This document shows, piece by piece, positions 1-64,000 of a stretch of DNA of 64,000 nucleotides. Position numbers and translations under genes: made by a program. The stretch lies in the NCBI GenBank assembly GCA_001189345.1, contig LFKV01000010.1:62001-126000 (forward strand), given 5' to 3'. The notes under the pieces are model-generated. The model saw only the letters and a program-made list of their open reading frames with translations, did not search any database and had not been told where the DNA came from. The stretch comes from Candidatus Paraburkholderia kirkii (GTDB taxonomy: Bacteria; Pseudomonadota; Gammaproteobacteria; Burkholderiales; Burkholderiaceae). Numbering within the stretch: the stretch's first letter is position 1; each line of letters starts with the position of its first letter.

Positions 1-547
1 GCCGGGAAGATCGACTTCTCCCGCGTCGTCGTCGACTCATCGTCGATTCGTGCGGTTGGGGCGGGCGAAAAACTGGCCCGAACCCCACCGACCGAGCACG
101 ACCCGGTTCCAAGCACCACGTCACCACCGACGCCAACGGTACGCCGATCGCGGCAATCCTGACCGGCGCCAATCGTCACGACGTCACCCAACTGATCCCG
201 TTGATCGAGGCCATCGTACCGATTGGCGGCGTGCGCGGCCGGCCGCTGAGTCGCCCTGGCTGTGTTTATGCCGACCGCGGTTACGATCATGACAAGTACC
301 GGTGCCTCCTTCACGCGCGCAACATTCCCACCAGCATCGCGCGGCGCGGTCACCCGCACGGTAGCGGCCTTGGGAAAGTCCGTTGGGTCGTCGAACGTAC
401 ACATGCCTGGTTGCATAACTTCCGCCGTCTACGTACTCGCTTCGAACGTCGTGCGGACATTCATGAAGCGTTCCTCAAACTCGGTTGTTGCTTGATCTGC
501 TGGAACACTCTTCGGCAATCTCAACAGCCTTTATGAAACCGTCTCTT
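1..547 (+). pseudogene. IS5-family (IS427-like group) transposase, C-terminal part, cut by window edge
   Basis: The reading starts at base 1 in frame 1 (DFSRVVVDSSSIRAVGAGEK) and continues one frame back from about base 75 (GPNPTDRARPGSK ... YADRGYDHDKYR ... WVVERTHAWLHNFRRLR ... LKLGCCLICW), ending at the TGA at 534-536. These are the DDE domain motifs of IS5-family transposases common in Burkholderia: D of VVVDSSS, D of ADRGYD and E of VVERTH. The switch falls at an A-run (gaaaaactgg). Members of this group can use programmed -1 frameshifting, so the switch may be natural or decay. The element's end is inferred near 547, at the inverted-repeat-like end gaaaccgtctc. The 5' half lies outside the window. 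Confidence 0.8.
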
Positions 548-901
548 AGTCGCGAGCTGTTCGTCGAATTGCTCAAGAAGTTGATGTTTCATCGTAAAAG
601 AGCGGTTCATTTGATCGTCGACGGATTGCCAGCGCATAAGAAAGCCATCGTTAAGGACTATGTCGCGAGTACGCAGGGCAAGTTGACTTTGCATTTTCTG
701 CCCGATTACGCACCGGACCTCAATCCAGATGAACTGGTGTGGAGTCACGTCAAGCGGACCGGCGTCGCGCGACGCCCACTTCAAAAAAGGTGAAAAGTTG
801 GGCTCAAAAATTCACGAGCAGCTTTCACAAATTAGCCGCGATCCGTGCCTTGTTCGATCATTTTTAGGCATCAATCTGTCAGCTATATTGCTGACGTTTG
901 A
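548..901 (+). pseudogene. IS630-family transposase C-terminal fragment (different from the 1114-bp element)
   Basis: Directly after the IS5 end the + strand encodes LSRELFVELLKKL, VHLIVDGLPAHK, FLPDYAPDLNPDELVWSHVKR and later SYIADV. This is the C-terminal half of a DDE_3 (IS630-type) transposase with the second catalytic D (VDG) and the E (PDELVW). Two single-base indels break it: an extra A in the run at about 782-788 and a missing T at about 866. The upstream half would lie left of the window, so the IS5 element apparently inserted into this IS630 element. No function remains. Confidence 0.75.
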
Positions 902-979
902 GTAAATGGCGCGGCCGGCCCCGCGACCCGTTGTTACACCCCATGTTACTTCATCAACAGGCGCTTCATTGCGGCCCGG

Positions 980-1932
980 TCAGAAGCGATAGTCGGGATT
1001 TCGCGGGTCGAACGTCAGATCGTCGAAGGATTTGATCTGGATGCGCTCGAACATCACACTTTCGAACATGTTGCCATCGTTGTCGAACGATTCGAGCGTG
1101 CGCAGGAGCGGCCGTTCCAGATCGAGGCCGAGGACTTCCTTCTTCGCATAGAACTCGGGCTGCCCGGACGGCGTTTCATACGTCGGCGCGACGACGCGCA
1201 ATCCATGTACCGTGTTTACTTCGATATTCGCCGGCTTCGTGATGCCTGCTTCGGCGAACCGGTGTCCCTCGTCGATGAAGCGCTGCGTGATCGCGTCGAT
1301 GCCGAGCTCGCGGATCGAATGATTCGACTGCGCGCGAGCGAGCGCGCCGTTCACCGACGTCCACATCGGCACGACGCCAAGCAAGCCGCCGAGATGACGA
1401 CCGTAGAGCTCGTCGGGGCGCTTGGAGTCGTCGTAGATGACTTTCTGGCCCGCGTGCGCGCCGTCGGGAAGCCATCTCGCGTAGATGCGCAGCGGCTCGC
1501 GCGTGATGTGCACGAGCATGTGATCGGCGCGCTTCGGCCACTTGCCCTTGATGCGTTTGCGCCGCCACATCGTGAACTCGTAGACGTGTAGTCGCGCAAG
1601 CCTTCCCGCAGATAGCGCCGCAGATAGCGCGGCAGGGCGTCCGGATCGAGCGCGCGGAAGAGGGCGACGAGCTGCGCGTCGTCGAGCTTCGCCAGCGTGC
1701 CGCTTGCGGCGGATTTCGCGAGCCACTGCGCTTGCTGCTCGACGCCGAGCGTGCCGACGCGCGCGATGTCGAGCGCTTGCGCCGCCGCCGTCACCGCTGC
1801 GTCGCCCGACGTCTGGGCATGCGCCGGGATCGGACCGGCAAAGCCGCCGAGCATGGCGCAGGCAGTCAGGTTCGCGTAAGCGAACCGCCAATCCGAAGCG
1901 CGGCGGCGCCATCGCGCACGCGGCATGGGCAT
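980..1932 (-). pseudogene. DUF1571-family exported protein, frameshifted
   Basis: The N-terminal part (from 1932) has a signal peptide (ACAMLGGFAGPIPAHA, cleavage after AHA) and continues to LREGLRDYT. The reading then needs a one-base shift near 1587 to continue VYEFTMWRRKRIKGKWPKRA to the stop at 980. The C-terminal part has features I associate with the Burkholderia DUF1571 family (KRADHMLVHITREPLRIYAR, GQKVIYDD, HLGGLLGVVPMW). Restoring the base gives about 317 aa, a plausible family length. It lies just downstream of the fadD-like gene on the same strand. The family name is from memory; role unknown. One base loss is the only lesion seen. Confidence 0.6.
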
Positions 1933-1941
1933 CTCCGAGGG

Positions 1942-3664
1942 CTAATCCTGCGATTCTGGCCCGGCGTTGCGCAATGCGCACCGCAGCACCTTGCCGATCG
2001 TCGTCTGCGGCAGCGAGTCGCGGAATTCGACGAAAGCCGGCACCTTGTAGCCGGTCAGGTGTAAACGGGCGAACTTCAGCAGTTCTTCCATCGAAAGCGT
2101 GTCGTTGCGCTTCACGACGAACGCCTTCACGCGCTCGCCCGTCACCGGGTCGGGCACGCCCACGGCGGCGACCGCGCGCACCTTCGGGTGCGCCGCGAGC
2201 ACGTCCTCGATCTCGTTCGGATACACGTTGAAGCCCGACACGATCATCATGTCCTTCTTGCGGTCAACGAGCCGGACGAAGCCGCGCGCATCCATCACGC
2301 CGATGTCGCCGGTGGCGAGCCAGCCGTTTGCGTCCAGCGCTTGCGCCGTGTCTTCCGGGCGATTCCAGTAGCCTTTCATCACCTGCGGACCCTGCACGCA
2401 GAGCTCACCCGCCTCGCCGATGTTCGCCCACGAACCGTCGTCGCGGCGCAGGCGCACGAGCGTGGACGGCACGGGCAGGCCGATCGTTCCATCGAACGCG
2501 TGCGCGCCGCGCGCATCGAGCGGCGTCGCGCAGACGAGCAGCGAGCATTCGGTGAGGCCATAGCCTTCCATGATCGTCTGGCCCGTCAGCGCCCGAAAGC
2601 GCTCCGCGATGGCGCGCTGCGTCGCCATGCCGCCCGCCATGGCGAGCTTGAGCGCGGAGAAGTCGCGCTGGCGGAATTCGTCGTTGTCCAGCAATGCGCT
2701 GTAGAGCGTGTTGAGCGCGGTGATCGCCGTGAAGTTTTCGTGACGCAGGGCGCGCATGAGCGCGTCGATGTCGCGCGGGTTGGCGATCAGCACGTTGCGG
2801 GCGCCGATGCCGAGAAAGACGAGCGCGTTCACCGTCAACGAATAGATGTGATAGAGCGGCAGCGGCGTGACGATGGTCTCCCGCTCGTCGACGAGCGCGC
2901 CGCGCGCCCACGCGAGCGCCTGCAGCAGGTTGGATATGACATTGCGATGGTGAGCATCGCACCCTTCGCGGTGCCGGTGGTGCCGCCCGTGTATTGAATG
3001 AACGCGATGTCGCCGTGCACGATCCGCACCGGCTCGAACGCGCGCCGCGCGCGAGCGCCTGCGGCAGGCGGATCGCATCGGGCAGGGAGTAGGCGGGCAC
3101 CTGCTTCTTCACGTGGCGCAGGAACAGGTCGATTGCCCGGCCCTTGACATTGAGCCCGCCGCCCAGCAGATCGCCGAGTCCGGTCACGACGATGTTCCGC
3201 AGGCGCGAGCCCGGCTGAGCGTCCTGCACCGTCTTCGCGAAGTTCTCGAACACGACGATGGTCTGCGCGCCGCTGTCCTTCAGCTGATGACTGAGCTCGC
3301 GCACCGTGTAGAGCGGATTGACGTTCACCACGATCGCGCCCTCCATCAGCGTGCCGAACAGCGTGACGGGATAGGGCATCATCAGCGCGACGCGGTCGCC
3401 GGGCTTCACGCCCCGCTCCTGCAGATACGATGCGAAAGCAAGCGTCTTCTCGCCGAGCGTGGCGAAGCTCAGTTCCGAGCCGAGACTCACAAAGGCGACG
3501 CGGTCGCGAAACCGCCCGACGCATTCGTCGAGGAAATGCGCGAGCGAGCGATAGCGCGACGGGTCGATTTCGCGAGCGACATCGGGCGGATACGAGGCAT
3601 ACCAGATGCCGTCTGTCGCGTGCGGCTCGAAGGCCCCGCGCGGCGCGGCGTGTTCCGGGCTCAT
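1942..3664 (-). pseudogene. fadD: Long-chain fatty acid-CoA ligase (AMP-binding), two frameshifts
   Basis: The reading starts at 3664 (MSPEHAAPRGAFEP) and carries the ANL-superfamily adenylation motifs: P-loop YTGGTTGTAKGA (about 2975-3005), GYGLTE, TGDIG, the hinge DRKKDMMIVSG, and the C-terminal lysine region QTTIGKVLRRALR-like (TIGKVLRCALR). Two frame changes are needed, near 3045 and near 2945, so no single ORF contains both domains. FadD activates free fatty acids to acyl-CoA with ATP at the inner membrane, the first step of beta-oxidation. It sits downstream of the thiolase, reductase and dehydrogenase genes in the same direction. Intact length would be about 570 aa, normal for FadD. 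Confidence 0.85.
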
Positions 3665-3745
3665 GTGGTGTCTCCGTGGCGCGACTCGTCTTCGTCGACA
3701 GGCGCGCCTTATATTTTTCCTGCGCGTACTTCGTACTTCTATTGC

Positions 3746-4962
3746 TTACCGCTCCAGAATCGCGACGACGCCCTGGCCGCCCACCGCGCAGATCGAGATC
3801 GATCCGCGCAGCGGTTTGCTGTCGCCGCGCGCGGGCGCCTTGGCGAGCATCTTCGCGAGCGTGCCGACGATGCGTCCGCCCGTCGCCGCGAACGGATGAC
3901 CGGTCGCGAGCGAGCCGCCGTTGACGTTCAGGTGCGCGCGATCGATCGAGCCGGGCGGCGCGTTCAGGCCCAGCGCCGTGCGGCAATATTCGTCGTCTTC
4001 CCACGCGGCGAGCGTGCACAGCACCTGCGCCGCGAACGCCTCGTGGATTTCGTAGAAAATCGAAGTCCTGCAGCGAGAGCTCCGCGCGCGAGCATCGAAG
4101 GCACGGCGTAGGCGGGCGCCATCAGCAGGCCCTCGCGCTTGCCGAAGAAATTGACGGCGGCGGTCGCGGAGAACGTCAGGTAGGCCAGCACCGGCAGGCC
4201 GCGCTCGGCGGCCCATTGCTCGGAGGCGAGCAGCACGGCCGATGCGCCGTCGGTGAGCGGCGTCGAGTTGCCCGCGGTGAGCGTGCTGGCGTCACGATCG
4301 AACGCGGGTTTCAGTTGCGACAGCTGATCGAGCAAAATATCCGGACGCAGATTGTTGTCGCGCGCGAGTCCCTTGTACGGCGTCATCAGATCGTTGAAAA
4401 AGCCGCGCGCGTACGCCGCCGCCAGCTTGCGATGACTGTCCTCCGCAAGCGCATCCTGCGCCTCGTGCGAGATCTTCCAGCGCTTGACCATCAGCTCGCA
4501 GTGCTCGCCCATCGAGAGGTTCGTGCGCGGCTCCGCGTTGCGCGGCAGGAGCGGCCTGAAGAACATGCCGGGCCGCAGCTTCGCGAGCGCGCCGACGCGG
4601 GCGCCGGCCGAGCGTCCGCGATTCGCCTCCAGCAGGATCTTGCGCAGGCGTTCGTTCACGGCGATGGGCGCGTCCGACGCCGTATCCACACCGCCCGCGA
4701 TGCCCGCGTCGATCTGCCCGAGCGCGATCTTGTTGACGACCAGGATGACGATTTCGAGCCCGGTGCCGCAGGCCTGCTGCACGTCGTAGGCCGGTGTTTC
4801 CTTCGCGAGCGTGGTCGAGAGCGCGGCTTCGCGCGTCAGGTTGAAATCGCGCGAATGCTTGACGACGGCGCCCGCCGCCACTTCGCCGAGCCGCATGCCG
4901 TGCAGGTCGAAGCGATCGACGAGTTCTTGCAACGTGAAGCTCAGCATGTCCTGATTCGACAC
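3746..4962 (-). pseudogene. fadI: Acetyl-CoA acyltransferase (FadI-like thiolase), 5' deleted and frameshifted
   Basis: The reading begins abruptly at SNQDMLSFTLQELVDRF, about 60 residues into a normal FadI, fused to the end of the preceding reductase gene. It retains the nucleophilic Cys region (YDVQQACGTGLE), GNSTPLTDGAS, the HEAFAAQ motif and the final catalytic pair (NVNGGSLATGHPFAATGGR; CAVGGQG). A frameshift near 4075 separates the body from the C-terminal part ending at 3746. Thiolases release acetyl-CoA in the last step of beta-oxidation. With the N-terminus missing, the Cys loop cannot fold into a complete thiolase, so this is a pseudogene even if the frameshift were a read error. 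Confidence 0.85.
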
Positions 4963-6222
4963 GCTCGCGCACGCCGAAGGGCATGCGCGCGGTCATGTCG
5001 GTCTCGATGAAGCCGGGCGCGACCGCGTTGATCGTGATGCCGCGCTCGCGCAGCAAGGGCGCCATCGCCTGCACGCGGCCGATCACGCCGGCCTTCGAGG
5101 TCGCATAGTTGGTCTGGCCGCGATTGCCCGCGATGCCGCTGATCGACGAAACCGCGACGATGCGCCCACCCACGCGCAGCACGTCCTGCCCGAGCAGCAT
5201 TTCATCGATGCGCTCCTGCGCCAGAAGATTGATGTCGATCACGCTGTCCCACATTTCCGCGGTCATGCGCGCGATGGTCTTGTCGCGCGTGATGTCCGCA
5301 TTGTGCACGACGATATCGATGTGCCGCCCGCCTGGACGAGCGCGGCGGCGATGTCCGCCACGAGCGCCGCGTGCGCGCCGCCCGAAGGCGAGGCGTCCTC
5401 GATCGAGAGCATGGTCTGGTCGAGCGCGTCGCGCGATGCGGCCACGTCGAGCCCGGTCACGATTGCGCCGTGGCCGGCGAGCACCGCCGCGATCGAGGCG
5501 CCGATGCCGCGCGCCGCGCCCGTCACGAGCGCGCGCCTGCCCGCAAGCGGCTTCGCCCAGTTCTCCGGGGCGGCGGCGGGCGCGTCGATCGTTACGACCT
5601 GTCCCGAGACATAGGCCGAGCGCGGCGAGAGAAAGAAGCGCAGCGCGGTCTCGACATTCGCGCCTTCGGCCACGCGCAGCAGGTTCGACGTGGTGCCGTT
5701 GCGCGCTTCCTTGCCGAGCGAGCGGGTGAGGCCTTCGAGCGCATGCTGCGCCGTGGCGGCGGCCATCCTCGTGCGCGTGGCGGGCGGCCGTCCGAGCACG
5801 ACGATGCGCCCGCTCCTGCCGAGGGAGCGCAGGGCGTCGTGAAAGAACGTGTATGCGGAGTGCAACTGGCTGCCTTCCCCGATGCCGGTCGCGTCGAAGA
5901 TCAGCGCCTGGACGCGGTCGCCCGCGAGCGCGTCGCGCGTGCGTGGCTCGAAGCGGCCGCTCATCGCGCCGTGACGGGCGGCGACGGGCAGCCAGCCGGA
6001 CGCGCTTTCGTGCGCGACGCTCGTCATGCCGATCGCGGAGAGCACGCCCATCAGGTCGTCGAAGAGCGCGGGCGACGGTCCCGCGCCGATGGCCGCCATC
6101 CCGCCGAACTCGGCCTGGTCCGCGCGATGACGGCGCAGCACTTCGGGACGCGGGAGCCCGAGCGAGCGGGCGATGCCCATGCCAAAAGGCGAATTGACGA
6201 AGTCGAGATAGCGGTCTTTCAT
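4963..6222 (-). pseudogene. fabG: 3-oxoacyl-[ACP/CoA] reductase (FabG-like SDR), frameshifted and 3' truncated
   Basis: Starts MKDRYLDFVNSPFGMGIARSLG at 6222 and resembles the long (about 450 aa) two-domain SDR that accompanies FadI-type thiolases in Burkholderiales. The second domain has the NAD(P) motif VTGAARGIGASIA and, after a frameshift near 5315, VSSISGIAGNRGQTNYATSKAG with the Ser/Tyr/Lys catalytic residues. The C-terminus stops matching at GFIETDMTARMPFGVRE, where the sequence jumps into the interior of fadI. About 50 residues of the reductase end are deleted. Gene order (fadE, fabG, fadI, fadD) fits a beta-oxidation operon. Confidence 0.85.
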
Positions 6223-6282
6223 CGATGGCGATCGGTCGTCGGGCGCGCGTGGCGTCGTCTCGAATGATGCAGCGGGCGTGCC

Positions 6283-8785
6283 TCAGGCGATGGATTCGGG
6301 CGTCGGCCGCTCGAGCGCCTCGCTGCGTTTTTGCAATGCTTCGAGGATACCGAAGTCTGCGGAAAAATCATCGACTTTCACCGCTTCGCGCGCGTGGCCC
6401 GCCCACGCGGCAAGGAGCGCCTGCTCGTCTTCGTCGATCAGGCCGCCCGCGCCCATGTCTCGATCTCGTCCGGGCTTTGCGGCAGCGGCGCGGCCCGGCC
6501 GGCCTTGACGGCGTCCCGCAGGCGCGCTTCCAGGGCGGCGACCGCGGGCGTGAGCGCGAGCAGCCTTTCGCCGCGAGCGATCGGATCGTCTTCGAAAGCG
6601 CAAACGTGCGAGCCCGCGACGCCGCGACGAGCCGCTCGCGCGCCTCGTCGGGCGTTTGCATCAGCACGGCGACCTGACTGCCGAGCGCGTCGGCGCCCGG
6701 CGCGTGCGGCAGGCCGAACGGGAACGCGATGGCGCGCAGGCACGCCGCCGCCGCGCGATTCGGATAGTTCGCGAGCAGGCCGTCGAACGCGGCGCACGCG
6801 CGGTACAGCGCATCCTCTGCGCCCCAGCGCACGAGCGGCAGATCGCTCTCCGGACGACCGTCGTCCTCGAAGCTTGAGCGTCGCGGACAGTAACAGTTGC
6901 GAGAGGATGTCGCCGAGCCGCGCCGAAAGGCGCTCGCGGCGCTTCAGCTCGCTCCCGAGCACGAGCATCGAGACGTCGGCGAACAGCGCGAACGCGCTCG
7001 AGAGGCGCGTGGCGGCGCGGTAGTATGGAACGAGCCGCGCATCGGCGCGCGCGGGCTTGCGCATGAGGGCGGCGCCGCCGAACGCGTACACGAGACTGCG
7101 CATCGCGTTGGCCGCGAGAAAGCCTGCGTGAGCGAAGAAGGCGTCGTCGAAAGCGCGCAGCGCGCGGGCGGAATCCGGCTCGCGCGTCGCGGCCATTTCC
7201 TTCAGCACGTACGGATGGCAGCGGATCGCGCCCTGCCCGAAGATGATCAGGCAGCGCGTGAGAATGTTCGCGCCCTCGACCGTGATCGAGATCGGCATCT
7301 GCTGATACGCGCGCGCCAGGAAGTTCGCCAGGAAGTTCGACGGCCCCATGCAGATGCCCTTGCCCGCGACGACGTCCATGCCGTCGTTGATCACCTGCCG
7401 CGCGCGCTCGGTGATGTGATACTTCGCGATCGCCGAAATGACCGAGGGCTTTTCGTCCAGATCGACGGCCTGCGCCGACAGGCGGCGCGCCGCGTCCATC
7501 ACGTACAGATTGCCGCCCATGCGCCCGAGCGCTTCCTGAATTCGAAGCGCCCGATCGACGTGCGGAACTGGCGCCGCGCCGCGGCATACGCGCTCGTGCC
7601 GCGCACCGCGAGCTTGGCCATCCCGACGTTCGACGATGGCAGCGAGATCGCGCGTCCGGCGGCGAGGCACTCCATCAGCATGCGCCAGCCGTTGCCGACC
7701 TGCGCGCGTCCGCCGATCACCCATTCGATCGGAATGAAGACGTCCTCGCCCCAGTTCGGACCGTTCTGGAACACCGCGTTGAGCGGCCAGTGCCGCCGCC
7801 CGATATGCACGCCGGGGTGATCCGTCGGGATGAGCGCGCAGGTGATGCCGGGCGCTTCGTCGCCGCCGAGTAGGCGATCCGGATCGAGCGTGCGGAAGGC
7901 GAGGCCGAGCACGGTCGCGATCGGCCCGAGCGTGATGTAGCGTTTCTTCCACGTGACGCGAAAACCGAGCGTTTCGCGGCCCTCGTGCATGCCGCGGCAG
8001 ACGATGCAGACGTCGGGGATCACGGCCGCATCCGATCCGGCATAAGGGCTCGTCAGGGCGAAGCGGGGGATTTCGTCGCCGCGCGCGAGGCGCGGCAGAT
8101 AGTAATTCTTCTGTTCCTCGGTGCCGTAGTGCAGCAGCAATTCGGTGGGACCGAGCGAGTTCGGCACCATCATCGAGACGGCCGCCGCCGACGAATGCGT
8201 CGCGAGCTTCATGATGACCTGCGAGTGCGCATACGCCGAGAACGCCTTTCCGCCGTACTGCTTCGGGATGATCATGCCGAGAAAGCCTTGCTCCTTCACA
8301 TACGCCCATGCTTGCGGAGAGAGATTCTGCCAGATGACGGTCGTGTCCCAGTCGTTCGACAGATCGCACAGGCGCGCGCATTCGTTGTCGATGGAGCCTT
8401 GTTCTTCCTGCGTCAGCTTCGGCGCGCCATGCGACAGAAGCGAGTCCCAGCGCGGGCGGCCGGAGAAGAGTTCCGCGTCCCACCAGACCGTGCCGGCCTC
8501 GATGGCGTCGCGTTCCGTCGACGACATCTCCGGAAGAATTCCGCGGAATACGGCGAGCGTGCGGCGGCCGATCAGCGCGCGGCGCAGGGGTTCCATGGCG
8601 AGCACGAGCGCTGGAATCAAGAAGACAATCGCGAGAAGCGTCACGCCGACGGCGCCCGTCACACCGACGATCGGCCCGGCGGCCACCCAGATGGCGATCC
8701 CGGCAAGTCAGGCGACGGCGGGCGCCTGCAGGAATGCAAGCGCGCCGGCGAGAAGGAGGAATGCGATGACGTAGAGCGCGGGCAT
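6283..8785 (-). pseudogene. fadE: Acyl-CoA dehydrogenase (FadE type), nonsense plus several frameshifts
   Basis: The natural start is at 8785 (MPALYVIAFLLLAGALAFLQ, a membrane segment); codon 26 is an in-frame TGA at 8708-8710. After it the body matches enterobacterial-type FadE closely: VFRGILPEMSSTERDAIEAGTVWW, YGGKAFSAYAHS, FALTSPYAGSD, CALIPTDHPGVHIGRRH, MDVVAGKGICMGPSNF, TVEGANILTRCLIIFGQGAIRCHP. Further frame changes are needed near 7545, 6870, 6620 and 6470. FadE catalyses the FAD-linked first oxidation of acyl-CoA. Normal length is about 800-830 aa, as here. Five or more independent lesions make this an unambiguous pseudogene. Confidence 0.9.
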
Positions 8786-8912
8786 CACGGATCTCCGGCG
8801 GGACGATGATGCTCTTCCTCGCAGCACGACGCATGCCGGTCACGCCGGATCGGACCCCCAGATTCTCGAGGGTATCCACTAAATTCAACAAAATTAAGAC
8901 GCTTCTACTTTC

Positions 8913-8946
8913 GTAAGCGCTCGATCTGTACCGTTGTCTCGTTCTA
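8913..8946 (+). repeat. Left copy of the 34-bp inverted repeat
   Basis: Reads GTAAGCGCTCGATCTGTACC onward and ends at the TA that is also the left target site of IS630 copy 1. Its partner is at 10586-10619 in opposite orientation with a single G/A difference. Probably a terminal inverted repeat of an unidentified IS. Confidence 0.65.
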
Positions 8947-10060
8947 TTCCATTGCGTCATTGAATTGGCACTGGTCGAATCCGGCGCGAAGGATCGTCAT
9001 ATTTCCACTTGATCGGTTTCGGGTTCTTGTTGTGTTCGCGGATGTATCGGCATCAGTTTGCGATCCCAATCCTTCACCGAAGTGAAGATGCCGCGAGCGA
9101 TCACTTCACGCTGAATGCGCGAGAACCAGTTCTCCACCTGGTTGAGCCACGACGAGTAGGTCGGCGTGAAGTGCAGGTGCACGTTGCGCTGCGCATCAAG
9201 GAAGTCGGCAACCCGCTGCGTCTTATGGCTGCTGACGTTGTCGCAGATCGCGTGGATTTCCCGGCGTTTGGGCTGGCTGGCGACGACGTCGGTCAGGAAG
9301 GCCACGAACTGCTCGCTGGTGTGGCGCGCCACCGTCTTGCCCAGCACCTCGCCGGTGGCAGTATTGAACGCCGCGAACAGGCTGAGCGTGCCGTTGCGCT
9401 TGTACTCGAAGCCGTGACTCTCGGCGCGCCCGGGCGACAGCGGCAGCATACGGTCCTTGCGATCGAGTGCCTGGATCGCGGTCTTCTCGTCCACGCAGAA
9501 CACCGCTGCGTGCGCCGGCGGGTTCAGGTACAGCCCGATCACGTCGGCTGCCTTGGTCTCGAAGTCCGGGTCGTTGGAGACCATGTGCCGCTCCAACTGC
9601 TGCGGCTTGATGCCGTGCTTGCGCCAGATGCGCTGCACGGCCGAGACCGATACGTCGCCGAGTTCTGCTGCGAGCTTGTAGCTACTCCAGTGTGTCGAAC
9701 CGTCGGCGGGTTTGTGCTTGAGGGTGCACTTGAGCACCCGCGCTTCCAGTTTGGCCGGTGGCTGCGTAGGCGCCCGCCCGCGGTGCCGGGCGTACATGCC
9801 GGCTAGTCGCTCGCTGAGGAAGCGCCCCGACCAGCGTGCGATGAAGCGCGAATCGCAACCCAGTGTGCGCATGATACTGTCGCGCGATTCGCCGTCCTCG
9901 AGCATCAGGATCAACTTTGCGCGTCGCACGTCCGCCGCACGCACCGTTCGGCTGCGCGCCGCCGACAACAGTTGCTCACGTTCGATATCTGTCAGGTTCA
10001 TTTTGACCCATGACCTGTATCTGAACACAGACAGGGTGCTAATTCAATGACGCAGCGCAC
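8947..10060 (-). mobile_element. IS630-family element, copy 1 (1114 bp)
   Basis: Ends are TTCCATTGCGTCATTGAATT on the left and, read from the other side, GTGCGCTGCGTCATTGAATT on the right. They share the core TGCGTCATTGAATT. It is flanked by TA on both sides (8945-8946 and 10061-10062), the target duplication typical of IS630/Tc1-mariner elements. The same 1114-bp unit recurs at 32990 and 44922. This copy differs from the others at its outermost right end (gcgcac instead of gtgcaa). It lies inside an IS2-group orfA remnant. Confidence 0.9.
8997..10001 (-). CDS. IS630-family transposase (copy 1)
   Basis: DDE_3 transposase; start chosen at MNLTDIEREQLL (an in-frame GTG nine codons upstream at 10028 is possible). 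An N-terminal helix-turn-helix region (AADVRRAKLILMLEDGESRDSI ... LGCDSRFIARWSGRF) is followed by the catalytic residues: D in VFCVDEKTAIQ, D in HAICDNVSSHKT, E in WLNQVENWFSRIQ. The last about 20 residues (LMPIHPRTQQEPETDQVEI) look out of frame: the neighbouring frame reads RYIREHNKNPKPIKWKYDD, the usual family ending, so one extra C lies after KLM. The identical shift in all three copies means it predates their spread. Confidence 0.9.
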   Translation of the reverse strand: MNLTDIEREQLLSAARSRTVRAADVRRAKLILMLEDGESRDSIMRTLGCDSRFIARWSGRFLSERLAGMYARHRGRAPTQPPAKLEARVLKCTLKHKPADGSTHWSSYKLAAELGDVSVSAVQRIWRKHGIKPQQLERHMVSNDPDFETKAADVIGLYLNPPAHAAVFCVDEKTAIQALDRKDRMLPLSPGRAESHGFEYKRNGTLSLFAAFNTATGEVLGKTVARHTSEQFVAFLTDVVASQPKRREIHAICDNVSSHKTQRVADFLDAQRNVHLHFTPTYSSWLNQVENWFSRIQREVIARGIFTSVKDWDRKLMPIHPRTQQEPETDQVEI

Positions 10061-10415
10061 TAGCAATCGCTGCAGCTCGCGAATCTGCTTCATTGCTTCG
10101 GCTAGGTCAGATGCCGGCACCACGTGCTCGCCGGCAGACCACCGATAGGCTCTCGTCCTGATAGAGCTTGCGCCAGCCGAAGACTTGGTTGGCATTCACT
10201 TGATGTCGGCGAGCGACGCCAGAGACCGTTGCACCGGGCTCGAAAGTCTCGCGAACTATCGCTAGTTTCTCTTCAACCGAACGCCGGCGGCGCTGCTCCG
10301 GCTGGGTCAGAACTTCTAGAGGTTCCACGTTATGACTAGGCTTAAACATAGGCAGAAGACTACCTCAAAATAATTTAAGCGTCACCGCATGTCCGGCTTT
10401 TGCGGGGGCAAGTCC
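10061..10415 (-). pseudogene. IS3-family (IS2-group) orfA remnant with left IS end
   Basis: From 10349 the minus strand encodes [54 protein letters not shown], a typical IS2-group OrfA helix-turn-helix. A frameshift near 10145 then leads to [21 protein letters not shown], where IS630 copy 1 cuts it at 10061. The segment 10396-10415 carries the IS end TGGACTTGCCCCCGC (read leftwards), which recurs at 30588. The continuation of orfA and all of orfB are missing on the far side of the IS630. Confidence 0.75.
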
Positions 10416-10585
10416 ACTCCTGGTTCAAATGTCTGCTCGACGACCGTTCGTTTCCATTCCAACAGATGCTGCCGGTTCTGGCGCTTGGCCGGCAATTCGA
10501 CTGTCTGAGACACTGTGTCCATTCTCCGCAGTTCGTGGACACTGTCGGTCAATCGTGTCCGTTGCGGCTGATGATTGCATCTTCT

Positions 10586-10619
10586 ACCTAGAACGAGACA
10601 ACGGTATAGATCGAGCGCT
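10586..10619 (-). repeat. Right copy of the 34-bp inverted repeat
   Basis: Reverse complement reads GTAAGCGCTCGATCTATACC onward, matching 8913-8946 with one difference. It abuts the broken end of rmuC at 10620. The 170 bp inside it (10416-10585) hold several GTGTCC/GGACAC motifs but no gene I can recognise. Confidence 0.65.
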
Positions 10620-11040
10620 TACAGATGCAGCGTCATCGAGTCCGCGAAGCGCTTGAGCGCCCCGCTCTGCTCCTCGCGCGCCTGCTGGCCTGGCTCTGTT
10701 GCGCGAGCTGCTGTGCGAGCGCGTCGAACTGTGCGTTCTGCACGATCGACGTGCTCGCCAGTTGCGTCGCGAGCGTCTGATGAAACTGCGTGAAGCCGCT
10801 TTGCGATTCCATGCGCGAGACGCGCGCGCTCTCCGCAATATCGCCGCGCAGGCCGCGTTCGAGCCGCTCCTGCGCCCGCGCGTGCGCCTCGCCCATGTCG
10901 TCGACGCGATCGGCGAGCGCCTTGAACTCCTCGTAGATGGCGGCGTTCGAGTTGCGCCGCATCGTCATCACGAGCGCGATGAGCGACACCACCAGCGTGA
11001 TCGCCAGCGCCGCGACCGCGCCAACCAGCAGGTCCGTCAT
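10620..11040 (-). pseudogene. rmuC: DNA recombination protein RmuC, N-terminal fragment truncated by IS island
   Basis: MTDLLVGAVAALAITLVVSLIAL is an N-terminal membrane anchor followed by a coiled-coil stretch (EEFKALADRVDDMGEAHARAQERLERGLRGDIAES ... FTQFHQTLATQLASTSIVQNAQFDALAQQLAQQ), characteristic of RmuC. A frameshift near 10680 leads to EEQSGALKRFADSMTLHL, and the gene ends at the repeat boundary at 10619. RmuC is normally about 450-480 aa with a C-terminal nuclease-like domain that is absent here. Its ATG overlaps the stop of the upstream dehydrogenase (ATGA at 11037-11040), so the two were translationally coupled. Confidence 0.75.
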
Positions 11041-12020
11041 TTCTTCAGCACATCCGGATTGATCGGGTTCGGCGGATTGCCCGCGCGCGGCCCTTCGCCG
11101 AGCGCCGCGATGAGGTTGTCAGCGGCGAGATTGGCCATCGCGCGGCGCGTGGCTTCGGTCGCGCTCGCGATGTGGGGTGTCAGCACGACGTTGTCGAGCG
11201 CGAGGAAATCGCGGTTGAAGTTCGGCTCGCCCTCGAACACGTCGAGGCCCGCCGCCGCGATGCGCTTCTCGCGCAGCGCGGCGATCAGCGCCGCGTCGTC
11301 GACGATGCCGCCGCGCGCGATATTGGTGAGCGTCGCCGTCGGCTTCATCAGCGCGAGCTCGGCTGCACTGATCGTGTGATGGTTCTCCTTCGTGTACGGC
11401 AGGACCAGCACGACATGATCCGCGCGCCTGAGCAAGTCTTCCTTGGACGCATACTCGGCGTTCAACGCGGCCTCGATTTCAGGCGCCACGCGCGAACGGT
11501 TGTGATAGATCACGCGCATGTTGAAGCCGACCGCCCGCCGCGCGAGCGCCTGGCCGATGCGCCCCATGCCGATCACGCCGAGCGTCGAGCCGTGCACGTC
11601 CGCGCCGAGGAACGAGTCGAAGGACCATTTCTGCCACTTGCCCGCGCGCAGATAATGCTCGGACTCGGTGACGCGGCGCGTCGCCGCCATCATCAGCGCC
11701 CAGCCGAAATCAGCCGTGGTCTCGTTCAGCACGTTCGGCGTGTTGGTGCCGAGCACCTTGTGCGCATCGAACGCGCGCATGTCGAAGTTGTTGTAGCCGA
11801 CCGCCATGTTGGCGACCACCTTCAGATTCGGCGCGCCGGCCAGCTCCTTCTCGCCGACCCATTCGCCCGCGGTGAACGCCCCGTCGCGGTCGGCGAGACG
11901 CCGCGCGAACGCTTCCTGCGGGAGCACGTCGCCCAGGTTCACGTCGACATCGAAATACTGTTTTAGGCGTTCGATCACATCGGGGAACGAGGGACGCGCG
12001 ACAAGCACCTTCTTCTTCAT
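11037..12020 (-). CDS. D-2-hydroxyacid dehydrogenase (glyoxylate/2-ketogluconate reductase type)
   Basis: Intact 327-aa NAD(P)-dependent D-isomer-specific 2-hydroxyacid dehydrogenase. The Rossmann motif GVIGMGRIGQALARRA sits mid-protein. Catalytic Arg (LTNIARGGIVDD), Glu (GLDVFEGEP) and His (VVLTPHIASAT) are all present in the expected order. It resembles GhrB/TkrA reductases that reduce glyoxylate, hydroxypyruvate or 2-ketogluconate; the exact substrate cannot be read from sequence. Start and stop both form ATGA overlaps with the NhaD-like gene upstream and rmuC downstream, so it is the only surviving cistron of a three-gene operon. Confidence 0.92.
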   Translation of the reverse strand: MKKKVLVARPSFPDVIERLKQYFDVDVNLGDVLPQEAFARRLADRDGAFTAGEWVGEKELAGAPNLKVVANMAVGYNNFDMRAFDAHKVLGTNTPNVLNETTADFGWALMMAATRRVTESEHYLRAGKWQKWSFDSFLGADVHGSTLGVIGMGRIGQALARRAVGFNMRVIYHNRSRVAPEIEAALNAEYASKEDLLRRADHVVLVLPYTKENHHTISAAELALMKPTATLTNIARGGIVDDAALIAALREKRIAAAGLDVFEGEPNFNRDFLALDNVVLTPHIASATEATRRAMANLAADNLIAALGEGPRAGNPPNPINPDVLKK

Positions 12021-13439
12021 CGGTCACTCCTGGAAAATAGCCCGCCCAAAACGGCGAAAAGCGGCAGAAGGACGATGCCCGACCACGCGATGTAGCCGAA
12101 GAAACTCGGCATGCGCACACCGCGCGATTCGGCGCGATCGCCTTCACCATGAAATTCGGCGCATTGCCAATGTACGTGTTCGCGCCCATGAAGACCGCGC
12201 CCGCGGAGATGGCGGCGAGCGTCGTGGCGTCGGTGGTTGTGAGCGCGTGGGCATCGCCGCCCGCGAGATTGAAGAACACGAGATAGGTCGGCGCATTGTC
12301 GAGAAACGAGGACAAGAGGCCCGTCGCCCAGAAATAGGCGATGTCGTTCGGCTTGCCGTTCGCGTCCGACACGGCATGCACGATGCCCGCGAATGCGCCC
12401 GCCTCGCCCGCGCGCAGGATGGCGATGACCAGCGCGATGGTGACGAAGACGGCCACGAAGAGCTTCGCCACTTCCTCGATCGGCGCCCAGTCGAACGCGT
12501 TGCCGGCGCGCGCGCTTTTCGGCGTGAGCGCGAGCGAGGCCGCTAGCACGGCGACGAGCAGGACATCGCGCACGAGATTCTGCAATTGCAGGTGCGTGCT
12601 GAACACGTCGAACGCGATGCCGGGCTGCCAGATGCCGCTCATCAGCACCACTGCGATGATCGCCGCGAGCAGCGCGAAGTTGATCTTGCCGTCGATGCCG
12701 AGCGGCGGCGTGTCCGGCGTCGGGTCGAGGAACGGGCTTCTGGCGTCGTGCCTGCTCCAGTAGTAGCTGTCGAGTGCATAGAACACCGCGAGGAGCGTGA
12801 CGCAGACAAAGAGCATCGGCAGCGCGAGATGCAGCGTCGTCCCAGAAAAAGCCGACGCCATTCAGAAAGCCCAGGAACAGCGGCGGATCGCCGAGCGGCG
12901 TGAGCGAGCCGCCCGCGTTCGCGACGAGAAAGATGAAAAATACGACGACGTGCACCACGTGCTTACGATTGTCGTTGGCGCGCAGAAGCGGCCGGATCAG
13001 CAGCATGGCCGCGCCCGTCGTGCCCATGATGCTCGCGAGCGCGGCGCCGAGCGCGAGCAGCCCGATATTGAGACGCGGCGAGCCATGCAGATTGCCGCGC
13101 ACGCAGATGCCGCCCGCGACCGTGAACAGCGACGCCAGCAGGATGATGAACGGCACGTATTCCTCGAGTATCGCGTGAACCAGCACGCCGCCCGCCGCGC
13201 CGAAGGCGAAGGCGCACGGTGCGAGAAACGCGAGCGCCCATGTCGCCGCAATCTTGCCGAAATGGCGATGCCAGAGCTTGGGCGCGACGAGCGGAAAAAC
13301 GGCGATGGAAAGCAGGATGCCGACGAACGGTATGCTCCCAGGCCGCCGAAAGCGCCGCGCCGTCAAGCGCGGCCGCCGAGGCGGGCGCATTGACCAGCGC
13401 CAGCGCAGCGAACACGGCGCCGGGAACGATACGCCGCAT
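12017..13439 (-). pseudogene. NhaD-like sodium:proton antiporter (ArsB/NhaD superfamily), frameshifted
   Basis: Starts MRRIVPGAVFAALALVNAP at 13439. Hydrophobic segments follow in two frames: GSIPFVGILLSIAVFPLVAPKLW, EYVPFIILLASLFTVAGGI, NIGLLALGAALASIMGTTGAAML, FFIFLVANAGGSLTPLGDPPLFLGFL, then SGIWQPGIAFDVF and LSSFLDNAPTYLVFFNLAGG. The NAGGSLTPLGDPP and LDNAPTYLVFF motifs are typical of this Na+/H+ antiporter group. At least three frame changes (near 13335, 12855 and 12125) are needed to reach the stop at 12017. Intact length would be about 475 aa. An inner-membrane transporter that is no longer made. Confidence 0.8.
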
Positions 13440-13444
13440 CGGGC

Positions 13445-14115
13445 TCAGGCTCCGCACACGACGATCACATGCACGCGATACGGCCCGTGCGCCCCGAGCA
13501 CGATGGTCTGTTCGATGTCCCTGGTGCACGACGGCCCCGACACGAAGTTCACCGCGCGCGGCAACTCGCCCCGCTCCGCGCGCATGAGCGCGAAGGCGTC
13601 CTCGTGCGCCGCGATGATGCGCGACGCCGGCACGATCGCGATATGCGTCTGCGGCAGGAGCGCGCCGGACGCCGGCGTGTCCGCGCCGGACAGCAGCACG
13701 AGCGAACCGGTTTCGGCCGTCCCGCAGAAGCAGCCCGTGACGCCGACGAGATCGGCGTCCGCCGGTTTGCACAGCGCGGCCCGAAGCCCGCTTCGGCCCA
13801 GGGCAGATCGCCGAGCGCGGGCCAGGCGACGACGTCGGTCGGGAGCGTCAGCGACTGAAGATAGCGTGCGGCTTCGGCGGGGGCATCGGCAAGCGCACCT
13901 ACCTCGGCGACGGTGGTCGACAGACGCTCGGCCTCCAGCCTGAAGCGCGCGATGAGTTCGTCGCGCGTCTGCGGCAGCGGCGGGCGCGGCCCCGCCGGAT
14001 GGCGCTCCACGTACTCCTGCGCCGCCGCACGCTCGGCGTCGGTCGGTGCGTCGCGGCGGCCCTGCGCACTGCGTATGCGCGCGAGAATATTGTGGCGCGC
14101 GGCCGATGTATCCAT
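13445..14115 (-). pseudogene. LUD-domain protein (LutC/YkgG-like), frameshifted
   Basis: Starts MDTSAARHNILARIRSAQGRRDAP and ends at 13445, five bases before the antiporter start. After a frameshift near 13785 it reads LVGVTGCFCGTAETGSLVLLSG, INFVSGPSCTRDIEQTIVLGAHGP-like (VNFVSGPSCTRDIEQ), the LUD motif set. It is a second LutC-like gene besides the one at 17425-18017, so its exact role beside the antiporter is uncertain; LUD proteins usually belong to lactate-oxidation complexes. About 223 aa if the shift is repaired. Confidence 0.75.
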
Positions 14116-14282
14116 GGTGCCGTCCTCGTGAATGCGTGCTCGGATGCGTGCGTCGAACCGGTCGGCGACGCATCGGAATTATTAATGAGCGAGGTTCGCG
14201 CGCGAACCTCGGCCGGACGGCATAGGCCGAACGCACGAATGTACGAACGCCCTGTCGTCGGCCTCGTCCGCCCGCTGGCCGC

Positions 14283-15467
14283 TCAGCTTTCGTCGGCCGG
14301 CTGCTCGATGCCGAATACCTGGCGCAGATAGGCGAGATACGCGCGGTCGTCGCACATGTTCTTGCCGGGCGAGTCCGAGAGCTTCGCGACCGGCTGGCCG
14401 TTGCAGCGGACCATCTTGATGACGATCTGCAGCGGCTGATAGCCGAGATCGTTCGTGAGGTTGGTGCCGACGCCGAACGCGAGCTGGCAGCGCCCGCGGA
14501 AACGCTGGTACAGCTGCAGCACCTTGGGGATGTCGAGCGCATCGGAAAAGACGAGGATCTTCGTGCGCGGGTCGCAGCGGTTCTCCTCGTAATGCCGGAT
14601 GAGGCGCTCGCCCCAGTCGAAAGGATCGCCGGAATCGTGGCGCGCGCCGTCGAAGAGCTTGCAGAAGTACATGTCGAAGTCGCGCAGGAACGCCTTCATG
14701 CCGTAGACGTCCGACAGCGCGATCCCGAGGTCGCCGCGATATTCCTTCGCCCACATCTCGAAGCCGAAGATCTGCGAGTCGCGCAGGCGCGGACCGAGCG
14801 CCTGGCACGCCTGCAGGTACTCGTGCGCCATCGTGCCGAGGGGCCGCAAACCGTGCTTCATCGCGTAAAAGACGTTGCTCGTGCCGGCGAACTGCGCGCC
14901 GAGCCGTTCCTTGAGCGTCAGCACGACCTCCTCGTGCCACTGCTTCGAGAAGCGGCGGCGCGTGCCGTAATCGGCGATCTTGCAGTCGGAGTACTCGGGC
15001 GGCGTGGCGAGCAGCTTGATTTTCTCGCGCAGGCGCTCGCGGCCGGTTTCGTACTCGGGCTTGCGCTGCGTGTTGCGGAAATAGACTTCGTTGACGATCG
15101 CGAGCACCGGGATCTCGAAGAGGATCGTGTGCAGCCACGGTCCCTTGATGTCGATCTCACCGTTGTTCTTCGGCGAGGGCGAGATGCGGATGGACTTCTC
15201 GTTCAGACGAAAGAGGGCGAGAAAGTCGATGAAGTCGCTCTTGATGAAGCGCATGCGCCGCAGGTACTCCAGCTCCTCTTCCTTGAAGCGCAGGTTGCAG
15301 AGCTGGCGGACCTCGTCGCGGATCTCGTCGATGTACGGCACGAGGTCGACCTTCGGCGTGCGGCAGCGGAAGCGGTACTCGACATGGGTCGCGGGAAAAT
15401 GATGCAGCACGACCTGCATCATCGTGAACTTGTAGAGGTCGGTATCGAGCAGCGAATTGATGATCAT
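14283..15467 (-). CDS. pncB: Nicotinate phosphoribosyltransferase
   Basis: Intact, 394 aa from [18 protein letters not shown] (an upstream in-frame ATG at 15488 adds seven residues). Family signatures: [54 protein letters not shown] (region of the autophosphorylated His and ribose-phosphate site), [24 protein letters not shown]. It converts nicotinate and PRPP to nicotinate mononucleotide, the Preiss-Handler NAD salvage step in the cytosol. It is divergent from fdxA across a 300-bp gap. Retention without any lesion among many broken neighbours suggests NAD salvage is still under selection. Confidence 0.95.
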
Positions 15468-15766
15468 GGTTCTGACTGGAACATCCATGCGAAGAGGCCG
15501 CGCGCTGGTTCGAGCCCGCCTGCCGTTATAGTGTCTTTACGAGGCCTTCGCGACCATGTTACCCGAATGAACGGGTACGCATTACGCATGCCGCGCCCTT
15601 CTGCCGACAGCGCATACATACATCACGAATCGATATAAGGCGCGCTGCGCGGCGCTCGCGTCCGCTTTTCCCATTACGCTACAATACACGTTTCGGCAAG
15701 TGCACCTTCCGGCCCATGCAGCCGCCCAGGGCGCCGCCCCCACGAATTCCGCATGCAGGAGCTTGA

Positions 15767-16090
15767 ATGACTCACGTTGTGACCGAAAGCTGCATCAAGT
15801 GCAAGTTCACCGATTGCGTGGACGTGTGCCCGGTGGACTGCTTCCGCGAAGGTCCCAACTTTCTCGCGATCGATCCGGACGAGTGCATCGACTGCGCCGT
15901 GTGCGTGGCCGAATGTCCGGTCAATGCGATCTACGCCGAAGAAGATGTCCCCACCGATCAGCAGCACTTCACCGAACTAAACGCCGAGCTCGCGCGCAAC
16001 TGGCCGAGCATCACCAAGACCAAAGCGCCACTGCCCGAGTCGGACGAGTTCAAGGACGTCAAGGACAAGCTCAATCTGCTGGAGCACTGA
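15767..16090 (+). CDS. fdxA: Ferredoxin FdxA (7Fe/8Fe type)
   Basis: Intact 107-aa ferredoxin. First cluster ligands are in [20 protein letters not shown]; the second set is in [20 protein letters not shown], matching FdxA (one 3Fe-4S and one 4Fe-4S cluster). Start ATG follows AGGAGCTTGA. The acidic C-terminal extension ([20 protein letters not shown]) is usual for betaproteobacterial FdxA. A small soluble electron carrier, often essential. A possible -10 (TACAAT, 15680-15685) lies upstream in the pncB-fdxA gap. Confidence 0.95.
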
Positions 16091-16159
16091 TCTCCGCGGG
16101 AGCGGGCCGCCGCGTGGAACTGTTCGACGCAAAAAAATGTATTGAATGACGATTCGGCG

Positions 16160-16188
16160 TTGACACGCCAGCCACGACTCCCTATAAT
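16160..16188 (+). promoter_or_regulatory. Consensus sigma-70 promoter of tRNA-Asn
   Basis: TTGACA at 16160-16165 and TATAAT at 16183-16188 with a 17-bp spacer: both hexamers match the consensus exactly. The tRNA begins 30 bases after the -10, fitting a short leader. Confidence 0.85.
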
Positions 16189-16217
16189 CTTACTTTTATG
16201 CTTTTTGCTGTAGATGT

Positions 16218-16293
16218 TCCCCGATAGCTCAGTCGGTAGAGCGCCGGACTGTTAATCCGTAGGTCCCTGGTTCGAGCCCAGGTCGGGGAGCCA
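16218..16293 (+). tRNA. tRNA-Asn (anticodon GTT)
   Basis: A 76-nt cloverleaf: acceptor TCCCCGA pairs with TCGGGGA, D-arm GCTCAGTCGGTAGAGC, anticodon stem CGGAC/GTCCG-like with loop CTGTTAA giving anticodon GTT, T-arm CCTGGTTCGAGCCCAGG, discriminator G and encoded CCA. No mismatch is seen in the arms. It is the only tRNA in the window. Confidence 0.97.
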
Positions 16294-16309
16294 GAAAGCC
16301 TCAAATCGG

Positions 16310-16341
16310 AAAACCCAGTCGCGTGACTGGGTTTTTTGTTT
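16310..16341 (+). terminator. Rho-independent terminator after tRNA-Asn
   Basis: Stem AACCCAGTC / GACTGGGTT with loop GCGT, followed by TTTTTGTTTTT. It starts 17 bases after the tRNA 3' end. Confidence 0.85.
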
Positions 16342-16518
16342 TTGTGCGCACGTCGCCAAGGTCCGAAACCCGCGACATCCTCGCCCTCCTCCGCCAGCAG
16401 GCTCGCCGGGAATCCATGCGTTTTCCGCAAGTCTGTCATCCAAGCAGACTTCGATTACCCGTTTGTATAATTTCGGGATGTTGGTTGAAGCCGGCGATCG
16501 AGTACGAAGGAGAAGGAA

Positions 16519-17424
16519 ATGCGCTGGGTGGTGTTATTGATCTTCATCGCTTGCGCGGCTTACACGCACTAGCGCGGCAAGGTCCGGCACGGCTTCTTCC
16601 GGCAGCTTTCGGATCACTCGACATTCATGTCGCCGCTGAACGGTTTTGTCTATCTGTTCTCGCGCGTGCCGTCCACGCCCTATCTTCCGCCGTCGCTCTT
16701 TCCCGAACTCGCGCCGATCAAGGCGCACTGGAAAACCATCCGCGCCGAGGCCGTCGCGCTGCACGAGGCGAGCAGGATCCAGGCCGCGGGCATGTACAAC
16801 GACATCGGCTTCAATTCGTTTTTCCGGCGCGGCTGGCGGCGCTTCTATCTGAAATGGTATGACCGCCCTCATCCGTTCGCCGTGGTGACGTGCCCGCAAA
16901 CGCTCTCGATCCTGCAGAACATTCCGACCGTCAAGGCGGCCATGTTCGCGATGCTTCCGCCGGGAGGCACCCTCACGCTGCATCGCGACCCGTATGCGGA
17001 ATCGCTGCGCTATCACCTCGGGCTCGTCACGCCGAACGATGACGGCTGCGCGATCATCGTCGACGGCGAGCGCTATTCGTGGCGCGACGGCGAGGAAGTC
17101 GTGTTCGACGAAACCTATCTGCACTGGGCCGAGAACAAGACCGATCAGGACCGCATCATCCTATTCTGCAACATCGAGCGGCCGATGAAATACCGCTGGG
17201 CACAGGCTATCAATCATGCGCTCGGCGGCTTCCTGATGCGCGTCGCCGCATCGCCGAACGAGATCGGAGACCGCACGGGCGGGTTGAATCGCGCATTCAA
17301 GTATCTCTATTCGATCCGGCTCGTCGGCAAGCGGCTGAAGGCGTGGAACCGGACCGCGTACTACATCGTCAAGTGGCTGCTGTTCGGCGGCATCGTCGTG
17401 GCGATCTTCTGGAAGCACCGAGAC
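16519..17424 (+). pseudogene. Aspartyl/asparaginyl beta-hydroxylase family protein (LpxO-like), early nonsense and lost stop
   Basis: ATG at 16519 follows AAGGAGAAGGA; MRWVVLLIFIACAAYTH is a membrane anchor, then codon 18 is an in-frame TAG (16570-16572), probably a former Leu. The reading resumes RGKVRHGFFRQLSDHSTFMSPLNGF and carries the hydroxylase motifs HRDPYAESLRYHLGL, WRDGEEVVFDETYLHWAEN and NIERPM with the iron-binding His residues. A second membrane segment (WLLFGGIVVAIFW) ends the protein. The stop that should follow is missing, so the frame runs on antisense through lutC and lutB to 18873. LpxO-type enzymes hydroxylate lipid A acyl chains at the inner membrane. Confidence 0.8.
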
Positions 17425-18017
17425 TCAGGCGAGCCACACGACCGTCAGCGAGCGCACGCCCTACGCGCCGCGGATCAGCACGCCTTCGATATCCGCCATC
17501 GCCGACGGCCCGGTCACGAGCACCGCATAGCGCGCCGACTCGAAATCCGGCCGGCGGTACGCCTACTGCAAGCCTTCGACGAGCCGGGCCGGATCGAGCA
17601 GCACGACGAGATGCTGCGCGAGATAGCTGATCGAATTCACGACATACTCTTCCTCACTGAACCAGACCGACCCGGTTTCGGCCACGCCGAAGCGCCCTCG
17701 CACGACGCCGACATCGACGTCCTGAAGCGAGGCCGGCACAGTATCGCGCGAAAGCGGCCGCGTGCCGTCGACGCCCGGCACCGCCGAGACGATGACCGCC
17801 GCATCGGGAAAGCGCGAGGCGATGAGCGTGTCGACGTCCGCGAGACTGCGCGCCTCGACGCAGGTTCCGCCCATCGCCTTGAGCGCGGCGGTGAAGCGCG
17901 TGCGCAGATCGCCCTCGGGCGCGGGGAAAACCGGCACGTCGGGGTGCGGACGCGACGCGGGCTGCGCTGCGCGATCTTCGAGAGAAAGGCTTCGCGGGTC
18001 GTCATTTGGAGGCTCAT
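17425..18017 (-). pseudogene. lutC: Lactate utilisation protein C (LutC), frameshift and two nonsense codons
   Basis: ATG at 18017 overlaps the lutB stop (ATGA). MSLQMTTREAFLSKIAQ is followed by a frameshift near 17955, then HPDVPVFPAPEGDLRTRF, the LUD core GVVRGRFGVAETGSVWFSEE and LAQHLVVLLDPARLVEG. An in-frame TAG at about 17566 precedes AYRRPDFESARYAVLVTGPSA, and another TAG (about 17455) precedes GVRSLTVVWLA before the natural TGA at 17425. LutC is a component of the LutABC L-lactate oxidising complex. Three independent lesions. Confidence 0.85.
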
Positions 18018-19418
18018 TTGGCGGACGAGCGGTTTTTTCCTGTACCACTTTCCTGTACCACTCGTGGAAGATTTCGGCGGGCGCTTCGGGCAAATCGCGC
18101 TGGCGTCCCCAGATATTGAGCGGGTTGTACAGCACGAAGTTGGGCAGACGCTTGAGCGCGCCGCCGAGCGACGCGACCGTCGCGCGATAGAGCGTGGGGC
18201 TCGCCAGGAGACGCCCCGCCATCTTCAGCACTTCCTGCTTCACGAACGGCGCTTCGTGAAGCTCGGCGATCACCGCGCGCCACTTGTAGATCTGCTCGTG
18301 GATGTTCACCTTCACCGGGCATACGTTGGTGCAGCTGCCGTTCATCGTCGAGGCGAACGGCAGGCTGCTATAGCACTTCAGATCGTAGGTCTGATTGATG
18401 ATCGCGCCGATCGGCCCGGAGTACGTGCCGCCGTACGACAGGCCGCCGCTTCGCCGGTACACCGGGCACGTGTTCATGCATGCGCCGCAGCGGATGCACT
18501 TGAGCGAGTACCAGAAGTCCATCGCGAGGCGCTCGGAACGGCCGTTGTCGACGAGGATGAAGTGCATCTCCGTGCCGGGCCGCGGCGCGCGAAAGTGCGA
18601 CGTGTGTATTGCGTGATCGGCGAGCCGAGCGCGCTTCTCGACAGCATGCGCACGAACACGCCCAGATCGGCGATGGTCGGAATCAGTTTCTCGATGCCGA
18701 TCGACGCGATATGCAGCGGCGGCACGTTCGCCGACAGGTCCGCATTGCCCTCGTTCGTGCAGACGACCACCGTGCCCGTCTCCGCCACCGCGAAATTGCA
18801 GCCGGTCATGCCGGCCGTCCGTTCGCGCACGAAATACGGCCGCGTATTCATGCGCTGGCTTTCGGCGAGGTAGTGGATGTCGCTGTTGGTGGGATCGGTG
18901 CCGATGGTGCGCCCGAACAGCTCGGCCACGTCCGCGCGCAGCTTAGCTTGTGCGGGCACGACCATGTGGCCCGGGTCCTGATGATCGAGCTGCTGGATGC
19001 GCTCGCCGAGATCCGTTTCCATCACCGTGATGCCGCGCGGCTCCAGATAGTCGCGCATGTAGCACTCGTCGGTGAGCATCGACTTGCTCTTCACGAGCGA
19101 GGTCATGCCGCGCTCGCTCATCAGCTGGTAGACGAGCGCGTTGTGCTCCTGCGCATCGGCCGCGAAATGCACGACGACGCCGTTCCTCTCGGCCTGATCG
19201 GCGAATTGCGCGATGTAGTCCGCGAGATTGGACAGCGTGTGCTCCTTGATGCCCGACGCGAGATTGCGCAGCGTCTCCCATTCGGGCATGCCGTGCGCCT
19301 GCGCGTCGCGCTTGGTGCGCAGGTCCCACAGACGCCTGTCGTGGAACGCGACGTGATCCGGCTTCTTAAGAAACGCGCCGGCGGCCTTCGCGTGATCGAT
19401 CCGAATCGTCTTGCTCAT
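18014..19418 (-). pseudogene. lutB: Lactate utilisation iron-sulfur protein LutB, frameshifted
   Basis: MSKTIRIDHAKAAGAFLKKP at 19418; the LUD part contains AGMTGCNFAVAETGTVVVCTNEGNA. A frameshift near 18590 separates it from the ferredoxin part, whose cluster ligands are in LKCIRCGACMNTCPVYRR and GSCTNVCPVKVNIHEQ. Near the end, a 13-bp tandem duplication (18036-18061) plus one extra A changes the last residues. The ancestral ending was EWYRK then NRSSAK before TGA at 18014. Start overlaps the lutA stop (ATGA). Normal length about 465 aa. Confidence 0.88.
18036..18061. repeat. 13-bp tandem duplication inside lutB
   Basis: TTTCCTGTACCAC is repeated directly twice (18036-18048, 18049-18061). 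Thirteen is not a multiple of three, so the duplication shifts the lutB frame. A likely replication-slippage event. Confidence 0.85.
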
Positions 19419-20151
19419 GCGCGCGCTCCGTTCAGAACCTGGGCGATGTGAATGAATTTCGCGTCGAGTTTCATGCGTTCGGCGCAGCCTTGCTGATCAT
19501 GAAACACGACATGTCGCCCGACACGATGTACTCCGCGCCCGCGCCGAGATGATCGCGCACCTTGTCCTGCCCCATGCGCACGGAGACGGCTTCCTCCGTC
19601 ACCGAGAACGTGCCGCCGAAGCCACAGCATTCGTCGGGACGCGCCGGCGTGACGAACTCGATGCCCTTCACGCCTTCGAGCAGCGCGCGGCTTCGAATAC
19701 GGCGTGCCCGCGACTTCCGAATTCGAGGTCTCGCGCAGATGCCGCACCGCGCTGCAGCTGTTGTGCAACCCGACCCTGTGCGGAAACTCGGCCCAGGGAA
19801 ACTCGCGCACCTCGAGCAAGTCGTGCAGGAATTCGACGAGCTCGTAGGTGTTGCGATGCACCTTCTGCACGGCGTCTGCTCGATCGCGCTGAAATGCTCT
19901 CGCACGTGATGCACGCAGCTCGCCGACGGCCCGACGACGTAGTCATAGTCGGCGAAATTGCGGGCGAACACGCGCTCGGCGCCCGCGGCTTCCCTGTGCG
20001 CGCCGCTATTGGCCATCGGCTGGCCGCAGCAGGTCTGGTCCTGCGGATAGTCGACTTCCAGCCCGAGGCGCTCAAGCAGTTCGAGCGTGGCGATGCCGAC
20101 CTGCGGGTAGAAGGCGTCGATGAAACAGGGAACGAACAGGGCGACTTTCAT
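19415..20151 (-). pseudogene. lutA: Lactate utilisation protein LutA (CCG-domain), frameshifted
   Basis: MKVALFVPCFIDAFYPQVGIATLELLERLG begins at 20151; the first CCG motif is DQTCCGQPMANSG and the second PDECCGFGGTFSVTEE, both intact. Frame changes near 19880 and 19700 take the middle into another frame (VHRNTYELVEFLHDLL, GLHNSCSAVRHLRE), and a third near 19500 is required to reach the natural end KFIHIAQVLNGARA at 19415. LutA is the cytosolic Fe-S partner of LutB in L-lactate oxidation. Intact length would be about 245 aa. Confidence 0.85.
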
Positions 20152-20192
20152 GAGGTCTGTTTCGAAGATGGGCGGGGAATTTTTTTGGTAGG

Positions 20193-20207
20193 CTTGGTCT
20201 GATCAAG
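20193..20207. promoter_or_regulatory. Candidate GntR (LldR-type) operator
   Basis: CTTG-GTCTGAT-CAAG is a short inverted repeat in the gap between lutA and the divergent GntR gene. It resembles the TTGGT-ACCAA-like sites of LldR/PdhR regulators, but the match is weak. Confidence 0.3.
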
Positions 20208-20287
20208 GCTTTTAAAGAGATGCCTCTTTCGTGTCAAACTCGGGTAATCGCCAGCTTTCGCTTCGTCTCTCCCGACTATCCCGAACG

Positions 20288-20755
20288 ATGACCTTTCAGC
20301 CCGTCCAATCGCATTCCTACGCCCGCGTGCGCATCTCCGATGTCGTGTCCGGGCAGATCCGCGAGCTGATCTCGAACGGCACGCTGCTGCCCGGCCAGCG
20401 GTTGCCCGCGGAGCGCGATCTGGCCGAGCAGCTGACAATCTCGCACGCATCGCCGGCGCGTTCGACGCGCTGCGGACGGCCGTCGCCGAAAAGAGCACGC
20501 GCATCCCGGAGAAGGACGCGGCCTTCCATCTCGCGATCGCGGACGCCACGCACAACGTCGCGCTGACCCACGTGATGCACGGGCTCGACACTGGTCCGCG
20601 AGTCGATGCTCACCTCGCACCGTCTCGTCGACTACGACGACGAAGTCGAGGCGAACCTGCTGGCCCAGCATCGCGCGATCCTGGATGCGATCGTTGCGCA
20701 CGATCCGGCGCAGGCGCGCGCGGTGCAATCGTCGAATGGAATGACGAATCCGTAA
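20288..20755 (+). pseudogene. GntR/FadR-family regulator (LldR-like), internal deletion
   Basis: MTFQPVQSHSYARVRISDVVSGQIRELI, GQRLPAERDLAEQLTIS is the GntR wing-helix N-terminus. The recognition helix and linker are missing: the sequence jumps after LTIS to the FCD domain in another frame (ARIAGAFDALRTAVAEKSTRIP, DAAFHLAIADATHNVALTHVMHGL, LAQHRAILDAIVAHDPAQAR). A further shift lies near 20590 and the C-terminus is short. It is divergent from lutABC, where a lactate-responsive GntR repressor is commonly found. Regulator and operon have both decayed. Confidence 0.75.
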
Positions 20756-20876
20756 TGTACCAGTAAGGTTCGATAGGACGTCGCCTACATGTATTTCGGA
20801 TACACACGGCTAACGCGCGGCCGCCCTCCCCGCGCGATACTGGAACCGTCGGAACAACACGCGCAAGGAGGACGAC

Positions 20877-20951
20877 ATGCCTTATCTGATCGGATGGCTG
20901 CTCGGCGTACCGGTCGTGGTGCTCATCATCCTGTACCTGATCTTTCACTGA
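20877..20951 (+). CDS. 24-residue single-span membrane peptide
   Basis: ATG follows AAGGAGGACGAC, a near-perfect Shine-Dalgarno at good spacing, and encodes MPYLIGWLLGVPVVVLIILY then LIFH and TGA. One hydrophobic helix spans nearly the whole peptide. A rho-independent terminator follows 35 bases downstream, so it looks like a real monocistronic unit. I recall similar short orphan membrane peptides in Burkholderia but cannot name a function. Confidence 0.65.
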   Translation: MPYLIGWLLGVPVVVLIILYLIFH

Positions 20952-20986
20952 CCCGAAGCACAGCGCCATGCAGCAAAAGAGCCAGG

Positions 20987-21020
20987 GGGCGTCGATACAA
21001 TACGACGCCCTTTCTCTTTT
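20987..21020 (+). terminator. Rho-independent terminator after the small membrane peptide
   Basis: Stem GGGCGTCG / CGACGCCC with an 8-nt loop, followed by TTTCTCTTTT just before the creA start region. Confidence 0.8.
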
Positions 21021-21033
21021 CCGAAGGATGCCG

Positions 21034-21522
21034 ATGAAACGCCCCGTCCTCGCGCTCGCCGCATCGCTCGCTACCGCGGTTGCCACCCTCTCCGGCGCGG
21101 GACTCGCGCGCGCGGAGGAAATCGCCAGCGTCAACACCAACTTCCGCTTCACCGGCTCGGACCGCGTGACCGTCGACGCCTACGACGATCCGCTCGTGCA
21201 GGGCGTCACCTGCTACGTGTCGCGGGCGCGCACGGGCGGCGTGAAAGGCACGCTCGGCATCGTGGAAGACCCGACCGAAGCATCGATCGCATGCCGCCAG
21301 GTCGGGCCGATCAAGATCGTGCAGCCGCTCAAACAGAAGACCGACGTGTTCTCCGCGGGCATGTCGTTCATCTTCAAGACGCTGCATATGGTGCGCATCG
21401 TCGACGCGAAGCGCAATACGCTCGTCTATCTGACCTACAGCGACCGCATCGCGACCGGCAGCCCGAAGAACGGCGTGATGGCGGTGCCGATGCCCGAAGG
21501 CACGACCATACCGGTGAAGTGA
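21034..21522 (+). CDS. creA: CreA family protein
   Basis: Intact 162-aa exported protein. MKRPVLALAASLATAVATLSGAGLARAEE is a signal peptide with an ARA cleavage site. The mature part matches CreA: VDAYDDPLVQGVTCYVSRA, EASIACRQVGPI, MSFIFKTLHMVRIVDAKRNTLVYLTYSDR. Start chosen at 21034 behind GAAGGATG; an ATG two codons earlier (21028) is possible. CreA is a periplasmic protein of unclear function, conserved in proteobacteria. It lies between the small peptide and the AraC gene on the same strand. Confidence 0.9.
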   Translation: MKRPVLALAASLATAVATLSGAGLARAEEIASVNTNFRFTGSDRVTVDAYDDPLVQGVTCYVSRARTGGVKGTLGIVEDPTEASIACRQVGPIKIVQPLKQKTDVFSAGMSFIFKTLHMVRIVDAKRNTLVYLTYSDRIATGSPKNGVMAVPMPEGTTIPVK

Positions 21523-21598
21523 CGCGCAACTGTCCGGTCCGGCGCGCGGTAAAGCGGTAAACTGACCGATTCCGCTCTCCGCTTGCCAGGCCCGCGCC

Positions 21599-22402
21599 AT
21601 GAACCCCGCCCATTTCCGCAATGCCGCACGCTATTGGCGCTCGCCGCTCGTGCCGGACGCGGACATGGTCACCGCCGAGTACCACGACCACGCATTCACG
21701 CCGCACTGGCACGACGCCTATACGGTGCCCGTGATCGAGGCGGGCGCGGAGTGCTTCGACTATCGCGGCGCGCACCACGTCGCCGAAGCCGGCTCGGTGC
21801 CGGTGATCAATCCGGGCGAAGTGCATACCGGCGCGCGTGCCGTCGACGCGGGCTGGCGCTATCGCGTGTTCTATCTGCCGGTGCCCTTCGTCGAGAACGT
21901 CGCGCGCGAGATGGTCGGACGGCCGGTGGCGTCGCCCTGGTTTCCGGACGAGATCATCCGCGACCCCGATCTCGCGCGGCGGCTCGTGCTCGCGCATCGG
22001 CTGCTGGAAGGCGACGCCGATCCGCTTGCGGCAGAACTGGCGCTCGTCGATGCGGTGACGGCGCTCATTGGCCGGCACGCGCTGGAGCGCCCCCGCATCG
22101 CCCCGCTCGCCGCCGACGCGCACCGCGTCGCTGCGATGAAATCCCGCCTCGCCGACGATCTCCTCGAACCCGTCACGCTCGCCGACCTGGCGCAGACGGC
22201 CGGCCTCTCGCCCTTTCACGCCGCGCGGCTCTTCATCCGCGAGACGGGACTCGCGCCGCACGCGTGGCGCAACCAGATGCGCATCGTGCGCGCGGGCGCA
22301 TCCGTGGCCGATGTCGCCGCGGCGAGCGGCTTTACCGACCAGAGCCATTTCACGCGCCATTTCAAGCGCGCGTTCGGCGTGCCGCCCGGCCGCTGGCGCT
22401 GA
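21599..22402 (+). CDS. AraC-family transcriptional regulator, possible in-frame HTH deletion
   Basis: Open 267-aa protein. An N-terminal cupin sensor domain (YHDHAFTPHWHDAYTVPVIEAGAE ... INPGEVHTG) is followed by the two AraC helix-turn-helix units (LADLAQTAGLSPFHAARLFIRE; VADVAAASGFTDQSHFTRHFKRAFG). Between NQMRI and VRAGASVADVA about six or seven residues of the linker helix usual in this family (RxxxARALLRxG) seem to be missing, so the second HTH may be misplaced. It precedes azlC on the same strand. AzlCD exporters are often controlled by such regulators. Confidence 0.8.
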   Translation: MNPAHFRNAARYWRSPLVPDADMVTAEYHDHAFTPHWHDAYTVPVIEAGAECFDYRGAHHVAEAGSVPVINPGEVHTGARAVDAGWRYRVFYLPVPFVENVAREMVGRPVASPWFPDEIIRDPDLARRLVLAHRLLEGDADPLAAELALVDAVTALIGRHALERPRIAPLAADAHRVAAMKSRLADDLLEPVTLADLAQTAGLSPFHAARLFIRETGLAPHAWRNQMRIVRAGASVADVAAASGFTDQSHFTRHFKRAFGVPPGRWR

Positions 22403-22497
22403 GCGTTCCGCGCGACGCCCGCGCACCTGGAAAGCGCAAGAACGTACAAGCATTCGAACCGGCGTTTTGCGTATCCTCGCTTCCATAGGAGGAAATC

Positions 22498-23262
22498 TTG
22501 AAGGCAACACCCGCTCAACCGTCCGGCGCCGCGCTGCGCGAATTCGCCGCCGGCGCCCGCGACACCATCCCGATGATGGTCGGCGCCGCGCCCTTCAGCG
22601 CGATCTTCGGCACGCTCGTCACCGCAAGTCCGCTTTCGCTCTGGCATGGCCAGCTGATGTCGCTCGCCGTGTTCGCGGGCTCGGCGCAGTTCATCGCGGT
22701 CGAGCTGATTGCGTCGCACGCGAGCCTGGCCGTCATCTGGGCAACGACGCTCGTCGTCAATCTGCGTCACGTGCTCTATTCGGCGACGCTCGCGCCCTAC
22801 GTCGCGCATCTGCCGCGCCGCTGGCGCTGGGCGCTCGCGGGTGTGATGACGGACGAGGTGTTCGCCGTCGCCTACGCGCACTATCGGAAGCGCGTGCCGG
22901 GCGAGACCGGCCCGTACTACTTCTTTGGCTCGGGCGTCTCGATGTATCTGAACTGGCAGTTGTGGACGCTCGCCGGCCTGCTGTTCGGCGCGGCGTTTCC
23001 CGGCTTGAAATCGCTCGGACTCGACTTCGCGATGGTCGCCACGTTCATCGCGATCATCGTGCCGCAGCTCGTCGCCGTGCGTTTCGTCGCGGCGGCGCTC
23101 GCCTCGGGCGTGCTGTCCTTCGCGTGGCAGGGCTGGCCGTACAAGCTCGGGCTGCTCGCGGCCGTGCTCGTGGGCGTCGTGGTCGGCATACTGCTCACGC
23201 TGATGGAAAACCGATCGCGGCAGCAGAACCGCCTGAAGAATCCGAAGGAGCGCACCCAATGA
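22498..23262 (+). CDS. azlC: AzlC family branched-chain amino-acid exporter, large subunit
   Basis: Intact 254 aa. TTG start behind AGGAGGAAATC. Membrane segments are rich and match AzlC: IPMMVGAAPFSAIFGTLV, LSLWHGQLMSLAVFAGSAQFI, WATTLVVNLRHVLYSATLAPY, VMTDEVFAVAYAHY, NWQLWTLAGLLFGAAFPG, FAMVATFIAIIVPQLV. AzlC works with the small subunit AzlD to export branched-chain amino acids or analogues. Its TGA overlaps the azlD ATG. Confidence 0.9.
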   Translation: MKATPAQPSGAALREFAAGARDTIPMMVGAAPFSAIFGTLVTASPLSLWHGQLMSLAVFAGSAQFIAVELIASHASLAVIWATTLVVNLRHVLYSATLAPYVAHLPRRWRWALAGVMTDEVFAVAYAHYRKRVPGETGPYYFFGSGVSMYLNWQLWTLAGLLFGAAFPGLKSLGLDFAMVATFIAIIVPQLVAVRFVAAALASGVLSFAWQGWPYKLGLLAAVLVGVVVGILLTLMENRSRQQNRLKNPKERTQ

Positions 23263-23597
23263 ACGCCGCGACGTCGAACTACGTGCTGCTGATCCTCGGC
23301 ATGGCGGTCGTGCGTATGCGATCCGCGCCGCCGTGTTCGTGCTGGGCGGAGCGCCTGCCCTTTCCGCCGATCGTGCGCACGGCGCTTTCCTTCGTGCCGG
23401 TGACGGTGCTCACCGCCATCATCGTGCCGATGACGGTCTCGCCGCACGGTAACGGCGCCGAGATCACGCGGCGCAACCCGCAGCTGGTGGCGGCAACCGT
23501 CGCGATCGTCGTCTGCGTGCTCACGAAACGGCCGCTCGTGACGATTGCCGTCTCGCTCGCCGTTTTCTTCGTCTGGCAGTTCGCCGTGCTGCGCTAG
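23259..23597 (+). CDS. azlD: AzlD family small subunit with a locally scrambled segment
   Basis: Open 112 aa, ATG overlapping azlC stop (ATGA). It starts MNAATSNYVLLILGMAVV and ends IVVCVLTKRPLVTIAVSLAVFFVWQFAVL, both AzlD-like. Between, RMRSAPPCSCWAE replaces what the next frame spells as TYAIRAAVFVLGG: a one-base loss near 23311 and a one-base gain near 23350 cancel. About 14 residues of a membrane segment, including the conserved region before RLPFPPIVRTALSFVP, are therefore altered. The ORF survives but function is doubtful. Confidence 0.8.
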   Translation: MNAATSNYVLLILGMAVVRMRSAPPCSCWAERLPFPPIVRTALSFVPVTVLTAIIVPMTVSPHGNGAEITRRNPQLVAATVAIVVCVLTKRPLVTIAVSLAVFFVWQFAVLR

Positions 23598-23763
23598 CCG
23601 TTTTGCGCCAGTCAAGCCGCCGATCGGCTTTCAAAAAGTCTCGAAGAAGCCTCAAGTTCCCGGAAAGCGCGCCGATATCAGAAAGGAATGGACTCCGTCT
23701 GAGAAGCGGCGCCGACAGCATTTCCCGCCTTCGGAACTTCCGATCGCGGAACCGGAAACCAAC

Positions 23764-24468
23764 ATGCGTCAAATCACCCTTTCGTTTCGCGAAGAGACGA
23801 TCGCTTCGCTGCAGCGCGACTTCGAAGCGTTCGTCCGTCTGTCGCTGAAGCTGGATCCGCAATTCGTCACCCCCTCGTTCGAGAACTTCCTGCGTGTAAA
23901 GCTGCTCGACAACAACACGCCGCTCACCGAGCAGGCAGTGCAGCGCATGCTCACGCACGGCCAGTACGCGTGGGCCAAGCGCGCTCTCGGCGAGGAGTTT
24001 CCGGACGTCGTCGAAATCCTGATCCGCCAAGCGGCCAAGCACGGCTTCGCCTTCGCGATCCGCGCCGACTGGACCGCCGAGGATCTCATCCGGGCCTCGC
24101 GCGAATGGGCGACGGCCATCGTCACCGAAGCGAAGGGCGACGTCTCGCAAGTGGACATGCTCGCGTCGCAGATCAAGTCGGCGGGGTCGACATCCGCGAA
24201 GTCGAGGAGAAGATGCAGACGCCCGCATGGCATCTCGCGGATTCGCTGCGTCAGCGCGTGTATGAAATGAAGATCGCGGTGGAAACGAGTGTCGGGGTCG
24301 ACGGCGCGCGAAAAGCTCGGCGAATTGCGCTGCCTGCTGCGGCTCGGCATTTTTTACGGCTCGATCCAGAAGCAGGAGGCGCAGCAGGTGCTGGAGTATC
24401 TGCGCTCGCTGCGCCCGGAGCTGTTCGTCGAAGAGCCGTACGACGGCTTCACGCGCTTCGCCGCCTGA
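23764..24468 (+). pseudogene. Conserved hypothetical protein, two frameshifts
   Basis: MRQITLSFREETIASLQRDFEAFVRLSLKLDPQFVTPSFENFLRVKLL begins at 23764. Frame changes near 24190 and 24300 give VDIREVEEKMQTPAWHLADSLRQRVYEMK and EKLGELRCLLRLGIFYGSIQKQEAQQVLEYLRSLRPELFVEEPYD, ending at 24468. The reading is continuous in amino-acid style across the three frames (about 235 aa), soluble and mixed charged. I do not recognise the family. It stands alone between azlD and the helicase. Confidence 0.6.
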
Positions 24469-24525
24469 CTGCGCAGCATCTTCTCGACGCGCCCGGCGCG
24501 CGCGCCGCGCTGAACGCGAACGCCC

Positions 24526-26681
24526 CTACTCCCACATTCCCTTCAGGCGCGCCGCGATATTGAGCTTCGCCTTCGAGGCGGCCGCGAGCCCCGCCGCTGT
24601 CGGCGCGGTGGCGCGACGACCGGCGGCCACGCGGCCGCCTCGAAACTCGGCATCAGATGCTGCGGGATGAAGCGCGTGCGCTGCGCCCACACGTGCCGGT
24701 CGCCGAGATGCGTCTGGTTGTGCACGTAGAAGCGCCGCGGCGTGACGATGTGCAGGTCTTCCTTCGCGCGCGTCATCGCGACGTAGAACAGGCGCCGCTC
24801 CTCGTCGATTTCCTCGTCGCTGCCCCTGCCGAGATCGGACGGAATGCAGCCGTCCGCGCCGTTCAGCACGAACACGTTGCGCCATTTCTGGCCCTTCGCC
24901 GAGTGGATGGTCGAGAGAATCAGATAGTCCTCGTCGACGAGCGGCACGCCCGATTCGTCGCTCGTCGCGTCGGGCGGATCGAGCGTGAGTTCGGTGAGAA
25001 AGCGCTCGCACATCGGATACGTCGCCGCGATGCTTTCCATCTGCAGCACGTCGCCGATACGGATGGCCGCGTCCTCGTGGTTGCGCTCCAGATGCGGCTC
25101 GTACCAGCGGCGGATCATCTCGAACTCGGCGAGCCAGTCCGATTCGCAGCCGCAGAGCTTCGCCATCAGGCCGATGAAGCGCGGCCAGTCCTCGCTCGCT
25201 CTCGCCGGAGCCGGGAAGCCGGCGATCGCATTCGGCGCCGTGTCTTGCGCGACGCTGTCGAGCAGACGCCCGGCGAGCGCCGGCCCGATGCCCGGCAGCA
25301 GCTGCGCGACGCGAAAGCCCGCGACGCGGTCGCGCGGATTTTCCGCCCAGCGCAGCACCGCGAGGACGTCCTTGACGTGCACGGAGTCGAGAAACTTCAG
25401 GCCGCCGAACTTCACGAACGGAATGTTCCGGCGCGTCAGCTCGATTTCGAGTGCGGCGCTGTGATGCGCGGCGCGAAACAGCACCGCCTGCGCCTTGAGC
25501 TTCATGCCCGCCTCGCGCGCCTCCAGCACCTTCTCGACGACATAGCGCGCCTGGTCCGCCTCGTCCGCCACGGTGACGAGGCGCGGTTTCTGCGCCGACG
25601 CCTTGTCGGTCCAGAGGTTCTTGGTGTAGCGCTCGGACGCGAGCCCGATCACCGCGTTCGACACGGCGAGAATCGGCTCCGTCGAACGATAGTTGCGATC
25701 GAGAGTGGCGGTCGCGGCCGGCGGATCGAAGTGCCCCGGAAAGTCGAGGATGTTGCGCACCGTCGCGCCGCGAAACGAGTAGATGGATTGCGCGTCGTCG
25801 CCGACCACGGTCAGGCCGCGCCCGTCCGGTTTCATCGCGAGCAGGATGGACGCCTGCAGGCGGTTCGTATCCTGATATTCGTCGACGAGCACATGATCGA
25901 AACGGCTCGCGAGATCCGCGGCGATCGACGGCTCCGCCACGAGATGCGACCAGTAGAGCAGTAGGTCGTCGTAATCGAGCACGCTTTGCGCCTGTTTCGC
26001 GCTGACGTACGCGGTAAACAGGCACTTGAGATCGGCTTCCCACTCGCGGCATCACGGATACGACTGATCGAGCACGGTGGTGAGCGACGCGCCCGTGTTC
26101 ACAACGCGCGAATAGATCGCGAAGCAGGTCGACTTGGCCGGAAAACGCTTTTCCTTAGACGACAGTCCGAGCTCGTGCCGCACGAGATTCATGAGATCGG
26201 CCGAATCCTCGCGGTCGTTGATCGTGAACGAAGGCACGAGGCCGACGAGATCGGCGTAATCGCGCAGAAGCCGCGCGCCGACGCTGTGAAACGTACCCGA
26301 CCACGTCAGGCCCTGCGCGATGGCGCGCTTCGCGCCGAGCGCGTGTGCCGCGATGCGCGACACGCGCCGCGTCATTTCGAGCGCCGCGCGGCGCGAAAAC
26401 GTGAGCAGCAGGATGCGGTGCGGATCAGCGCCCTTCACCAGCAGATGCGCGACGCGATGCGCGAGCGTGTTGGTCTTGCCCGAGCCCGCGCCCGCGATGA
26501 CGAGGAGCGGCCCGCCGAATCGGCCGGGTTCGTCGACGCCGAATTCGACGGCCCGACGCTGCGCCTCGTTGAGCTTCGCAAGATAGTCGGCGACCTGTTT
26601 CGCGGTGGTTTCGGAAGCGGCGTCGGCGGTGTCGGGAAGCGTGAGCACGTGAAGAAAGGCGGCGGGAAATGAGTGACGCAC
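24526..26681 (-). pseudogene. UvrD/Rep-type ATP-dependent DNA helicase, nonsense plus frameshift
   Basis: Superfamily 1A helicase, about 720 aa if repaired. Motifs in order: LNEAQRRAVEF (Q motif), VIAGAGSGKTNTLAHR (Walker A), ILLLTFSRRAALEM, WSGTFHSVGARLL, then in-frame TGA at 26052-26054 in SYP*CREWEADL (a Trp codon in the ancestor). It continues LVDEYQDTN (motif II), VVGDDAQSIYSFRGA, LDRNYRST, LSTIHSAKGQKW and LFYVAMTRAKEDLHI. A C-terminal frameshift near 24605 alters the tail. Such helicases act in repair and replication restart. The 233-codon N-terminal fragment keeps Walker A only. Confidence 0.88.
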
Positions 26682-26745
26682 ACTGTATATCCATACAACC
26701 CGCGCGCAAGCCTTTGGCTCGACCGGCTTTGGGCCCCGAATGCAA

Positions 26746-26774
26746 CGAGCCCGGCTCGCGGGGAACCGGGCTCG
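26746..26774 (-). terminator. Terminator-like hairpin after the 26793-27044 gene
   Basis: CGAGCCCGG / CCGGGCTCG with an 11-nt loop. It lies 19 bases after the stop of the small exported protein gene. The T-tract is weak. Confidence 0.55.
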
Positions 26775-26792
26775 TCTTGCGTCACGAAAACG

Positions 26793-27044
26793 TCACTCCG
26801 CTTTCTTCGCGTTCTTCAGCTTCGCGTCCGCGGCGGCTTCGTTGGCTTCGGATTGCGCCTCCGTCTTCTTGTCGGCCTTGGCCTGCGCGACGGCGGCATC
26901 CTTGTCGGCTTCGGCCTGCTTCTTCACGGCCTTCTTGTCGGCATGCGTCATCGGGGCGTCGCTCGTCGTCTGCGCGAACGATGTCGCGCTCGCGAACGTC
27001 CCGGCGACGAGCGCCGCCAGCAGTGCGTTGATTTTTCGATTCAT
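26793..27044 (-). CDS. Small exported Ala/Lys-rich protein
   Basis: 83 aa. MNRKINALLAALVAGTFASATSFAQ is a signal peptide; the mature part is a charged helix of repeated Ala-Asp-Lys units (THADKKAVKKQAEADKDAAVAQAKADKKTEAQSE in overlapping pieces), likely coiled-coil. No domain recognised. It follows a similar larger exported protein on the same strand, so the two may be paralogues and co-transcribed. Clean ORF. Confidence 0.7.
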   Translation of the reverse strand: MNRKINALLAALVAGTFASATSFAQTTSDAPMTHADKKAVKKQAEADKDAAVAQAKADKKTEAQSEANEAAADAKLKNAKKAE

Positions 27045-27117
27045 GCTGTCCTCCCTTTTGCTCTCGATGCCTCGACGCCGCGAGGCCGGACATGCGCGGC
27101 CTCGCGACTCATCGGGC

Positions 27118-27579
27118 TCAGTACTGCAGACCCGTGTCCTTCGGCGCGGCCGGCTCCGTTGCGTTCAGTTCGGCCTTCGCGGCGTCCTTGTCCGCCTTGC
27201 GGTTGATCTTGGCGTTCTTCACCTCTTCCTTGTATTGCGCCTTGGCTTGCTGGCTCTGCGCCTTCAGCTCGGCCTTCGACGCCTTCTTCGAAGCGCGATA
27301 TTCGGCGTTCGCCTGCGCGTTGGCGTTGCGGCGCTGGACGAGCGGGTCGGTCGGCGCCGGCGCGACGAGATTCTGCGGCGGCGTGACGGGCTGCTGGGCC
27401 TGCGCGGGCATCGCGCTGCCGGTCTGGCCGGGCACTTGTCCCGGTGCCACGGTGCCGGGAGCCGCCTGCATCGGCTGCGGCGCGGCGGGCTCGGGCTGCG
27501 CGGTCTGCGCGTAGGCGCCCGAGGCGGCGGCGAGCGTGGCGATGGCGGAGCCGATCAACAGAATTCGAGCCTTTGTCAT
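27118..27579 (-). CDS. Exported Pro/Ala-rich then Lys-rich protein
   Basis: 153 aa. MTKARILLIGSAIATLAAASGAYAQ is a signal peptide. The mature protein has a Pro/Gln/Ala-rich linker (PEPAAPQPMQAAPGTVAPG) then a charged helical part (NAEYRASKKASKAELKAQSQ; EEVKNAKINRKADKDAAKAE) like the neighbouring 83-aa protein. Probably periplasmic; function unknown. Start behind a purine-rich AGAGAGGACTAG. Confidence 0.7.
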   Translation of the reverse strand: MTKARILLIGSAIATLAAASGAYAQTAQPEPAAPQPMQAAPGTVAPGQVPGQTGSAMPAQAQQPVTPPQNLVAPAPTDPLVQRRNANAQANAEYRASKKASKAELKAQSQQAKAQYKEEVKNAKINRKADKDAAKAELNATEPAAPKDTGLQY

Positions 27580-27750
27580 GAGCTAGTCCTCTCTTTGGTG
27601 TGGCGTCGGCGGGCGCTGAAACGACGATGAAGCGAGCGAGCCGCGCGACTTTTGTCGATTGGAAAGATGACCGAAGCTGCATCGATCAAACGGTCGGACC
27701 GGCCGGCGATCCGGCGAGTTCTCGAAAACCAGTCATTGTTACCGACTGTT

Positions 27751-28589
27751 TTATCTGGCTACATTTGCCAACCTGTTCGCTGACGATCGCATGGACTTGC
27801 CCCGGCATAACCGCCGGACACCCGGTCCCTGCTGCTTGGGCTGCAGGGCAGTACGGCGACGGTAGCTTTCGACGTTCAGCTCAAAGATGGTCGAGTGGTG
27901 GACCAGCCGGTCGACGGCGGCCACCGTCATGGCCCGGTCGGGGAAAACCTTGTCCCATTCGCCAAACGGCTGGTTGGCCGTTATGCAAAGGGAACGGCGC
28001 TCATACCTGGCGCTGATGAGCTCGAACAGCACCGACGTCTCTGCCTGATCCTTGCTGACATATGCGAAATCGTCCAGGATGACCAGGTCGAAGCGATCCA
28101 GCCGGTTGACGGCGGACTCCAGCGCGAGCTCGCGGCGCGCGACCTGCAACCGTTGCACGAGGTCGGTAGTGCGAGCGAAGAAGACCTTCCAGCCCTTCTC
28201 CAGCAGGCTCAGTCCGATCGCCGACGACAGGTACGATTTGCCCCCTCCGCTAGGCCCTAGAAGAATCAGGTTGGTGCCGTTACGCAACCAGCCGTCGCCC
28301 GCGCAAAGCGCCGAGACGTGCGCGCGCGACACCATTGGCACCGCGTCGAAATTGAAGTTCTCCAGTGTCTTGCCCGGCAGCAGCTTTGCGTCCCTGAGGT
28401 GACGTTCGATTCGGCGTCGATCGCGCTCGGCGATCTCGTGTTCGGCCAGCGCCATCGGCAGGCGCGCTGCCGGCCATCCTTCCGTGTCGGAGCGCTCAGC
28501 AAAGCTGGACCAGATCTGCTTGATGGCGGGCAGCCGCAAATCGTTGAGCAGCAGCGACAGGCGGGTGGCGTTGATGTCGAGACCATGCC

Positions 28590-28594
<5 letters not shown>
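27751..28594 (-). pseudogene. istB: IS21-family IstB-type ATPase, damaged
   Basis: Body reads LPAIKQIWSSFAERSDTEGWPAAR ... LILLGPSGGGKSYLSSAIGLSL (Walker A) ... FDLVILDDFAYVSKDQ (Walker B) ... YERRSLCITANQPFGEWDKVFPD ... VDRLVHHSTIFELNVESYRRR. The expected N-terminus (TAHGLDINATRLSLLLNDLR) is present in another frame, so one base is lost near 28587. The last about 25 residues (QGPGVRRLCRGKSMRS...) read through an IS2-type terminal sequence, so the natural C-terminus is replaced. IstB is the ATP-dependent helper of IstA. Confidence 0.8.
27794..27836 (+). repeat. IS2-group right-end-like sequence fused to istB
   Basis: TGGACTTGCCCCGGCATAAC onward aligns with the IS end at 30588 read inwards (TGGACTTGCCCCCGCATAAC ...), including CCGGTCCC 10 bases further in. 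It suggests that the IS21 element's own terminus was lost at a junction with an IS2-group end. Confidence 0.5.
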
Positions 28595-29726
<1,132 letters not shown>

Positions 29727-29904
29727 CTACATGGAAGAGCTGTTCATACCCGATTTACCGCGACCACCGACAAGGCACCCCGGCAGCGGGACGGACTCTT
29801 CGGCGCGGCGTTGCGGCAGCGGTGGAGGGCGTAGCCCGGAGCCGCTGCCACAACGCCAGTACTCTCATCCTGATTGACGCGCTGCTCTCATCTTGTTTGA
29901 CGCG

Positions 29905-30588
29905 CGGCAGCAAGATGCCCGTGCTCGACGACACGGCGCTTGTCGCCGAACTTCATGAGTTGTTAGGCGACGCGCCGACGTATGGATACCGAGGTGCTTG
30001 GGCGTTGCTGAGGCGAAGCCGGGACATGCTGGCTCAACCGCGAGTAAATGCAAAGCGCGTGTATCGCGTGATGCGTCGCCACGGCCTGCTGCTTGAACAT
30101 CGCCCTCGGCACGCCTCGTCTACGCGTCGGCATGACGGCAAGGTCGCGGTGGATAGCAGCAACATGCGCTGGTGCTCGGATTGCGTGACGTCATGCTTCA
30201 AGCCGTCGAGAACCGCTTCACCGGCGCGTTGAAGGCCGAAAGGGAAGTCGAGTGGTTAAGCGACAATGGTTCCTGCTACATTGCCGATGACACATTGAAG
30301 TTCTCTCGAAAAATCGGACTGAAGCCAGTAACGACACCCGTTAGAAGTCCGCAAAGCAACGGGATGGCCGAGAGCTTCGTTAAAACGATAAAGCGTGATT
30401 ACGTTTCGTGGATGCCGAAACCCGACGCCAGGACGGCGCTGCAAAATCTGGCCATCGCGTTCGACCACGATAACGAGTCACACCCGCACAGCGCCCTTAA
30501 ATACCGCTCGCCGCGCGAGTTTCGTCGGCAAGCAAATCCTCCAACCTAAGCGGGACCGGCTGTCCGGTTATGCGGGGGCAAGTCCACC
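29905..30588 (+). pseudogene. IS3-family (IS2-group) orfB fragment with right IS end
   Basis: VLDDTALVAELHELLGDAPTYGYRGAWALLRR ... VNAKRVYRVMRRHGLLLEHR is the middle of an IS2-group OrfB. At about 30180 the sequence jumps from SNMRWCSD to [13 protein letters not shown] in another frame, removing about 40 residues with the first catalytic Asp region. The rest ([40 protein letters not shown] with D and [15 protein letters not shown]) ends at 30549. The right inverted repeat GCGGGGGCAAGTCCA ends at 30588. Same IS type as the orfA remnant at 10061-10415. Confidence 0.8.
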
Positions 30589-30644
30589 GGCGATCTGGAA
30601 GCGGATCGGATCGCGGCCGCGCGTCAGCGCGAGGCGCGGGACAC

Positions 30645-30673
30645 AAAAAAACCCACGGTTACCCGTGGGTTTT
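30645..30673 (-). terminator. Rho-independent terminator after lipA
   Basis: On the minus strand AAAACCCACGG, loop GTAA, CCGTGGG, then a run of seven T. It is 31 bases past the lipA stop. Confidence 0.9.
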
Positions 30674-30703
30674 CTGCAAAGCGGGCAAAACGTCGCCAAA
30701 CAT

Positions 30704-31720
30704 TCAGACCACGCCGGCTCCATGCGCCTGCAGATCCGCATGATAGCTCGACCGCACCATCGCGCCGACCGCCGCGTGCGTGAAGCCCATCTTGTAGGCC
30801 TCTTCCTCGTACATCTTGAACGTGTCCGGATGGACGTAAGCACGCACCGGCAAATGGTGCTCCGACGGCTGCAGATACTGGCCGATCGTCAGCATGTCGA
30901 CGTCGTGCGCGCGCAGATCGCGCATCACCTGGAGAATTTCCTCTTCCGTCTCGCCGAGGCCGACCATCAGGCCCGATTTCGTCGCGACTTCCGGATGCAG
31001 CGCCTTGAAGTCCTTCAGGAGCTTGAGCGAATGGTGATAGTCCGACCCTGGACGCGCCTCCTTGTACAGACGCGGCATCGTTTCGAGATTGTGATTCATC
31101 ACATCGGGCGGAGCGGCGGTCAGGATGCCGATCGCGCGATCCAGCCGGCCACGGAAATCCGGCGTCAGAATCTCGATGCGCGTTTCCGGCGAATGCTCGC
31201 GAACCTGACGAATGCATTCGACGAAGTGCGCCGCGCCGCCGTCGCGCAGGTCGTCGCGGTCGACGGACGTGATCACCACGTACTTAAGCTTCAGCGCGCC
31301 GATCGTGCGCGCGAGGTTCAGCGGCTCGTCCGCGTCGAGCGGATCGGGGCGGCCGTGTCCGACGTCGCAGAACGGGCAGCGTCGCGTGCACTTGTCGCCC
31401 ATGATCATGAACGTGGCCGTGCCCTTGCCGAAGCATTCGCCGATGTTCGGGCAGCTCGCCTCCTCGCACACCGTATGCAGGTTGTGCTCGCGCAGGATCT
31501 GCTTGATCTCGTAGAAGCGCGAGTTGCCCGTCGCCGTGCGCACGCGGATCCAGTCCGGCTTCTTGAGCTTCTCGATCGGAATGACCTTGATCGGAATGCG
31601 CGAGGTCTTGGCCTGCGCCTTCTGCTTCGCGGTCGCGTCGTAGGAAGCAGCGGGGGTAGCCGATGAAGTCGACGAGACGGGAGCGGTGTCGCCAGCCAGG
31701 TTTGCGGTTGCGTCAGTCAT
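30704..31720 (-). CDS. lipA: Lipoyl synthase
   Basis: Intact 338-aa radical-SAM enzyme inserting two sulfurs into octanoyl-protein to make lipoyl groups for pyruvate and 2-oxoglutarate dehydrogenases. The auxiliary cluster ligands are in [13 protein letters not shown] and the radical-SAM ligands in [34 protein letters not shown] and [10 protein letters not shown] are also family hallmarks. Start at [10 protein letters not shown] (31720), whose ATGA overlaps the lipB stop. Followed by a strong terminator. A clean gene amid decay, consistent with selection. Confidence 0.97.
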
Positions 31721-32538
31721 TCGGTCGATCCGGTTGTTGCAGCGGGACGGTCTTCCACCGTCGTGCCATCTTGTGGTTGAGCGGCGTTTGCGGGGAGGCC
31801 GCCGATCTGATGTGCGAGCCGTTCGGCCAGCATGAGGGCTACGTCGCGCCAGCCGGCCGCGACGCCGAGCGTCGCCATGTCGACCGTTTCGAGCCCCGCG
31901 TAGCCGCACGGGTTGATCGCGAGAAACGGCTGCAAGTCCATGCTCACGTTGAGACTCACGCCGTGATAGCTGCAGCCGTTGCGAATCTTGAGTCCGAGCG
32001 CGGCGATCTTCGCCCCGAGATGCAGGCCGTGCAAACAAACGTTCGCGCCTTCGGCCGCCTGCTGCGCGGAGGGCTGCGCGACATAGATGCCGGGAGCGCC
32101 GGCCTTGCGATCGGTGGCGAGATTATACGACGCGAGCGTTTCGATCACGGCCGCTTCGATGCGCCGCACCAGCTCGCGCACCATCAGCTTGCGGCGGCGC
32201 AGGTCGATCAGCAGATAAGCGACGACCTGCCCCGGTCCGTGATACGTGATCTGTCCGCCGCGATCCACCTTGACGAGCGGGATGCCGCTGTCGGCCAGCA
32301 GCAGGTGCGCGGGATCGCCCGCCAGGCCAAGCGTGAAAACGCGCGGATGTTCGACGAGCCAGATTTCGTCGGGCGTGTCGGGCGTGCGGATGTTGGTGAA
32401 CGCGCGCATCGCGTCGAAGCTCTGGCCGTACGGTTCGCGGCCGCGCCAGCGCAACGCGACCGGATAATCACCGGAACTGAGCACGGTGTCGGGCGCGTCG
32501 TCGATTTCCTGCGGGAGTGCGAGCGGTGTGGCGGGCAT
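31717..32538 (-). CDS. lipB: Octanoyl-[ACP]:protein N-octanoyltransferase
   Basis: Intact 273 aa. Transfers the octanoyl chain from ACP to lipoyl domains, supplying LipA. Family motifs: [38 protein letters not shown] (catalytic Lys region), [42 protein letters not shown] with the active-site Cys. Overlaps lipA by ATGA. The usual upstream genes in Burkholderia (DUF493, aminotransferase) are not seen; DUF2917 lies upstream instead. Confidence 0.95.
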
Positions 32539-32620
32539 GGTCCCGGTAGTTTACCGAAATCGACCCATGCCCGCCGATGGTGAATTCGCATGCCGTCGAT
32601 GACGAATTCGAATAGTTGCG

Positions 32621-32947
32621 TCAGACCGTGCGCCATCCGGCGCGCAAGCGCTGCGCAAGACGCTCGACGCGCATCGAGAGCCAGTGCATCGCGCGTTCGT
32701 CGCAACGCGGCAGGATCGTGAAGACGACATACGCCAGCCGCTCGCCTTCAACCGAAAGCCACAGCCGTTCGCGTTCACGCAGCTTTAGATCGTCGCCGGG
32801 CGCGAGCCAGTAGTCCTCGATGTCGTTGCTGCGCGTCGCCCAGACTGGATTGCCTTGGACCGTCAGGCGCGTGCCGCGGGCAATGCGCATCGGCACGGTT
32901 TCGCCGGGCTTGATTTCGAAGGTGACACTTGTTGATATTTCTCACAT
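32621..32947 (-). pseudogene. DUF2917 family protein with stop at codon 2
   Basis: The natural reading is ATG TGA GAA ATA TCA at 32947: codon 2 is TGA, then EISTSVTFEIKPGETVPMRIARGTRLTVQGNPVWATRSNDIEDYWLAPGDDLKLRERERLW ... ending at 32621, a typical about 108-aa DUF2917 protein. A single C-to-T change of CGA explains the stop. Re-initiation at the internal ATG (32896, MRIARGTRL) is possible and would lose 17 residues. The promoter region is cut at 32989 by IS630 copy 2. Role unknown. Confidence 0.75.
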
Positions 32948-32989
32948 GGTCCACTCTGCCGGGGGAACGTTTCGATGACTACAATCCTA

Positions 32990-34103
32990 TTCCATTGCGT
33001 CATTGAATTGGCACTGGTCGAATCCGGCGCGAAGGATCGTCATATTTCCACTTGATCGGTTTCGGGTTCTTGTTGTGTTCGCGGATGTATCGGCATCAGT
33101 TTGCGATCCCAATCCTTCACCGAAGTGAAGATGCCGCGAGCGATCACTTCACGCTGAATGCGCGAGAACCAGTTCTCCACCTGGTTGAGCCACGACGAGT
33201 AGGTCGGCGTGAAGTGCAGGTGCACGTTGCGCTGCGCATCAAGGAAGTCGGCAACCCGCTGCGTCTTATGGCTGCTGACGTTGTCGCAGATCGCGTGGAT
33301 TTCCCGGCGTTTGGGCTGGCTGGCGACGACGTCGGTCAGGAAGGCCACGAACTGCTCGCTGGTGTGGCGCGCCACCGTCTTGCCCAGCACCTCGCCGGTG
33401 GCAGTATTGAACGCCGCGAACAGGCTGAGCGTGCCGTTGCGCTTGTACTCGAAGCCGTGACTCTCGGCGCGCCCGGGCGACAGCGGCAGCATACGGTCCT
33501 TGCGATCGAGTGCCTGGATCGCGGTCTTCTCGTCCACGCAGAACACCGCTGCGTGCGCCGGCGGGTTCAGGTACAGCCCGATCACGTCGGCTGCCTTGGT
33601 CTCGAAGTCCGGGTCGTTGGAGACCATGTGCCGCTCCAACTGCTGCGGCTTGATGCCGTGCTTGCGCCAGATGCGCTGCACGGCCGAGACCGATACGTCG
33701 CCGAGTTCTGCTGCGAGCTTGTAGCTACTCCAGTGTGTCGAACCGTCGGCGGGTTTGTGCTTGAGGGTGCACTTGAGCACCCGCGCTTCCAGTTTGGCCG
33801 GTGGCTGCGTAGGCGCCCGCCCGCGGTGCCGGGCGTACATGCCGGCTAGTCGCTCGCTGAGGAAGCGCCCCGACCAGCGTGCGATGAAGCGCGAATCGCA
33901 ACCCAGTGTGCGCATGATACTGTCGCGCGATTCGCCGTCCTCGAGCATCAGGATCAACTTTGCGCGTCGCACGTCCGCCGCACGCACCGTTCGGCTGCGC
34001 GCCGCCGACAACAGTTGCTCACGTTCGATATCTGTCAGGTTCATTTTGACCCATGACCTGTATCTGAACACAGACAGGGTACTAATTCAATGACGCAGTG
34101 CAA
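32990..34103 (-). mobile_element. IS630-family element, copy 2 (1114 bp)
   Basis: Same element as at 8947, flanked by TA at 32988-32989 and 34104-34105. The right end (ttgcac tgcgtcattg, read inwards) matches copy 3. One base differs from copy 1 near the right end (A at 34081). Left flank is the DUF2917 promoter region; right flank is in the middle of a carbamoyltransferase gene. The flanks do not belong together, so a deletion or rearrangement occurred here. Confidence 0.9.
33040..34044 (-). CDS. IS630-family transposase (copy 2)
   Basis: Encodes the same protein as copy 1 residue for residue, with the DDE residues (VFCVDEKT, AICDNVSS, NQVENWF) and the same frameshifted C-terminal tail after KLM. 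Presumably active or recently active. Confidence 0.9.
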   Translation of the reverse strand: MNLTDIEREQLLSAARSRTVRAADVRRAKLILMLEDGESRDSIMRTLGCDSRFIARWSGRFLSERLAGMYARHRGRAPTQPPAKLEARVLKCTLKHKPADGSTHWSSYKLAAELGDVSVSAVQRIWRKHGIKPQQLERHMVSNDPDFETKAADVIGLYLNPPAHAAVFCVDEKTAIQALDRKDRMLPLSPGRAESHGFEYKRNGTLSLFAAFNTATGEVLGKTVARHTSEQFVAFLTDVVASQPKRREIHAICDNVSSHKTQRVADFLDAQRNVHLHFTPTYSSWLNQVENWFSRIQREVIARGIFTSVKDWDRKLMPIHPRTQQEPETDQVEI

Positions 34104-34379
34104 TACAGCGCGCGCATCCAGACCGTGACGCATGACGTCAACCCGCGCATGTTCTCCGTGCTGAAGGCGTTCGACGAACTGACCGACTGCCCGGTACTCG
34201 TCAACACGTCGTTCAACGTGCGCTGCGAGCCGATCGTGTGCACGCCCGAAGATGCCTACCGCTGCTTCATGAGAACCGAGATCGACGCGCTCGTGCTGGG
34301 GGATTACATCCTCTATCGCGACGAGCAGGCCGCCGTCGAAATGGACGAATCCTGGAAGAAGGAGTATGAACTTGATTGA
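34104..34379 (+). pseudogene. Carbamoyltransferase (NodU/CmcH family), C-terminal fragment
   Basis: From the IS630 junction the + strand reads YSARIQTVTHDVNPRMFSVLK, ELTDCPVLVNTSFNVRCEPIVC, TPEDAYRCFMRTEIDALVLGDYIL and stops at 34379. This is the C-terminal domain of NodU/CmcH-type O-carbamoyltransferases (about 550-600 aa normally); the first about 85% is missing and is not found elsewhere in the window. Such enzymes carbamoylate sugars or natural products. The start of the next gene overlaps its end. Confidence 0.8.
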
Positions 34380-34689
34380 TGCCGACCTGAACCAATTCTT
34401 CGCGTCGAAGCTCGCGGACCTGAAGCTCGAGGTTCAGGGCTTCATCCCGACCCAGCCGGATGCGAACTGCGAGTCGTATCTGTAGGACGTGTCCGAACCC
34501 GAACCGATCGTGAGCCAGGACGACATGATCACGTCGCTCGTCGAGATCTGGAAGCGCGAGGGGCTCGATTCGCTCGCGGCGCTGGAGCCGGAGTTTCGCC
34601 GTATCGCGAAGGCGCTGCGCGCGACCGATCAGCAGACCCAGCAGGTCTCGAACTTCATCTACGGATGTATTGACGTATCGCTTCGCTGA
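34366..34689 (+). pseudogene. Unknown protein downstream of carbamoyltransferase, in-frame TAG
   Basis: ATG at 34366 behind AAGAAGGAGT overlaps the carbamoyltransferase end. MNLIDADLNQFFASKLADLK, LEVQGFIPTQPDANCESYL then TAG at 34483-34485, then in the same frame VSEPEPIVSQDDMITSLVEIWKREGLDSLAALEPEFRRIAKAL and a stop at 34689. About 107 aa if read through. I do not recognise the family; position suggests it belonged to the carbamoyltransferase operon. Confidence 0.5.
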
Positions 34690-34733
34690 CGAACTGAGGA
34701 GGGGCCCGCGCGGAAATGCGGCTCCTTTCCGTC

Positions 34734-36251
34734 TCAACCGCGCACTGTCTGACCGCGCGCGGACTCGCGCTGATTGCGCAGCGTGCTGTGGCGGATGCCG
34801 TACACGAAGTAGATCACGATACCGATCGCCATCCACACGACGAGCCGTATCCACGTACCGGCGGGCAGGCTGGACATGAGGAAGAGCGAGAAGAGCGCCC
34901 CCAGCGGAGCCACGACGAACACGGCGGGCGTCTTGAACGCGCGCTCGAGGTTCGGCTGCGTGATGCGCAGCACGAGCACGCCGATGCACACGACTGTGAA
35001 GGCGAACAGCGTGCCGATGCTCACCAGCTCGCCGACGAGCCCGATCGGCAAGAGCCCCGCGAGGATCATCACGATGATGCCGGTGATGATAGTCGTGATG
35101 TAGGGCGTGTGAAAGCGCGGGTGAATCTTCGACGCGAACGGCGGCAGCAGGCCGTCCTTCGCCATCGAATAGAAGATGCGCGGCTGGGAGAGCAGCAGCA
35201 CGAGAATCACCGAGGTGAGACCGAAGATCGCGCCGAGCTTCACGATGGGCAAGAGCCAGCGCATGCCGATCGCATCGACGCCGACGGCGATCGGATCCGA
35301 CACGTTGAGCTGGTCGTAGGGCACGATGCCTGTCAGCACGTACGAGACCAGCACGTAGAGAATCGTGCAGATCGTGAGCGAGCCGAGCAGGCCGATCGGC
35401 ATGTCGCGTCTGGGATTGCGCGTCTCCTGCGCCACGCACGAGACCGAATCGAACCCGATATACGCAAAGAACACGACCGCCGCGCCGCACAGCACCCCGC
35501 TCATGCCGAACACGCCCGACTCACCCGTGTTGGGCGGAATGAACGCGCCCGTCGGGTTCTTCGCCGTGACCCAGTGGCCGGTGTCCACATACGCGATGCC
35601 CGCGCCGATGAACGCCAGCACGATCAGCACCTTGATGATCACGATGACGCTGTTGATGCGCGCCGACTCGCGTATGCCGATGACGAGCAGGATCGTGACG
35701 AGTCCGACGATCACCATCGCGGGCACGTTGAGCACTGCGCCCGCATGGCTCCAGCCGTGGCCGGGCTCGTAGGCGAAGGGCGCTTTCGAGAGCTGCTCGG
35801 GTATGTCGATGCCGATCGAATGCAGAAAGCTCACCACATAGCCGGACCAGCCGATCGCGACCGTCGCCGCGCCGACCGCGTATTCGAGAATCAGATCCCA
35901 GCCGATGAGCCAGGCGATCAGTTCGCCCATCGTCGCATACGCATACGTGTAGGCGCTGCCCGAGACCGGCACGGTGGAGGCCATTTCCGCATAGCATAGG
36001 CCCGCGAGCGCGCAGACGATCGCGCCGAGCACGAACGAGATGACGATGGCGGGCCCCGCGTTGGCCGCGGCCGCGTGGCCGGTCAGCACGAAAATCCCCG
36101 CGCCGATGATGCAGCCTATGCCGAGCATGACGACATCGAGTGCGGTGAGCGAGCGCTCCAGCGCATGGCCGCCGTGCTCCTGGAGAACTTCTTCGGTCTC
36201 GGCCGCTTCGCTTTGCAGTGCAGCGACGCTCTTTCTTTGCATGACGGTCAC
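34734..36251 (-). CDS. APC-family amino-acid permease (cationic amino-acid transporter type)
   Basis: Intact 505 aa with about 12-14 hydrophobic segments. Hallmarks: [25 protein letters not shown] (helix 1 with GxGIIGxGIF), [84 protein letters not shown]. It resembles the YhdG/CAT group of basic or broad-range amino-acid importers; substrate not determinable. Inner membrane. Divergent from the peroxiredoxin gene, with about 420 bp between. Confidence 0.92.
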
Positions 36252-36673
36252 GATCGCCTCCCTGTGCGGCGGCAGCGTGGCCGCACCGGTTGGCGCGGCG
36301 AAGTCTGTCGCCCGTTCGAGTGCGGGATGATCCGCGTTCCTGACGCTTCACGCCTGCACGTTCGTTCTGACACCCTGCCGTTTCATGATAGCAGATTTTG
36401 CCGAGGAATTCGAGCAAGGGCTCATGCGGAATGCAAGCACGCTCGTTCACGCCCTGCGGCGGGCAGCAGGAAGCGTGCCGCCAGAACCGGCGAGTGGTTC
36501 TCGTCGAGGTAGAATAAGGCCACACGGCTCGCGGGGGCTTTCCCGGACGCGAACGCGGCAGGTGCGCCGCGCACTATAATCTAATCGGCTTGAAAGTTAC
36601 GCTTTCAGCCCGGCAACCGTTCCATCTCGGCACGCGAGCCGTTCGCCGGATCCTTCCTTTATGGAGATTTGAT
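36252..36673. other. Intergenic region between permease and peroxiredoxin, with a -10 element
   Basis: No gene recognised. A TATAAT hexamer at 36575-36580 is the best -10 for the peroxiredoxin, about 94 bases before its ATG, with no good -35. GGAGATTTGAT before 36674 is the ribosome binding site. The rest shows no clear coding bias or repeat. Confidence 0.5.
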
Positions 36674-37330
36674 ATGGCTATACGTATTGGTGATGAAGCC
36701 CCCGATTTCACGGCCGAAACGACCGAAGGCACGATCCGCTTCCATGACTGGATCGGCGACCAGTGGGCGATTCTGTTCTCGCATCCCAAGGACTTCACGC
36801 CTGTCTGCACGACCGAACTGGGCTACATGGCGAAGCTCAAGCCCGAGTTCGACAAGCGCAACACGAAGGTGATCGGCCTCTCGATCGATCCGGTGACGAA
36901 TCATTCGCAGTGGGCGAAGGACATCGAGGAGACGCAGGGCACCGCGGTCAATTACCCGATGATCGGCGACGCGGATCTGAACGTCGCGAAGCTCTACGAC
37001 ATGATCCACCCGAACGCGAACGGCGGCAGCCCGCGCACGGCCAACGACAACGCGACCATTCGCGCCGTGTTCCTGATCGGTCCCGACAAGAAGGTGAAGG
37101 CCACCTTCACGTATCCGATGAGCGCGGGCCGCAACTTCGACGAAGTGCTGCGCCTGCTCGACGCGCTGCAACTGAACGCGGAGCACACGGTAGCGACGCC
37201 GGTGAACTGGCGGCCGGGCGACGACGTGATCATCCCGACCTCGGTATCGGATGACGATGCGAAGAAGAAATATCCGGAAGGCTTCAAGACGCTGAAGCCC
37301 TATCTGCGCACGGTGGCGCAGCCGAAGTAG
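36674..37330 (+). CDS. 1-Cys peroxiredoxin (Prx6/AhpC-TSA family)
   Basis: Intact 218 aa. Peroxidatic Cys in HPKDFTPVCTTELGYMAKL; IGLSIDPVTNHSQWAKDIEE and the long C-terminal domain (VNWRPGDDVIIPTSVSDDDAKKKYPEGFKTLKPYLR) place it in the Prx6 subgroup. It reduces H2O2 and organic peroxides in the cytosol using a thiol partner. Monocistronic, followed by a terminator at 37360. One of the clean survivors. Confidence 0.93.
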   Translation: MAIRIGDEAPDFTAETTEGTIRFHDWIGDQWAILFSHPKDFTPVCTTELGYMAKLKPEFDKRNTKVIGLSIDPVTNHSQWAKDIEETQGTAVNYPMIGDADLNVAKLYDMIHPNANGGSPRTANDNATIRAVFLIGPDKKVKATFTYPMSAGRNFDEVLRLLDALQLNAEHTVATPVNWRPGDDVIIPTSVSDDDAKKKYPEGFKTLKPYLRTVAQPK

Positions 37331-37359
37331 ATTTCACGCTTCGTCAGGCAGCCCAAGCA

Positions 37360-37389
37360 CCGGCCCGCTCGAAACGGGCCGGCGTTTTT
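37360..37389 (+). terminator. Rho-independent terminator after peroxiredoxin
   Basis: Stem CCGGCCCG / CGGGCCGG with loop CTCGAAA, then CGTTTTT. It sits between two convergent genes. Confidence 0.88.
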
Positions 37390-37409
37390 CGTTCCGCGCC
37401 AGGAAAGAT

Positions 37410-37852
37410 TTAGCGGTGACCCGTGTGGCGGTCCGGCGACGTATCCACTTCGCCCGCGTGCATTTCCTCGACCTGGATCATCTGCCGCGCATATTCCTCC
37501 AGCGCAACGGAGCGTCCCTCGACGACTTTCAGCAAGTCGCGATAGAGATTCAGCGCGACTTCCTCGGCCTGCAGCGATTCACGCAGGATCGTTTCGATGT
37601 CGAAAGTGTGATTGTCGAGCAGCGGGCCGATTTCCAGCGACGGATACGCGCCGAGCGTGGTGATCCATGCCCGCCTGATGCGCGTGCGTCAGCGACTCGT
37701 CGGCCTGCGCGCGCAGCCACGACACGATCGGAATGCGGCCGAAGCCGAACCACGAGAAACGAATAGTGGGTGTAACGCACGACGCCGGCCAGCTCGGATT
37801 CGAGAATCCGGTTCAGGACGTCGACGATCTTTTCCTTTTCGAGCTCTGCCAT
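37410..37852 (-). pseudogene. Bacterioferritin-like ferritin, frameshifted
   Basis: MAELEKEKIVDVLNRILESELAGVVRYTHYSF begins at 37852; then frame changes near 37755 and 37665 give GFGRIPIVSWLRAQADESLTHAHQAG-like reading, SLEIGPLLDNHTFDIETILRESLQAEEVALNLYRDLLKV and EYARQMIQVEEMHAGEVD, ending at 37410. The spaced Glu and His residues (ESE, YTHYSF, ESLTHAH, VEEMHAGEV) fit a ferritin four-helix di-iron protein of the bacterioferritin type, about 147 aa repaired. Iron storage lost unless another copy exists. Confidence 0.75.
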
Positions 37853-37936
37853 TCTTGCCTCCGTGTTTCCAACGCCAAGCGCTCCGTGGGACGGATGGGC
37901 CATGACTCATCGCATGTGGGGCTTCGCACATTGTAG

Positions 37937-38777
37937 TCACGCGCGCGGCGCATGCGAGGCGAAACTGCGGCGTCGGGGCGCGCAAGATACGCTCCCGGCG
38001 GGGGAAAGTGGCGGTGCGGCGACCTCGCGGCCGCGCAAGGGAAGGGCTGCGCGGGAAGGGTGCTCAAACGGTTTTCCTCGATCCAGAGCGACGCGGTTCG
38101 CGCGAGAACCTGCGACATCGCCGCGCGCGCGCCGTCGCCGTCGCTCGTCTCGATGGCGCGCACGACCCGGCCGTAATCGTCGAGCTGCGATTCCGGCACG
38201 CGCGGCAGCGCGTTCGGCTGCGTGCGCAGCGCGGCTTTCATCGTCTTGATGCCGACGCGCACGACGCCGCCCATCTGCCGCAGCAATTCTCGTCGCCGCT
38301 CGCCTCGACGACGGCGGCCTGCAACGCATCCTCGGCCGCGGACTGAAGCGCTTCCGACGGGCTCGCGTGCACGAGCCGCTGATACGCCGCATTGATGGCG
38401 ATGCGCTGATGCCGGTTCGCGCGCGTCGCGGCGAGCGCGGCGGCGGGCGGATCGACGAGCGAGCGGAACTCGATCAGCCTGCGTATGTACTCCGGATCGG
38501 GCAGCGCGCGCAGGCGCCACTCGGCGACTTCCGGATCCATGATGAGCCACTCGCGCGCGGGCTTGATGCGTGTGCCCGTTTTCGGTCGCACGTCGAGCAT
38601 GCGGCGCGAAATGAGAATGCTCAAGGCCTCGCGCATGATGGTGCGACTCACCCCGTGCTTCTTGGAAAAAATCACTTGCGGTGGCAGCACGTTGTCCTGA
38701 TATTCGCCGCTCACGATGCCCGCGACGAGTTGATTCACTACGCGCTTGACGAGCGATGCTTCATATCCATGATTCAT
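37937..38777 (-). pseudogene. GntR/FadR-family regulator, frameshifted, stop lost
   Basis: MNHGYEASLVKRVVNQLVAGIVSGEYQ, PPQVIFSKKHGVSRTIMREALSILISRRMLDVRPKTGTRI is the GntR wing-helix domain; the FCD domain follows (RRLIEFRSLVDPPAAALAA). After a frameshift near 38290 the FCD continues (VGIKTMKAALRTQPNALPRVPES, LWIEENRLSTL). No stop occurs in that frame where the protein should end, so the reading runs on toward the bacterioferritin gene; the 3' boundary is uncertain. It may have controlled the divergent ketopantoate-reductase region. Confidence 0.7.
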
Positions 38778-39251
38778 GTTTTTTCTTCTCGTGATGACGC
38801 CCGCGTTTCAGGCTGCTCGCCGCTCGTTGCCGAACGGAACGGCCCGCGCATTGTCTGTTGCGGCGCGCCGGTGCGCCGCGTCGCCGAATGTGCTCGCGAC
38901 GCCCTTGGCTACGGCATGCCGTATATCGGTCCTCAGGTTTCAGCTATCCGATGCGGAATGAACCGCATCCACCCCATAGCGGTCGGCTCTTGTCTGGACA
39001 GCATCGTCGATCCGCTGAAAGGAAGCGTATATCCGCGTGGCCCCGTTTAACAATATGGTTCACCGCAAATTCGACTGACTATCGTGCGTCCGCCCACAAA
39101 GTTTCGCGGGCGTGGCACGCGGCGTGATTCCGTTCGCGGCGCGCAAGCGTTTGCGCGTGGTCGGTTATGCGAAGCATCGTCCGGCTCGGGCGATCCGGTT
39201 CCCATGTGTTACCTTTGCGAGCCAGTGGAATGCAACGAGGAGAAGGGAATC
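38778..39251. other. 474-bp gap between GntR and ketopantoate reductase genes
   Basis: No supported gene. Short ORFs here have no recognisable content. The reductase ribosome binding site is AACGAGGAGAAGGGAATC before 39252. Possibly the remains of a gene already eroded beyond recognition. Confidence 0.4.
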
Positions 39252-40145
39252 ATGAAAGTCGCCGTCATGGGCGCGGGCGCGGTCGGTTGCTACTACGGCG
39301 GGATGCTTGCGCGCGCGGCTCACGAAGTCGTGCTGATTGCGCGGCCGCAGCACGTCGAGGCGATCCTGCGCGAAGGCTTGCGGCTCGACACGCAACATTT
39401 CGACGAGCGCGTGCGCGTGGCCGCGAGCACCGAAGCGAGCGCGGCGAAGGGCGCGCAGCTCGTGCTCTTCTGCGTGAAGTCGACCGATACGGACAGCGCG
39501 GCGCGGGCCCTCGCGCCGCATCTGGAACGCGACGCGCTCGTGCTGTCGCTGCAGAACGGCGTGGAGAATGCCGCGCGTCTGCGCGAGCTGCTGCCGCAGG
39601 AAGCGGCTGCGGCGGTGGTCTACGTCGCGTCGGAAATGGCGGGGCCGGGACACATCCGGCATCACGGACGCGGGGAACTCGTGATCGAGCCGTCGACGAA
39701 GAGCGAGGAAGTGGCGCGCGTGTTCGCCCAGGCGGATGTGCCGACCGAGATCTCCGACAACGTGCGCGGCGCGCTATGGGCCAAGCTCGTCTTGAATTGC
39801 GCCTATAACGCGCTCTCCGCGATCATGCAGATGCCGTACGGCAAGCTCGTGCAAGGCGAGGGCGTCACGCGCGCGATGCGCGATGTCGTCGACGAATGCG
39901 TCGCGGTCGCGAAGGCCGATGGCGTGACGATTCCCGGCGACGTGGACGCCGCCGTGCGCCGCATCGCGGAGACCATGCCGAACCAGTATTCATCGACGGC
40001 GCAGGATCTGGCGCGCGGCAAGACCAGCGAGATCGATCATCTGAACGGGCTGATCGTGCGGCGCGGTGAGGCGCTCGGCGTGCCGACGCCCGCGAACCGC
40101 ATGCTGCACGTGCTCGTCACGATGATTGAAAACAAAGCGGGATAG
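39252..40145 (+). CDS. 2-dehydropantoate 2-reductase (ketopantoate reductase family)
   Basis: Intact 297 aa starting MKVAVMGAGAVGCYYGGMLARA, the NADPH Rossmann motif. VLFCVKSTDTDSAARAL, LSLQNGVENAARLRELL, and the C-terminal domain LWAKLVLNCAYNALSAIMQMPYGKL (catalytic Lys), EIDHLNGLIVRRGEALGVPTPANRML are typical of PanE/ApbA. It reduces ketopantoate to pantoate (pantothenate/CoA synthesis) or related 2-keto acids; several paralogues are usual in Burkholderia, so I give no symbol. Confidence 0.92.
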   Translation: MKVAVMGAGAVGCYYGGMLARAAHEVVLIARPQHVEAILREGLRLDTQHFDERVRVAASTEASAAKGAQLVLFCVKSTDTDSAARALAPHLERDALVLSLQNGVENAARLRELLPQEAAAAVVYVASEMAGPGHIRHHGRGELVIEPSTKSEEVARVFAQADVPTEISDNVRGALWAKLVLNCAYNALSAIMQMPYGKLVQGEGVTRAMRDVVDECVAVAKADGVTIPGDVDAAVRRIAETMPNQYSSTAQDLARGKTSEIDHLNGLIVRRGEALGVPTPANRMLHVLVTMIENKAG

Positions 40146-40207
40146 GCGGGATTTCTGCAATGAAACCGGTGGACCGAGGTGGGCACGGCCGATGCTGATT
40201 ATGCAGT

Positions 40208-40230
40208 ACGCGCAGAAGACTTCTGCGCGT
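40208..40230. promoter_or_regulatory. Perfect 23-bp palindrome upstream of the DUF4148 gene
   Basis: ACGCGCAGAAG-A-CTTCTGCGCGT: 11-bp arms around one base, 22 bases before the ATG and just before CCTATAAC and CGGAGG. With a one-base loop it is more likely a protein-binding site than an RNA hairpin. Confidence 0.5.
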
Positions 40231-40252
40231 CGCCTATAACCGGAGGTTCACC

Positions 40253-40622
40253 ATGAAATCGTTCGTCAAAGCCATGGCCGTCGCCGCCGTAGCGGTGGCG
40301 ACGGTCCTTTCCTTCGCGCAAGCCGGTTCGTCGCTCACGCGGGATCAGGTGAAGCAGGATCTGCGGCAGGTCGAAGCCGCGGGCTACGATCCGTCGCGCT
40401 CCGGCCAAACCTCATACCCTGCCGATATCCAGGCTGCGGAAAGCCGCGTGTCGCGCCAGCCGCGTGTCGCGCCAGAATGGTGCAACACCCGCCTATGACA
40501 ACGCCTACAGTGCCGACATGAACTCCTACGGCGGTGCGGCCGGCGGCACGTTGGCTTCCGGAATGCGCATGACGCAGCCGATGAACAACGACGGCACCAA
40601 GCCCGTCTATTTCGGCCGCTGA
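40253..40622 (+). pseudogene. DUF4148 exported protein, broken by a 16-bp tandem duplication
   Basis: MKSFVKAMAVAAVAVATVLSFAQA signal peptide, then SSLTRDQVKQDLRQVEAAGYDPSR and YPADIQAAESRVSRQ, the DUF4148 pattern common in Burkholderiaceae. CCGCGTGTCGCGCCAG occurs twice in tandem (40444-40459, 40460-40475). Removing one copy restores RVSRQNGATPAYDNAYSADM ... GTKPVYFGR and the stop at 40622. So a single slippage event accounts for the break. The secreted function is unknown. Confidence 0.8.
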
Positions 40623-40783
40623 TTGCGGAGTGGGAAGCGCCGCGTCATCCCCTGCATACGAGGCACGGCGAATTGCTCGCTCGACGAATCGAATTCAGCG
40701 CCGGGGCGGTTTCTGCGTGTCATACCCAAGGGCGCTACCATGATTCTTCCGCGCTTCGATGGCGCATCAGCAGGCAGACACTC

Positions 40784-41161
40784 ATGGACAAAACCGTGAA
40801 GATCCCGGGGCCCGATCATCCGATCACGATCGAGCGCAGTCCCTTGCGCTTGATCGTGAAGGCGGGCGGGCGCGTCATCGCCGATACGACAGAGGCGCTT
40901 TCGCTGCGCGAAGCCTCGTATCCCGAAGTGCTCTATGTGCCGCGCAAGGACGTGGACATGGCGCAGCTCGAACGCAGTTCGCACGCCACGTACTGTCCTT
41001 ACAAGGGCGAATGCAGCTATTACAGCATTCCCGCGGGCGGACAAAAAGCGACCAACGCGGTTTGGACCTACGAGACGCCCTACGAATCGGTTGCAGCCAT
41101 CAAGGAGCATCTGGCGTTCTACCGCGATCGCGTGGATTCCTTCGAGACGCGCGAGGCGTAA
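40784..41161 (+). CDS. DUF427 domain protein
   Basis: Intact 125 aa starting MDKTVKIPGPDHPITIERSP. Family hallmarks: RVIADTTEALSLREASYPEVLYVPRKDV, THCPYKGECSYYS-like (ATYCPYKGECSYYSI), NAVWTYETPYESVAAIKEHLAFY. A small soluble beta-rich protein of unknown function. A longer upstream reading is open but the ATG at 40784 matches family starts. Confidence 0.88.
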   Translation: MDKTVKIPGPDHPITIERSPLRLIVKAGGRVIADTTEALSLREASYPEVLYVPRKDVDMAQLERSSHATYCPYKGECSYYSIPAGGQKATNAVWTYETPYESVAAIKEHLAFYRDRVDSFETREA

Positions 41162-41175
41162 GCATGCGTTGAATC

Positions 41176-41840
41176 TCAGTCGAGGGACGACCTGGCGCGG
41201 CGCTTCAGCATCGCGCTGAAATCGTCGAGCCAGCCGAGCGACAGGCGCCAGCTCTGCCAGTAGAGGTCCATATCGAGGCGCGAACCGGGCAGCACTTCCA
41301 CCAGTTCTCCGCTTTCGAGTTCGCGCGCGACCAGTTGCTGCGGACACATGCCCCACGCGAGCCCCGACGTGCATGCCCCCACGAAGCCAGCGCCATGCGG
41401 CACGAAATGGGCGGGTGGCTCGATATCCACGCAGCTCACACGCCTGACAAAGCGCTTTTGCAGTTCGTCCTTCTCGTTGAAGTTCACGCAGGGCGCACGG
41501 CGCAGCACGTCGCGCGTAAGGCCGTCCGCGAAATGACGCGCGAAGTTAGGCCGGCGAGCATACCGCGCGATAGCGCATGCGCCCGAGCTTCACCGAACGC
41601 CAGCCGGGCACGAGCTCCGACAACGTGGCGACCGCGCCTTGCACGTCGCCCTCCCGGATGCGCTGCGTGGTGTGATCCTGGTCGTCCATGACGACATCGA
41701 GAAGCAGGGCGCGTTCGACGCAAAAGTCGGCGGCGGCGGCCATGAACCAGGTGCTCATGCTGTCGTCATTCACCGCGATGCGCAGTTTGGTGCGGCGCTC
41801 GCTCGTGCCGGGCAAGGCGGGCATGCTGGACGACCTCGAA
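41176..41840 (-). pseudogene. LysR-family regulator (ArgP-like), N-terminal HTH deleted, frameshifted
   Basis: Effector-domain pieces KLRIAVNDDSMSTWFMAAAADF, LLLDVVMDDQDHTTQRIREGDVQGAV, GWRSVKLGRMRYRAVCSP, then after a shift near 41550 LRRAPCVNFNEKDELQKRFVRR, HFVPHGAGFVGACTSGLAWGMCPQQLV, ending at 41176. This matches ArgP/IciA-type LysR proteins, which control lysine/arginine export. No HTH domain is present: upstream DNA instead carries the start of an unrelated Tat-exported protein. Confidence 0.78.
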
Positions 41841-41859
41841 ACGCTCCTGCGACGGCGCC

Positions 41860-41949
41860 TGCGGCAAGCACGCGCAGGCGTCCGGACAGGGCGAACGCCG
41901 CGGTGGCGGCCGCGGCGCCCGTCAGGAGAAAGCGGCGGCGGGTTGGCAT
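41860..41949 (-). pseudogene. Tat signal-peptide stub of an unidentified exported protein
   Basis: ATG at 41949 behind GAGGAGCGCATC encodes MPTRRRFLLTGAAAATAAFA then LSGRLRV: an RRRFLL twin-arginine motif and hydrophobic stretch ending about codon 27. The rest of the protein is missing, and the LysR effector-domain gene begins within about 50 bases. A deletion joined two genes of the same strand. Confidence 0.6.
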
Positions 41950-42178
41950 GATGCGCTCCTCGTAATCGAGTGGGACAGGCGCACCTTAGGCGCGCGCGTA
42001 TCCCCGAGTCCTCACCGAAAGTTAAATTAAATGTGATACTTGGCCGCGCGCTTTTCCGCACAATAACGGAGCGACCGGGTTTTTCCTCGGTTTCTCATGC
42101 ATTCGTGGCCGCTATTTGATCGGCTGATTGCTGCTGATTGGGCGCGCACCTTTCGCGGCCTGCCGATGACATTCATTC

Positions 42179-42915
42179 ATGGATCATTCGAAACGCATTC
42201 TGATCGTCGAAGACGACATGCACATCGCCGATGTGCTGAGTCTCAACCTGCGCGACGAGCGCTATGAAGTCGTGCATTCCGCCGACGGCGCCGAAGGGCT
42301 GCGGCTGCTCGAACAGGGCGGCTGGGATGCGCTGATTCTCGATCTGATGCTGCCCGGCGTCGATGGTCTCGAGATTTGCCGCCGCGCGCGGGCGATGACG
42401 CGCTACACGCCGATCATCATCACGAGTGCGCGCTCGAGCGAAGTGCACCGCATCCTCGGTCTCGAACTCGGCGCGGACGACTATCTCGCCAAGCCATTCT
42501 CCGTGCTCGAGCTCGTCGCGCGCGTCAAGGCGCTGCTGCGCCGCGTCGATGCTGTCGCGAAGGATTCGCGGCTCGACGCGGGCCGCATCGAGGTTGCGGG
42601 CATTGCAATGGATCCGCTCGCGCGCGAAGCGTGGGTCGACGGCGCGCGCATCAAACTGACGCCGCGCGAGTTCGATCTGCTTTATCACTTCGCGCGTCAT
42701 CCGGGGAAGGTGTTCTCGCGCATGGATCTGCTTAGGTATGGGGCTATCGCCACGAGGGTTATGAGGGTTATGAGCACACCGTCAACACGCACATCAACCG
42801 GCTGCGCGCGAAAGTGGAGAAGGACGCGGCGGACCCGAGGCGCATTCTCACGGTATGGGGACACGATTACAAGCTCGTGGCGCAAGCGGCCGAAGGCGAG
42901 GGTGACGCATCATGA
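42179..42915 (+). pseudogene. OmpR-family response regulator, frameshift in DNA-binding domain
   Basis: MDHSKRILIVEDDMHIADVLS is the receiver start; phospho-Asp in ALILDLMLPGVDG; Lys in DYLAKPFSVLELVARVKALLRR. The winged-helix domain begins (IKLTPREFDLLYHFARHPGKVFSRMDLL), then a base loss near 42735 shifts the frame. The natural continuation is WGYRHEGYEGYEHTVNTHIN and RLRAKVEKDAADPRRILTVWG, ending about 42915. GAGGGTTAT is duplicated in tandem (42754-42771), giving EGYEGY in place of the usual EGY. Pairs with the adjoining kinase, start overlapping. Confidence 0.85.
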
Positions 42916-44451
42916 AGCTCACGCTGTCGCAACGGCTCTTCGTCGTGTTCTGCGTGTTGCTGCTTGCTTGCTGCGGCGCATCGGCATGGCTGCAGATCCG
43001 CGCGAGCGACCTGCGCGAGAAGGAGGTCATTCAAAGCCTGTCGCGCGGGCTCGCGGCGCATATCGCACGTGACGGCGCGCTCGCCGACGCCAGGAGCATC
43101 GACGCGCCCGCCGTGCGCCGGCCCTTCAGCCAGTTGATGGTGGTGAATCCGAGCGTCGAGGTCTATCTGCTCGACAACGCCGGCCTCATTCGCGCCGACG
43201 ATGCGCCGCCGGGCCACCTGAAACGTGACCGGGTCGATCTCGCGCCGGTGCGCCGCTTCCTGAACGGCGACGCCTTGCCCATCCTCGCCGACGATCCGCG
43301 CAGCGACGACAAGCGCAAGGTATTCAGCGCCGCTCCCGGACAAGCGCCGTTCGGCTATGTCTATGTCGTGCTGCTCGGCGAGGAGCATGACGCGCTGGCG
43401 GCGAAGGCATCGGCGAGCGTCGTATTGCGCACCACGCTGGCGTCGATGGGCCTCGTCACGCTGCTCGGGCTGGTCGCGGGCGTGGTCGCCTTCGGGCTCG
43501 TCACGCGCCCGTTGCGGCGCCTGACCGAGGCGATGCGCAGGGTTCGACGCGCGCGGCGAGCCTGCCGCCGCTTCGCTGCCGGTCGTGTCCGCGAAGCACG
43601 AGGGCGACGAGCCGGACACGCGGAAGAACGAGCGCGACGAGATCGTCGTGCTGGAAAGCGCGTTCGCGCAGATGGCCGAGCGTATCGGCGAGCAATGGCG
43701 CGCGCTCGGAAGGCAGGACCGCGAGCGGCGCGAAATGGTCGCCAATATCTCGCACGATCTGCGCACGCCGCTTTCGTCGCTGCACGGCTATCTCGAGACG
43801 CTTTCACTCAAGGTCGATTCGCTCGCCGACGCGGAGCGCCGCCGCTATCTGTCGATCGCGCTGGCGCAAAGCGCCAAGGTCGGCCATCTCGCGCAATCGC
43901 TGTTCGAACTCGCGAGGCTCGAGCACGGCATGGTGGCGCCCGAAGCCGAACCGTTCTCGCTCGCCGATCTCGTGCAGGATGTCTTCGAGAAGTTCGAGCT
44001 GCCCGCGCAATCGTGCGGCGTGCGACTGAATACGCATATCGCGCCGCGCCTGCCGAGCGTGCTCGCGGACCTGGGCATGATCGAGCGCGTGCTCACGAAC
44101 CTGCTGGACAACGCGATTTGCCATACGCCCGCGTAAGGCTCGGTCGACGTCACGCTCGCACAGGCAGGCGAGAAGCGCGACAGGGTCGAGGTCACCGTCA
44201 GCGACACGGGCCCGGGCCCGGGCATTCCGCCCCCGATGCGCGAGGCGCTCTTTCAGCGCCCGTTCACATCGGGCGGCGCGCATCGCGGCGGCCTCGGCCT
44301 GCTCATCGTGCAACGCATGCTGCAATTGAACGGCAGTCAGATCCGCCTGATCGAGACGGAGCGGCAAGGCACCACTTTCCGCTTCGACCTGCCCGCCGCC
44401 GTCGCGCAGACGGGCAATGGCGTTCTGCAAGAGCGCGGCCGGCACGGCTAA
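42912..44451 (+). pseudogene. Sensor histidine kinase, frameshift and nonsense
   Basis: MKLTLSQRLFVVFCVLLLACCGASAWLQ is the first membrane segment; a periplasmic sensor region and second segment (TLASMGLVTLLGLVAGVVAFGLV) follow, then HAMP. After a shift near 43550: REMVANISHDLRTPLSSLHGYLE (phospho-His), MIERVLTNLLDNAICHTPA then in-frame TAA (44134-44136), then VTVSDTGPGPGIPP and HRGGLGLLIVQRML. GGGCCC is doubled in tandem at 44208-44219, lengthening the usual DTGPGIP. About 513 aa repaired. Signals lost with its response regulator. Confidence 0.85.
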
Positions 44452-44855
44452 AAAAAGCCCGGCATTGCCTGCCGCCGGGCCGAATGGGACGGTCATCGCC
44501 TCGCCTTGCGCGCCGTTGGAAGGTGCGTGAAGCGTTGCCCGGTCTGACCATCCGCGTGGACGTTCGAGTGAAAGTGGAATCGCAATAACATGCGAGGCAC
44601 ATGCATCAAAGCGACATCTTGCCCGCTCCAGATAGCACATTTTAGTCGCCGATGCTTAAACCAGTCTTAAGAGCCCTGCGACGGATCGGGTTATCCGGTT
44701 GCAATGCGTTCAAGACGAGTAGGTTTTCTCCAGCGCGCTTAAGATCGGCTTCGCGCATGTTCCTTATGCGGATAGTAATTTCTTTAGCAGGCACGCTAAG
44801 CCCGACGATGCGGAATCGTATGCGTCATTAAATGGAGAAGGGCCGCGGGGAAAAT
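44452..44855. other. Region between the kinase and the export locus
   Basis: A hairpin GCCCGGC / GCCGGGC with poly-T on the minus strand lies at 44454-44485. A 59-codon + strand ORF (44652-44831, MLKPVLRALRRIG...) has no recognisable features. The region is AT-richer than average and may contain the export locus promoter. No double-glycine leader peptide gene was found. Confidence 0.4.
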
Positions 44856-44921
44856 ATGCAGACGTGTTCGGCATTCTTCCATGCGGAAAACGTTCCCTGG
44901 TTTCCCGCAATATGTTTCCTA

Positions 44922-46035
44922 TTGCACTGCGTTATTGAATTAGCACCCTGTCTGTGTTCAGATACAGGTCATGGGTCAAAATGAACCTGACAGATATCGA
45001 ACGTGAGCAACTGTTGTCGGCGGCGCGCAGCCGAACGGTGCGTGCGGCGGACGTGCGACGCGCAAAGTTGATCCTGATGCTCGAGGACGGCGAATCGCGC
45101 GACAGTATCATGCGCACACTGGGTTGCGATTCGCGCTTCATCGCACGCTGGTCGGGGCGCTTCCTCAGCGAGCGACTAGCCGGCATGTACGCCCGGCACC
45201 GCGGGCGGGCGCCTACGCAGCCACCGGCCAAACTGGAAGCGCGGGTGCTCAAGTGCACCCTCAAGCACAAACCCGCCGACGGTTCGACACACTGGAGTAG
45301 CTACAAGCTCGCAGCAGAACTCGGCGACGTATCGGTCTCGGCCGTGCAGCGCATCTGGCGCAAGCACGGCATCAAGCCGCAGCAGTTGGAGCGGCACATG
45401 GTCTCCAACGACCCGGACTTCGAGACCAAGGCAGCCGACGTGATCGGGCTGTACCTGAACCCGCCGGCGCACGCAGCGGTGTTCTGCGTGGACGAGAAGA
45501 CCGCGATCCAGGCACTCGATCGCAAGGACCGTATGCTGCCGCTGTCGCCCGGGCGCGCCGAGAGTCACGGCTTCGAGTACAAGCGCAACGGCACGCTCAG
45601 CCTGTTCGCGGCGTTCAATACTGCCACCGGCGAGGTGCTGGGCAAGACGGTGGCGCGCCACACCAGCGAGCAGTTCGTGGCCTTCCTGACCGACGTCGTC
45701 GCCAGCCAGCCCAAACGCCGGGAAATCCACGCGATCTGCGACAACGTCAGCAGCCATAAGACGCAGCGGGTTGCCGACTTCCTTGATGCGCAGCGCAACG
45801 TGCACCTGCACTTCACGCCGACCTACTCGTCGTGGCTCAACCAGGTGGAGAACTGGTTCTCGCGCATTCAGCGTGAAGTGATCGCTCGCGGCATCTTCAC
45901 TTCGGTGAAGGATTGGGATCGCAAACTGATGCCGATACATCCGCGAACACAACAAGAACCCGAAACCGATCAAGTGGAAATATGACGATCCTTCGCGCCG
46001 GATTCGACCAGTGCCAATTCAATGACGCAATGGAA
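44922..46035 (+). mobile_element. IS630-family element, copy 3 (1114 bp)
   Basis: Inverted relative to copies 1 and 2. Flanked by TA (44920-44921 and 46036-46037), and excision of the element plus one TA restores an open reading frame across the junction, directly proving the TA target duplication. One end base differs (T at 44932 in place of C). Inserted in the 5' part of the acyltransferase-like gene. Confidence 0.93.
44981..45985 (+). CDS. IS630-family transposase (copy 3)
   Basis: Same protein as copies 1 and 2 with HTH region, DDE residues (VDEKT, CDNVSS, QVENWF) and the same out-of-frame C-terminal tail. Start at MNLTDIEREQ; an upstream in-frame GTG at 44954 is possible. Confidence 0.9.
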   Translation: MNLTDIEREQLLSAARSRTVRAADVRRAKLILMLEDGESRDSIMRTLGCDSRFIARWSGRFLSERLAGMYARHRGRAPTQPPAKLEARVLKCTLKHKPADGSTHWSSYKLAAELGDVSVSAVQRIWRKHGIKPQQLERHMVSNDPDFETKAADVIGLYLNPPAHAAVFCVDEKTAIQALDRKDRMLPLSPGRAESHGFEYKRNGTLSLFAAFNTATGEVLGKTVARHTSEQFVAFLTDVVASQPKRREIHAICDNVSSHKTQRVADFLDAQRNVHLHFTPTYSSWLNQVENWFSRIQREVIARGIFTSVKDWDRKLMPIHPRTQQEPETDQVEI

Positions 46036-46990
46036 TAGGTCGAATTCCTCGATCCATGCTGGAACGCGCTGCTGCAATCACCTGGCATGTGCGGAGCGTA
46101 TTCGATGCCGATTTCTGGGCAAGCGGAAATGTCAGGGCGGAAATCGAACGGGACATACTCGAACTTCCGACGTCGACATCAGATCGTTCGCGGATTGGCG
46201 GGCAACTGGAGAAACTGATCGATCAGCGTATCTACTTCGGCCGCGACATTCGAAAGCAGGAAGCGTGGCCTGACATGGATGCCATCGCGGAAGAACTGAC
46301 ATCGAAAGTCGCGGCGTTGAAGCGCGCCGCGCCTGGCCAACCCGTCTTCATATCGCCGTTTCACTATGTTTCTCAATACGCGAACATTTACATCGTCGAG
46401 AGGATCGCGCAGTTGCTGGGTCTCGCATCGATGTCGGTGGTGTCGGGTGTACCGCAGAATCAGTACGGCGACGATCACGCGCTCATTCCGTGTATCAGGT
46501 GCTTTACACGTATGGCGACGAGAACCGTGGCGGTCTGGGTGTGCGGGTTGCCCGCGCGTTGAAAACGGGATGGCGTCGCGGTCCTGTTCGCGGATGTTCC
46601 GCCATTCACGATGCATCGCTATCCGATGGAAACGGTCGATGTCTCCATGTTCGGGAGGAATGCGCGCGTTCATAACGGCATATTCCGGATGGGCGAGCGC
46701 GTCGATGCAATCATGCTGCCGTTCTATCTTCGCTTCGGGCGGGGGCGCTTCAGCGCCCGCATTTTCGAACCCGTTCGCCTGTCGGCATGCGACGTGCCTC
46801 AGCGGCTTGCGGACTACATCGAGATCGCGCTGACGGACAATTATCAACAGTGGCTCTCGCCGGACATCCTGCTATGTACGCGTTCGCTCCCGCCAGATAG
46901 AGCAATTACCGATCAAGCATTCACGCGCCCGGGCCAGCGGCAATCGTGGAAAGCACGATTCGCCGTCGGCCGGCGTAGTTCATTCTGTTT

Positions 46991-48221
46991 ATGCAACCGA
47001 CCGATCTTCCTCAATTCAAGGATGTGCCCTGGCGCTGGATTGTCTATGCGACCTCGGTCTTCACTATCGTCGCGCTGGGTTTTGCCTTTTGCCATCAGAT
47101 CGAGCTTAAGCAGGACGTTTCGGGCGAGATCGTGTCGCCGGCGGAAGTGAAGATTCAGGGCTTGTCAGGGCTGGTGTCGTCCATCTACGTCCGGCCGTCC
47201 GAGCATGTCGAGCCGGGCACGCCGCTGTTCCGGCTGCAACGGGACTTTTCGCTGACGACCAGCGGATTGCGTCGCCAGGTCTTCGACGAGCAGATGCGCG
47301 ATGGCCAGATCCGCGCCATCGACGAACAATACAGCGAGCGCCGGGCTCAGTTGAATGCGCGGGTCGAGTCGGCGCGCCTGACGGAGGCCAGCCGCCGTGC
47401 GGAACTGGCCGCTTTGGACGCTCAGATCGCGCAGGGCAGTGAACTCGGCGACGAATTCCAGCAGCGGCTGTTGCGCCTGAGTTCGGTATCGGAGTACGTC
47501 ACGGCCGACAAGGTCGAGCAGGCGCGAGCCGACGTCCATCAAGGCAAGGTGACCGTGGCACAGAGCGTTGCTCGGCGTCAGCAACTGGCGGGAGAAATCG
47601 GCACATCCAGGAGCGCGCAAGCGGAGCTCGACGCCCAGTTGCGCGAACTGGACGCGCGGCACGCACGCGATGTCCAGGATGTCTGGGCGCGGTTCGAGCA
47701 GGAGCGGTAGGACACGACCGTATCCGCGCCCGGGCGGTGTCGTCACGTTTTCGGGGCTCGTGGCGGGGCGCATGCTGACTGCGAACGACGTTGCGCTGGT
47801 CATCGCGACCAAAAACGAGGGGGCCGCTGCGGGCGGCATTGAGCATTCCGTCCCGCCGCAGAGGTTTCGTGCGGGAAGGCCAGATCGTCTCAGGCTCAAA
47901 TTCGACGCGTTTCCCTATGCCAAATTCGGGACGTACGAAGCGCGCATCGACTCGATCTCGGGCACGACCGTCCTTCCCGCGAGCCCGCCGAGTCCGCCTG
48001 GCACCCCGGGCGCGCCCGATCCGTCCGAAGAAACAGCCGGTCCGAAGGACGCCGACGGCGATTATCTGGCCTGGGCGACATTGCGCGGCAATACGTTCGA
48101 CTTCGAGGGACAACGCTTCGTGATCCTGCCGGGCATGCGCGCGACGGCGAGCATCGTCGTCGCGCGCAGAACGATCGCCGAGTGGGTGCTGGCGCCGCTG
48201 TTCCGAATGCTGAGAGGTTGA
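46991..48221 (+). pseudogene. HlyD-family membrane fusion protein, nonsense and frameshifts
   Basis: MQPTDLPQFKDVPWRWIVYATSVFTIVALGFAF is a cytoplasmic tail and membrane anchor. ELKQDVSGEIVSPAEVKIQG and LVSSIYVRPSEHVEPGTPLF form the biotinyl-lipoyl-like hairpin, followed by a long coiled coil (QIRAIDEQYSERRAQLNARV ... RELDARHARDVQDVWARFEQ). An in-frame TAG at 47708-47710 precedes DTTVSAP; further shifts near 47735, 47820 and 47890 are needed for GGVVTFSGLVAGRMLTANDV, VREGQIV and RLKFDAFPYAKFGTYEARID. It would bridge the ABC exporter and TolC across the periplasm. Confidence 0.85.
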
Positions 48222-48223
48222 AG

Positions 48224-50338
48224 GTGCGAGTTATCTATCAGAATGAAGTCGCCGAATGCGGATACGCCTGTCTGGCGATGGTGCTGTCGCACCTGGGCCG
48301 GGCCACCGAGGTTCGGGAACTGTCGGCCTACAAGCCGATTTCGGCCAACGGCCTGACCTTGATGGATCTGTACGACGTGGCGTCGATTTCGGCCTGGCGG
48401 TGCAGGCCTATCGTTTCGATCCGTCTCATCTATCGCAGGTCAAGAAAGGCTCGATCCTGCATTTCGGCGGGGCCATTTCGTCGTGTTCGAGAAGGTCAGC
48501 CGCGGCTATATCAGCATCATCGACCCCGCGACGGGCTGGTGGCGCGTGTCGATGGACACCTTCCGCGCCGCCGTATCGGGGTTTCTGCTGGAGTTCGCGC
48601 CAATGCCGCAGATGCCTTGCCTGCGCGCGAAGTCGCGCGTGCCGGCGGCACTCAAGCGTGTTCGCGCGCTCAATCCGCGGCTGAAAGCGCAGATCGACAA
48701 GGTGCTTTTCGTCGCGTTGGGCAGCCAGTTCGCGATCCTGGCGATGCCGTACTTCGGTAATCTCGTGCTCGATTACGTCGTCGCCGCCGACAATCGCAAT
48801 CTTCTGAACGTGCTCGTCATGACGTTTGCCAGCATTTTCCTGCTGGGCGCGTTGAGCGAATACATCCAGAAGTATCTAACCGAACTGCTTTACAGCGTCG
48901 CGCAGATCAATTCCACCGAGGGGCTCGTGGGACACCTGCTGCGCAATCCGATGTCGTGGTTCGAGAAGCGTCATGTCGGCGACGTGTTCGCGCGCGTGAA
49001 GGCGCAGGACGAGATCAGAGCGTCTATTGCACGCGCACCTCGATCTCGCTGTACGTCGATCTGACCGTCGGCGCGCTTGCGCTCGTGCTGATGCTGATTC
49101 AGAGCCGGCAGCTCACGGCCGTCGCGCTAGTGGTGTTCGCGCTCTATGTGATCGTTGCTTTGAGCATGTTCCCGGCGATGCGCGACACCCACGCGCTCGT
49201 GCTGGAAACTTCCGCGCGGTGTGACGATTCGATGATCGAGACGATTCGCGCGGCGTCGCTGCTCAAGCTCGCGCAGGGCGAGACGCGGCGCACGGCGATC
49301 TACACGACGTTGTTCAAGGCATATGCGGCGGCGCTTCTGCAAAGCAGCCGTCTGACCTGCACGCGCGACGCGATACTCAAGCTCGTCAACTATGCGGACA
49401 CTATCATCGTGACGTGGATGGCCGCGCGCCTTATGCTGGGCGGCAAGGTGTCGGTCGGCGTGTTCTATTCATTCCTGATCTACAAGTCGCTGATGTCGAG
49501 CGGCTGGCCGGCGCCATCAACGCGACGTTCCAGTATTTCATGCTGAGCGTGCCCACCGCGCGCGTCGACGATATCGTCGAAAGCGAAAACGAGCGCTATA
49601 CGCCGCTGACCGACACGCAGCGCGCCACGGAGGTGCGCCATTTCGAACGCATCGAAGTGAGCGGCGTCACTTTCAGCTACGGCGTCTCCGATCAGCCCGT
49701 CCTCAGGCACGCAAGCGTCGATATCCGCAAGGGCGACAAGATCGTCATCACCGGGCCGTCGGGAAGCGGCAAGTCCACGCTGTTCAGACTGCTGTCCGCG
49801 GCCGAACCGCTGCAGGAGGGGCATATCGCGCTGAACGGGATCGCATGGCCGAACCTCGCCGTCGATGAAATCCGTCGCCACCAGGCGCACATGCGTCAGG
49901 GCGACATCATTCTGCACGGTTCGATCGCCGATAACGTCACGCTGTTCGCGGGACAGGCGGACGAAGATCGCATCCACGAGATACTGGACGACGTCGGCCT
50001 GCTTCAGGACATCATGCGCCTGCCCATGCGCACGCGCACCGTGATCAGCGACACCATCGCGAACATCTCCGCCGGGCAGCGGCAACGGCTCCTGCTCGCG
50101 CGCGCTGTACCAGCAGCGGGAAGTCCTGCTGCTCGACGAGCCGACCTCCAACCTCGACCCGGTTTCGGTCCAGCGTATCGCGGCGCTGTTGCGCGGCCTC
50201 GACCGGACCGTGGTGGTCATCACTCACGACATGTCGCTTGCGTGGTGGTTCGACATTCGCTATCGCTTCGAGGACGGCGCGCTCGTGCGCGAAGGCGGTT
50301 CACAGACGGCGGCCACGCAGGATGCGCTCCATGCTTAG
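48224..50338 (+). pseudogene. Bacteriocin-type ABC exporter with N-terminal C39 peptidase, multiple frameshifts
   Basis: GTG at 48224: RVIYQNEVAECGYACLAMVLSH holds the catalytic Cys of a C39 double-glycine peptidase; the His (GHFVVFEKVSRGY) and Asp (IIDPATG) follow. Membrane domain: LNPRLKAQIDKVLFVALGSQ, YVDLTVGALALVLMLIQ. ATPase: Walker A ITGPSGSGKSTLFRLL, signature NISAGQRQRLLLARA, Walker B REVLLLDEPTSNLD, H-loop VVVITHDMSLA. Frame changes near 48385, 48470, 49020, 49500 and 50110. About 705 aa repaired, standard for peptidase-containing ABC transporters that cleave leader peptides and export the product. Its end overlaps tolC. Confidence 0.9.
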
Positions 50339-51629
50339 GCGAACTCTGACGACGTGGGTGCTGGCGTCCGCCCTGGGATACGCGCACGTCGCATGCGCCG
50401 ACGACCTCGCCGCCATCGTCCAGCAAGCGCTCGATTACGACGCGGAGCTCGCGCAGGCGCGCGCCAGCTACGAGGCGGCGAAGCTGTCCGTGCCGATTGC
50501 GTGCGCCACGTTGCTGCCCCAGATCACAGGCGGCTGGGGGCGGGCGTACAACCGCATCGACATGGATGGTTTTCCGAGGCAGGACTACTGGCAGAGCGGC
50601 TGGATGGTCAACGTTTCGCAACCGCTCTTCGACTGGAGCAAGTGGACGGCCTATCGCCAGGCCGATTTCGTCGTGGCGCAAGGCGCCGTCGATTTTGCGG
50701 GCGCGCGGCAGACGGCGATCCTCCGGGCGGTGCGCGCCTATTTCGACGAACTTGCCGCGGAAGACGAAGTGAAGCGCTCGGAAGAATATTCGAAGGCCAT
50801 CGATTTCCAGCGCGATCAGGTCCGCCGCAAGCGCGCGGCAGGCGAGGCGACGCTGATCGACGAGCAGGAGATGGCGACCGCGCGGGAGCAGGCTCAACTG
50901 CAGTTGATGGACGCGCAGCAGGATCTGGGCATCAAGCGTCGCGCCGTGCAGCAGGTCACCGGGCGCGCGTTTTCCACGCTCGCCGCGCTGCCGTCTGGCA
51001 TGGCGCTGCCAGGTCTGGCGGAAGGCGAAGAGGTCTGGGCGGAGCAGGCAAGGACCAGAAGCTACGGCGCGCAGTCGAAGCAGCTCGGCTGGGAGATCGC
51101 TAGGCTCGATTCGACCAAGGCGCGCTCGGCGGGTTATCCCGTCGTCAGCGTGACGGGCAGCTACTCGCGTCCCACGACGACGACCATCGGCATGCTGCAG
51201 GTGCAGATCCCGCTCTTCTCGGGCGGCGAGATCCAGGCGCGAGTCAGGCAGTCGCTGGCATTGGAGGACAAGGCGGAGCAAGGCTTCGTGGCGGCTTCGG
51301 TGCAGGCCGAAGCATCAGCGCGGGACAACTATGCGCGATACGTGCGCGAGCGCATCAAGACCGATTCGCTCTCGCATCTCGTCGCGACGGCGGGCGACGC
51401 GCTTCGCGCGACGGAAATCGGCTATAAGGTCGGCAGCCGCGCGAGCACCGATGTCGTGCGCGCCATCAATACGCTCCTCTATACCGCGAAACGCGACCTC
51501 TTGCGCTCGCATTACGGCGCAATCGTCGCGTTCCTGCAACTCAAGGCCGACGTTGCCACTCTGAGCACGGCCGACATCGAATCGATGAGCGCGATGCTCT
51601 GCTGCGCAGCGGGAGCCGCGCCCAGATAG
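50322..51629 (+). CDS. TolC-family outer membrane efflux protein
   Basis: Open reading of about 435 aa; start at 50322 (MRSMLRRT) or 50331. The signal peptide ends around AHVACADDL. Long alternating helices typical of TolC: DLAAIVQQALDYDAELAQARASYEAAKLSV, NVSQPLFDWSKWTAYRQADF, QAQLQLMDAQQDLGIKRRAVQQVTG, VQIPLFSGGEIQARVRQSLAL, ASTDVVRAINTLLYTAKRDLLRSHY. It overlaps the ABC transporter stop, so it was the last gene of the export operon. The only member of the operon without an obvious lesion, although its partners are dead. Confidence 0.88.
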   Translation: MRSMLRRTLTTWVLASALGYAHVACADDLAAIVQQALDYDAELAQARASYEAAKLSVPIACATLLPQITGGWGRAYNRIDMDGFPRQDYWQSGWMVNVSQPLFDWSKWTAYRQADFVVAQGAVDFAGARQTAILRAVRAYFDELAAEDEVKRSEEYSKAIDFQRDQVRRKRAAGEATLIDEQEMATAREQAQLQLMDAQQDLGIKRRAVQQVTGRAFSTLAALPSGMALPGLAEGEEVWAEQARTRSYGAQSKQLGWEIARLDSTKARSAGYPVVSVTGSYSRPTTTTIGMLQVQIPLFSGGEIQARVRQSLALEDKAEQGFVAASVQAEASARDNYARYVRERIKTDSLSHLVATAGDALRATEIGYKVGSRASTDVVRAINTLLYTAKRDLLRSHYGAIVAFLQLKADVATLSTADIESMSAMLCCAAGAAPR

Positions 51630-51635
51630 CGGCGC

Positions 51636-52211
51636 TCATTTCGTGCTCGCGCCGTTCCTGACCACGCGCACCACGCGCGCGAGCGCCTTCAACGCATCCG
51701 CGGGCGTGTGCGCGAGCTGCGCCGCGACGATGGCGCCGTTGACCGCGAGCGCCTGCGCGTCGGCCTTCGAGGTGCGCGACGCCGGCATGAGCGCGCGGAT
51801 CGCCATGGTCATGTCGCGCTTGTGACGCCGTGAAATCTCTACCGCCTGCGGCAACGTGTCGCCCACTTCCATGACCGACTTGATGAACGCGCATCCGCGA
51901 TACGCATCGCTGCCGAACCATTCCGCCAGTGCCGGCACGAGCGCCGAGAGCGTGCCGCCGTGGCGCTGCAAGGCGTCGCCAAACCACGCCATCCAGACTT
52001 CGTGGCGATATCGAGGAACGCGACGATCAGATCGTCCTTGCTCGGAAAATAGCGATAGAAGGTCTTCTTCGCGACGCCCGACGCGGCGATCACGCGATCG
52101 ATGCCCGTGGCGCGAATGCCGTCGCGATAGAAGAGATCGTGAGCGGTGCGCAGAATGCGCGCCTCCGGCGCGAGGTCCGCGATTTCGACTGGGGGAAGCT
52201 GCGGGGTTCAT
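51636..52211 (-). pseudogene. TetR-family regulator, frameshifted
   Basis: The HTH is in the frame [58 protein letters not shown], while the start (MNPAA at 52211) and the C-terminal ligand domain ([41 protein letters not shown]) are in another frame. Two base changes, near codon 3 and near 52000, are needed. About 192 aa repaired. It is divergent from DUF1348, with a perfect palindrome between them, a usual TetR self-control arrangement. Confidence 0.82.
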
Positions 52212-52258
52212 TCAATCAATTGAAGACAGGTTCGTCTACCTGCGCTAGAGTGCATCGG

Positions 52259-52276
52259 GTAGACAGATCTGTCTAC
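52259..52276. promoter_or_regulatory. TetR operator candidate (18-bp perfect palindrome)
   Basis: GTAGACAGATCTGTCTAC in the TetR-DUF1348 gap, 37 bases before the DUF1348 ATG. A second related half-site (AGACAGGTTCGTCTAC) lies at 52225-52240. Form and position fit a TetR binding site. Confidence 0.75.
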
Positions 52277-52312
52277 ATCGCTCACCGCTACCCGCGTCAG
52301 GGAGGATTCGCC

Positions 52313-52793
52313 ATGGAAAGCAAGCCGCCGTTCCCGCCGTTCGATGAAGAATCGGCCAGGCTCAAGGTTCGTCTCGCGGAAGATGCGTGGAACACGCGCG
52401 AGCCCGAGCGGGTGTCGCTTGCCTATAGTATAGTGGTATAGTGAAGACGCGCGCTGGCGCAATCGCGCGGAATTTGCAAACGGCCGCGCGGAAGTCGTCG
52501 CGTTCCTGCGACGGAAGTGGGCGCGCGAGCTCGACTATCGGCTCATCAAGGAGCTATGGGCGTATAACAGCAACCGCATCGCGGCGCGCTTCGCCTACGA
52601 ATGGCATGACGACGCCGGCAACTGGTATCGCAGCTACGGGAACGAAAATTGGGAATTCAACGAGGCGGGGCTGATGACGCATCGTCACGCGTCCATCAAC
52701 GATCTGCCCATCAGGGAAGCGGACCGCAAGTATCACTGGCCGCTCGGCCGCCGGCCCGGCGACCATCCGGGCCTGAGCGACCTGGGTTTCTGA
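52313..52793 (+). pseudogene. DUF1348 (SnoaL/NTF2-like) protein, broken by a 13-bp insertion
   Basis: ATG behind [51 protein letters not shown], then 13 extra bases (52424-52436) from local duplication of TATAGT/TAGTGG motifs shift the frame into TAG. Removing them restores [62 protein letters not shown] ... HPGLSDLGF to the stop at 52793. Typical DUF1348, about 155 aa, often adjacent to TetR regulators. Enzymatic role unknown. Confidence 0.85.
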
Positions 52794-52894
52794 GGAGCGG
52801 CTACTGGTTGACACGGCGCATCGCATCTGCTGCGGCGCCGGGCTTCGCCTGCATCCTGCCCGCGATCTCCCGGCCGTGCCGCATCTGCCCGCCG

Positions 52895-53919
52895 TTACAG
52901 ATTGCGGCTGCGGCGGAACGTCCACCATCCCGCCAGCACGATGAAGCTCGCGACGATCGCCACGAGCAGCCAGAAGCCGTGGTGATTCTCCGCGAGCGGA
53001 ATGCCGCCCACGTTCATGCCGAAAAAGCCCGCGACGATATTGATCGACAGCGCGAGCACGGTCACGAGCGTCAGCGTGAAGAGCGTGCGGTTGCTTTGCT
53101 CGTCCATGCGCGTCGCGACTTCTTCCTGCAGGAGCTTGATGCGCTCGACGAGGCCCGCGAGATCGTTGAGCACGAGTGAGAACTCTCTTCGGTCGCGTCG
53201 CGCAGGTCCTGGATGTCCTGCGCATGCAGCCAGCGCGGCAGTCGCGCGAGCAGGCGGAACACCGAGCCGGGTTCGGGCGCGAGCAGACGCTGCAGTCTCA
53301 CGAGCACGCGCCGCAGGCCGCCGAGATCGGTGCGGGTCTCGGTCCTGCGCATCGAGAGAAAGCGGTCCTCGATGCCGTCGACCTCGACGCTCGTGCGCCG
53401 CACGATAGCACGAGCAAGTCGGCCTGATCGCGCAGCAGATGCGCGATCAGCTCGGCGGGAGAACGGAACAGCTCGCCGCGCCTGACCGACTCGCGCAGCG
53501 AATCGATGGAGCGCAGGGGCTTCAGACGTGCCGTGACGAGCTGCTTCTGATGCGTGTAGACCCACAGCGTCGCGATCTCCGAGGGCGTCAGCTCGAAGTT
53601 GAACATTACGTCGTTGATGACCGCGAAGAGCGCGCCCTCCTGGTGCTCGATGCGCGTCGAGTGCGAGCCTTCGTGCAGCGGTGTCGAAGAATGCGTCGGG
53701 CAGGCCGAGAAGGCCTCGCATCCAGCGCTCGCACGCGCTGTTCGCAAGGTCGAAGTGCAGTCAGACAAATTCCTTGGTCGTGTCGTCGCGGGCGAGCCAT
53801 TCGCTCGCGGCTTCGGTGTCGATCGGCTCGCCGGGCCGATCGACATGAAATCGGAAGCCGCAGACGAGGCCGGAGAAATCGGAGCCGTACGGCGCTCTTT
53901 GCAGGGTAGCGGGATTCAT
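52895..53919 (-). pseudogene. CorA-family divalent metal transporter (ZntB-like), nonsense plus frameshifts
   Basis: Start MNPATLQRAPYGSDFSGLVCGF at 53919; TTKEFV is followed by in-frame TGA (53761-53763) where a Trp is expected (then LHFDLANSACERWMRGLLGLP). Shifts near 53680, 53410 and 53180 are needed for IEHQEGALFAVINDVMFNFE, VEVDGIEDRFLSMR and the C-terminal part. The pore signature GFFGMNVGGIPL and two terminal helices (LALSINIVAGFFGMN; FWLLVAIVASFIVLAGWW) are at the end. About 340 aa repaired. Inner-membrane Mg2+/Zn2+ transport, lost. Confidence 0.85.
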
Positions 53920-54212
53920 GCGGGAATTCGGTTTGCGGTTCTGGGTATTTCTGGGTATATCTGCGGGCGCTTGCTTCGAGGCGCGAGTCGTGCTGCCATG
54001 TGGTAGTGTGCCACCGGTCGCGCCTGAATCGCGATCGTACCGCGCGAACACGCCGGTGCGACAATCTCCGCATGTGCAAGGGGGCGCGCAAATATGACTG
54101 TCATATTGACAGCGTATCATCGCGCCACGCAAGACGGGCCGGGCGCACGCGCGGCGTCCGCATCGAGTCCTGCCGCGAGCGCGGCGCCGAACGCCAAACT
54201 GGGGAGAAGGCA

Positions 54213-54557
54213 GTGGAAGACCGTGACGATCTGGACGGTGCGACGCAGACGACCGCCAGAGGGCTCATCCGGCTCGCGTCGATGATCGCGGGGCTGGCGC
54301 GCGAAGGCGCGCTCGACACGCGTTTCGGCGCGAAGCTCTTCAGGCGGCTCGACAAGGAAGCGCGGCGCATGTCCGGACGCGGCGCGGCGCGGCTCGACGA
54401 AACCGAGCAGGCGGCGCTCGCCGGCGCACTCGGCGAACTGGACCTCGCGTTGCGCCAGCGCGACGCGGCCTCGCTCGTCGAGGCGAATGCGCGGCTGCGC
54501 GAGAGCGACAGTGCGTCGGGCAAGCGGCGCAAGAGCAAGAAAGACGACGATGCCTGA
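54213..54557 (+). CDS. Hypothetical charged protein
   Basis: GTG start behind GGGGAGAAGGCA; 114 aa: VEDRDDLDGATQTTARGLIRLASMIAGLAREGALDTRFGAKLFRRLDKEARRMSGRGAARLDETEQAALAGALGELDL ... ending GKRRKSKKDDDA. Helical, strongly charged with a basic C-terminal tail; no domain recognised. Clean ORF between corA and the response regulator. A reading upstream of the GTG is open but has no start with a good ribosome binding site. Confidence 0.55.
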   Translation: MEDRDDLDGATQTTARGLIRLASMIAGLAREGALDTRFGAKLFRRLDKEARRMSGRGAARLDETEQAALAGALGELDLALRQRDAASLVEANARLRESDSASGKRRKSKKDDDA

Positions 54558-54623
54558 ATTCCGGCTGGTCTGACCGGGCGCGAAACGTGCTGCGGCGCGG
54601 GCGTGTGAATCTGTCGATTGGCC

Positions 54624-55055
54624 ATGCCCGTAACCCTGCACTCTCCTCACTGCGCACTGTGGTCGAACCGCCGCGTCGGCGTGGACCGCGATCCGTGGCG
54701 CATTCTGGTCGTTGACGACAATGCGTCCAGCGCTGAAGCACTGGCAGCCGCGCTCACGGCCGACGGATTCGATACGCGCTTCGCGCTCTCCGGCGTCGAT
54801 GCGCTGCACTCGATCGATCCGTGGGTGCCGCATGTCGTCATTCTCGACATCACCATGCCCGAGCACGACGGCTACGCGACCGCGCGCGTGCTGCGGCGGA
54901 TCGCCCGCACGCGCGACGCCGGGATCATCGCGTTCACGGCGCTCGGTGAGGAGAGCGTGCGGCCCGAGGGCCTGGATGCCGGGTTCGACGGCTACTGCCA
55001 GAAGGGCAATCCGCCCGCGGCGCTCGTCCGTCTGATCGAGCGCCTCGTTCACTGA
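54624..55055 (+). CDS. Single-domain response regulator (CheY-like)
   Basis: Intact 143 aa. Receiver domain: RILVVDDNASSAEALAAALTADG (acidic pair), phospho-Asp in HVVILDITMPEHDGYA, Thr/Ser in IIAFTALGEES, Lys in GYCQKGNPPAALVRLIERLV. No output domain, so it probably acts by protein contact or phosphotransfer. An N-terminal 20-residue extension precedes the receiver. No kinase is adjacent. Confidence 0.88.
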   Translation: MPVTLHSPHCALWSNRRVGVDRDPWRILVVDDNASSAEALAAALTADGFDTRFALSGVDALHSIDPWVPHVVILDITMPEHDGYATARVLRRIARTRDAGIIAFTALGEESVRPEGLDAGFDGYCQKGNPPAALVRLIERLVH

Positions 55056-55373
55056 AATCACCCGGGATTCGCGCGCATTGCGGAATTTCGCGCGTCCGTT
55101 CGCTAAGTAATTGTTCCGTCCCTGCTAAACGACCCGGCGCGACGAGGTTGCGGCGCAGCACGCGCAAACCCTTGCCGGGCGGGCCATACAGACTGAATCG
55201 CACGACCGTGCGATCAGCGATTGTTGGCGCGGAGCGAAAACTGAATTGAAACTTATGGGGATAAAAAATCGATAGTAGGGGTATACACTGGCTTCCATCG
55301 ACGTAGCAGACAGTTTCTCGCAAGACCGCTGCGGCGCTTTCTGAATGAACGTCAACCGTCTTTGGAGCACACC
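55056..55373. other. 318-bp gap upstream of the 55374 gene
   Basis: No gene recognised. An AT-rich stretch around 55245-55290 (GGGGATAAAAAATCGATAGTAGGGGTATACACT) contains TATACACT, a possible -10 for the downstream gene. Otherwise featureless. Confidence 0.4.
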
Positions 55374-55649
55374 ATGAAACGCAATCTTCTCGCTACCCTC
55401 CTGATCGCCGCTTCCGCCGCCGTCGCTGCCCCCCGCCTTTGCGAGCGGCTATGGCCCGGCTCCGTTCTACCGTCCGGCCGTCGGCGCGCCGACGTCGCAG
55501 CAGGGTCCGAGCGCGCAAGCGATCGCCGCCAAGGAAAACGCTCACGGCGCCGACACGACCGCTTTCGGCGGCTCGCGCGACACGCTGGCTCAGTCGGGTA
55601 ACCGCGCGCATCCGGCAACAACCCGCAATCGGCCTTCTTCGGTCACTAA
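55374..55649 (+). pseudogene. Small exported protein, two frameshifts
   Basis: MKRNLLATLLIAASAAVAAP is a signal peptide; after a shift in the C-run near 55434 the natural reading is FASGYGPAPFYRPAVGAPTSQQGPSAQAIAAKE, NAHGADTTAFGGSRDTLAQSGNRAHP, and after another base change near 55613 NNPQSAFFGH and TAA at 55649. About 90 aa. The ending resembles that of the DUF4148 protein at 40253 (PVYFGR), a recurring style of secreted Burkholderia proteins; family not named. Confidence 0.6.
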
Positions 55650-55764
55650 TCGGGTCAGCCTGCCCGGCTCATCCGCCTGGCCGACCGGCAGACTGCTTCG
55701 GCGCCTGCCGACACGGACTCACGAGGTCTGCGTTCGGCGGGCGCCGTTCGTTTTTGCGCCCGAA

Positions 55765-56743
55765 TCAGGCCACCCTGGCGAGCGCGCTGCGCATCACGTC
55801 CGCAAGCTCCGACGCTTCGAACTTCGGAACTTCGACACATACGTGTTCGCGCCGACCTTGCGCAAGTGCTGCTCGTTCGCCGAACCGACAGCGACGAGTG
55901 GATCACCACCGGAATGTGCATCAGGCCCGTGTCCGCCTTGATGCGGCGCGTGAGCGTGAAACCGTCCATTTCGGGCATTTCCAGATCGGTCAGCACGAGC
56001 ACGATCTGATCGGCCACTTCGGTGCCTTCCTTTTGCGCCTTCTTCAGCGCGGCGTCGAGCACGTCCCACGCTTCCTGGCCGGTCTTGGTCATCACGAAGG
56101 GCGCGCCCATGGCGGTGAGGCTCTGCTCGATGAGCGCACGCGCTACGTCCGAGTCGTCCGCTGCGAGCACGCGCGCGCCCGGCCTGATCTGCAGCCGGCC
56201 GGTGTTCGCCTCGATAATGTCCGATTCCCGCGCCGGCAGCACGTCGCGCACGATGCGCTCGACGTCGAGCACCTGCGCGAGCCGCGAGCCGTCAACGTTG
56301 CCGTCCAGCCGCGCGAAGCTCGTCACCATGGTGCCGCCCGAGTGCGACTCCGCCGACAGCACCTGATTCCACTCCAGCCGCACGATATCGTCCACTTCCT
56401 CGACCGCGAGGCCTTGCGTCGTGCGCGCGAACTCGGTGACGAGCAGGATCTTCGGGCCGTTCTTCGGACGGCAGCCGGCGATGCGCGCAAGATCGATCAC
56501 GGGAATGATCTGCCCGCGAATATCCGCGACGCGGAGAATCTCCTCGGGCGATCCGGCCACGGCGGTGATCACCGGCATGGCGAGGATCTCGCGCACCTTG
56601 AACACGTTGATGCCGTAAAGCTCGCGCACCCCGTCGCGCGGCTCCGCGCCCGGCGTTTCGCCGAGCCTGAACAGAAGCAATTCGAACATGTTGCTGCCAG
56701 CGAGCCGCACGCGCTGCTCGATATCCTGCTGTGAATGACTCAC
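55765..56743 (-). pseudogene. cheV: Chemotaxis protein CheV, frameshifted near the end
   Basis: GTG start at 56743 (SHSQQDIEQRVRLAGSNMFELLLFRLGE). CheW-like domain: YGINVFKVREILAMPVITAV, VIDLARIAGC, VEEVDDIVRLEWNQVLSAE. Receiver domain: RVLAADDSDVARALIEQSL, VLTDLEMPEMDGFTLTRRIK (phospho-Asp), VVIHSSLS. Near 55905 and 55825 shifts interrupt GSANEQHLRKVGANTYVSKF and the final MRSALARVA; stop 55765. About 325 aa repaired. CheV couples chemoreceptors to CheA. Confidence 0.87.
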
Positions 56744-57152
56744 CTGCGCTCCCTGAGCGGCGCGTCGCGCCGCGTTGCCCTCGCGTATCGCTGCCTTGCG
56801 GCGACTTCCTGCCGGCTGCCTGATTAGCGGCACGAATCGGCGAAACTGAAGCCGAAACGTCACGCACGTGGAACAACCGCGCTTTATGATAGGGGGCGCG
56901 CCGCACTTGCGCGCTTCGCCGTTGATCTATACTTTTTTGAATGGTCGGGTTAATGCCGATGAAGGCGTTGGGCGCAAGGCTTTAGGCTGTGACCAAAGCC
57001 GGCGCTTCAGCGCTTGCTCGGCCCGCGCAGCGCGCCGTCATGGCGCAGGACAACCCGTCGCCCAGGCGCAGCACCGTTTCCTGCACACAACAACACGCAG
57101 TCGGCCGGCACGATGCATCGGCAGGCAGCGCGACACCAGTCGGAGGCGCTCG
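56744..57152. other. Gap between cheV and the CBS protein gene
   Basis: No supported gene; several overlapping short ORFs have no recognisable content. CGGAGGCGCTCG before 57153 is the ribosome binding site of the CBS protein. TATACT at about 56928 is a possible -10. Confidence 0.4.
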
Positions 57153-57593
57153 ATGGCAACAGTCGCACAGGTTCTGAATTCGAAACCCGACCAGACGGTC
57201 TATACGATTGCCGCAACGGCCTCGGTCTTCGATGCGATCAAGCTGATGGCCGACAAGCATATCGGCGCGGTGATCGTCACCGAAGGCGACGAGATCGTGG
57301 GCATCATGACCGAGCGTGACTATGCGCGCAAAGTCGTTCTGATGGACCGCGCGTCGAAGCAGACGCCCGTGCGCGACATCATGACCTCGCACGTGCGCTA
57401 CGTGCGCATGGACCAGACGACCGACGACTGCATGGCGCTCATGACGGACAAGCGCATGCGCCATCTGCCGGTGATTGACGGCGGCCGGCTCGTCGGCATG
57501 ATCTCCATCGGGGACCTGGTGAAGAACATCATCTCCGAGCAGCAGTTCACCATCCAGCAGCTCGAGTACTATATTCGCGGCGAGCACACGTAA
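57153..57593 (+). CDS. CBS-domain protein
   Basis: Intact 146 aa with two CBS motifs: VYTIAATASVFDAIKLMADKHIGAVIVTEGDEIVGIMTERDYARKV and VRYVRMDQTTDDCMALMTDKRMRHLPVIDGGRLVGMISIGDLVKNII. CBS pairs bind adenine nucleotides and regulate partner proteins. No other domain. The C-terminal QQFTIQQLEYYIRGE is typical of the Burkholderia members. Stand-alone gene. Confidence 0.92.
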   Translation: MATVAQVLNSKPDQTVYTIAATASVFDAIKLMADKHIGAVIVTEGDEIVGIMTERDYARKVVLMDRASKQTPVRDIMTSHVRYVRMDQTTDDCMALMTDKRMRHLPVIDGGRLVGMISIGDLVKNIISEQQFTIQQLEYYIRGEHT

Positions 57594-57757
57594 GCGGCGG
57601 CGCCGGCCGGGCACGCCCGCGTGCCGGCGAAGTCGGCCGGCGATCCGACTGTAAGCCTTTCGTTATAATCGGCGTGCCTCGTGCGGGAAGCGCGGGGCAG
57701 GATCGCCGTGTCCTTCGTGCACGGGAATCGCAACGAAACCGCGAAGGATCGCTGCCG

Positions 57758-58670
57758 ATGACCCCAACCGCCGCATCCTCCGCCCCCCGAAACGGGCGAC
57801 GCGCTCGCCGCCGAGGCGCCGTTTTTCATCGTGATAAACACAGGCTCGGGCCGCCAGCAGGCAGATGCGACGCGCGCCGCGCTCGCGCGCGAACTCGGCG
57901 CGGCCGGACGCCGCTTCGAGATGCGCGTCGTCGACGATCCGCGCCGCCTCGAAATCGTCGCGCGCGAAGCCGCGGCGGCGACCGGCACGCTCTGCACCGT
58001 CGCGCATGCCGCGTTCGATGCCGGCTGCCCGTTCGCGGCGCTTCCTCGCGGCACCTTCAACTACTTCAGCCGCGATCACGGCATTCCCGTTGATCTCGAA
58101 CCATCGATCAGACTGTTGCTCGACGCACGCGCCTATCCCGTGCAGGTGGGCTTCGTTAACGCACGGATGTTCCTCGTCAATGCCAGTCTCGGCCTCTATC
58201 CCCGGCTGCTCGAAGACCGCGAGACCTACCAAGCGGCAGTTCGGCCGCAGCCGGCTCGTCGCGCTGTGGTCGGCGCTTTTCACGCTGCTCAGGCCGCACC
58301 GCCATCTGCGTTTGCGCCTCGAACACGAAGGCAGTACGACCGAGATCCGCTCGTCGACGCTCTTCCTCGGCAACAACCGGCTGCAGATGGAGCAGATCGG
58401 CATGCCGGAGGAAGCGCGCGCTGGAACAGGGCTTGCTCGCCGCGATTGCGCCGCGGCCGGGTGGGGCGGCTCTCCGATTCGGATCACGTGATGAGCTTCG
58501 CGTTCGAGCGCATCGTGGTGACGCATCCGTCGAAGAAGCGCTGGCTCGTGAAGATCGCCACCGACGGCGAAATCACGCGGCTGCGGATGCCGCTGGAATT
58601 CCGCGTGTCCGACAAACCGCTGCTCCTGCTCAAGCCCGAGCCGGCGGCGGCGCTGGCGAATCGCTCATGA
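57758..58670 (+). pseudogene. Diacylglycerol kinase-family lipid kinase, frameshifts and deletion
   Basis: MTPTAASSAP at 57758, then shifted: APFFIVINTGSGRQQADATR (nucleotide-binding start), GTLCTVAHAAFDAGCPFAALPRGTFNYFSRD (GTxN loop), FVNARMFLVNASLGLYPRLLEDRE; another frame FGRSRLVALWSALFTLLRPHRHLRL, STLFLGNNRLQMEQIGMPEE; then DSDHVMSFAFERIVVTHPSKKRWLVKIATDGEITRLRMPLEF. The segment between AAIAPRP and the next block lacks about 15 hydrophobic residues. Four or more lesions. Its TGA overlaps the next ATG. Confidence 0.8.
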
Positions 58671-59517
58671 CCTTGCTGCTGCAGATTTCCGATACGCATT
58701 TCGGCACCGAGCGGCCGCAGGTCGTTGCCGCCTTGCTGCGCCTCGCCGACGCGCTCGCGCCCGATCTCGTCGTCCCTGTCCGGCGACATCACGCAGCGCG
58801 CCCGCAAGCGCCAGTTCGCCGCGGCGCGCGCATTCCTCGACGCGCTCGGCGCGACGCCCACGCTCGTCGTGCCCGGCAATCACGACATTCCGCTGTTCGA
58901 TCTGCTCGCGCGGCTCTTCATCCGTACGCGAATCATCAGCGCGCGTTCGGCGCCGATCTGGAGCCTTCGTTCGAATCGCCGGGACTGCTCGTGCTCGGCG
59001 TCAATACGACGCGACCCTATCGTCACACGGACGGCGAAGTGTCGATGCGGCAGATCAGGCGCGTCGCCTCGCGCCTTGAGACGGCGAGCGCGGCGCAATT
59101 GCGCGTCGTGGTCACGCATCAGCCGGTGGCCGTCACGCACGCGCAGGACGAAAAGAACCTTCTGCGCGGACGCGAGCGCGCGGTGCGGCGCTGGGGCGCG
59201 CGCGGGCGCGGATCTGATTCTCGGCGGGCACATTCATCTGCCGTACGTGCTGCCGCTGCACGACGATACCTTCGCCGGCCTGCCGCGCCGCGTGTGGGCC
59301 GTGCAGGCGGGCACGGCGCTGTCGTGGCGCACGCGTGGAACCATCGGCATATTCGGTGAACCTGATCCGCCATGACGCGGTCGCGGGCGGTGCCAGGCAG
59401 ACGAGCGTCGAACGCTGGGACTACTCGGAGACGGGCGAGGCGTTCGAGATGATCGAGCGCCACGATCTGGCGCTCGATGGCGCGACGCCGCCGGTCGCCG
59501 TCACGCTGGCCGGATGA
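58667..59517 (+). pseudogene. Metallophosphoesterase, frameshifted
   Basis: MTLLLQISDTHFGTERPQVVAALL (D-x-H), then in other frames LSGDITQRARKRQF (GD), TLVVPGNHDIPLFDLLARLF (GNHD), VVVTHQPVAVTHA, LILGGHIHLPYVLPL (GHxH) and RWDYSETGEAFEMIERHDLAL, ending at 59517. All metal-binding motifs of the calcineurin-like family exist but at least four frame changes separate them. Coupled to the lipid-kinase gene by ATGA, so the two likely acted in the same lipid-phosphate process. Confidence 0.83.
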
Positions 59518-59896
59518 CGAGTTCCGCGAAGCCCGTCGCGGCATCGTGCTCGCGCGTGTAACGAACGCCCGGCAGACTCGCGACGACGAGTTCCGCCGTT
59601 GTGCGCACGATGCAGCCCGGCGCGACGTGGCCGCCGAATACGCGGCCCCCGGCGTCGGACACGCTCACGTGCAGATGCGGGCCCTGCGCGGACAGCGTGC
59701 CGGCGAGCGTGAGGATTTCGAGGTCGCCGCGCAGCTCGGCCGCTTCGTCGCGGCCCGCATAGCGAATCCGCGCGACGCTCAGGCTGCCGATTCCCTGGAG
59801 CACGAACGCGGCCGACAGGCCGCGTGCATGGAAGGCGTGCTCGAGCGCGGCGCGCAGGTCGTCGCCGGGCGACAGGCGGAAGGTCAACGCGTGCAT
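59501..59896 (-). CDS. PPC/DUF296-domain protein
   Basis: Intact 131 aa: MHALTFRLSPGDDLRAALEHAFHARG, AAFVLQGIGSLSVARIRYAG, ILTLAGTLSAQGPHLHVSVSD, GGRVFGGHVAPGCIVRTTAELVV, a PCC (DUF296) fold with the conserved HLHVSVSD and GGHVAPGC metal-site motifs. In bacteria these small trimeric proteins have unclear function. It is convergent with the metallophosphoesterase, overlapping by 17 bases. Confidence 0.85.
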   Translation of the reverse strand: MHALTFRLSPGDDLRAALEHAFHARGLSAAFVLQGIGSLSVARIRYAGRDEAAELRGDLEILTLAGTLSAQGPHLHVSVSDAGGRVFGGHVAPGCIVRTTAELVVASLPGVRYTREHDAATGFAELVIRPA

Positions 59897-59941
59897 GAGC
59901 GAGGGACAAGGCCGGATCGCACTCAAGATTACACGCTCGCA

Positions 59942-59978
59942 GGCCAGGATGGCATGATGGCTGCGGCCCATCCTGGCC
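59942..59978. promoter_or_regulatory. Strong hairpin upstream of the MAPEG gene
   Basis: GGCCAGGATGG / CCATCCTGGCC, a perfect 11-bp inverted repeat with a 15-nt loop, followed by ATTTCTTTT, directly before the ribosome binding site CTGGAGG. It looks like a terminator but sits in a leader, so attenuation is possible. Alternatively it is the remnant terminator of a deleted gene. Confidence 0.45.
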
Positions 59979-59998
59979 ATTTCTTTTCTGGAGGCGCC

Positions 59999-60247
59999 GT
60001 GAGTTTCGAACTGATGCGCGCGCAGGCGAATTTGTTCGAGACACTGCCGGTCTTTGCCGCCGCCGTGTTGATCGTGTACGTGACGGGACGCGAAAACGTG
60101 CTCACGCATTACGGCGCGCTCGCGTATTTCGTCGCGCGCGTGCTCTACGTGCTGCCGCTTTACGCGGCGGGCGTGCCATTCGTGCGCTCGCTGGTGTGGC
60201 TGGTGTCGATCGTGGGCATCGTTCAGGTGCTCGTGCATATCATCTGA
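59999..60247 (+). pseudogene. MAPEG-family membrane protein, probable internal deletion
   Basis: GTG start behind TGGAGGCGCC. Reads SFELMRAQANLFETLPVFAAAVLIVYVTGRENVLTHYGALAYFVARVLYVLPLYAAGVPFVRSLVWLVSIVGIVQVLVHII, 82 aa with three hydrophobic helices. MAPEG proteins are normally about 130 aa with four helices; the first helix and the loop ending in RAxAAQANxFE are missing, as if the start (SFEL) had been joined in frame to MRAQANLFETLP. The family handles glutathione and eicosanoid-like substrates in eukaryotes; bacterial roles are unclear. Confidence 0.65.
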
Positions 60248-60279
60248 AGCATCGTGCGAATTGAATGGAGTGCCGAGCA

Positions 60280-60954
60280 ATGACCGACCAACCTTCGACC
60301 ATCGAGATCGAAACCGCGCCGAATCCCGACTATGCCGTGATCCTCATGCACGGCCTCGGCGCCGATGCCAACGACTTCGTGCCGCTCGTGCCCGAGCTGC
60401 GCCTCGCCGACGCGCCCGCCATGCGCTTCGTGTTTCCGAACGCGCCGGAGATTCCCGTCACCGCGAACAACGGCTATGTGATGCGGGCGTGGTACGACAT
60501 CCTGTTGTTCGAGGGCGTCAACCGGCGCGTGGACGACGCGGGCATCGAGCGGTCGGTCGAAGGCGTGCGCGCGCTCATCGCGGAGCAGAACGCGCGCGGC
60601 ATTCCGGCCGAGCGCATCTTTCTCGCGGGCTTTTCGCAAGGCGGCGCGATGACGTATCACGCGGGCCTCACGCATCCCGACAGGCTCGCCGGGCTGATCG
60701 TGCTGTCGGGCTACATTCCTTCCGAGGGCCTGATCGGCGAATCGCTGAGCGAAGTCAATCGCTCGATCGACATCTTCGCCGCGCACGGCGCGTTCGACGA
60801 CGTGCTGAACGTGAGCCTCGGCGAGCAGGCCTGCGAGTTCGCGCGCGAGCAGGGCTGCAAGGTCGAATGGCATACCTATCCGATGCCGCACTCGGTCTGC
60901 ATGGAGGAAGTCGAGGCGTTGCGCGCGTGGCTCGGCGCGCGGCTAGTTTCCTAG
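60280..60954 (+). CDS. Carboxylesterase/phospholipase (alpha/beta hydrolase, EstB-like)
   Basis: Intact 224 aa: YAVILMHGLGADANDFVPLVPEL (HG oxyanion), RFVFPNAPEIPVTANNGYVMRAWYD, nucleophile in IFLAGFSQGGAMTYHAGL (GxSxG), acid in HGAFDDVLNVS, His in YPMPHSVCMEEVEAL. It belongs to the acyl-protein-thioesterase-like carboxylesterase family; substrates are short-chain esters. Start at 60280 behind GGAGTGCCGAGCA; the ATG at 60265 is an alternative. Its 3' end overlaps the convergent hydrolase gene by 12 bases. Confidence 0.93.
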   Translation: MTDQPSTIEIETAPNPDYAVILMHGLGADANDFVPLVPELRLADAPAMRFVFPNAPEIPVTANNGYVMRAWYDILLFEGVNRRVDDAGIERSVEGVRALIAEQNARGIPAERIFLAGFSQGGAMTYHAGLTHPDRLAGLIVLSGYIPSEGLIGESLSEVNRSIDIFAAHGAFDDVLNVSLGEQACEFAREQGCKVEWHTYPMPHSVCMEEVEALRAWLGARLVS

Positions 60955-61903
60955 GGTCCTGGCGAAGAGGTCAAGCACCGCGTCCGCGTCGATGCCGATG
61001 CAGGCAGCGCAATGCGGCCGCGCGTCCCAGTCCGGGGCGCTCGCGCGCAGCGCATCGGGCTTCTGTATCGTGAGCCCGGCGGCAATGCCGTCGGTCAGGA
61101 CGCGCACCGGGCCGCCGCGCGTCCTGAAGTGCTCGCGCGCGACGACGAACGCCGCGGCGCAATAGTCGTGCGCGTAAATGCCCTTCGACATGCCGTCGCC
61201 GGCGTGGAAGCGTTCATAGAAGCGTGACACGTCCCACACGAAGCGGCCCGCCTCGCCGGCGTCGTCGCGCAAGCGAGGCGAGAAACGCGCTCGTCATCAC
61301 GGTCTGGTGGGTGACGTCGAGGCCTACGATCGACACCTTCCAGGGCGTGCCCAGGACGATGTCGGCCGCGTCCGGGTCGTCGTGCATGTTGACTTCGGCG
61401 GCGGGCGTCACGTTGCCGAGCACGCCGTCGGCGCCGAACGCGCCGCCCATCACGACGACTTCGCGCACCCGCGCCGCAATCGCCGGATCTTCGTTCAGCG
61501 CGAGCGCGAGATTGGTGAGCGGCCCGACCGTGAGCAGCGTGATCTTGCCGGGATGCGCCCGCACCGTCTCGACGATGAACCGATGCGCGGCGCGTTCGTC
61601 TTCCTGCTGTCCACGCGCCCGATCCGCTCGATGTCGCCGAACGCGTCCTTGCCGTGGATAGGCGGGATCGGCACGGGCGGCGGGCGTCGCAACGGCGCCG
61701 CCGCGCCGCGCGCGACCGGCACGCCCAGCGCGAACCGCGACGCGAGGTAGAGCGCGTTGGCGGTCGTCGTGTCGATGTCCGCGTTGCCGAACACGCTGGT
61801 GATGCCGACGAGCTCGATCTGCGGATGCCGCGCCTGAAAACACGAGCGCGATGGCGTCGTCGATGCCGGGATCGGTGTCGTAGATGATCCTGTGCTTCGT
61901 CAT
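60943..61903 (-). pseudogene. Inosine-uridine-preferring nucleoside hydrolase, frameshifted
   Basis: MTKHRIIYDTDPGIDDAIALVF at 61903 has the DxDxGxDD metal motif. Frame changes near 61840, 61590 and 61265 are needed for HPQIELVGITSVFGNADIDTTTANALYL, ERAAHRFIVETVRAHPGKITLLTVGPLTNLAL, VVMGGAFGADGVLGNVTPAAEVNMHDDPDAADIVL, and WDVSRFYERFHAGDGMSKGIYAHDYCAAAFVV, ending at 60943. About 318 aa repaired. It would hydrolyse nucleosides for salvage. Its start overlaps the kinase stop (ATGA). Confidence 0.85.
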
Positions 61904-63915
61904 GCCGTTGCCGTGCATTCGTGCGGGAGCAGGCCGAGTATCCCGCGCCGCAGGTCGGCCGGACTGACGGGCTTGGAAAGCACGTCCTGCTCGCACGCGA
62001 GCTGCACGATGCTCGCGGCGGGCTCGCCCGTCACGACGAGGCAAGGGCAGGGACGGCCGAGCTTCGCCGCGCCGAGCATCGCCACTTCGCGCGCGGTCTT
62101 AGCGTCGCGCAGACGGAAGTCGGTGATGATGAGATCGGGGAAGCGCTCGATGTTGCCGATGATCGCCTCGTATTCCTCGAAGCTCGCGGCGGAGTCGAAG
62201 AGCACGCCCCATTGCGACAGCAGCGCCTCGGTGGAGGCGCGCACGAGGCCGTCGTCCTCCACGAGCAGGACATAGCGGCCCTTGAGCTGCGCCGCTTCGG
62301 CCGCTTCCGAGCGCGCCGGGGCCGTGCACCGAGGGCTTGTCGGGCAACGGCCCGCACAGCGGCATTTCGAGCGAGAAACGCGAGCCGTGCCCTGCGGTGG
62401 ACTTGAGCTCGATGCGATGCTGATCGAGCATCGACATCACCGCGCTGACGATCGACAGCCCGAGGCCGAGCCCCTTGTCGCAATCCTGCTCGGGGTTGTC
62501 GACCTGGAAGAACGGCTGGAAGATCGCGTCGAAATAATCGGCCGGGATGCCGATGCCATTGTCGAGCACGTCGATGCGCGCGCGTGGCCGAGCGCACCAC
62601 GCCGACGATCACCGTCGGCTTCGACGACTTGCTCTGATCCGCGTACTTGATGCCGTTCGACACCAGATTCGCCACCGCGCACCCGAGCCAGTGCGAATCG
62701 CTGCGCACGCAGACCACGTCCTCCTTCGGCAGCCGCAGCCGTAGCTCGACGCCGCGGCTCATCGCGAACGGACGCAATTGCTCCGTGGCCTCCTCGACGA
62801 TCTGCCGCACGTCGAAGACGTGATAGCGCGGCACGACCCGCCCCGATTCGAGCCGCGAGAGGTCGAGCACCGCGTTCAGGAGCCGCGCGAGGATCACGGA
62901 CGAGCGCCCGCATTCGTTGATGAGCCGCTCGGCCTGAGCGAATTCGCCGTTGCGGATCGCCTCGGCCGCCGCCTGCAGGAACAGGTTGAGCGCGTGCATC
63001 GGCTGACGCAGATCGTGCGTCGCCGCGGCGAGGAAGTTGGACTTCTCGCGGCTTGCGGTCTGCGCGGCGAGCATCTGCTGCTCGCGCAGCGCGAGCAGCG
63101 CGTTGGTCTTGTTCTCCTGATCCTTCTTCGAGATTTCGAGCTCGCGGTTCTCTTGCGGCCGAGCGAGACGTTAGCGGTGCGCAGTTCGTCGTTCAGCGAG
63201 GCGAGGGCGCGTTCCGAGCTGTAACGCTCGCGCGACACGCGCTCCGCGTGCGTGCAGACGCCGTGGCCCACGATCACCACGTTGAACATATAGAAGAGCC
63301 CGGCGAAGAAGTCCTTGATGTTGAGCAAATGGATGGCGATCTGCAGGAAGAAGATCGCCCCCATCGTGACGACGCCGACGGTCAGCGCGACGCGCGAGCG
63401 CAGATAGAAGAAGCTGAACTGGAAGAACAGCGCCAGATAGAGGCCGATGAAGTACTGCGTGTAGTTGTAGGGCGCGGGCGTGATCGCCACCATCGTGAGG
63501 ATCAGGCACAGGAGCCCGTAGATGCCTGTGAGAATGACGCGGTGCGCGGTCGCGTGCGAGCGGAACGACGGCCTCAGCACCAGCGCGCCGACGAAGATCA
63601 GCAGCGCGACGCCCGCAAAGCGCAGCGCAAGGATGTCGGCCAGGCGCACGTTGAGCGCCTTTTGCTGCGCACGAAGCTGAAATCCCACCAGAGAAAGCAT
63701 GTCCAGATGACGAGCGCGAGCAGCGCCGACGCGCGCCGGAACGCGCAGAAGCGCTGGCTGTGGTCTTCGAGGAACTGCGCCTTGAGGGCGGGGTCGGAGA
63801 ACGGCGCTGGAATCGAGAGATTGCGCACCAGGCTCGCGCCGGCTTCACGGGCGGCGGCGGAGAGAATGCCTGGGGTGCGCACGCCGGCGGCGCGTTGCGG
63901 TACGGCCATCTTCAT
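61900..63915 (-). pseudogene. Hybrid sensor histidine kinase/response regulator, multiple frameshifts
   Basis: MKMAVPQRAAGVRTPGILSA at 63915. A membrane domain with several helices (FAGVALLIFVGALVLRP, VILTGIYGLLCLILTMVAIT, YTQYFIGLYLALFFQFSFFYL, VGVVTMGAIFFLQIAIHLL) precedes the transmitter: ASREKSNFLAAATHDLRQPMHALNLFL (phospho-His), VANLVSNGIKYAD, VLDNGIGIPADYFDAIFQPF, DKGLGLGLSIV. The C-terminal receiver has VLLVEDDGLV and DLIITDFRLRD, ending SKPVSPADLRRGILGLLP. Shifts near 63680, 63155, 62585 and 62320. The HDLRQPMHALNLFL box is typical of this kinase group. Confidence 0.85.
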
Positions 63916-64000
63916 GCTCGCTCATGGAATCGGAATATCTACTTTAGGCCAATTCGGTCATACCAATACGCCGAGATCTAGCAGCGAACCGAACGCCTGA

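Follow-up and report, generated by a model that had tools for sequence, protein, structure and literature searches.

The host of Candidatus Burkholderia kirkii is an African shrub, and the symbiont is found only in its leaf nodules, where many genes of its soil relatives are no longer needed. The species, whose name is also written Candidatus Burkholderia (Caballeronia) kirkii, is described as an obligate leaf-nodule symbiont of Psychotria (PMC4896955), and both vertical transmission and a lack of viability in culture have been reported for Rubiaceae leaf-nodule symbionts (PMC6294375, PMC8599487). Erosion of its genome is already in print (PMC8599487) and is not a new observation. Table 2 of PMC4896955 lists two drafts: UZHbot1 (305 contigs, 3,990,738 bp), credited to a 2012 paper, and UZHbot2 (48 contigs, 3,914,712 bp, 64.0% GC), credited to Pinto-Carbo 2016.

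Here we analysed a stretch of 64,000 nucleotides (the window) from a draft assembly with a completeness of 97.34%, in which GC ranges from 61-69% across window segments. The assembly has 48 contigs and 3,914,712 bases, and these two numbers, the basis of the comparison, are exactly those of the UZHbot2 table entry. The first-pass annotation, made from the letters of the window, had proposed a host-dependent Burkholderiaceae lineage like leaf-nodule symbionts, and with this match to Table 2 the proposal proves literally correct. As in leaf-nodule symbionts, whose genomes are far smaller than those of free-living relatives, the genome is about half the size of that of its nearest relative, G055 (3.9 vs 7.7 Mb).

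We consider it very probable (about 95%) that the window belongs to the UZHbot2 draft of an obligate, vertically transmitted Psychotria symbiont, in which plant-only life has relaxed selection, lesions have arisen late and the core has stayed clean. Life confined to the plant would relax selection on catabolic, transport and regulatory genes, with host restriction and drift as the likely cause. Small frameshifts, nonsense mutations, deletions and IS insertions would then build up late on the branch separating the lineage from G055, and translation and transcription genes, still under selection, would remain clean. Our analysis bears out a case of early genome erosion that was already in print; what the analysis adds is a close full-size relative, G055, against which every lesion can be dated, and a gene-by-gene comparison.

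Lesion census against a full-size relative

Lesions were scored against G055, the closest full-size relative, and polarised with four full-size outgroups. Of 58 G055 genes with a window counterpart, 56 were intact in at least one outgroup; only these were kept, which tilts the comparison towards clean controls. The two genes lacking an intact outgroup copy (46275-46900 and 46991-48221), both broken, were dropped, as were three frameshift events that were not found in the window alone. This left 65 frameshifts, 11 nonsense codons and 3 large indels, with 35 of the 56 genes broken. Two truncated genes (msrB-like, 41484-41949; carbamoyltransferase, 32537-34379) were then excluded because their alignments enter non-homologous DNA past a deletion or IS junction. 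In the final census 33 of 54 genes are broken, by 60 frameshifts, 10 nonsense codons and 3 large indels (73 lesions in 47.6 kb, or 1.53 per kb). Two genes among the 33 are doubtful cases: azlD, which is lesion-free against G001, and a DUF2917 gene, whose sole stop lies within an N-terminal extension missing from the G001 gene model. Among the large indels, one marks where the rmuC remnant stops at the edge of its block. Four G055 genes (A04, D06, D07 and D08) are missing from their place in collinear blocks; scoring was otherwise confined to G055 genes that have a counterpart in the window.

Against the same reference, the four full-size relatives each had 0-3 broken genes of 49-56 (3 lesions in 50.8 kb, 0 in 44.3 kb, 2 in 43.3 kb and 0 in 39.4 kb). 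A first census, later replaced by this one, used G001 as reference with 14 short or mobile gene models excluded and found 33 of 53 window genes broken; its full-size controls were less clean (12/55 genes flagged in G005, 6/58 in G009 and 5/58 in G011), and 15 of 29 genes were flagged in the reduced genome G003. As a rough check, coding-score density was computed for the window (0.56), for 14 sampled 20-kb genome stretches (0.39-0.82) and for 15 stretches from relatives (0.65-0.89). The broken genes are as follows.

980..6222, minus strand: lipid-metabolism run of DUF1571, AMP-ligase, thiolase and SDR genes, all four with lesions (census, Pfam); a 296-aa gene (A04) is missing from within it
6283..8785, minus strand: fadE-like acyl-CoA dehydrogenase, 4 frameshifts and 1 nonsense codon (Pfam ACDH_C)
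10623..11040, minus strand: rmuC remnant, broken, cut at block edge
12024..14115, minus strand: two broken genes, a citrate-type transporter (CitMHS_2) and a LUD-domain gene
16519..17421, plus strand: aspartyl/asparaginyl beta-hydroxylase, one nonsense codon
17425..20151, minus strand: lutC/lutB/lutA-like lactate-utilisation genes, all three broken (LUD_dom and CCG domains; lutB by position only)
20288..20755, plus strand: GntR/FCD regulator, broken, two large deletions
23764..26648: DUF4088 gene (plus strand) and UvrD-type helicase (minus strand), both broken
34106..34379, plus strand: carbamoyltransferase remnant, cut at an IS copy, outside the counts
37410..38777, minus strand: ferritin-like gene and GntR regulator, both broken
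41176..42179, minus strand: LysR gene, truncated by a deletion spanning about 4.4 kb (alignment break, Pfam)
42179..44451, plus strand: two-component regulator and sensor kinase, both broken
46275..50338, plus strand: 208-aa gene, HlyD and C39-peptidase ABC exporter, all broken
51636..53919: TetR regulator, DUF1348 and CorA genes, all broken
55765..56743, minus strand: CheW/receiver gene, broken
57758..59517, plus strand: diacylglycerol kinase and metallophosphoesterase, 4 lesions each
59999..60247, plus strand: MAPEG gene, 5' part deleted
60943..63915, minus strand: two broken genes, a nucleoside hydrolase with 3 lesions and a hybrid sensor kinase with 4

Between them lie the following lesion-free genes and one tRNA.

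11037..12020, minus strand: D-2-hydroxyacid dehydrogenase, intact
14283..15467, minus strand: pncB, frame intact, one in-frame 6-base deletion
15767..16090, plus strand: fdxA, intact (name from the first-pass annotation)
16218..16293, plus strand: tRNA-Asn
21034..23597, plus strand: creA, AraC regulator, azlC and azlD, without lesions (azlD judged against G001; one frameshift is still flagged in the G055-based census)
30704..32538, minus strand: lipA and lipB, intact
34734..36251, minus strand: amino acid permease, intact
36674..37330, plus strand: 1-Cys peroxiredoxin, intact
39252..40145, plus strand: ketopantoate reductase (ApbA/PanE), intact
50331..51629, plus strand: TolC-like outer membrane efflux gene, intact next to broken partners
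54162..55055, plus strand: 131-aa gene (no Pfam match) and response-regulator gene, both lesion-free
57153..57593, plus strand: CBS-domain gene, intact
60280..60954, plus strand: carboxylesterase, intact

The first-pass annotation had described decay across the whole window and about 40 damaged genes, and both statements stand: the 33 broken genes, two cut, two broken without an intact outgroup copy and four missing come to about 40. All 11 genes that it called clean are lesion-free, pncB with its in-frame deletion. Its attribution of five or more lesions to three genes holds for fadE and the C39 ABC gene (5 each) and fails for the metallophosphoesterase (4).

Sequencing error, chance and selection

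As the window comes from a draft genome, most of its indels could be errors of sequencing or assembly. Small indels do dominate (60 frameshifts vs 10 nonsense codons), the spread of lesions over genes is nearly random, and 5 of the 32 single-base indels fall in runs of 4 or more bases, which make up 1.8% of bases; some single-base indels in runs may therefore be errors. The other 27 lie in runs of 3 or less, and the completeness of the assembly also speaks against error. Sequencing error is not the main cause of the lesions, because the core genes are lesion-free and dN/dS is raised in the broken genes. The 36 genes scored around this assembly's ribosomal operon (27.8 kb) carry 0 lesions where 43 would be expected, which speaks strongly against an artefact. 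On the branch leading to the window, dN/dS of broken genes is 0.212 vs 0.087 on the sister branch (Fisher p=3e-5), whereas the rise in clean genes (0.128 vs 0.080) is not significant (p=0.16). Within the window broken and clean genes differ at p=0.048, the broken class having been set before the last filtering step, with weak cases still included.

Artefactual indels should be equally frequent in essential genes and in repeats, and neither the core genes nor the IS copies bear this out. The IS copies are the weaker control: 29 IS630-like copies differ from the window copy at 44916..46043 only in the outer 14 bases, with no internal indel. The element has no runs of 5 or more bases, so that this control is silent on such runs, and gap-filling may have affected its copies. 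What decides the matter is the core-gene control together with the substitution pattern, and we regard an origin of most indels in error as highly improbable.

The orthologue comparison and dN/dS analysis suggested in the first-pass annotation point to relaxed selection in broken genes, and its description of the erosion as recent is supported, as dN/dS in these genes is still far below 1. Such young decay would also fit a free-living or facultative Caballeronia losing genes for another reason, for example as a mutator or laboratory strain. This is extremely unlikely, given a genome half the size of its nearest relative and an assembly equal to the published UZHbot2 draft in base count and contig number as tabulated.

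The first-pass annotation had also argued that lesions are too unevenly spread for chance, and had used this against sequencing error. When lesions were dealt to genes by length in simulations, the observed spread proved close to chance: 21 lesion-free genes were seen vs 17.5 expected (p=0.12) and chi-square over genes gave p=0.105 (54 genes), while the 56-gene set gave chi-square p=0.053 and 0.051 and p=0.11-0.15 for lesion-free genes. Some gene with 5 lesions appeared in 90% of simulations (54 genes). A slight excess of unevenness over chance is possible, and the argument against error drawn from it is weak. Nor was lesion density related to amino-acid conservation across the relatives (Spearman 0.01, p=0.95, 56 genes). 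Unevenness was therefore rejected as proof of selection, the lesions nearly fitting a length-weighted random model and not tracking conservation. Because the TolC-like gene is clean beside broken exporter partners and the lesion spread is near chance, the absence of lesions from a gene with broken neighbours argues weakly for function in this window.

Tentatively, and at somewhat under even odds, we suggest that pseudogene formation in the window was near-random over non-core genes and limited to about the final seventh of the branch that follows the split from G055 ((0.212-0.087)/(1-0.087)=0.14). If so, host restriction would have come long after the species split, and decay would have run independently of that in G003, which is probably Ca. 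B. schumannianae UZHbot8.

Mobile elements and comparison with related symbionts

Decay is further supported by large deletions and by IS at block joints. The deletion of about 4.4 kb that cuts the LysR gene also removes three whole genes and most of the msrB-like gene, as judged from the alignment break. The mobile elements of the window are the following.

1..549, plus strand: partial IS of the DDE_Tnp_1 family, joined to an IS630-like piece at about 545-914 (Pfam DDE_Tnp_1, DDE_3)
8939..10066, minus strand: IS630-like copy whose 343-aa transposase frame is open (DDE_3, from a Pfam match of the identical protein at 44954-45985)
27733..29551, minus strand: decayed IS21-like istB/istA, 95-97% to G001:C2 (Pfam IstB_IS21 on the G001 copy), with 7 stops within 27733-28586
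32986..34105, minus strand: IS630-like copy at the joint between two blocks, one belonging to G001 contig C1 (3.0 Mb) and the other to G001 contig C4 (1.5 Mb)
44916..46043, plus strand: IS630-like copy, reference of the internal control

The genome holds at least 40 full-length IS630-like copies (40 of 174 candidates scored), and the partial IS at 1..549 has at least 29 further genomic places matching 545-560 bases at 99-100% (40 of 358 candidates scored). Expanded IS families (at least 40 copies of the first, at least 30 places with the second) and many pseudogenes beside intact core genes, as seen in the lesion census and the ribosomal-operon control, are both traits of leaf-nodule symbionts.

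In a three-gene tree the window genome groups with G055 and G003. The symbionts pumila and brachyanthoides fall elsewhere in this tree, and a placement with the main Psychotria symbionts was rejected. The clustering of the three genomes, together with 11 of 30 genes broken in both the window and G003, would suit a decay that is ancestral and common to the two, rather than separate in each lineage. This is most unlikely: the 30 genes contain no lesion common to both when matched by place and size (51 vs 21 lesions), the overlap in broken genes is not significant (p=0.23), and the window is closer to full-size G055 than to G003 (96.1% vs 92.6% over the three genes). Nor does this overlap bear out the idea that the same genes decayed in parallel in G003.

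On contig C43 two ORFs of the DHQ-synthase family (PF01761; 404 and 406 aa) occur besides two aroB-like loci and are putative cyclitol synthase (EEVS) genes, which an obligate Rubiaceae leaf-nodule symbiont would be expected to carry. Of the genomes searched, 5 of the 10 reduced ones and none of the 4 full-size ones had this lower-scoring PF01761 type; the five reduced genomes searched in which it was not found include known leaf symbionts.

Compared with described systems, the window shows no difference in kind from Ca. B. kirkii, being of the same species by the contig number and base count tabulated for UZHbot2. G003 resembles it as the nearest reduced relative in the three-gene tree, with 12 of 29 genes broken, yet differs in having each of its lesions at its own place or size across the 30 genes scored in both. 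Lv-StB, a Burkholderia symbiont of Lagria beetles, is described as a case of young reduction with many pseudogenes and transposases, as here; it differs in its insect host and its relationship to B. gladioli, and its genome is 23.5% of its relative's size, whereas that of the leaf-nodule symbiont is about half (PMC7042692).

Gene decay in the window and its relatives

Among 58 genomes of the genus compared with segment 13445-16090 of the window, the closest relative (94% identity) was G055, a full-size genome (7.7 Mb, about 120 contigs). The genome carrying the window, G000, has 3,914,712 bases in 48 contigs and a completeness of 97.34%, and the window lies at C10:62001-126000. The reduced symbiont genome G003 (2.4 Mb, 60% complete) was second closest, at 89%. 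In a three-gene tree the window, G055 and G003 form one group with support of 100, a figure that applies to the whole group and not to its inner node; G001 and C. peredens lie next to it, and Ca. B. pumila is placed elsewhere, as is Ca. B. brachyanthoides.

A codon-usage ORF finder supplied the gene models of G055, which were aligned to the window and four full-size relatives. Scoring covered the 56 genes for which at least one outgroup has an intact copy.

Lesions counted with G055 as reference, before polarisation
Window, 56 genes: 68 frameshifts, 11 nonsense codons, 3 large indels
G001, 56 genes: 2 frameshifts, 1 large indel
G009, 51 genes: 0 lesions
G011, 50 genes: 2 frameshifts
G005, 49 genes: 0 lesions
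G003 (reduced), 29 genes: 16 frameshifts, 1 nonsense codon, 2 large indels

Outgroup polarisation left 65 frameshifts, 11 nonsense codons and 3 large indels in the window, with 35 genes broken. Removal of two genes whose alignments extend beyond a break gave a final count of 33 broken genes in 54 (azlD and the DUF2917 gene being doubtful members), with 60 frameshifts, 10 nonsense codons and 3 large indels in 47.6 kb, against near-zero lesions in the four full-size relatives. An earlier census referenced to G001 found 33/53 window genes broken (68 frameshifts and 10 nonsense codons in 46.8 kb), compared with 12/55 in G005, 6/58 in G009, 5/58 in G011 and 15/29 in G003; the first three of these relatives differed from G001 by 4-11 frameshifts and 0-5 nonsense codons in 45-51 kb.

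The broken genes include those of fatty-acid degradation (fadE, thiolase, short-chain dehydrogenase, AMP-ligase), lactate utilisation and citrate-type transport. CorA, nucleoside hydrolase, diacylglycerol kinase, metallophosphoesterase and a UvrD-type helicase are broken as well, as are regulators, a hybrid kinase, a CheW/receiver gene and both members of a two-component pair. A deletion of about 4.4 kb took out three genes. The first-pass annotation had described about 40 broken genes beside a clean core, and this picture holds: the clean genes that it named (pncB, fdxA, lipA, lipB, peroxiredoxin, amino acid permease, ketopantoate reductase, creA, azlC, CBS protein and esterase) carry no lesion, nor do ten more. 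The name fdxA is taken from that annotation, and lutB was assigned by position. HlyD and C39-ABC are broken, and their TolC-like partner next to them (50331-51629) is intact.

The same annotation had considered the lesions uneven beyond chance, which our counts do not bear out. When lesions were dealt at random to the 54 genes by length, 17.5 lesion-free genes were expected on average and 21 were seen (p=0.12), and the most-hit gene, with 5 lesions, was as expected. Evenness chi-square tests gave p=0.11 for 54 genes and p=0.05 for 56, and lesion density showed no relation to conservation among relatives. Unevenness inside the window thus hardly exceeds chance, and some clean window genes may therefore simply not yet have been struck. 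The strong contrast is between the window's non-core genes and the ribosomal region elsewhere in the genome.

Sequencing error and relaxed selection

Sequencing or assembly error is a very improbable source of most of the indels. In the neighbourhood of the assembly's PF00181 (ribosomal L2) gene, 36 genes (27.8 kb), which to judge from their order and first residues encode mostly ribosomal proteins, RNA polymerase and translation factors, carry no lesions where the window rate predicts 43 (P(0)=3e-19). Likewise, 29 IS630-like copies differ from the window copy at 44920-46039 only in the outer 14 bases (30 copies including the reference, 33.6 kb; these are the best 30 among 40 full-length copies, from a listing in which 40 of 174 candidates were scored). 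This control is weaker because runs of 4 bases are rare in the element and runs of 5 or more absent, and because repeats may have been gap-filled. Of the 32 simple single-base indels, 27 fall in runs of at most 3 bases. The other 5 fall in runs of 4-6, an enrichment over the 1.8% of bases that such runs make up, and one that error and slippage mutation alike would give.

Substitutions, a measure independent of indels, also speak against error. Using those unique to the window branch, dN/dS for 31 broken genes was 0.212 (130 N, 197 S), compared with 0.087 (38 N, 140 S) on the G055 branch (p=3e-5), a rise that indel errors alone would not produce. The 20 clean genes did not differ significantly (0.128, 36 N, 86 S, versus 0.080, 20 N, 77 S; p=0.16), and broken versus clean genes on the window branch gave p=0.048. 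In a first count referenced to G001, window N/S was 0.475 for broken and 0.327 for clean genes; three full-size relatives gave 0.18-0.25, and G003 about 0.45.

Mobile elements, blocks and DHQ-synthase genes

The window is a mosaic of blocks, each collinear with relatives.

Blocks and elements of the window
About 930-8800, 10623-27790, 30646-32989: three distant places on G001 contig C1 (3.0 Mb)
34090-44574, 47640-63972: two distant places on G001 contig C4 (1.5 Mb)
8939-10066, 32986-34105, 44916-46043: full IS630-like copies
27733-29551: decayed IS21-like element
1-914: second abundant IS (DDE_Tnp_1 family) fused to an IS630-like fragment

All three IS630-like copies lie at joints of blocks far apart in G001, and that at 32986-34105 joins blocks of two different G001 contigs. 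The IS21-like element shares 95-97% identity with a copy on contig C2 of G001, more than the genes of the flanking blocks show (about 82-88%), and is perhaps a recent transfer. The 914-base arrangement also occurs on contig C47 of the window's genome.

Elsewhere in this genome there are two aroB-like loci and, on contig C43, two lower-scoring DHQ-synthase-family ORFs (404 and 406 aa).

DHQ-synthase-family ORFs of contig C43
G000:C43:42731-43072, L288
G000:C43:24278-24610, L291

The lower-scoring type was found in 5/10 reduced genomes (G000, G003, G044, G051, G071) and 0/4 full-size ones; the same search of these 14 genomes did not find it in pumila or brachyanthoides. The C43 ORFs are probably EEVS-type genes of cyclitol synthesis; a passage of PMC8599487 places an EEVS of Ca. 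B. kirkii on its plasmid pKIR01. L279 (contig C41) and L283 (contig C5) are a pair of DHQ-synthase paralogues, one broken and one intact. The copy that matches the aroB on contig C116 of G055 is disrupted by 2 frameshifts and 1 nonsense codon, and the second paralogue, with its counterpart on G055 contig C104 (91.5%), is intact and may carry the shikimate step.

Probable course of the erosion

The lesions, the clean core, relaxed selection, the IS copies and the IS630-like elements at block joints are observed. In the most likely course of events, a lasting existence inside the plant, with transmission bottlenecks, would have relaxed selection, and small mutations and IS activity would then have broken genes near-randomly. 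If the broken genes went from the sister's dN/dS to neutrality, the neutral share of the branch would be about 14%, an estimate that ignores mutation bias and concerns a class selected by its own lesions. Across 30 genes the window and G003 share no lesion that agrees in both place and size (51 versus 21 lesions), and the two lineages therefore probably eroded separately in these genes. A passage of PMC4896955 gives obligatory leaf endosymbionts the smallest genomes of this clade, and the recent erosion in a host-bound Burkholderiaceae lineage proposed from the window is a phenomenon already in print for this species, Ca. B. kirkii.
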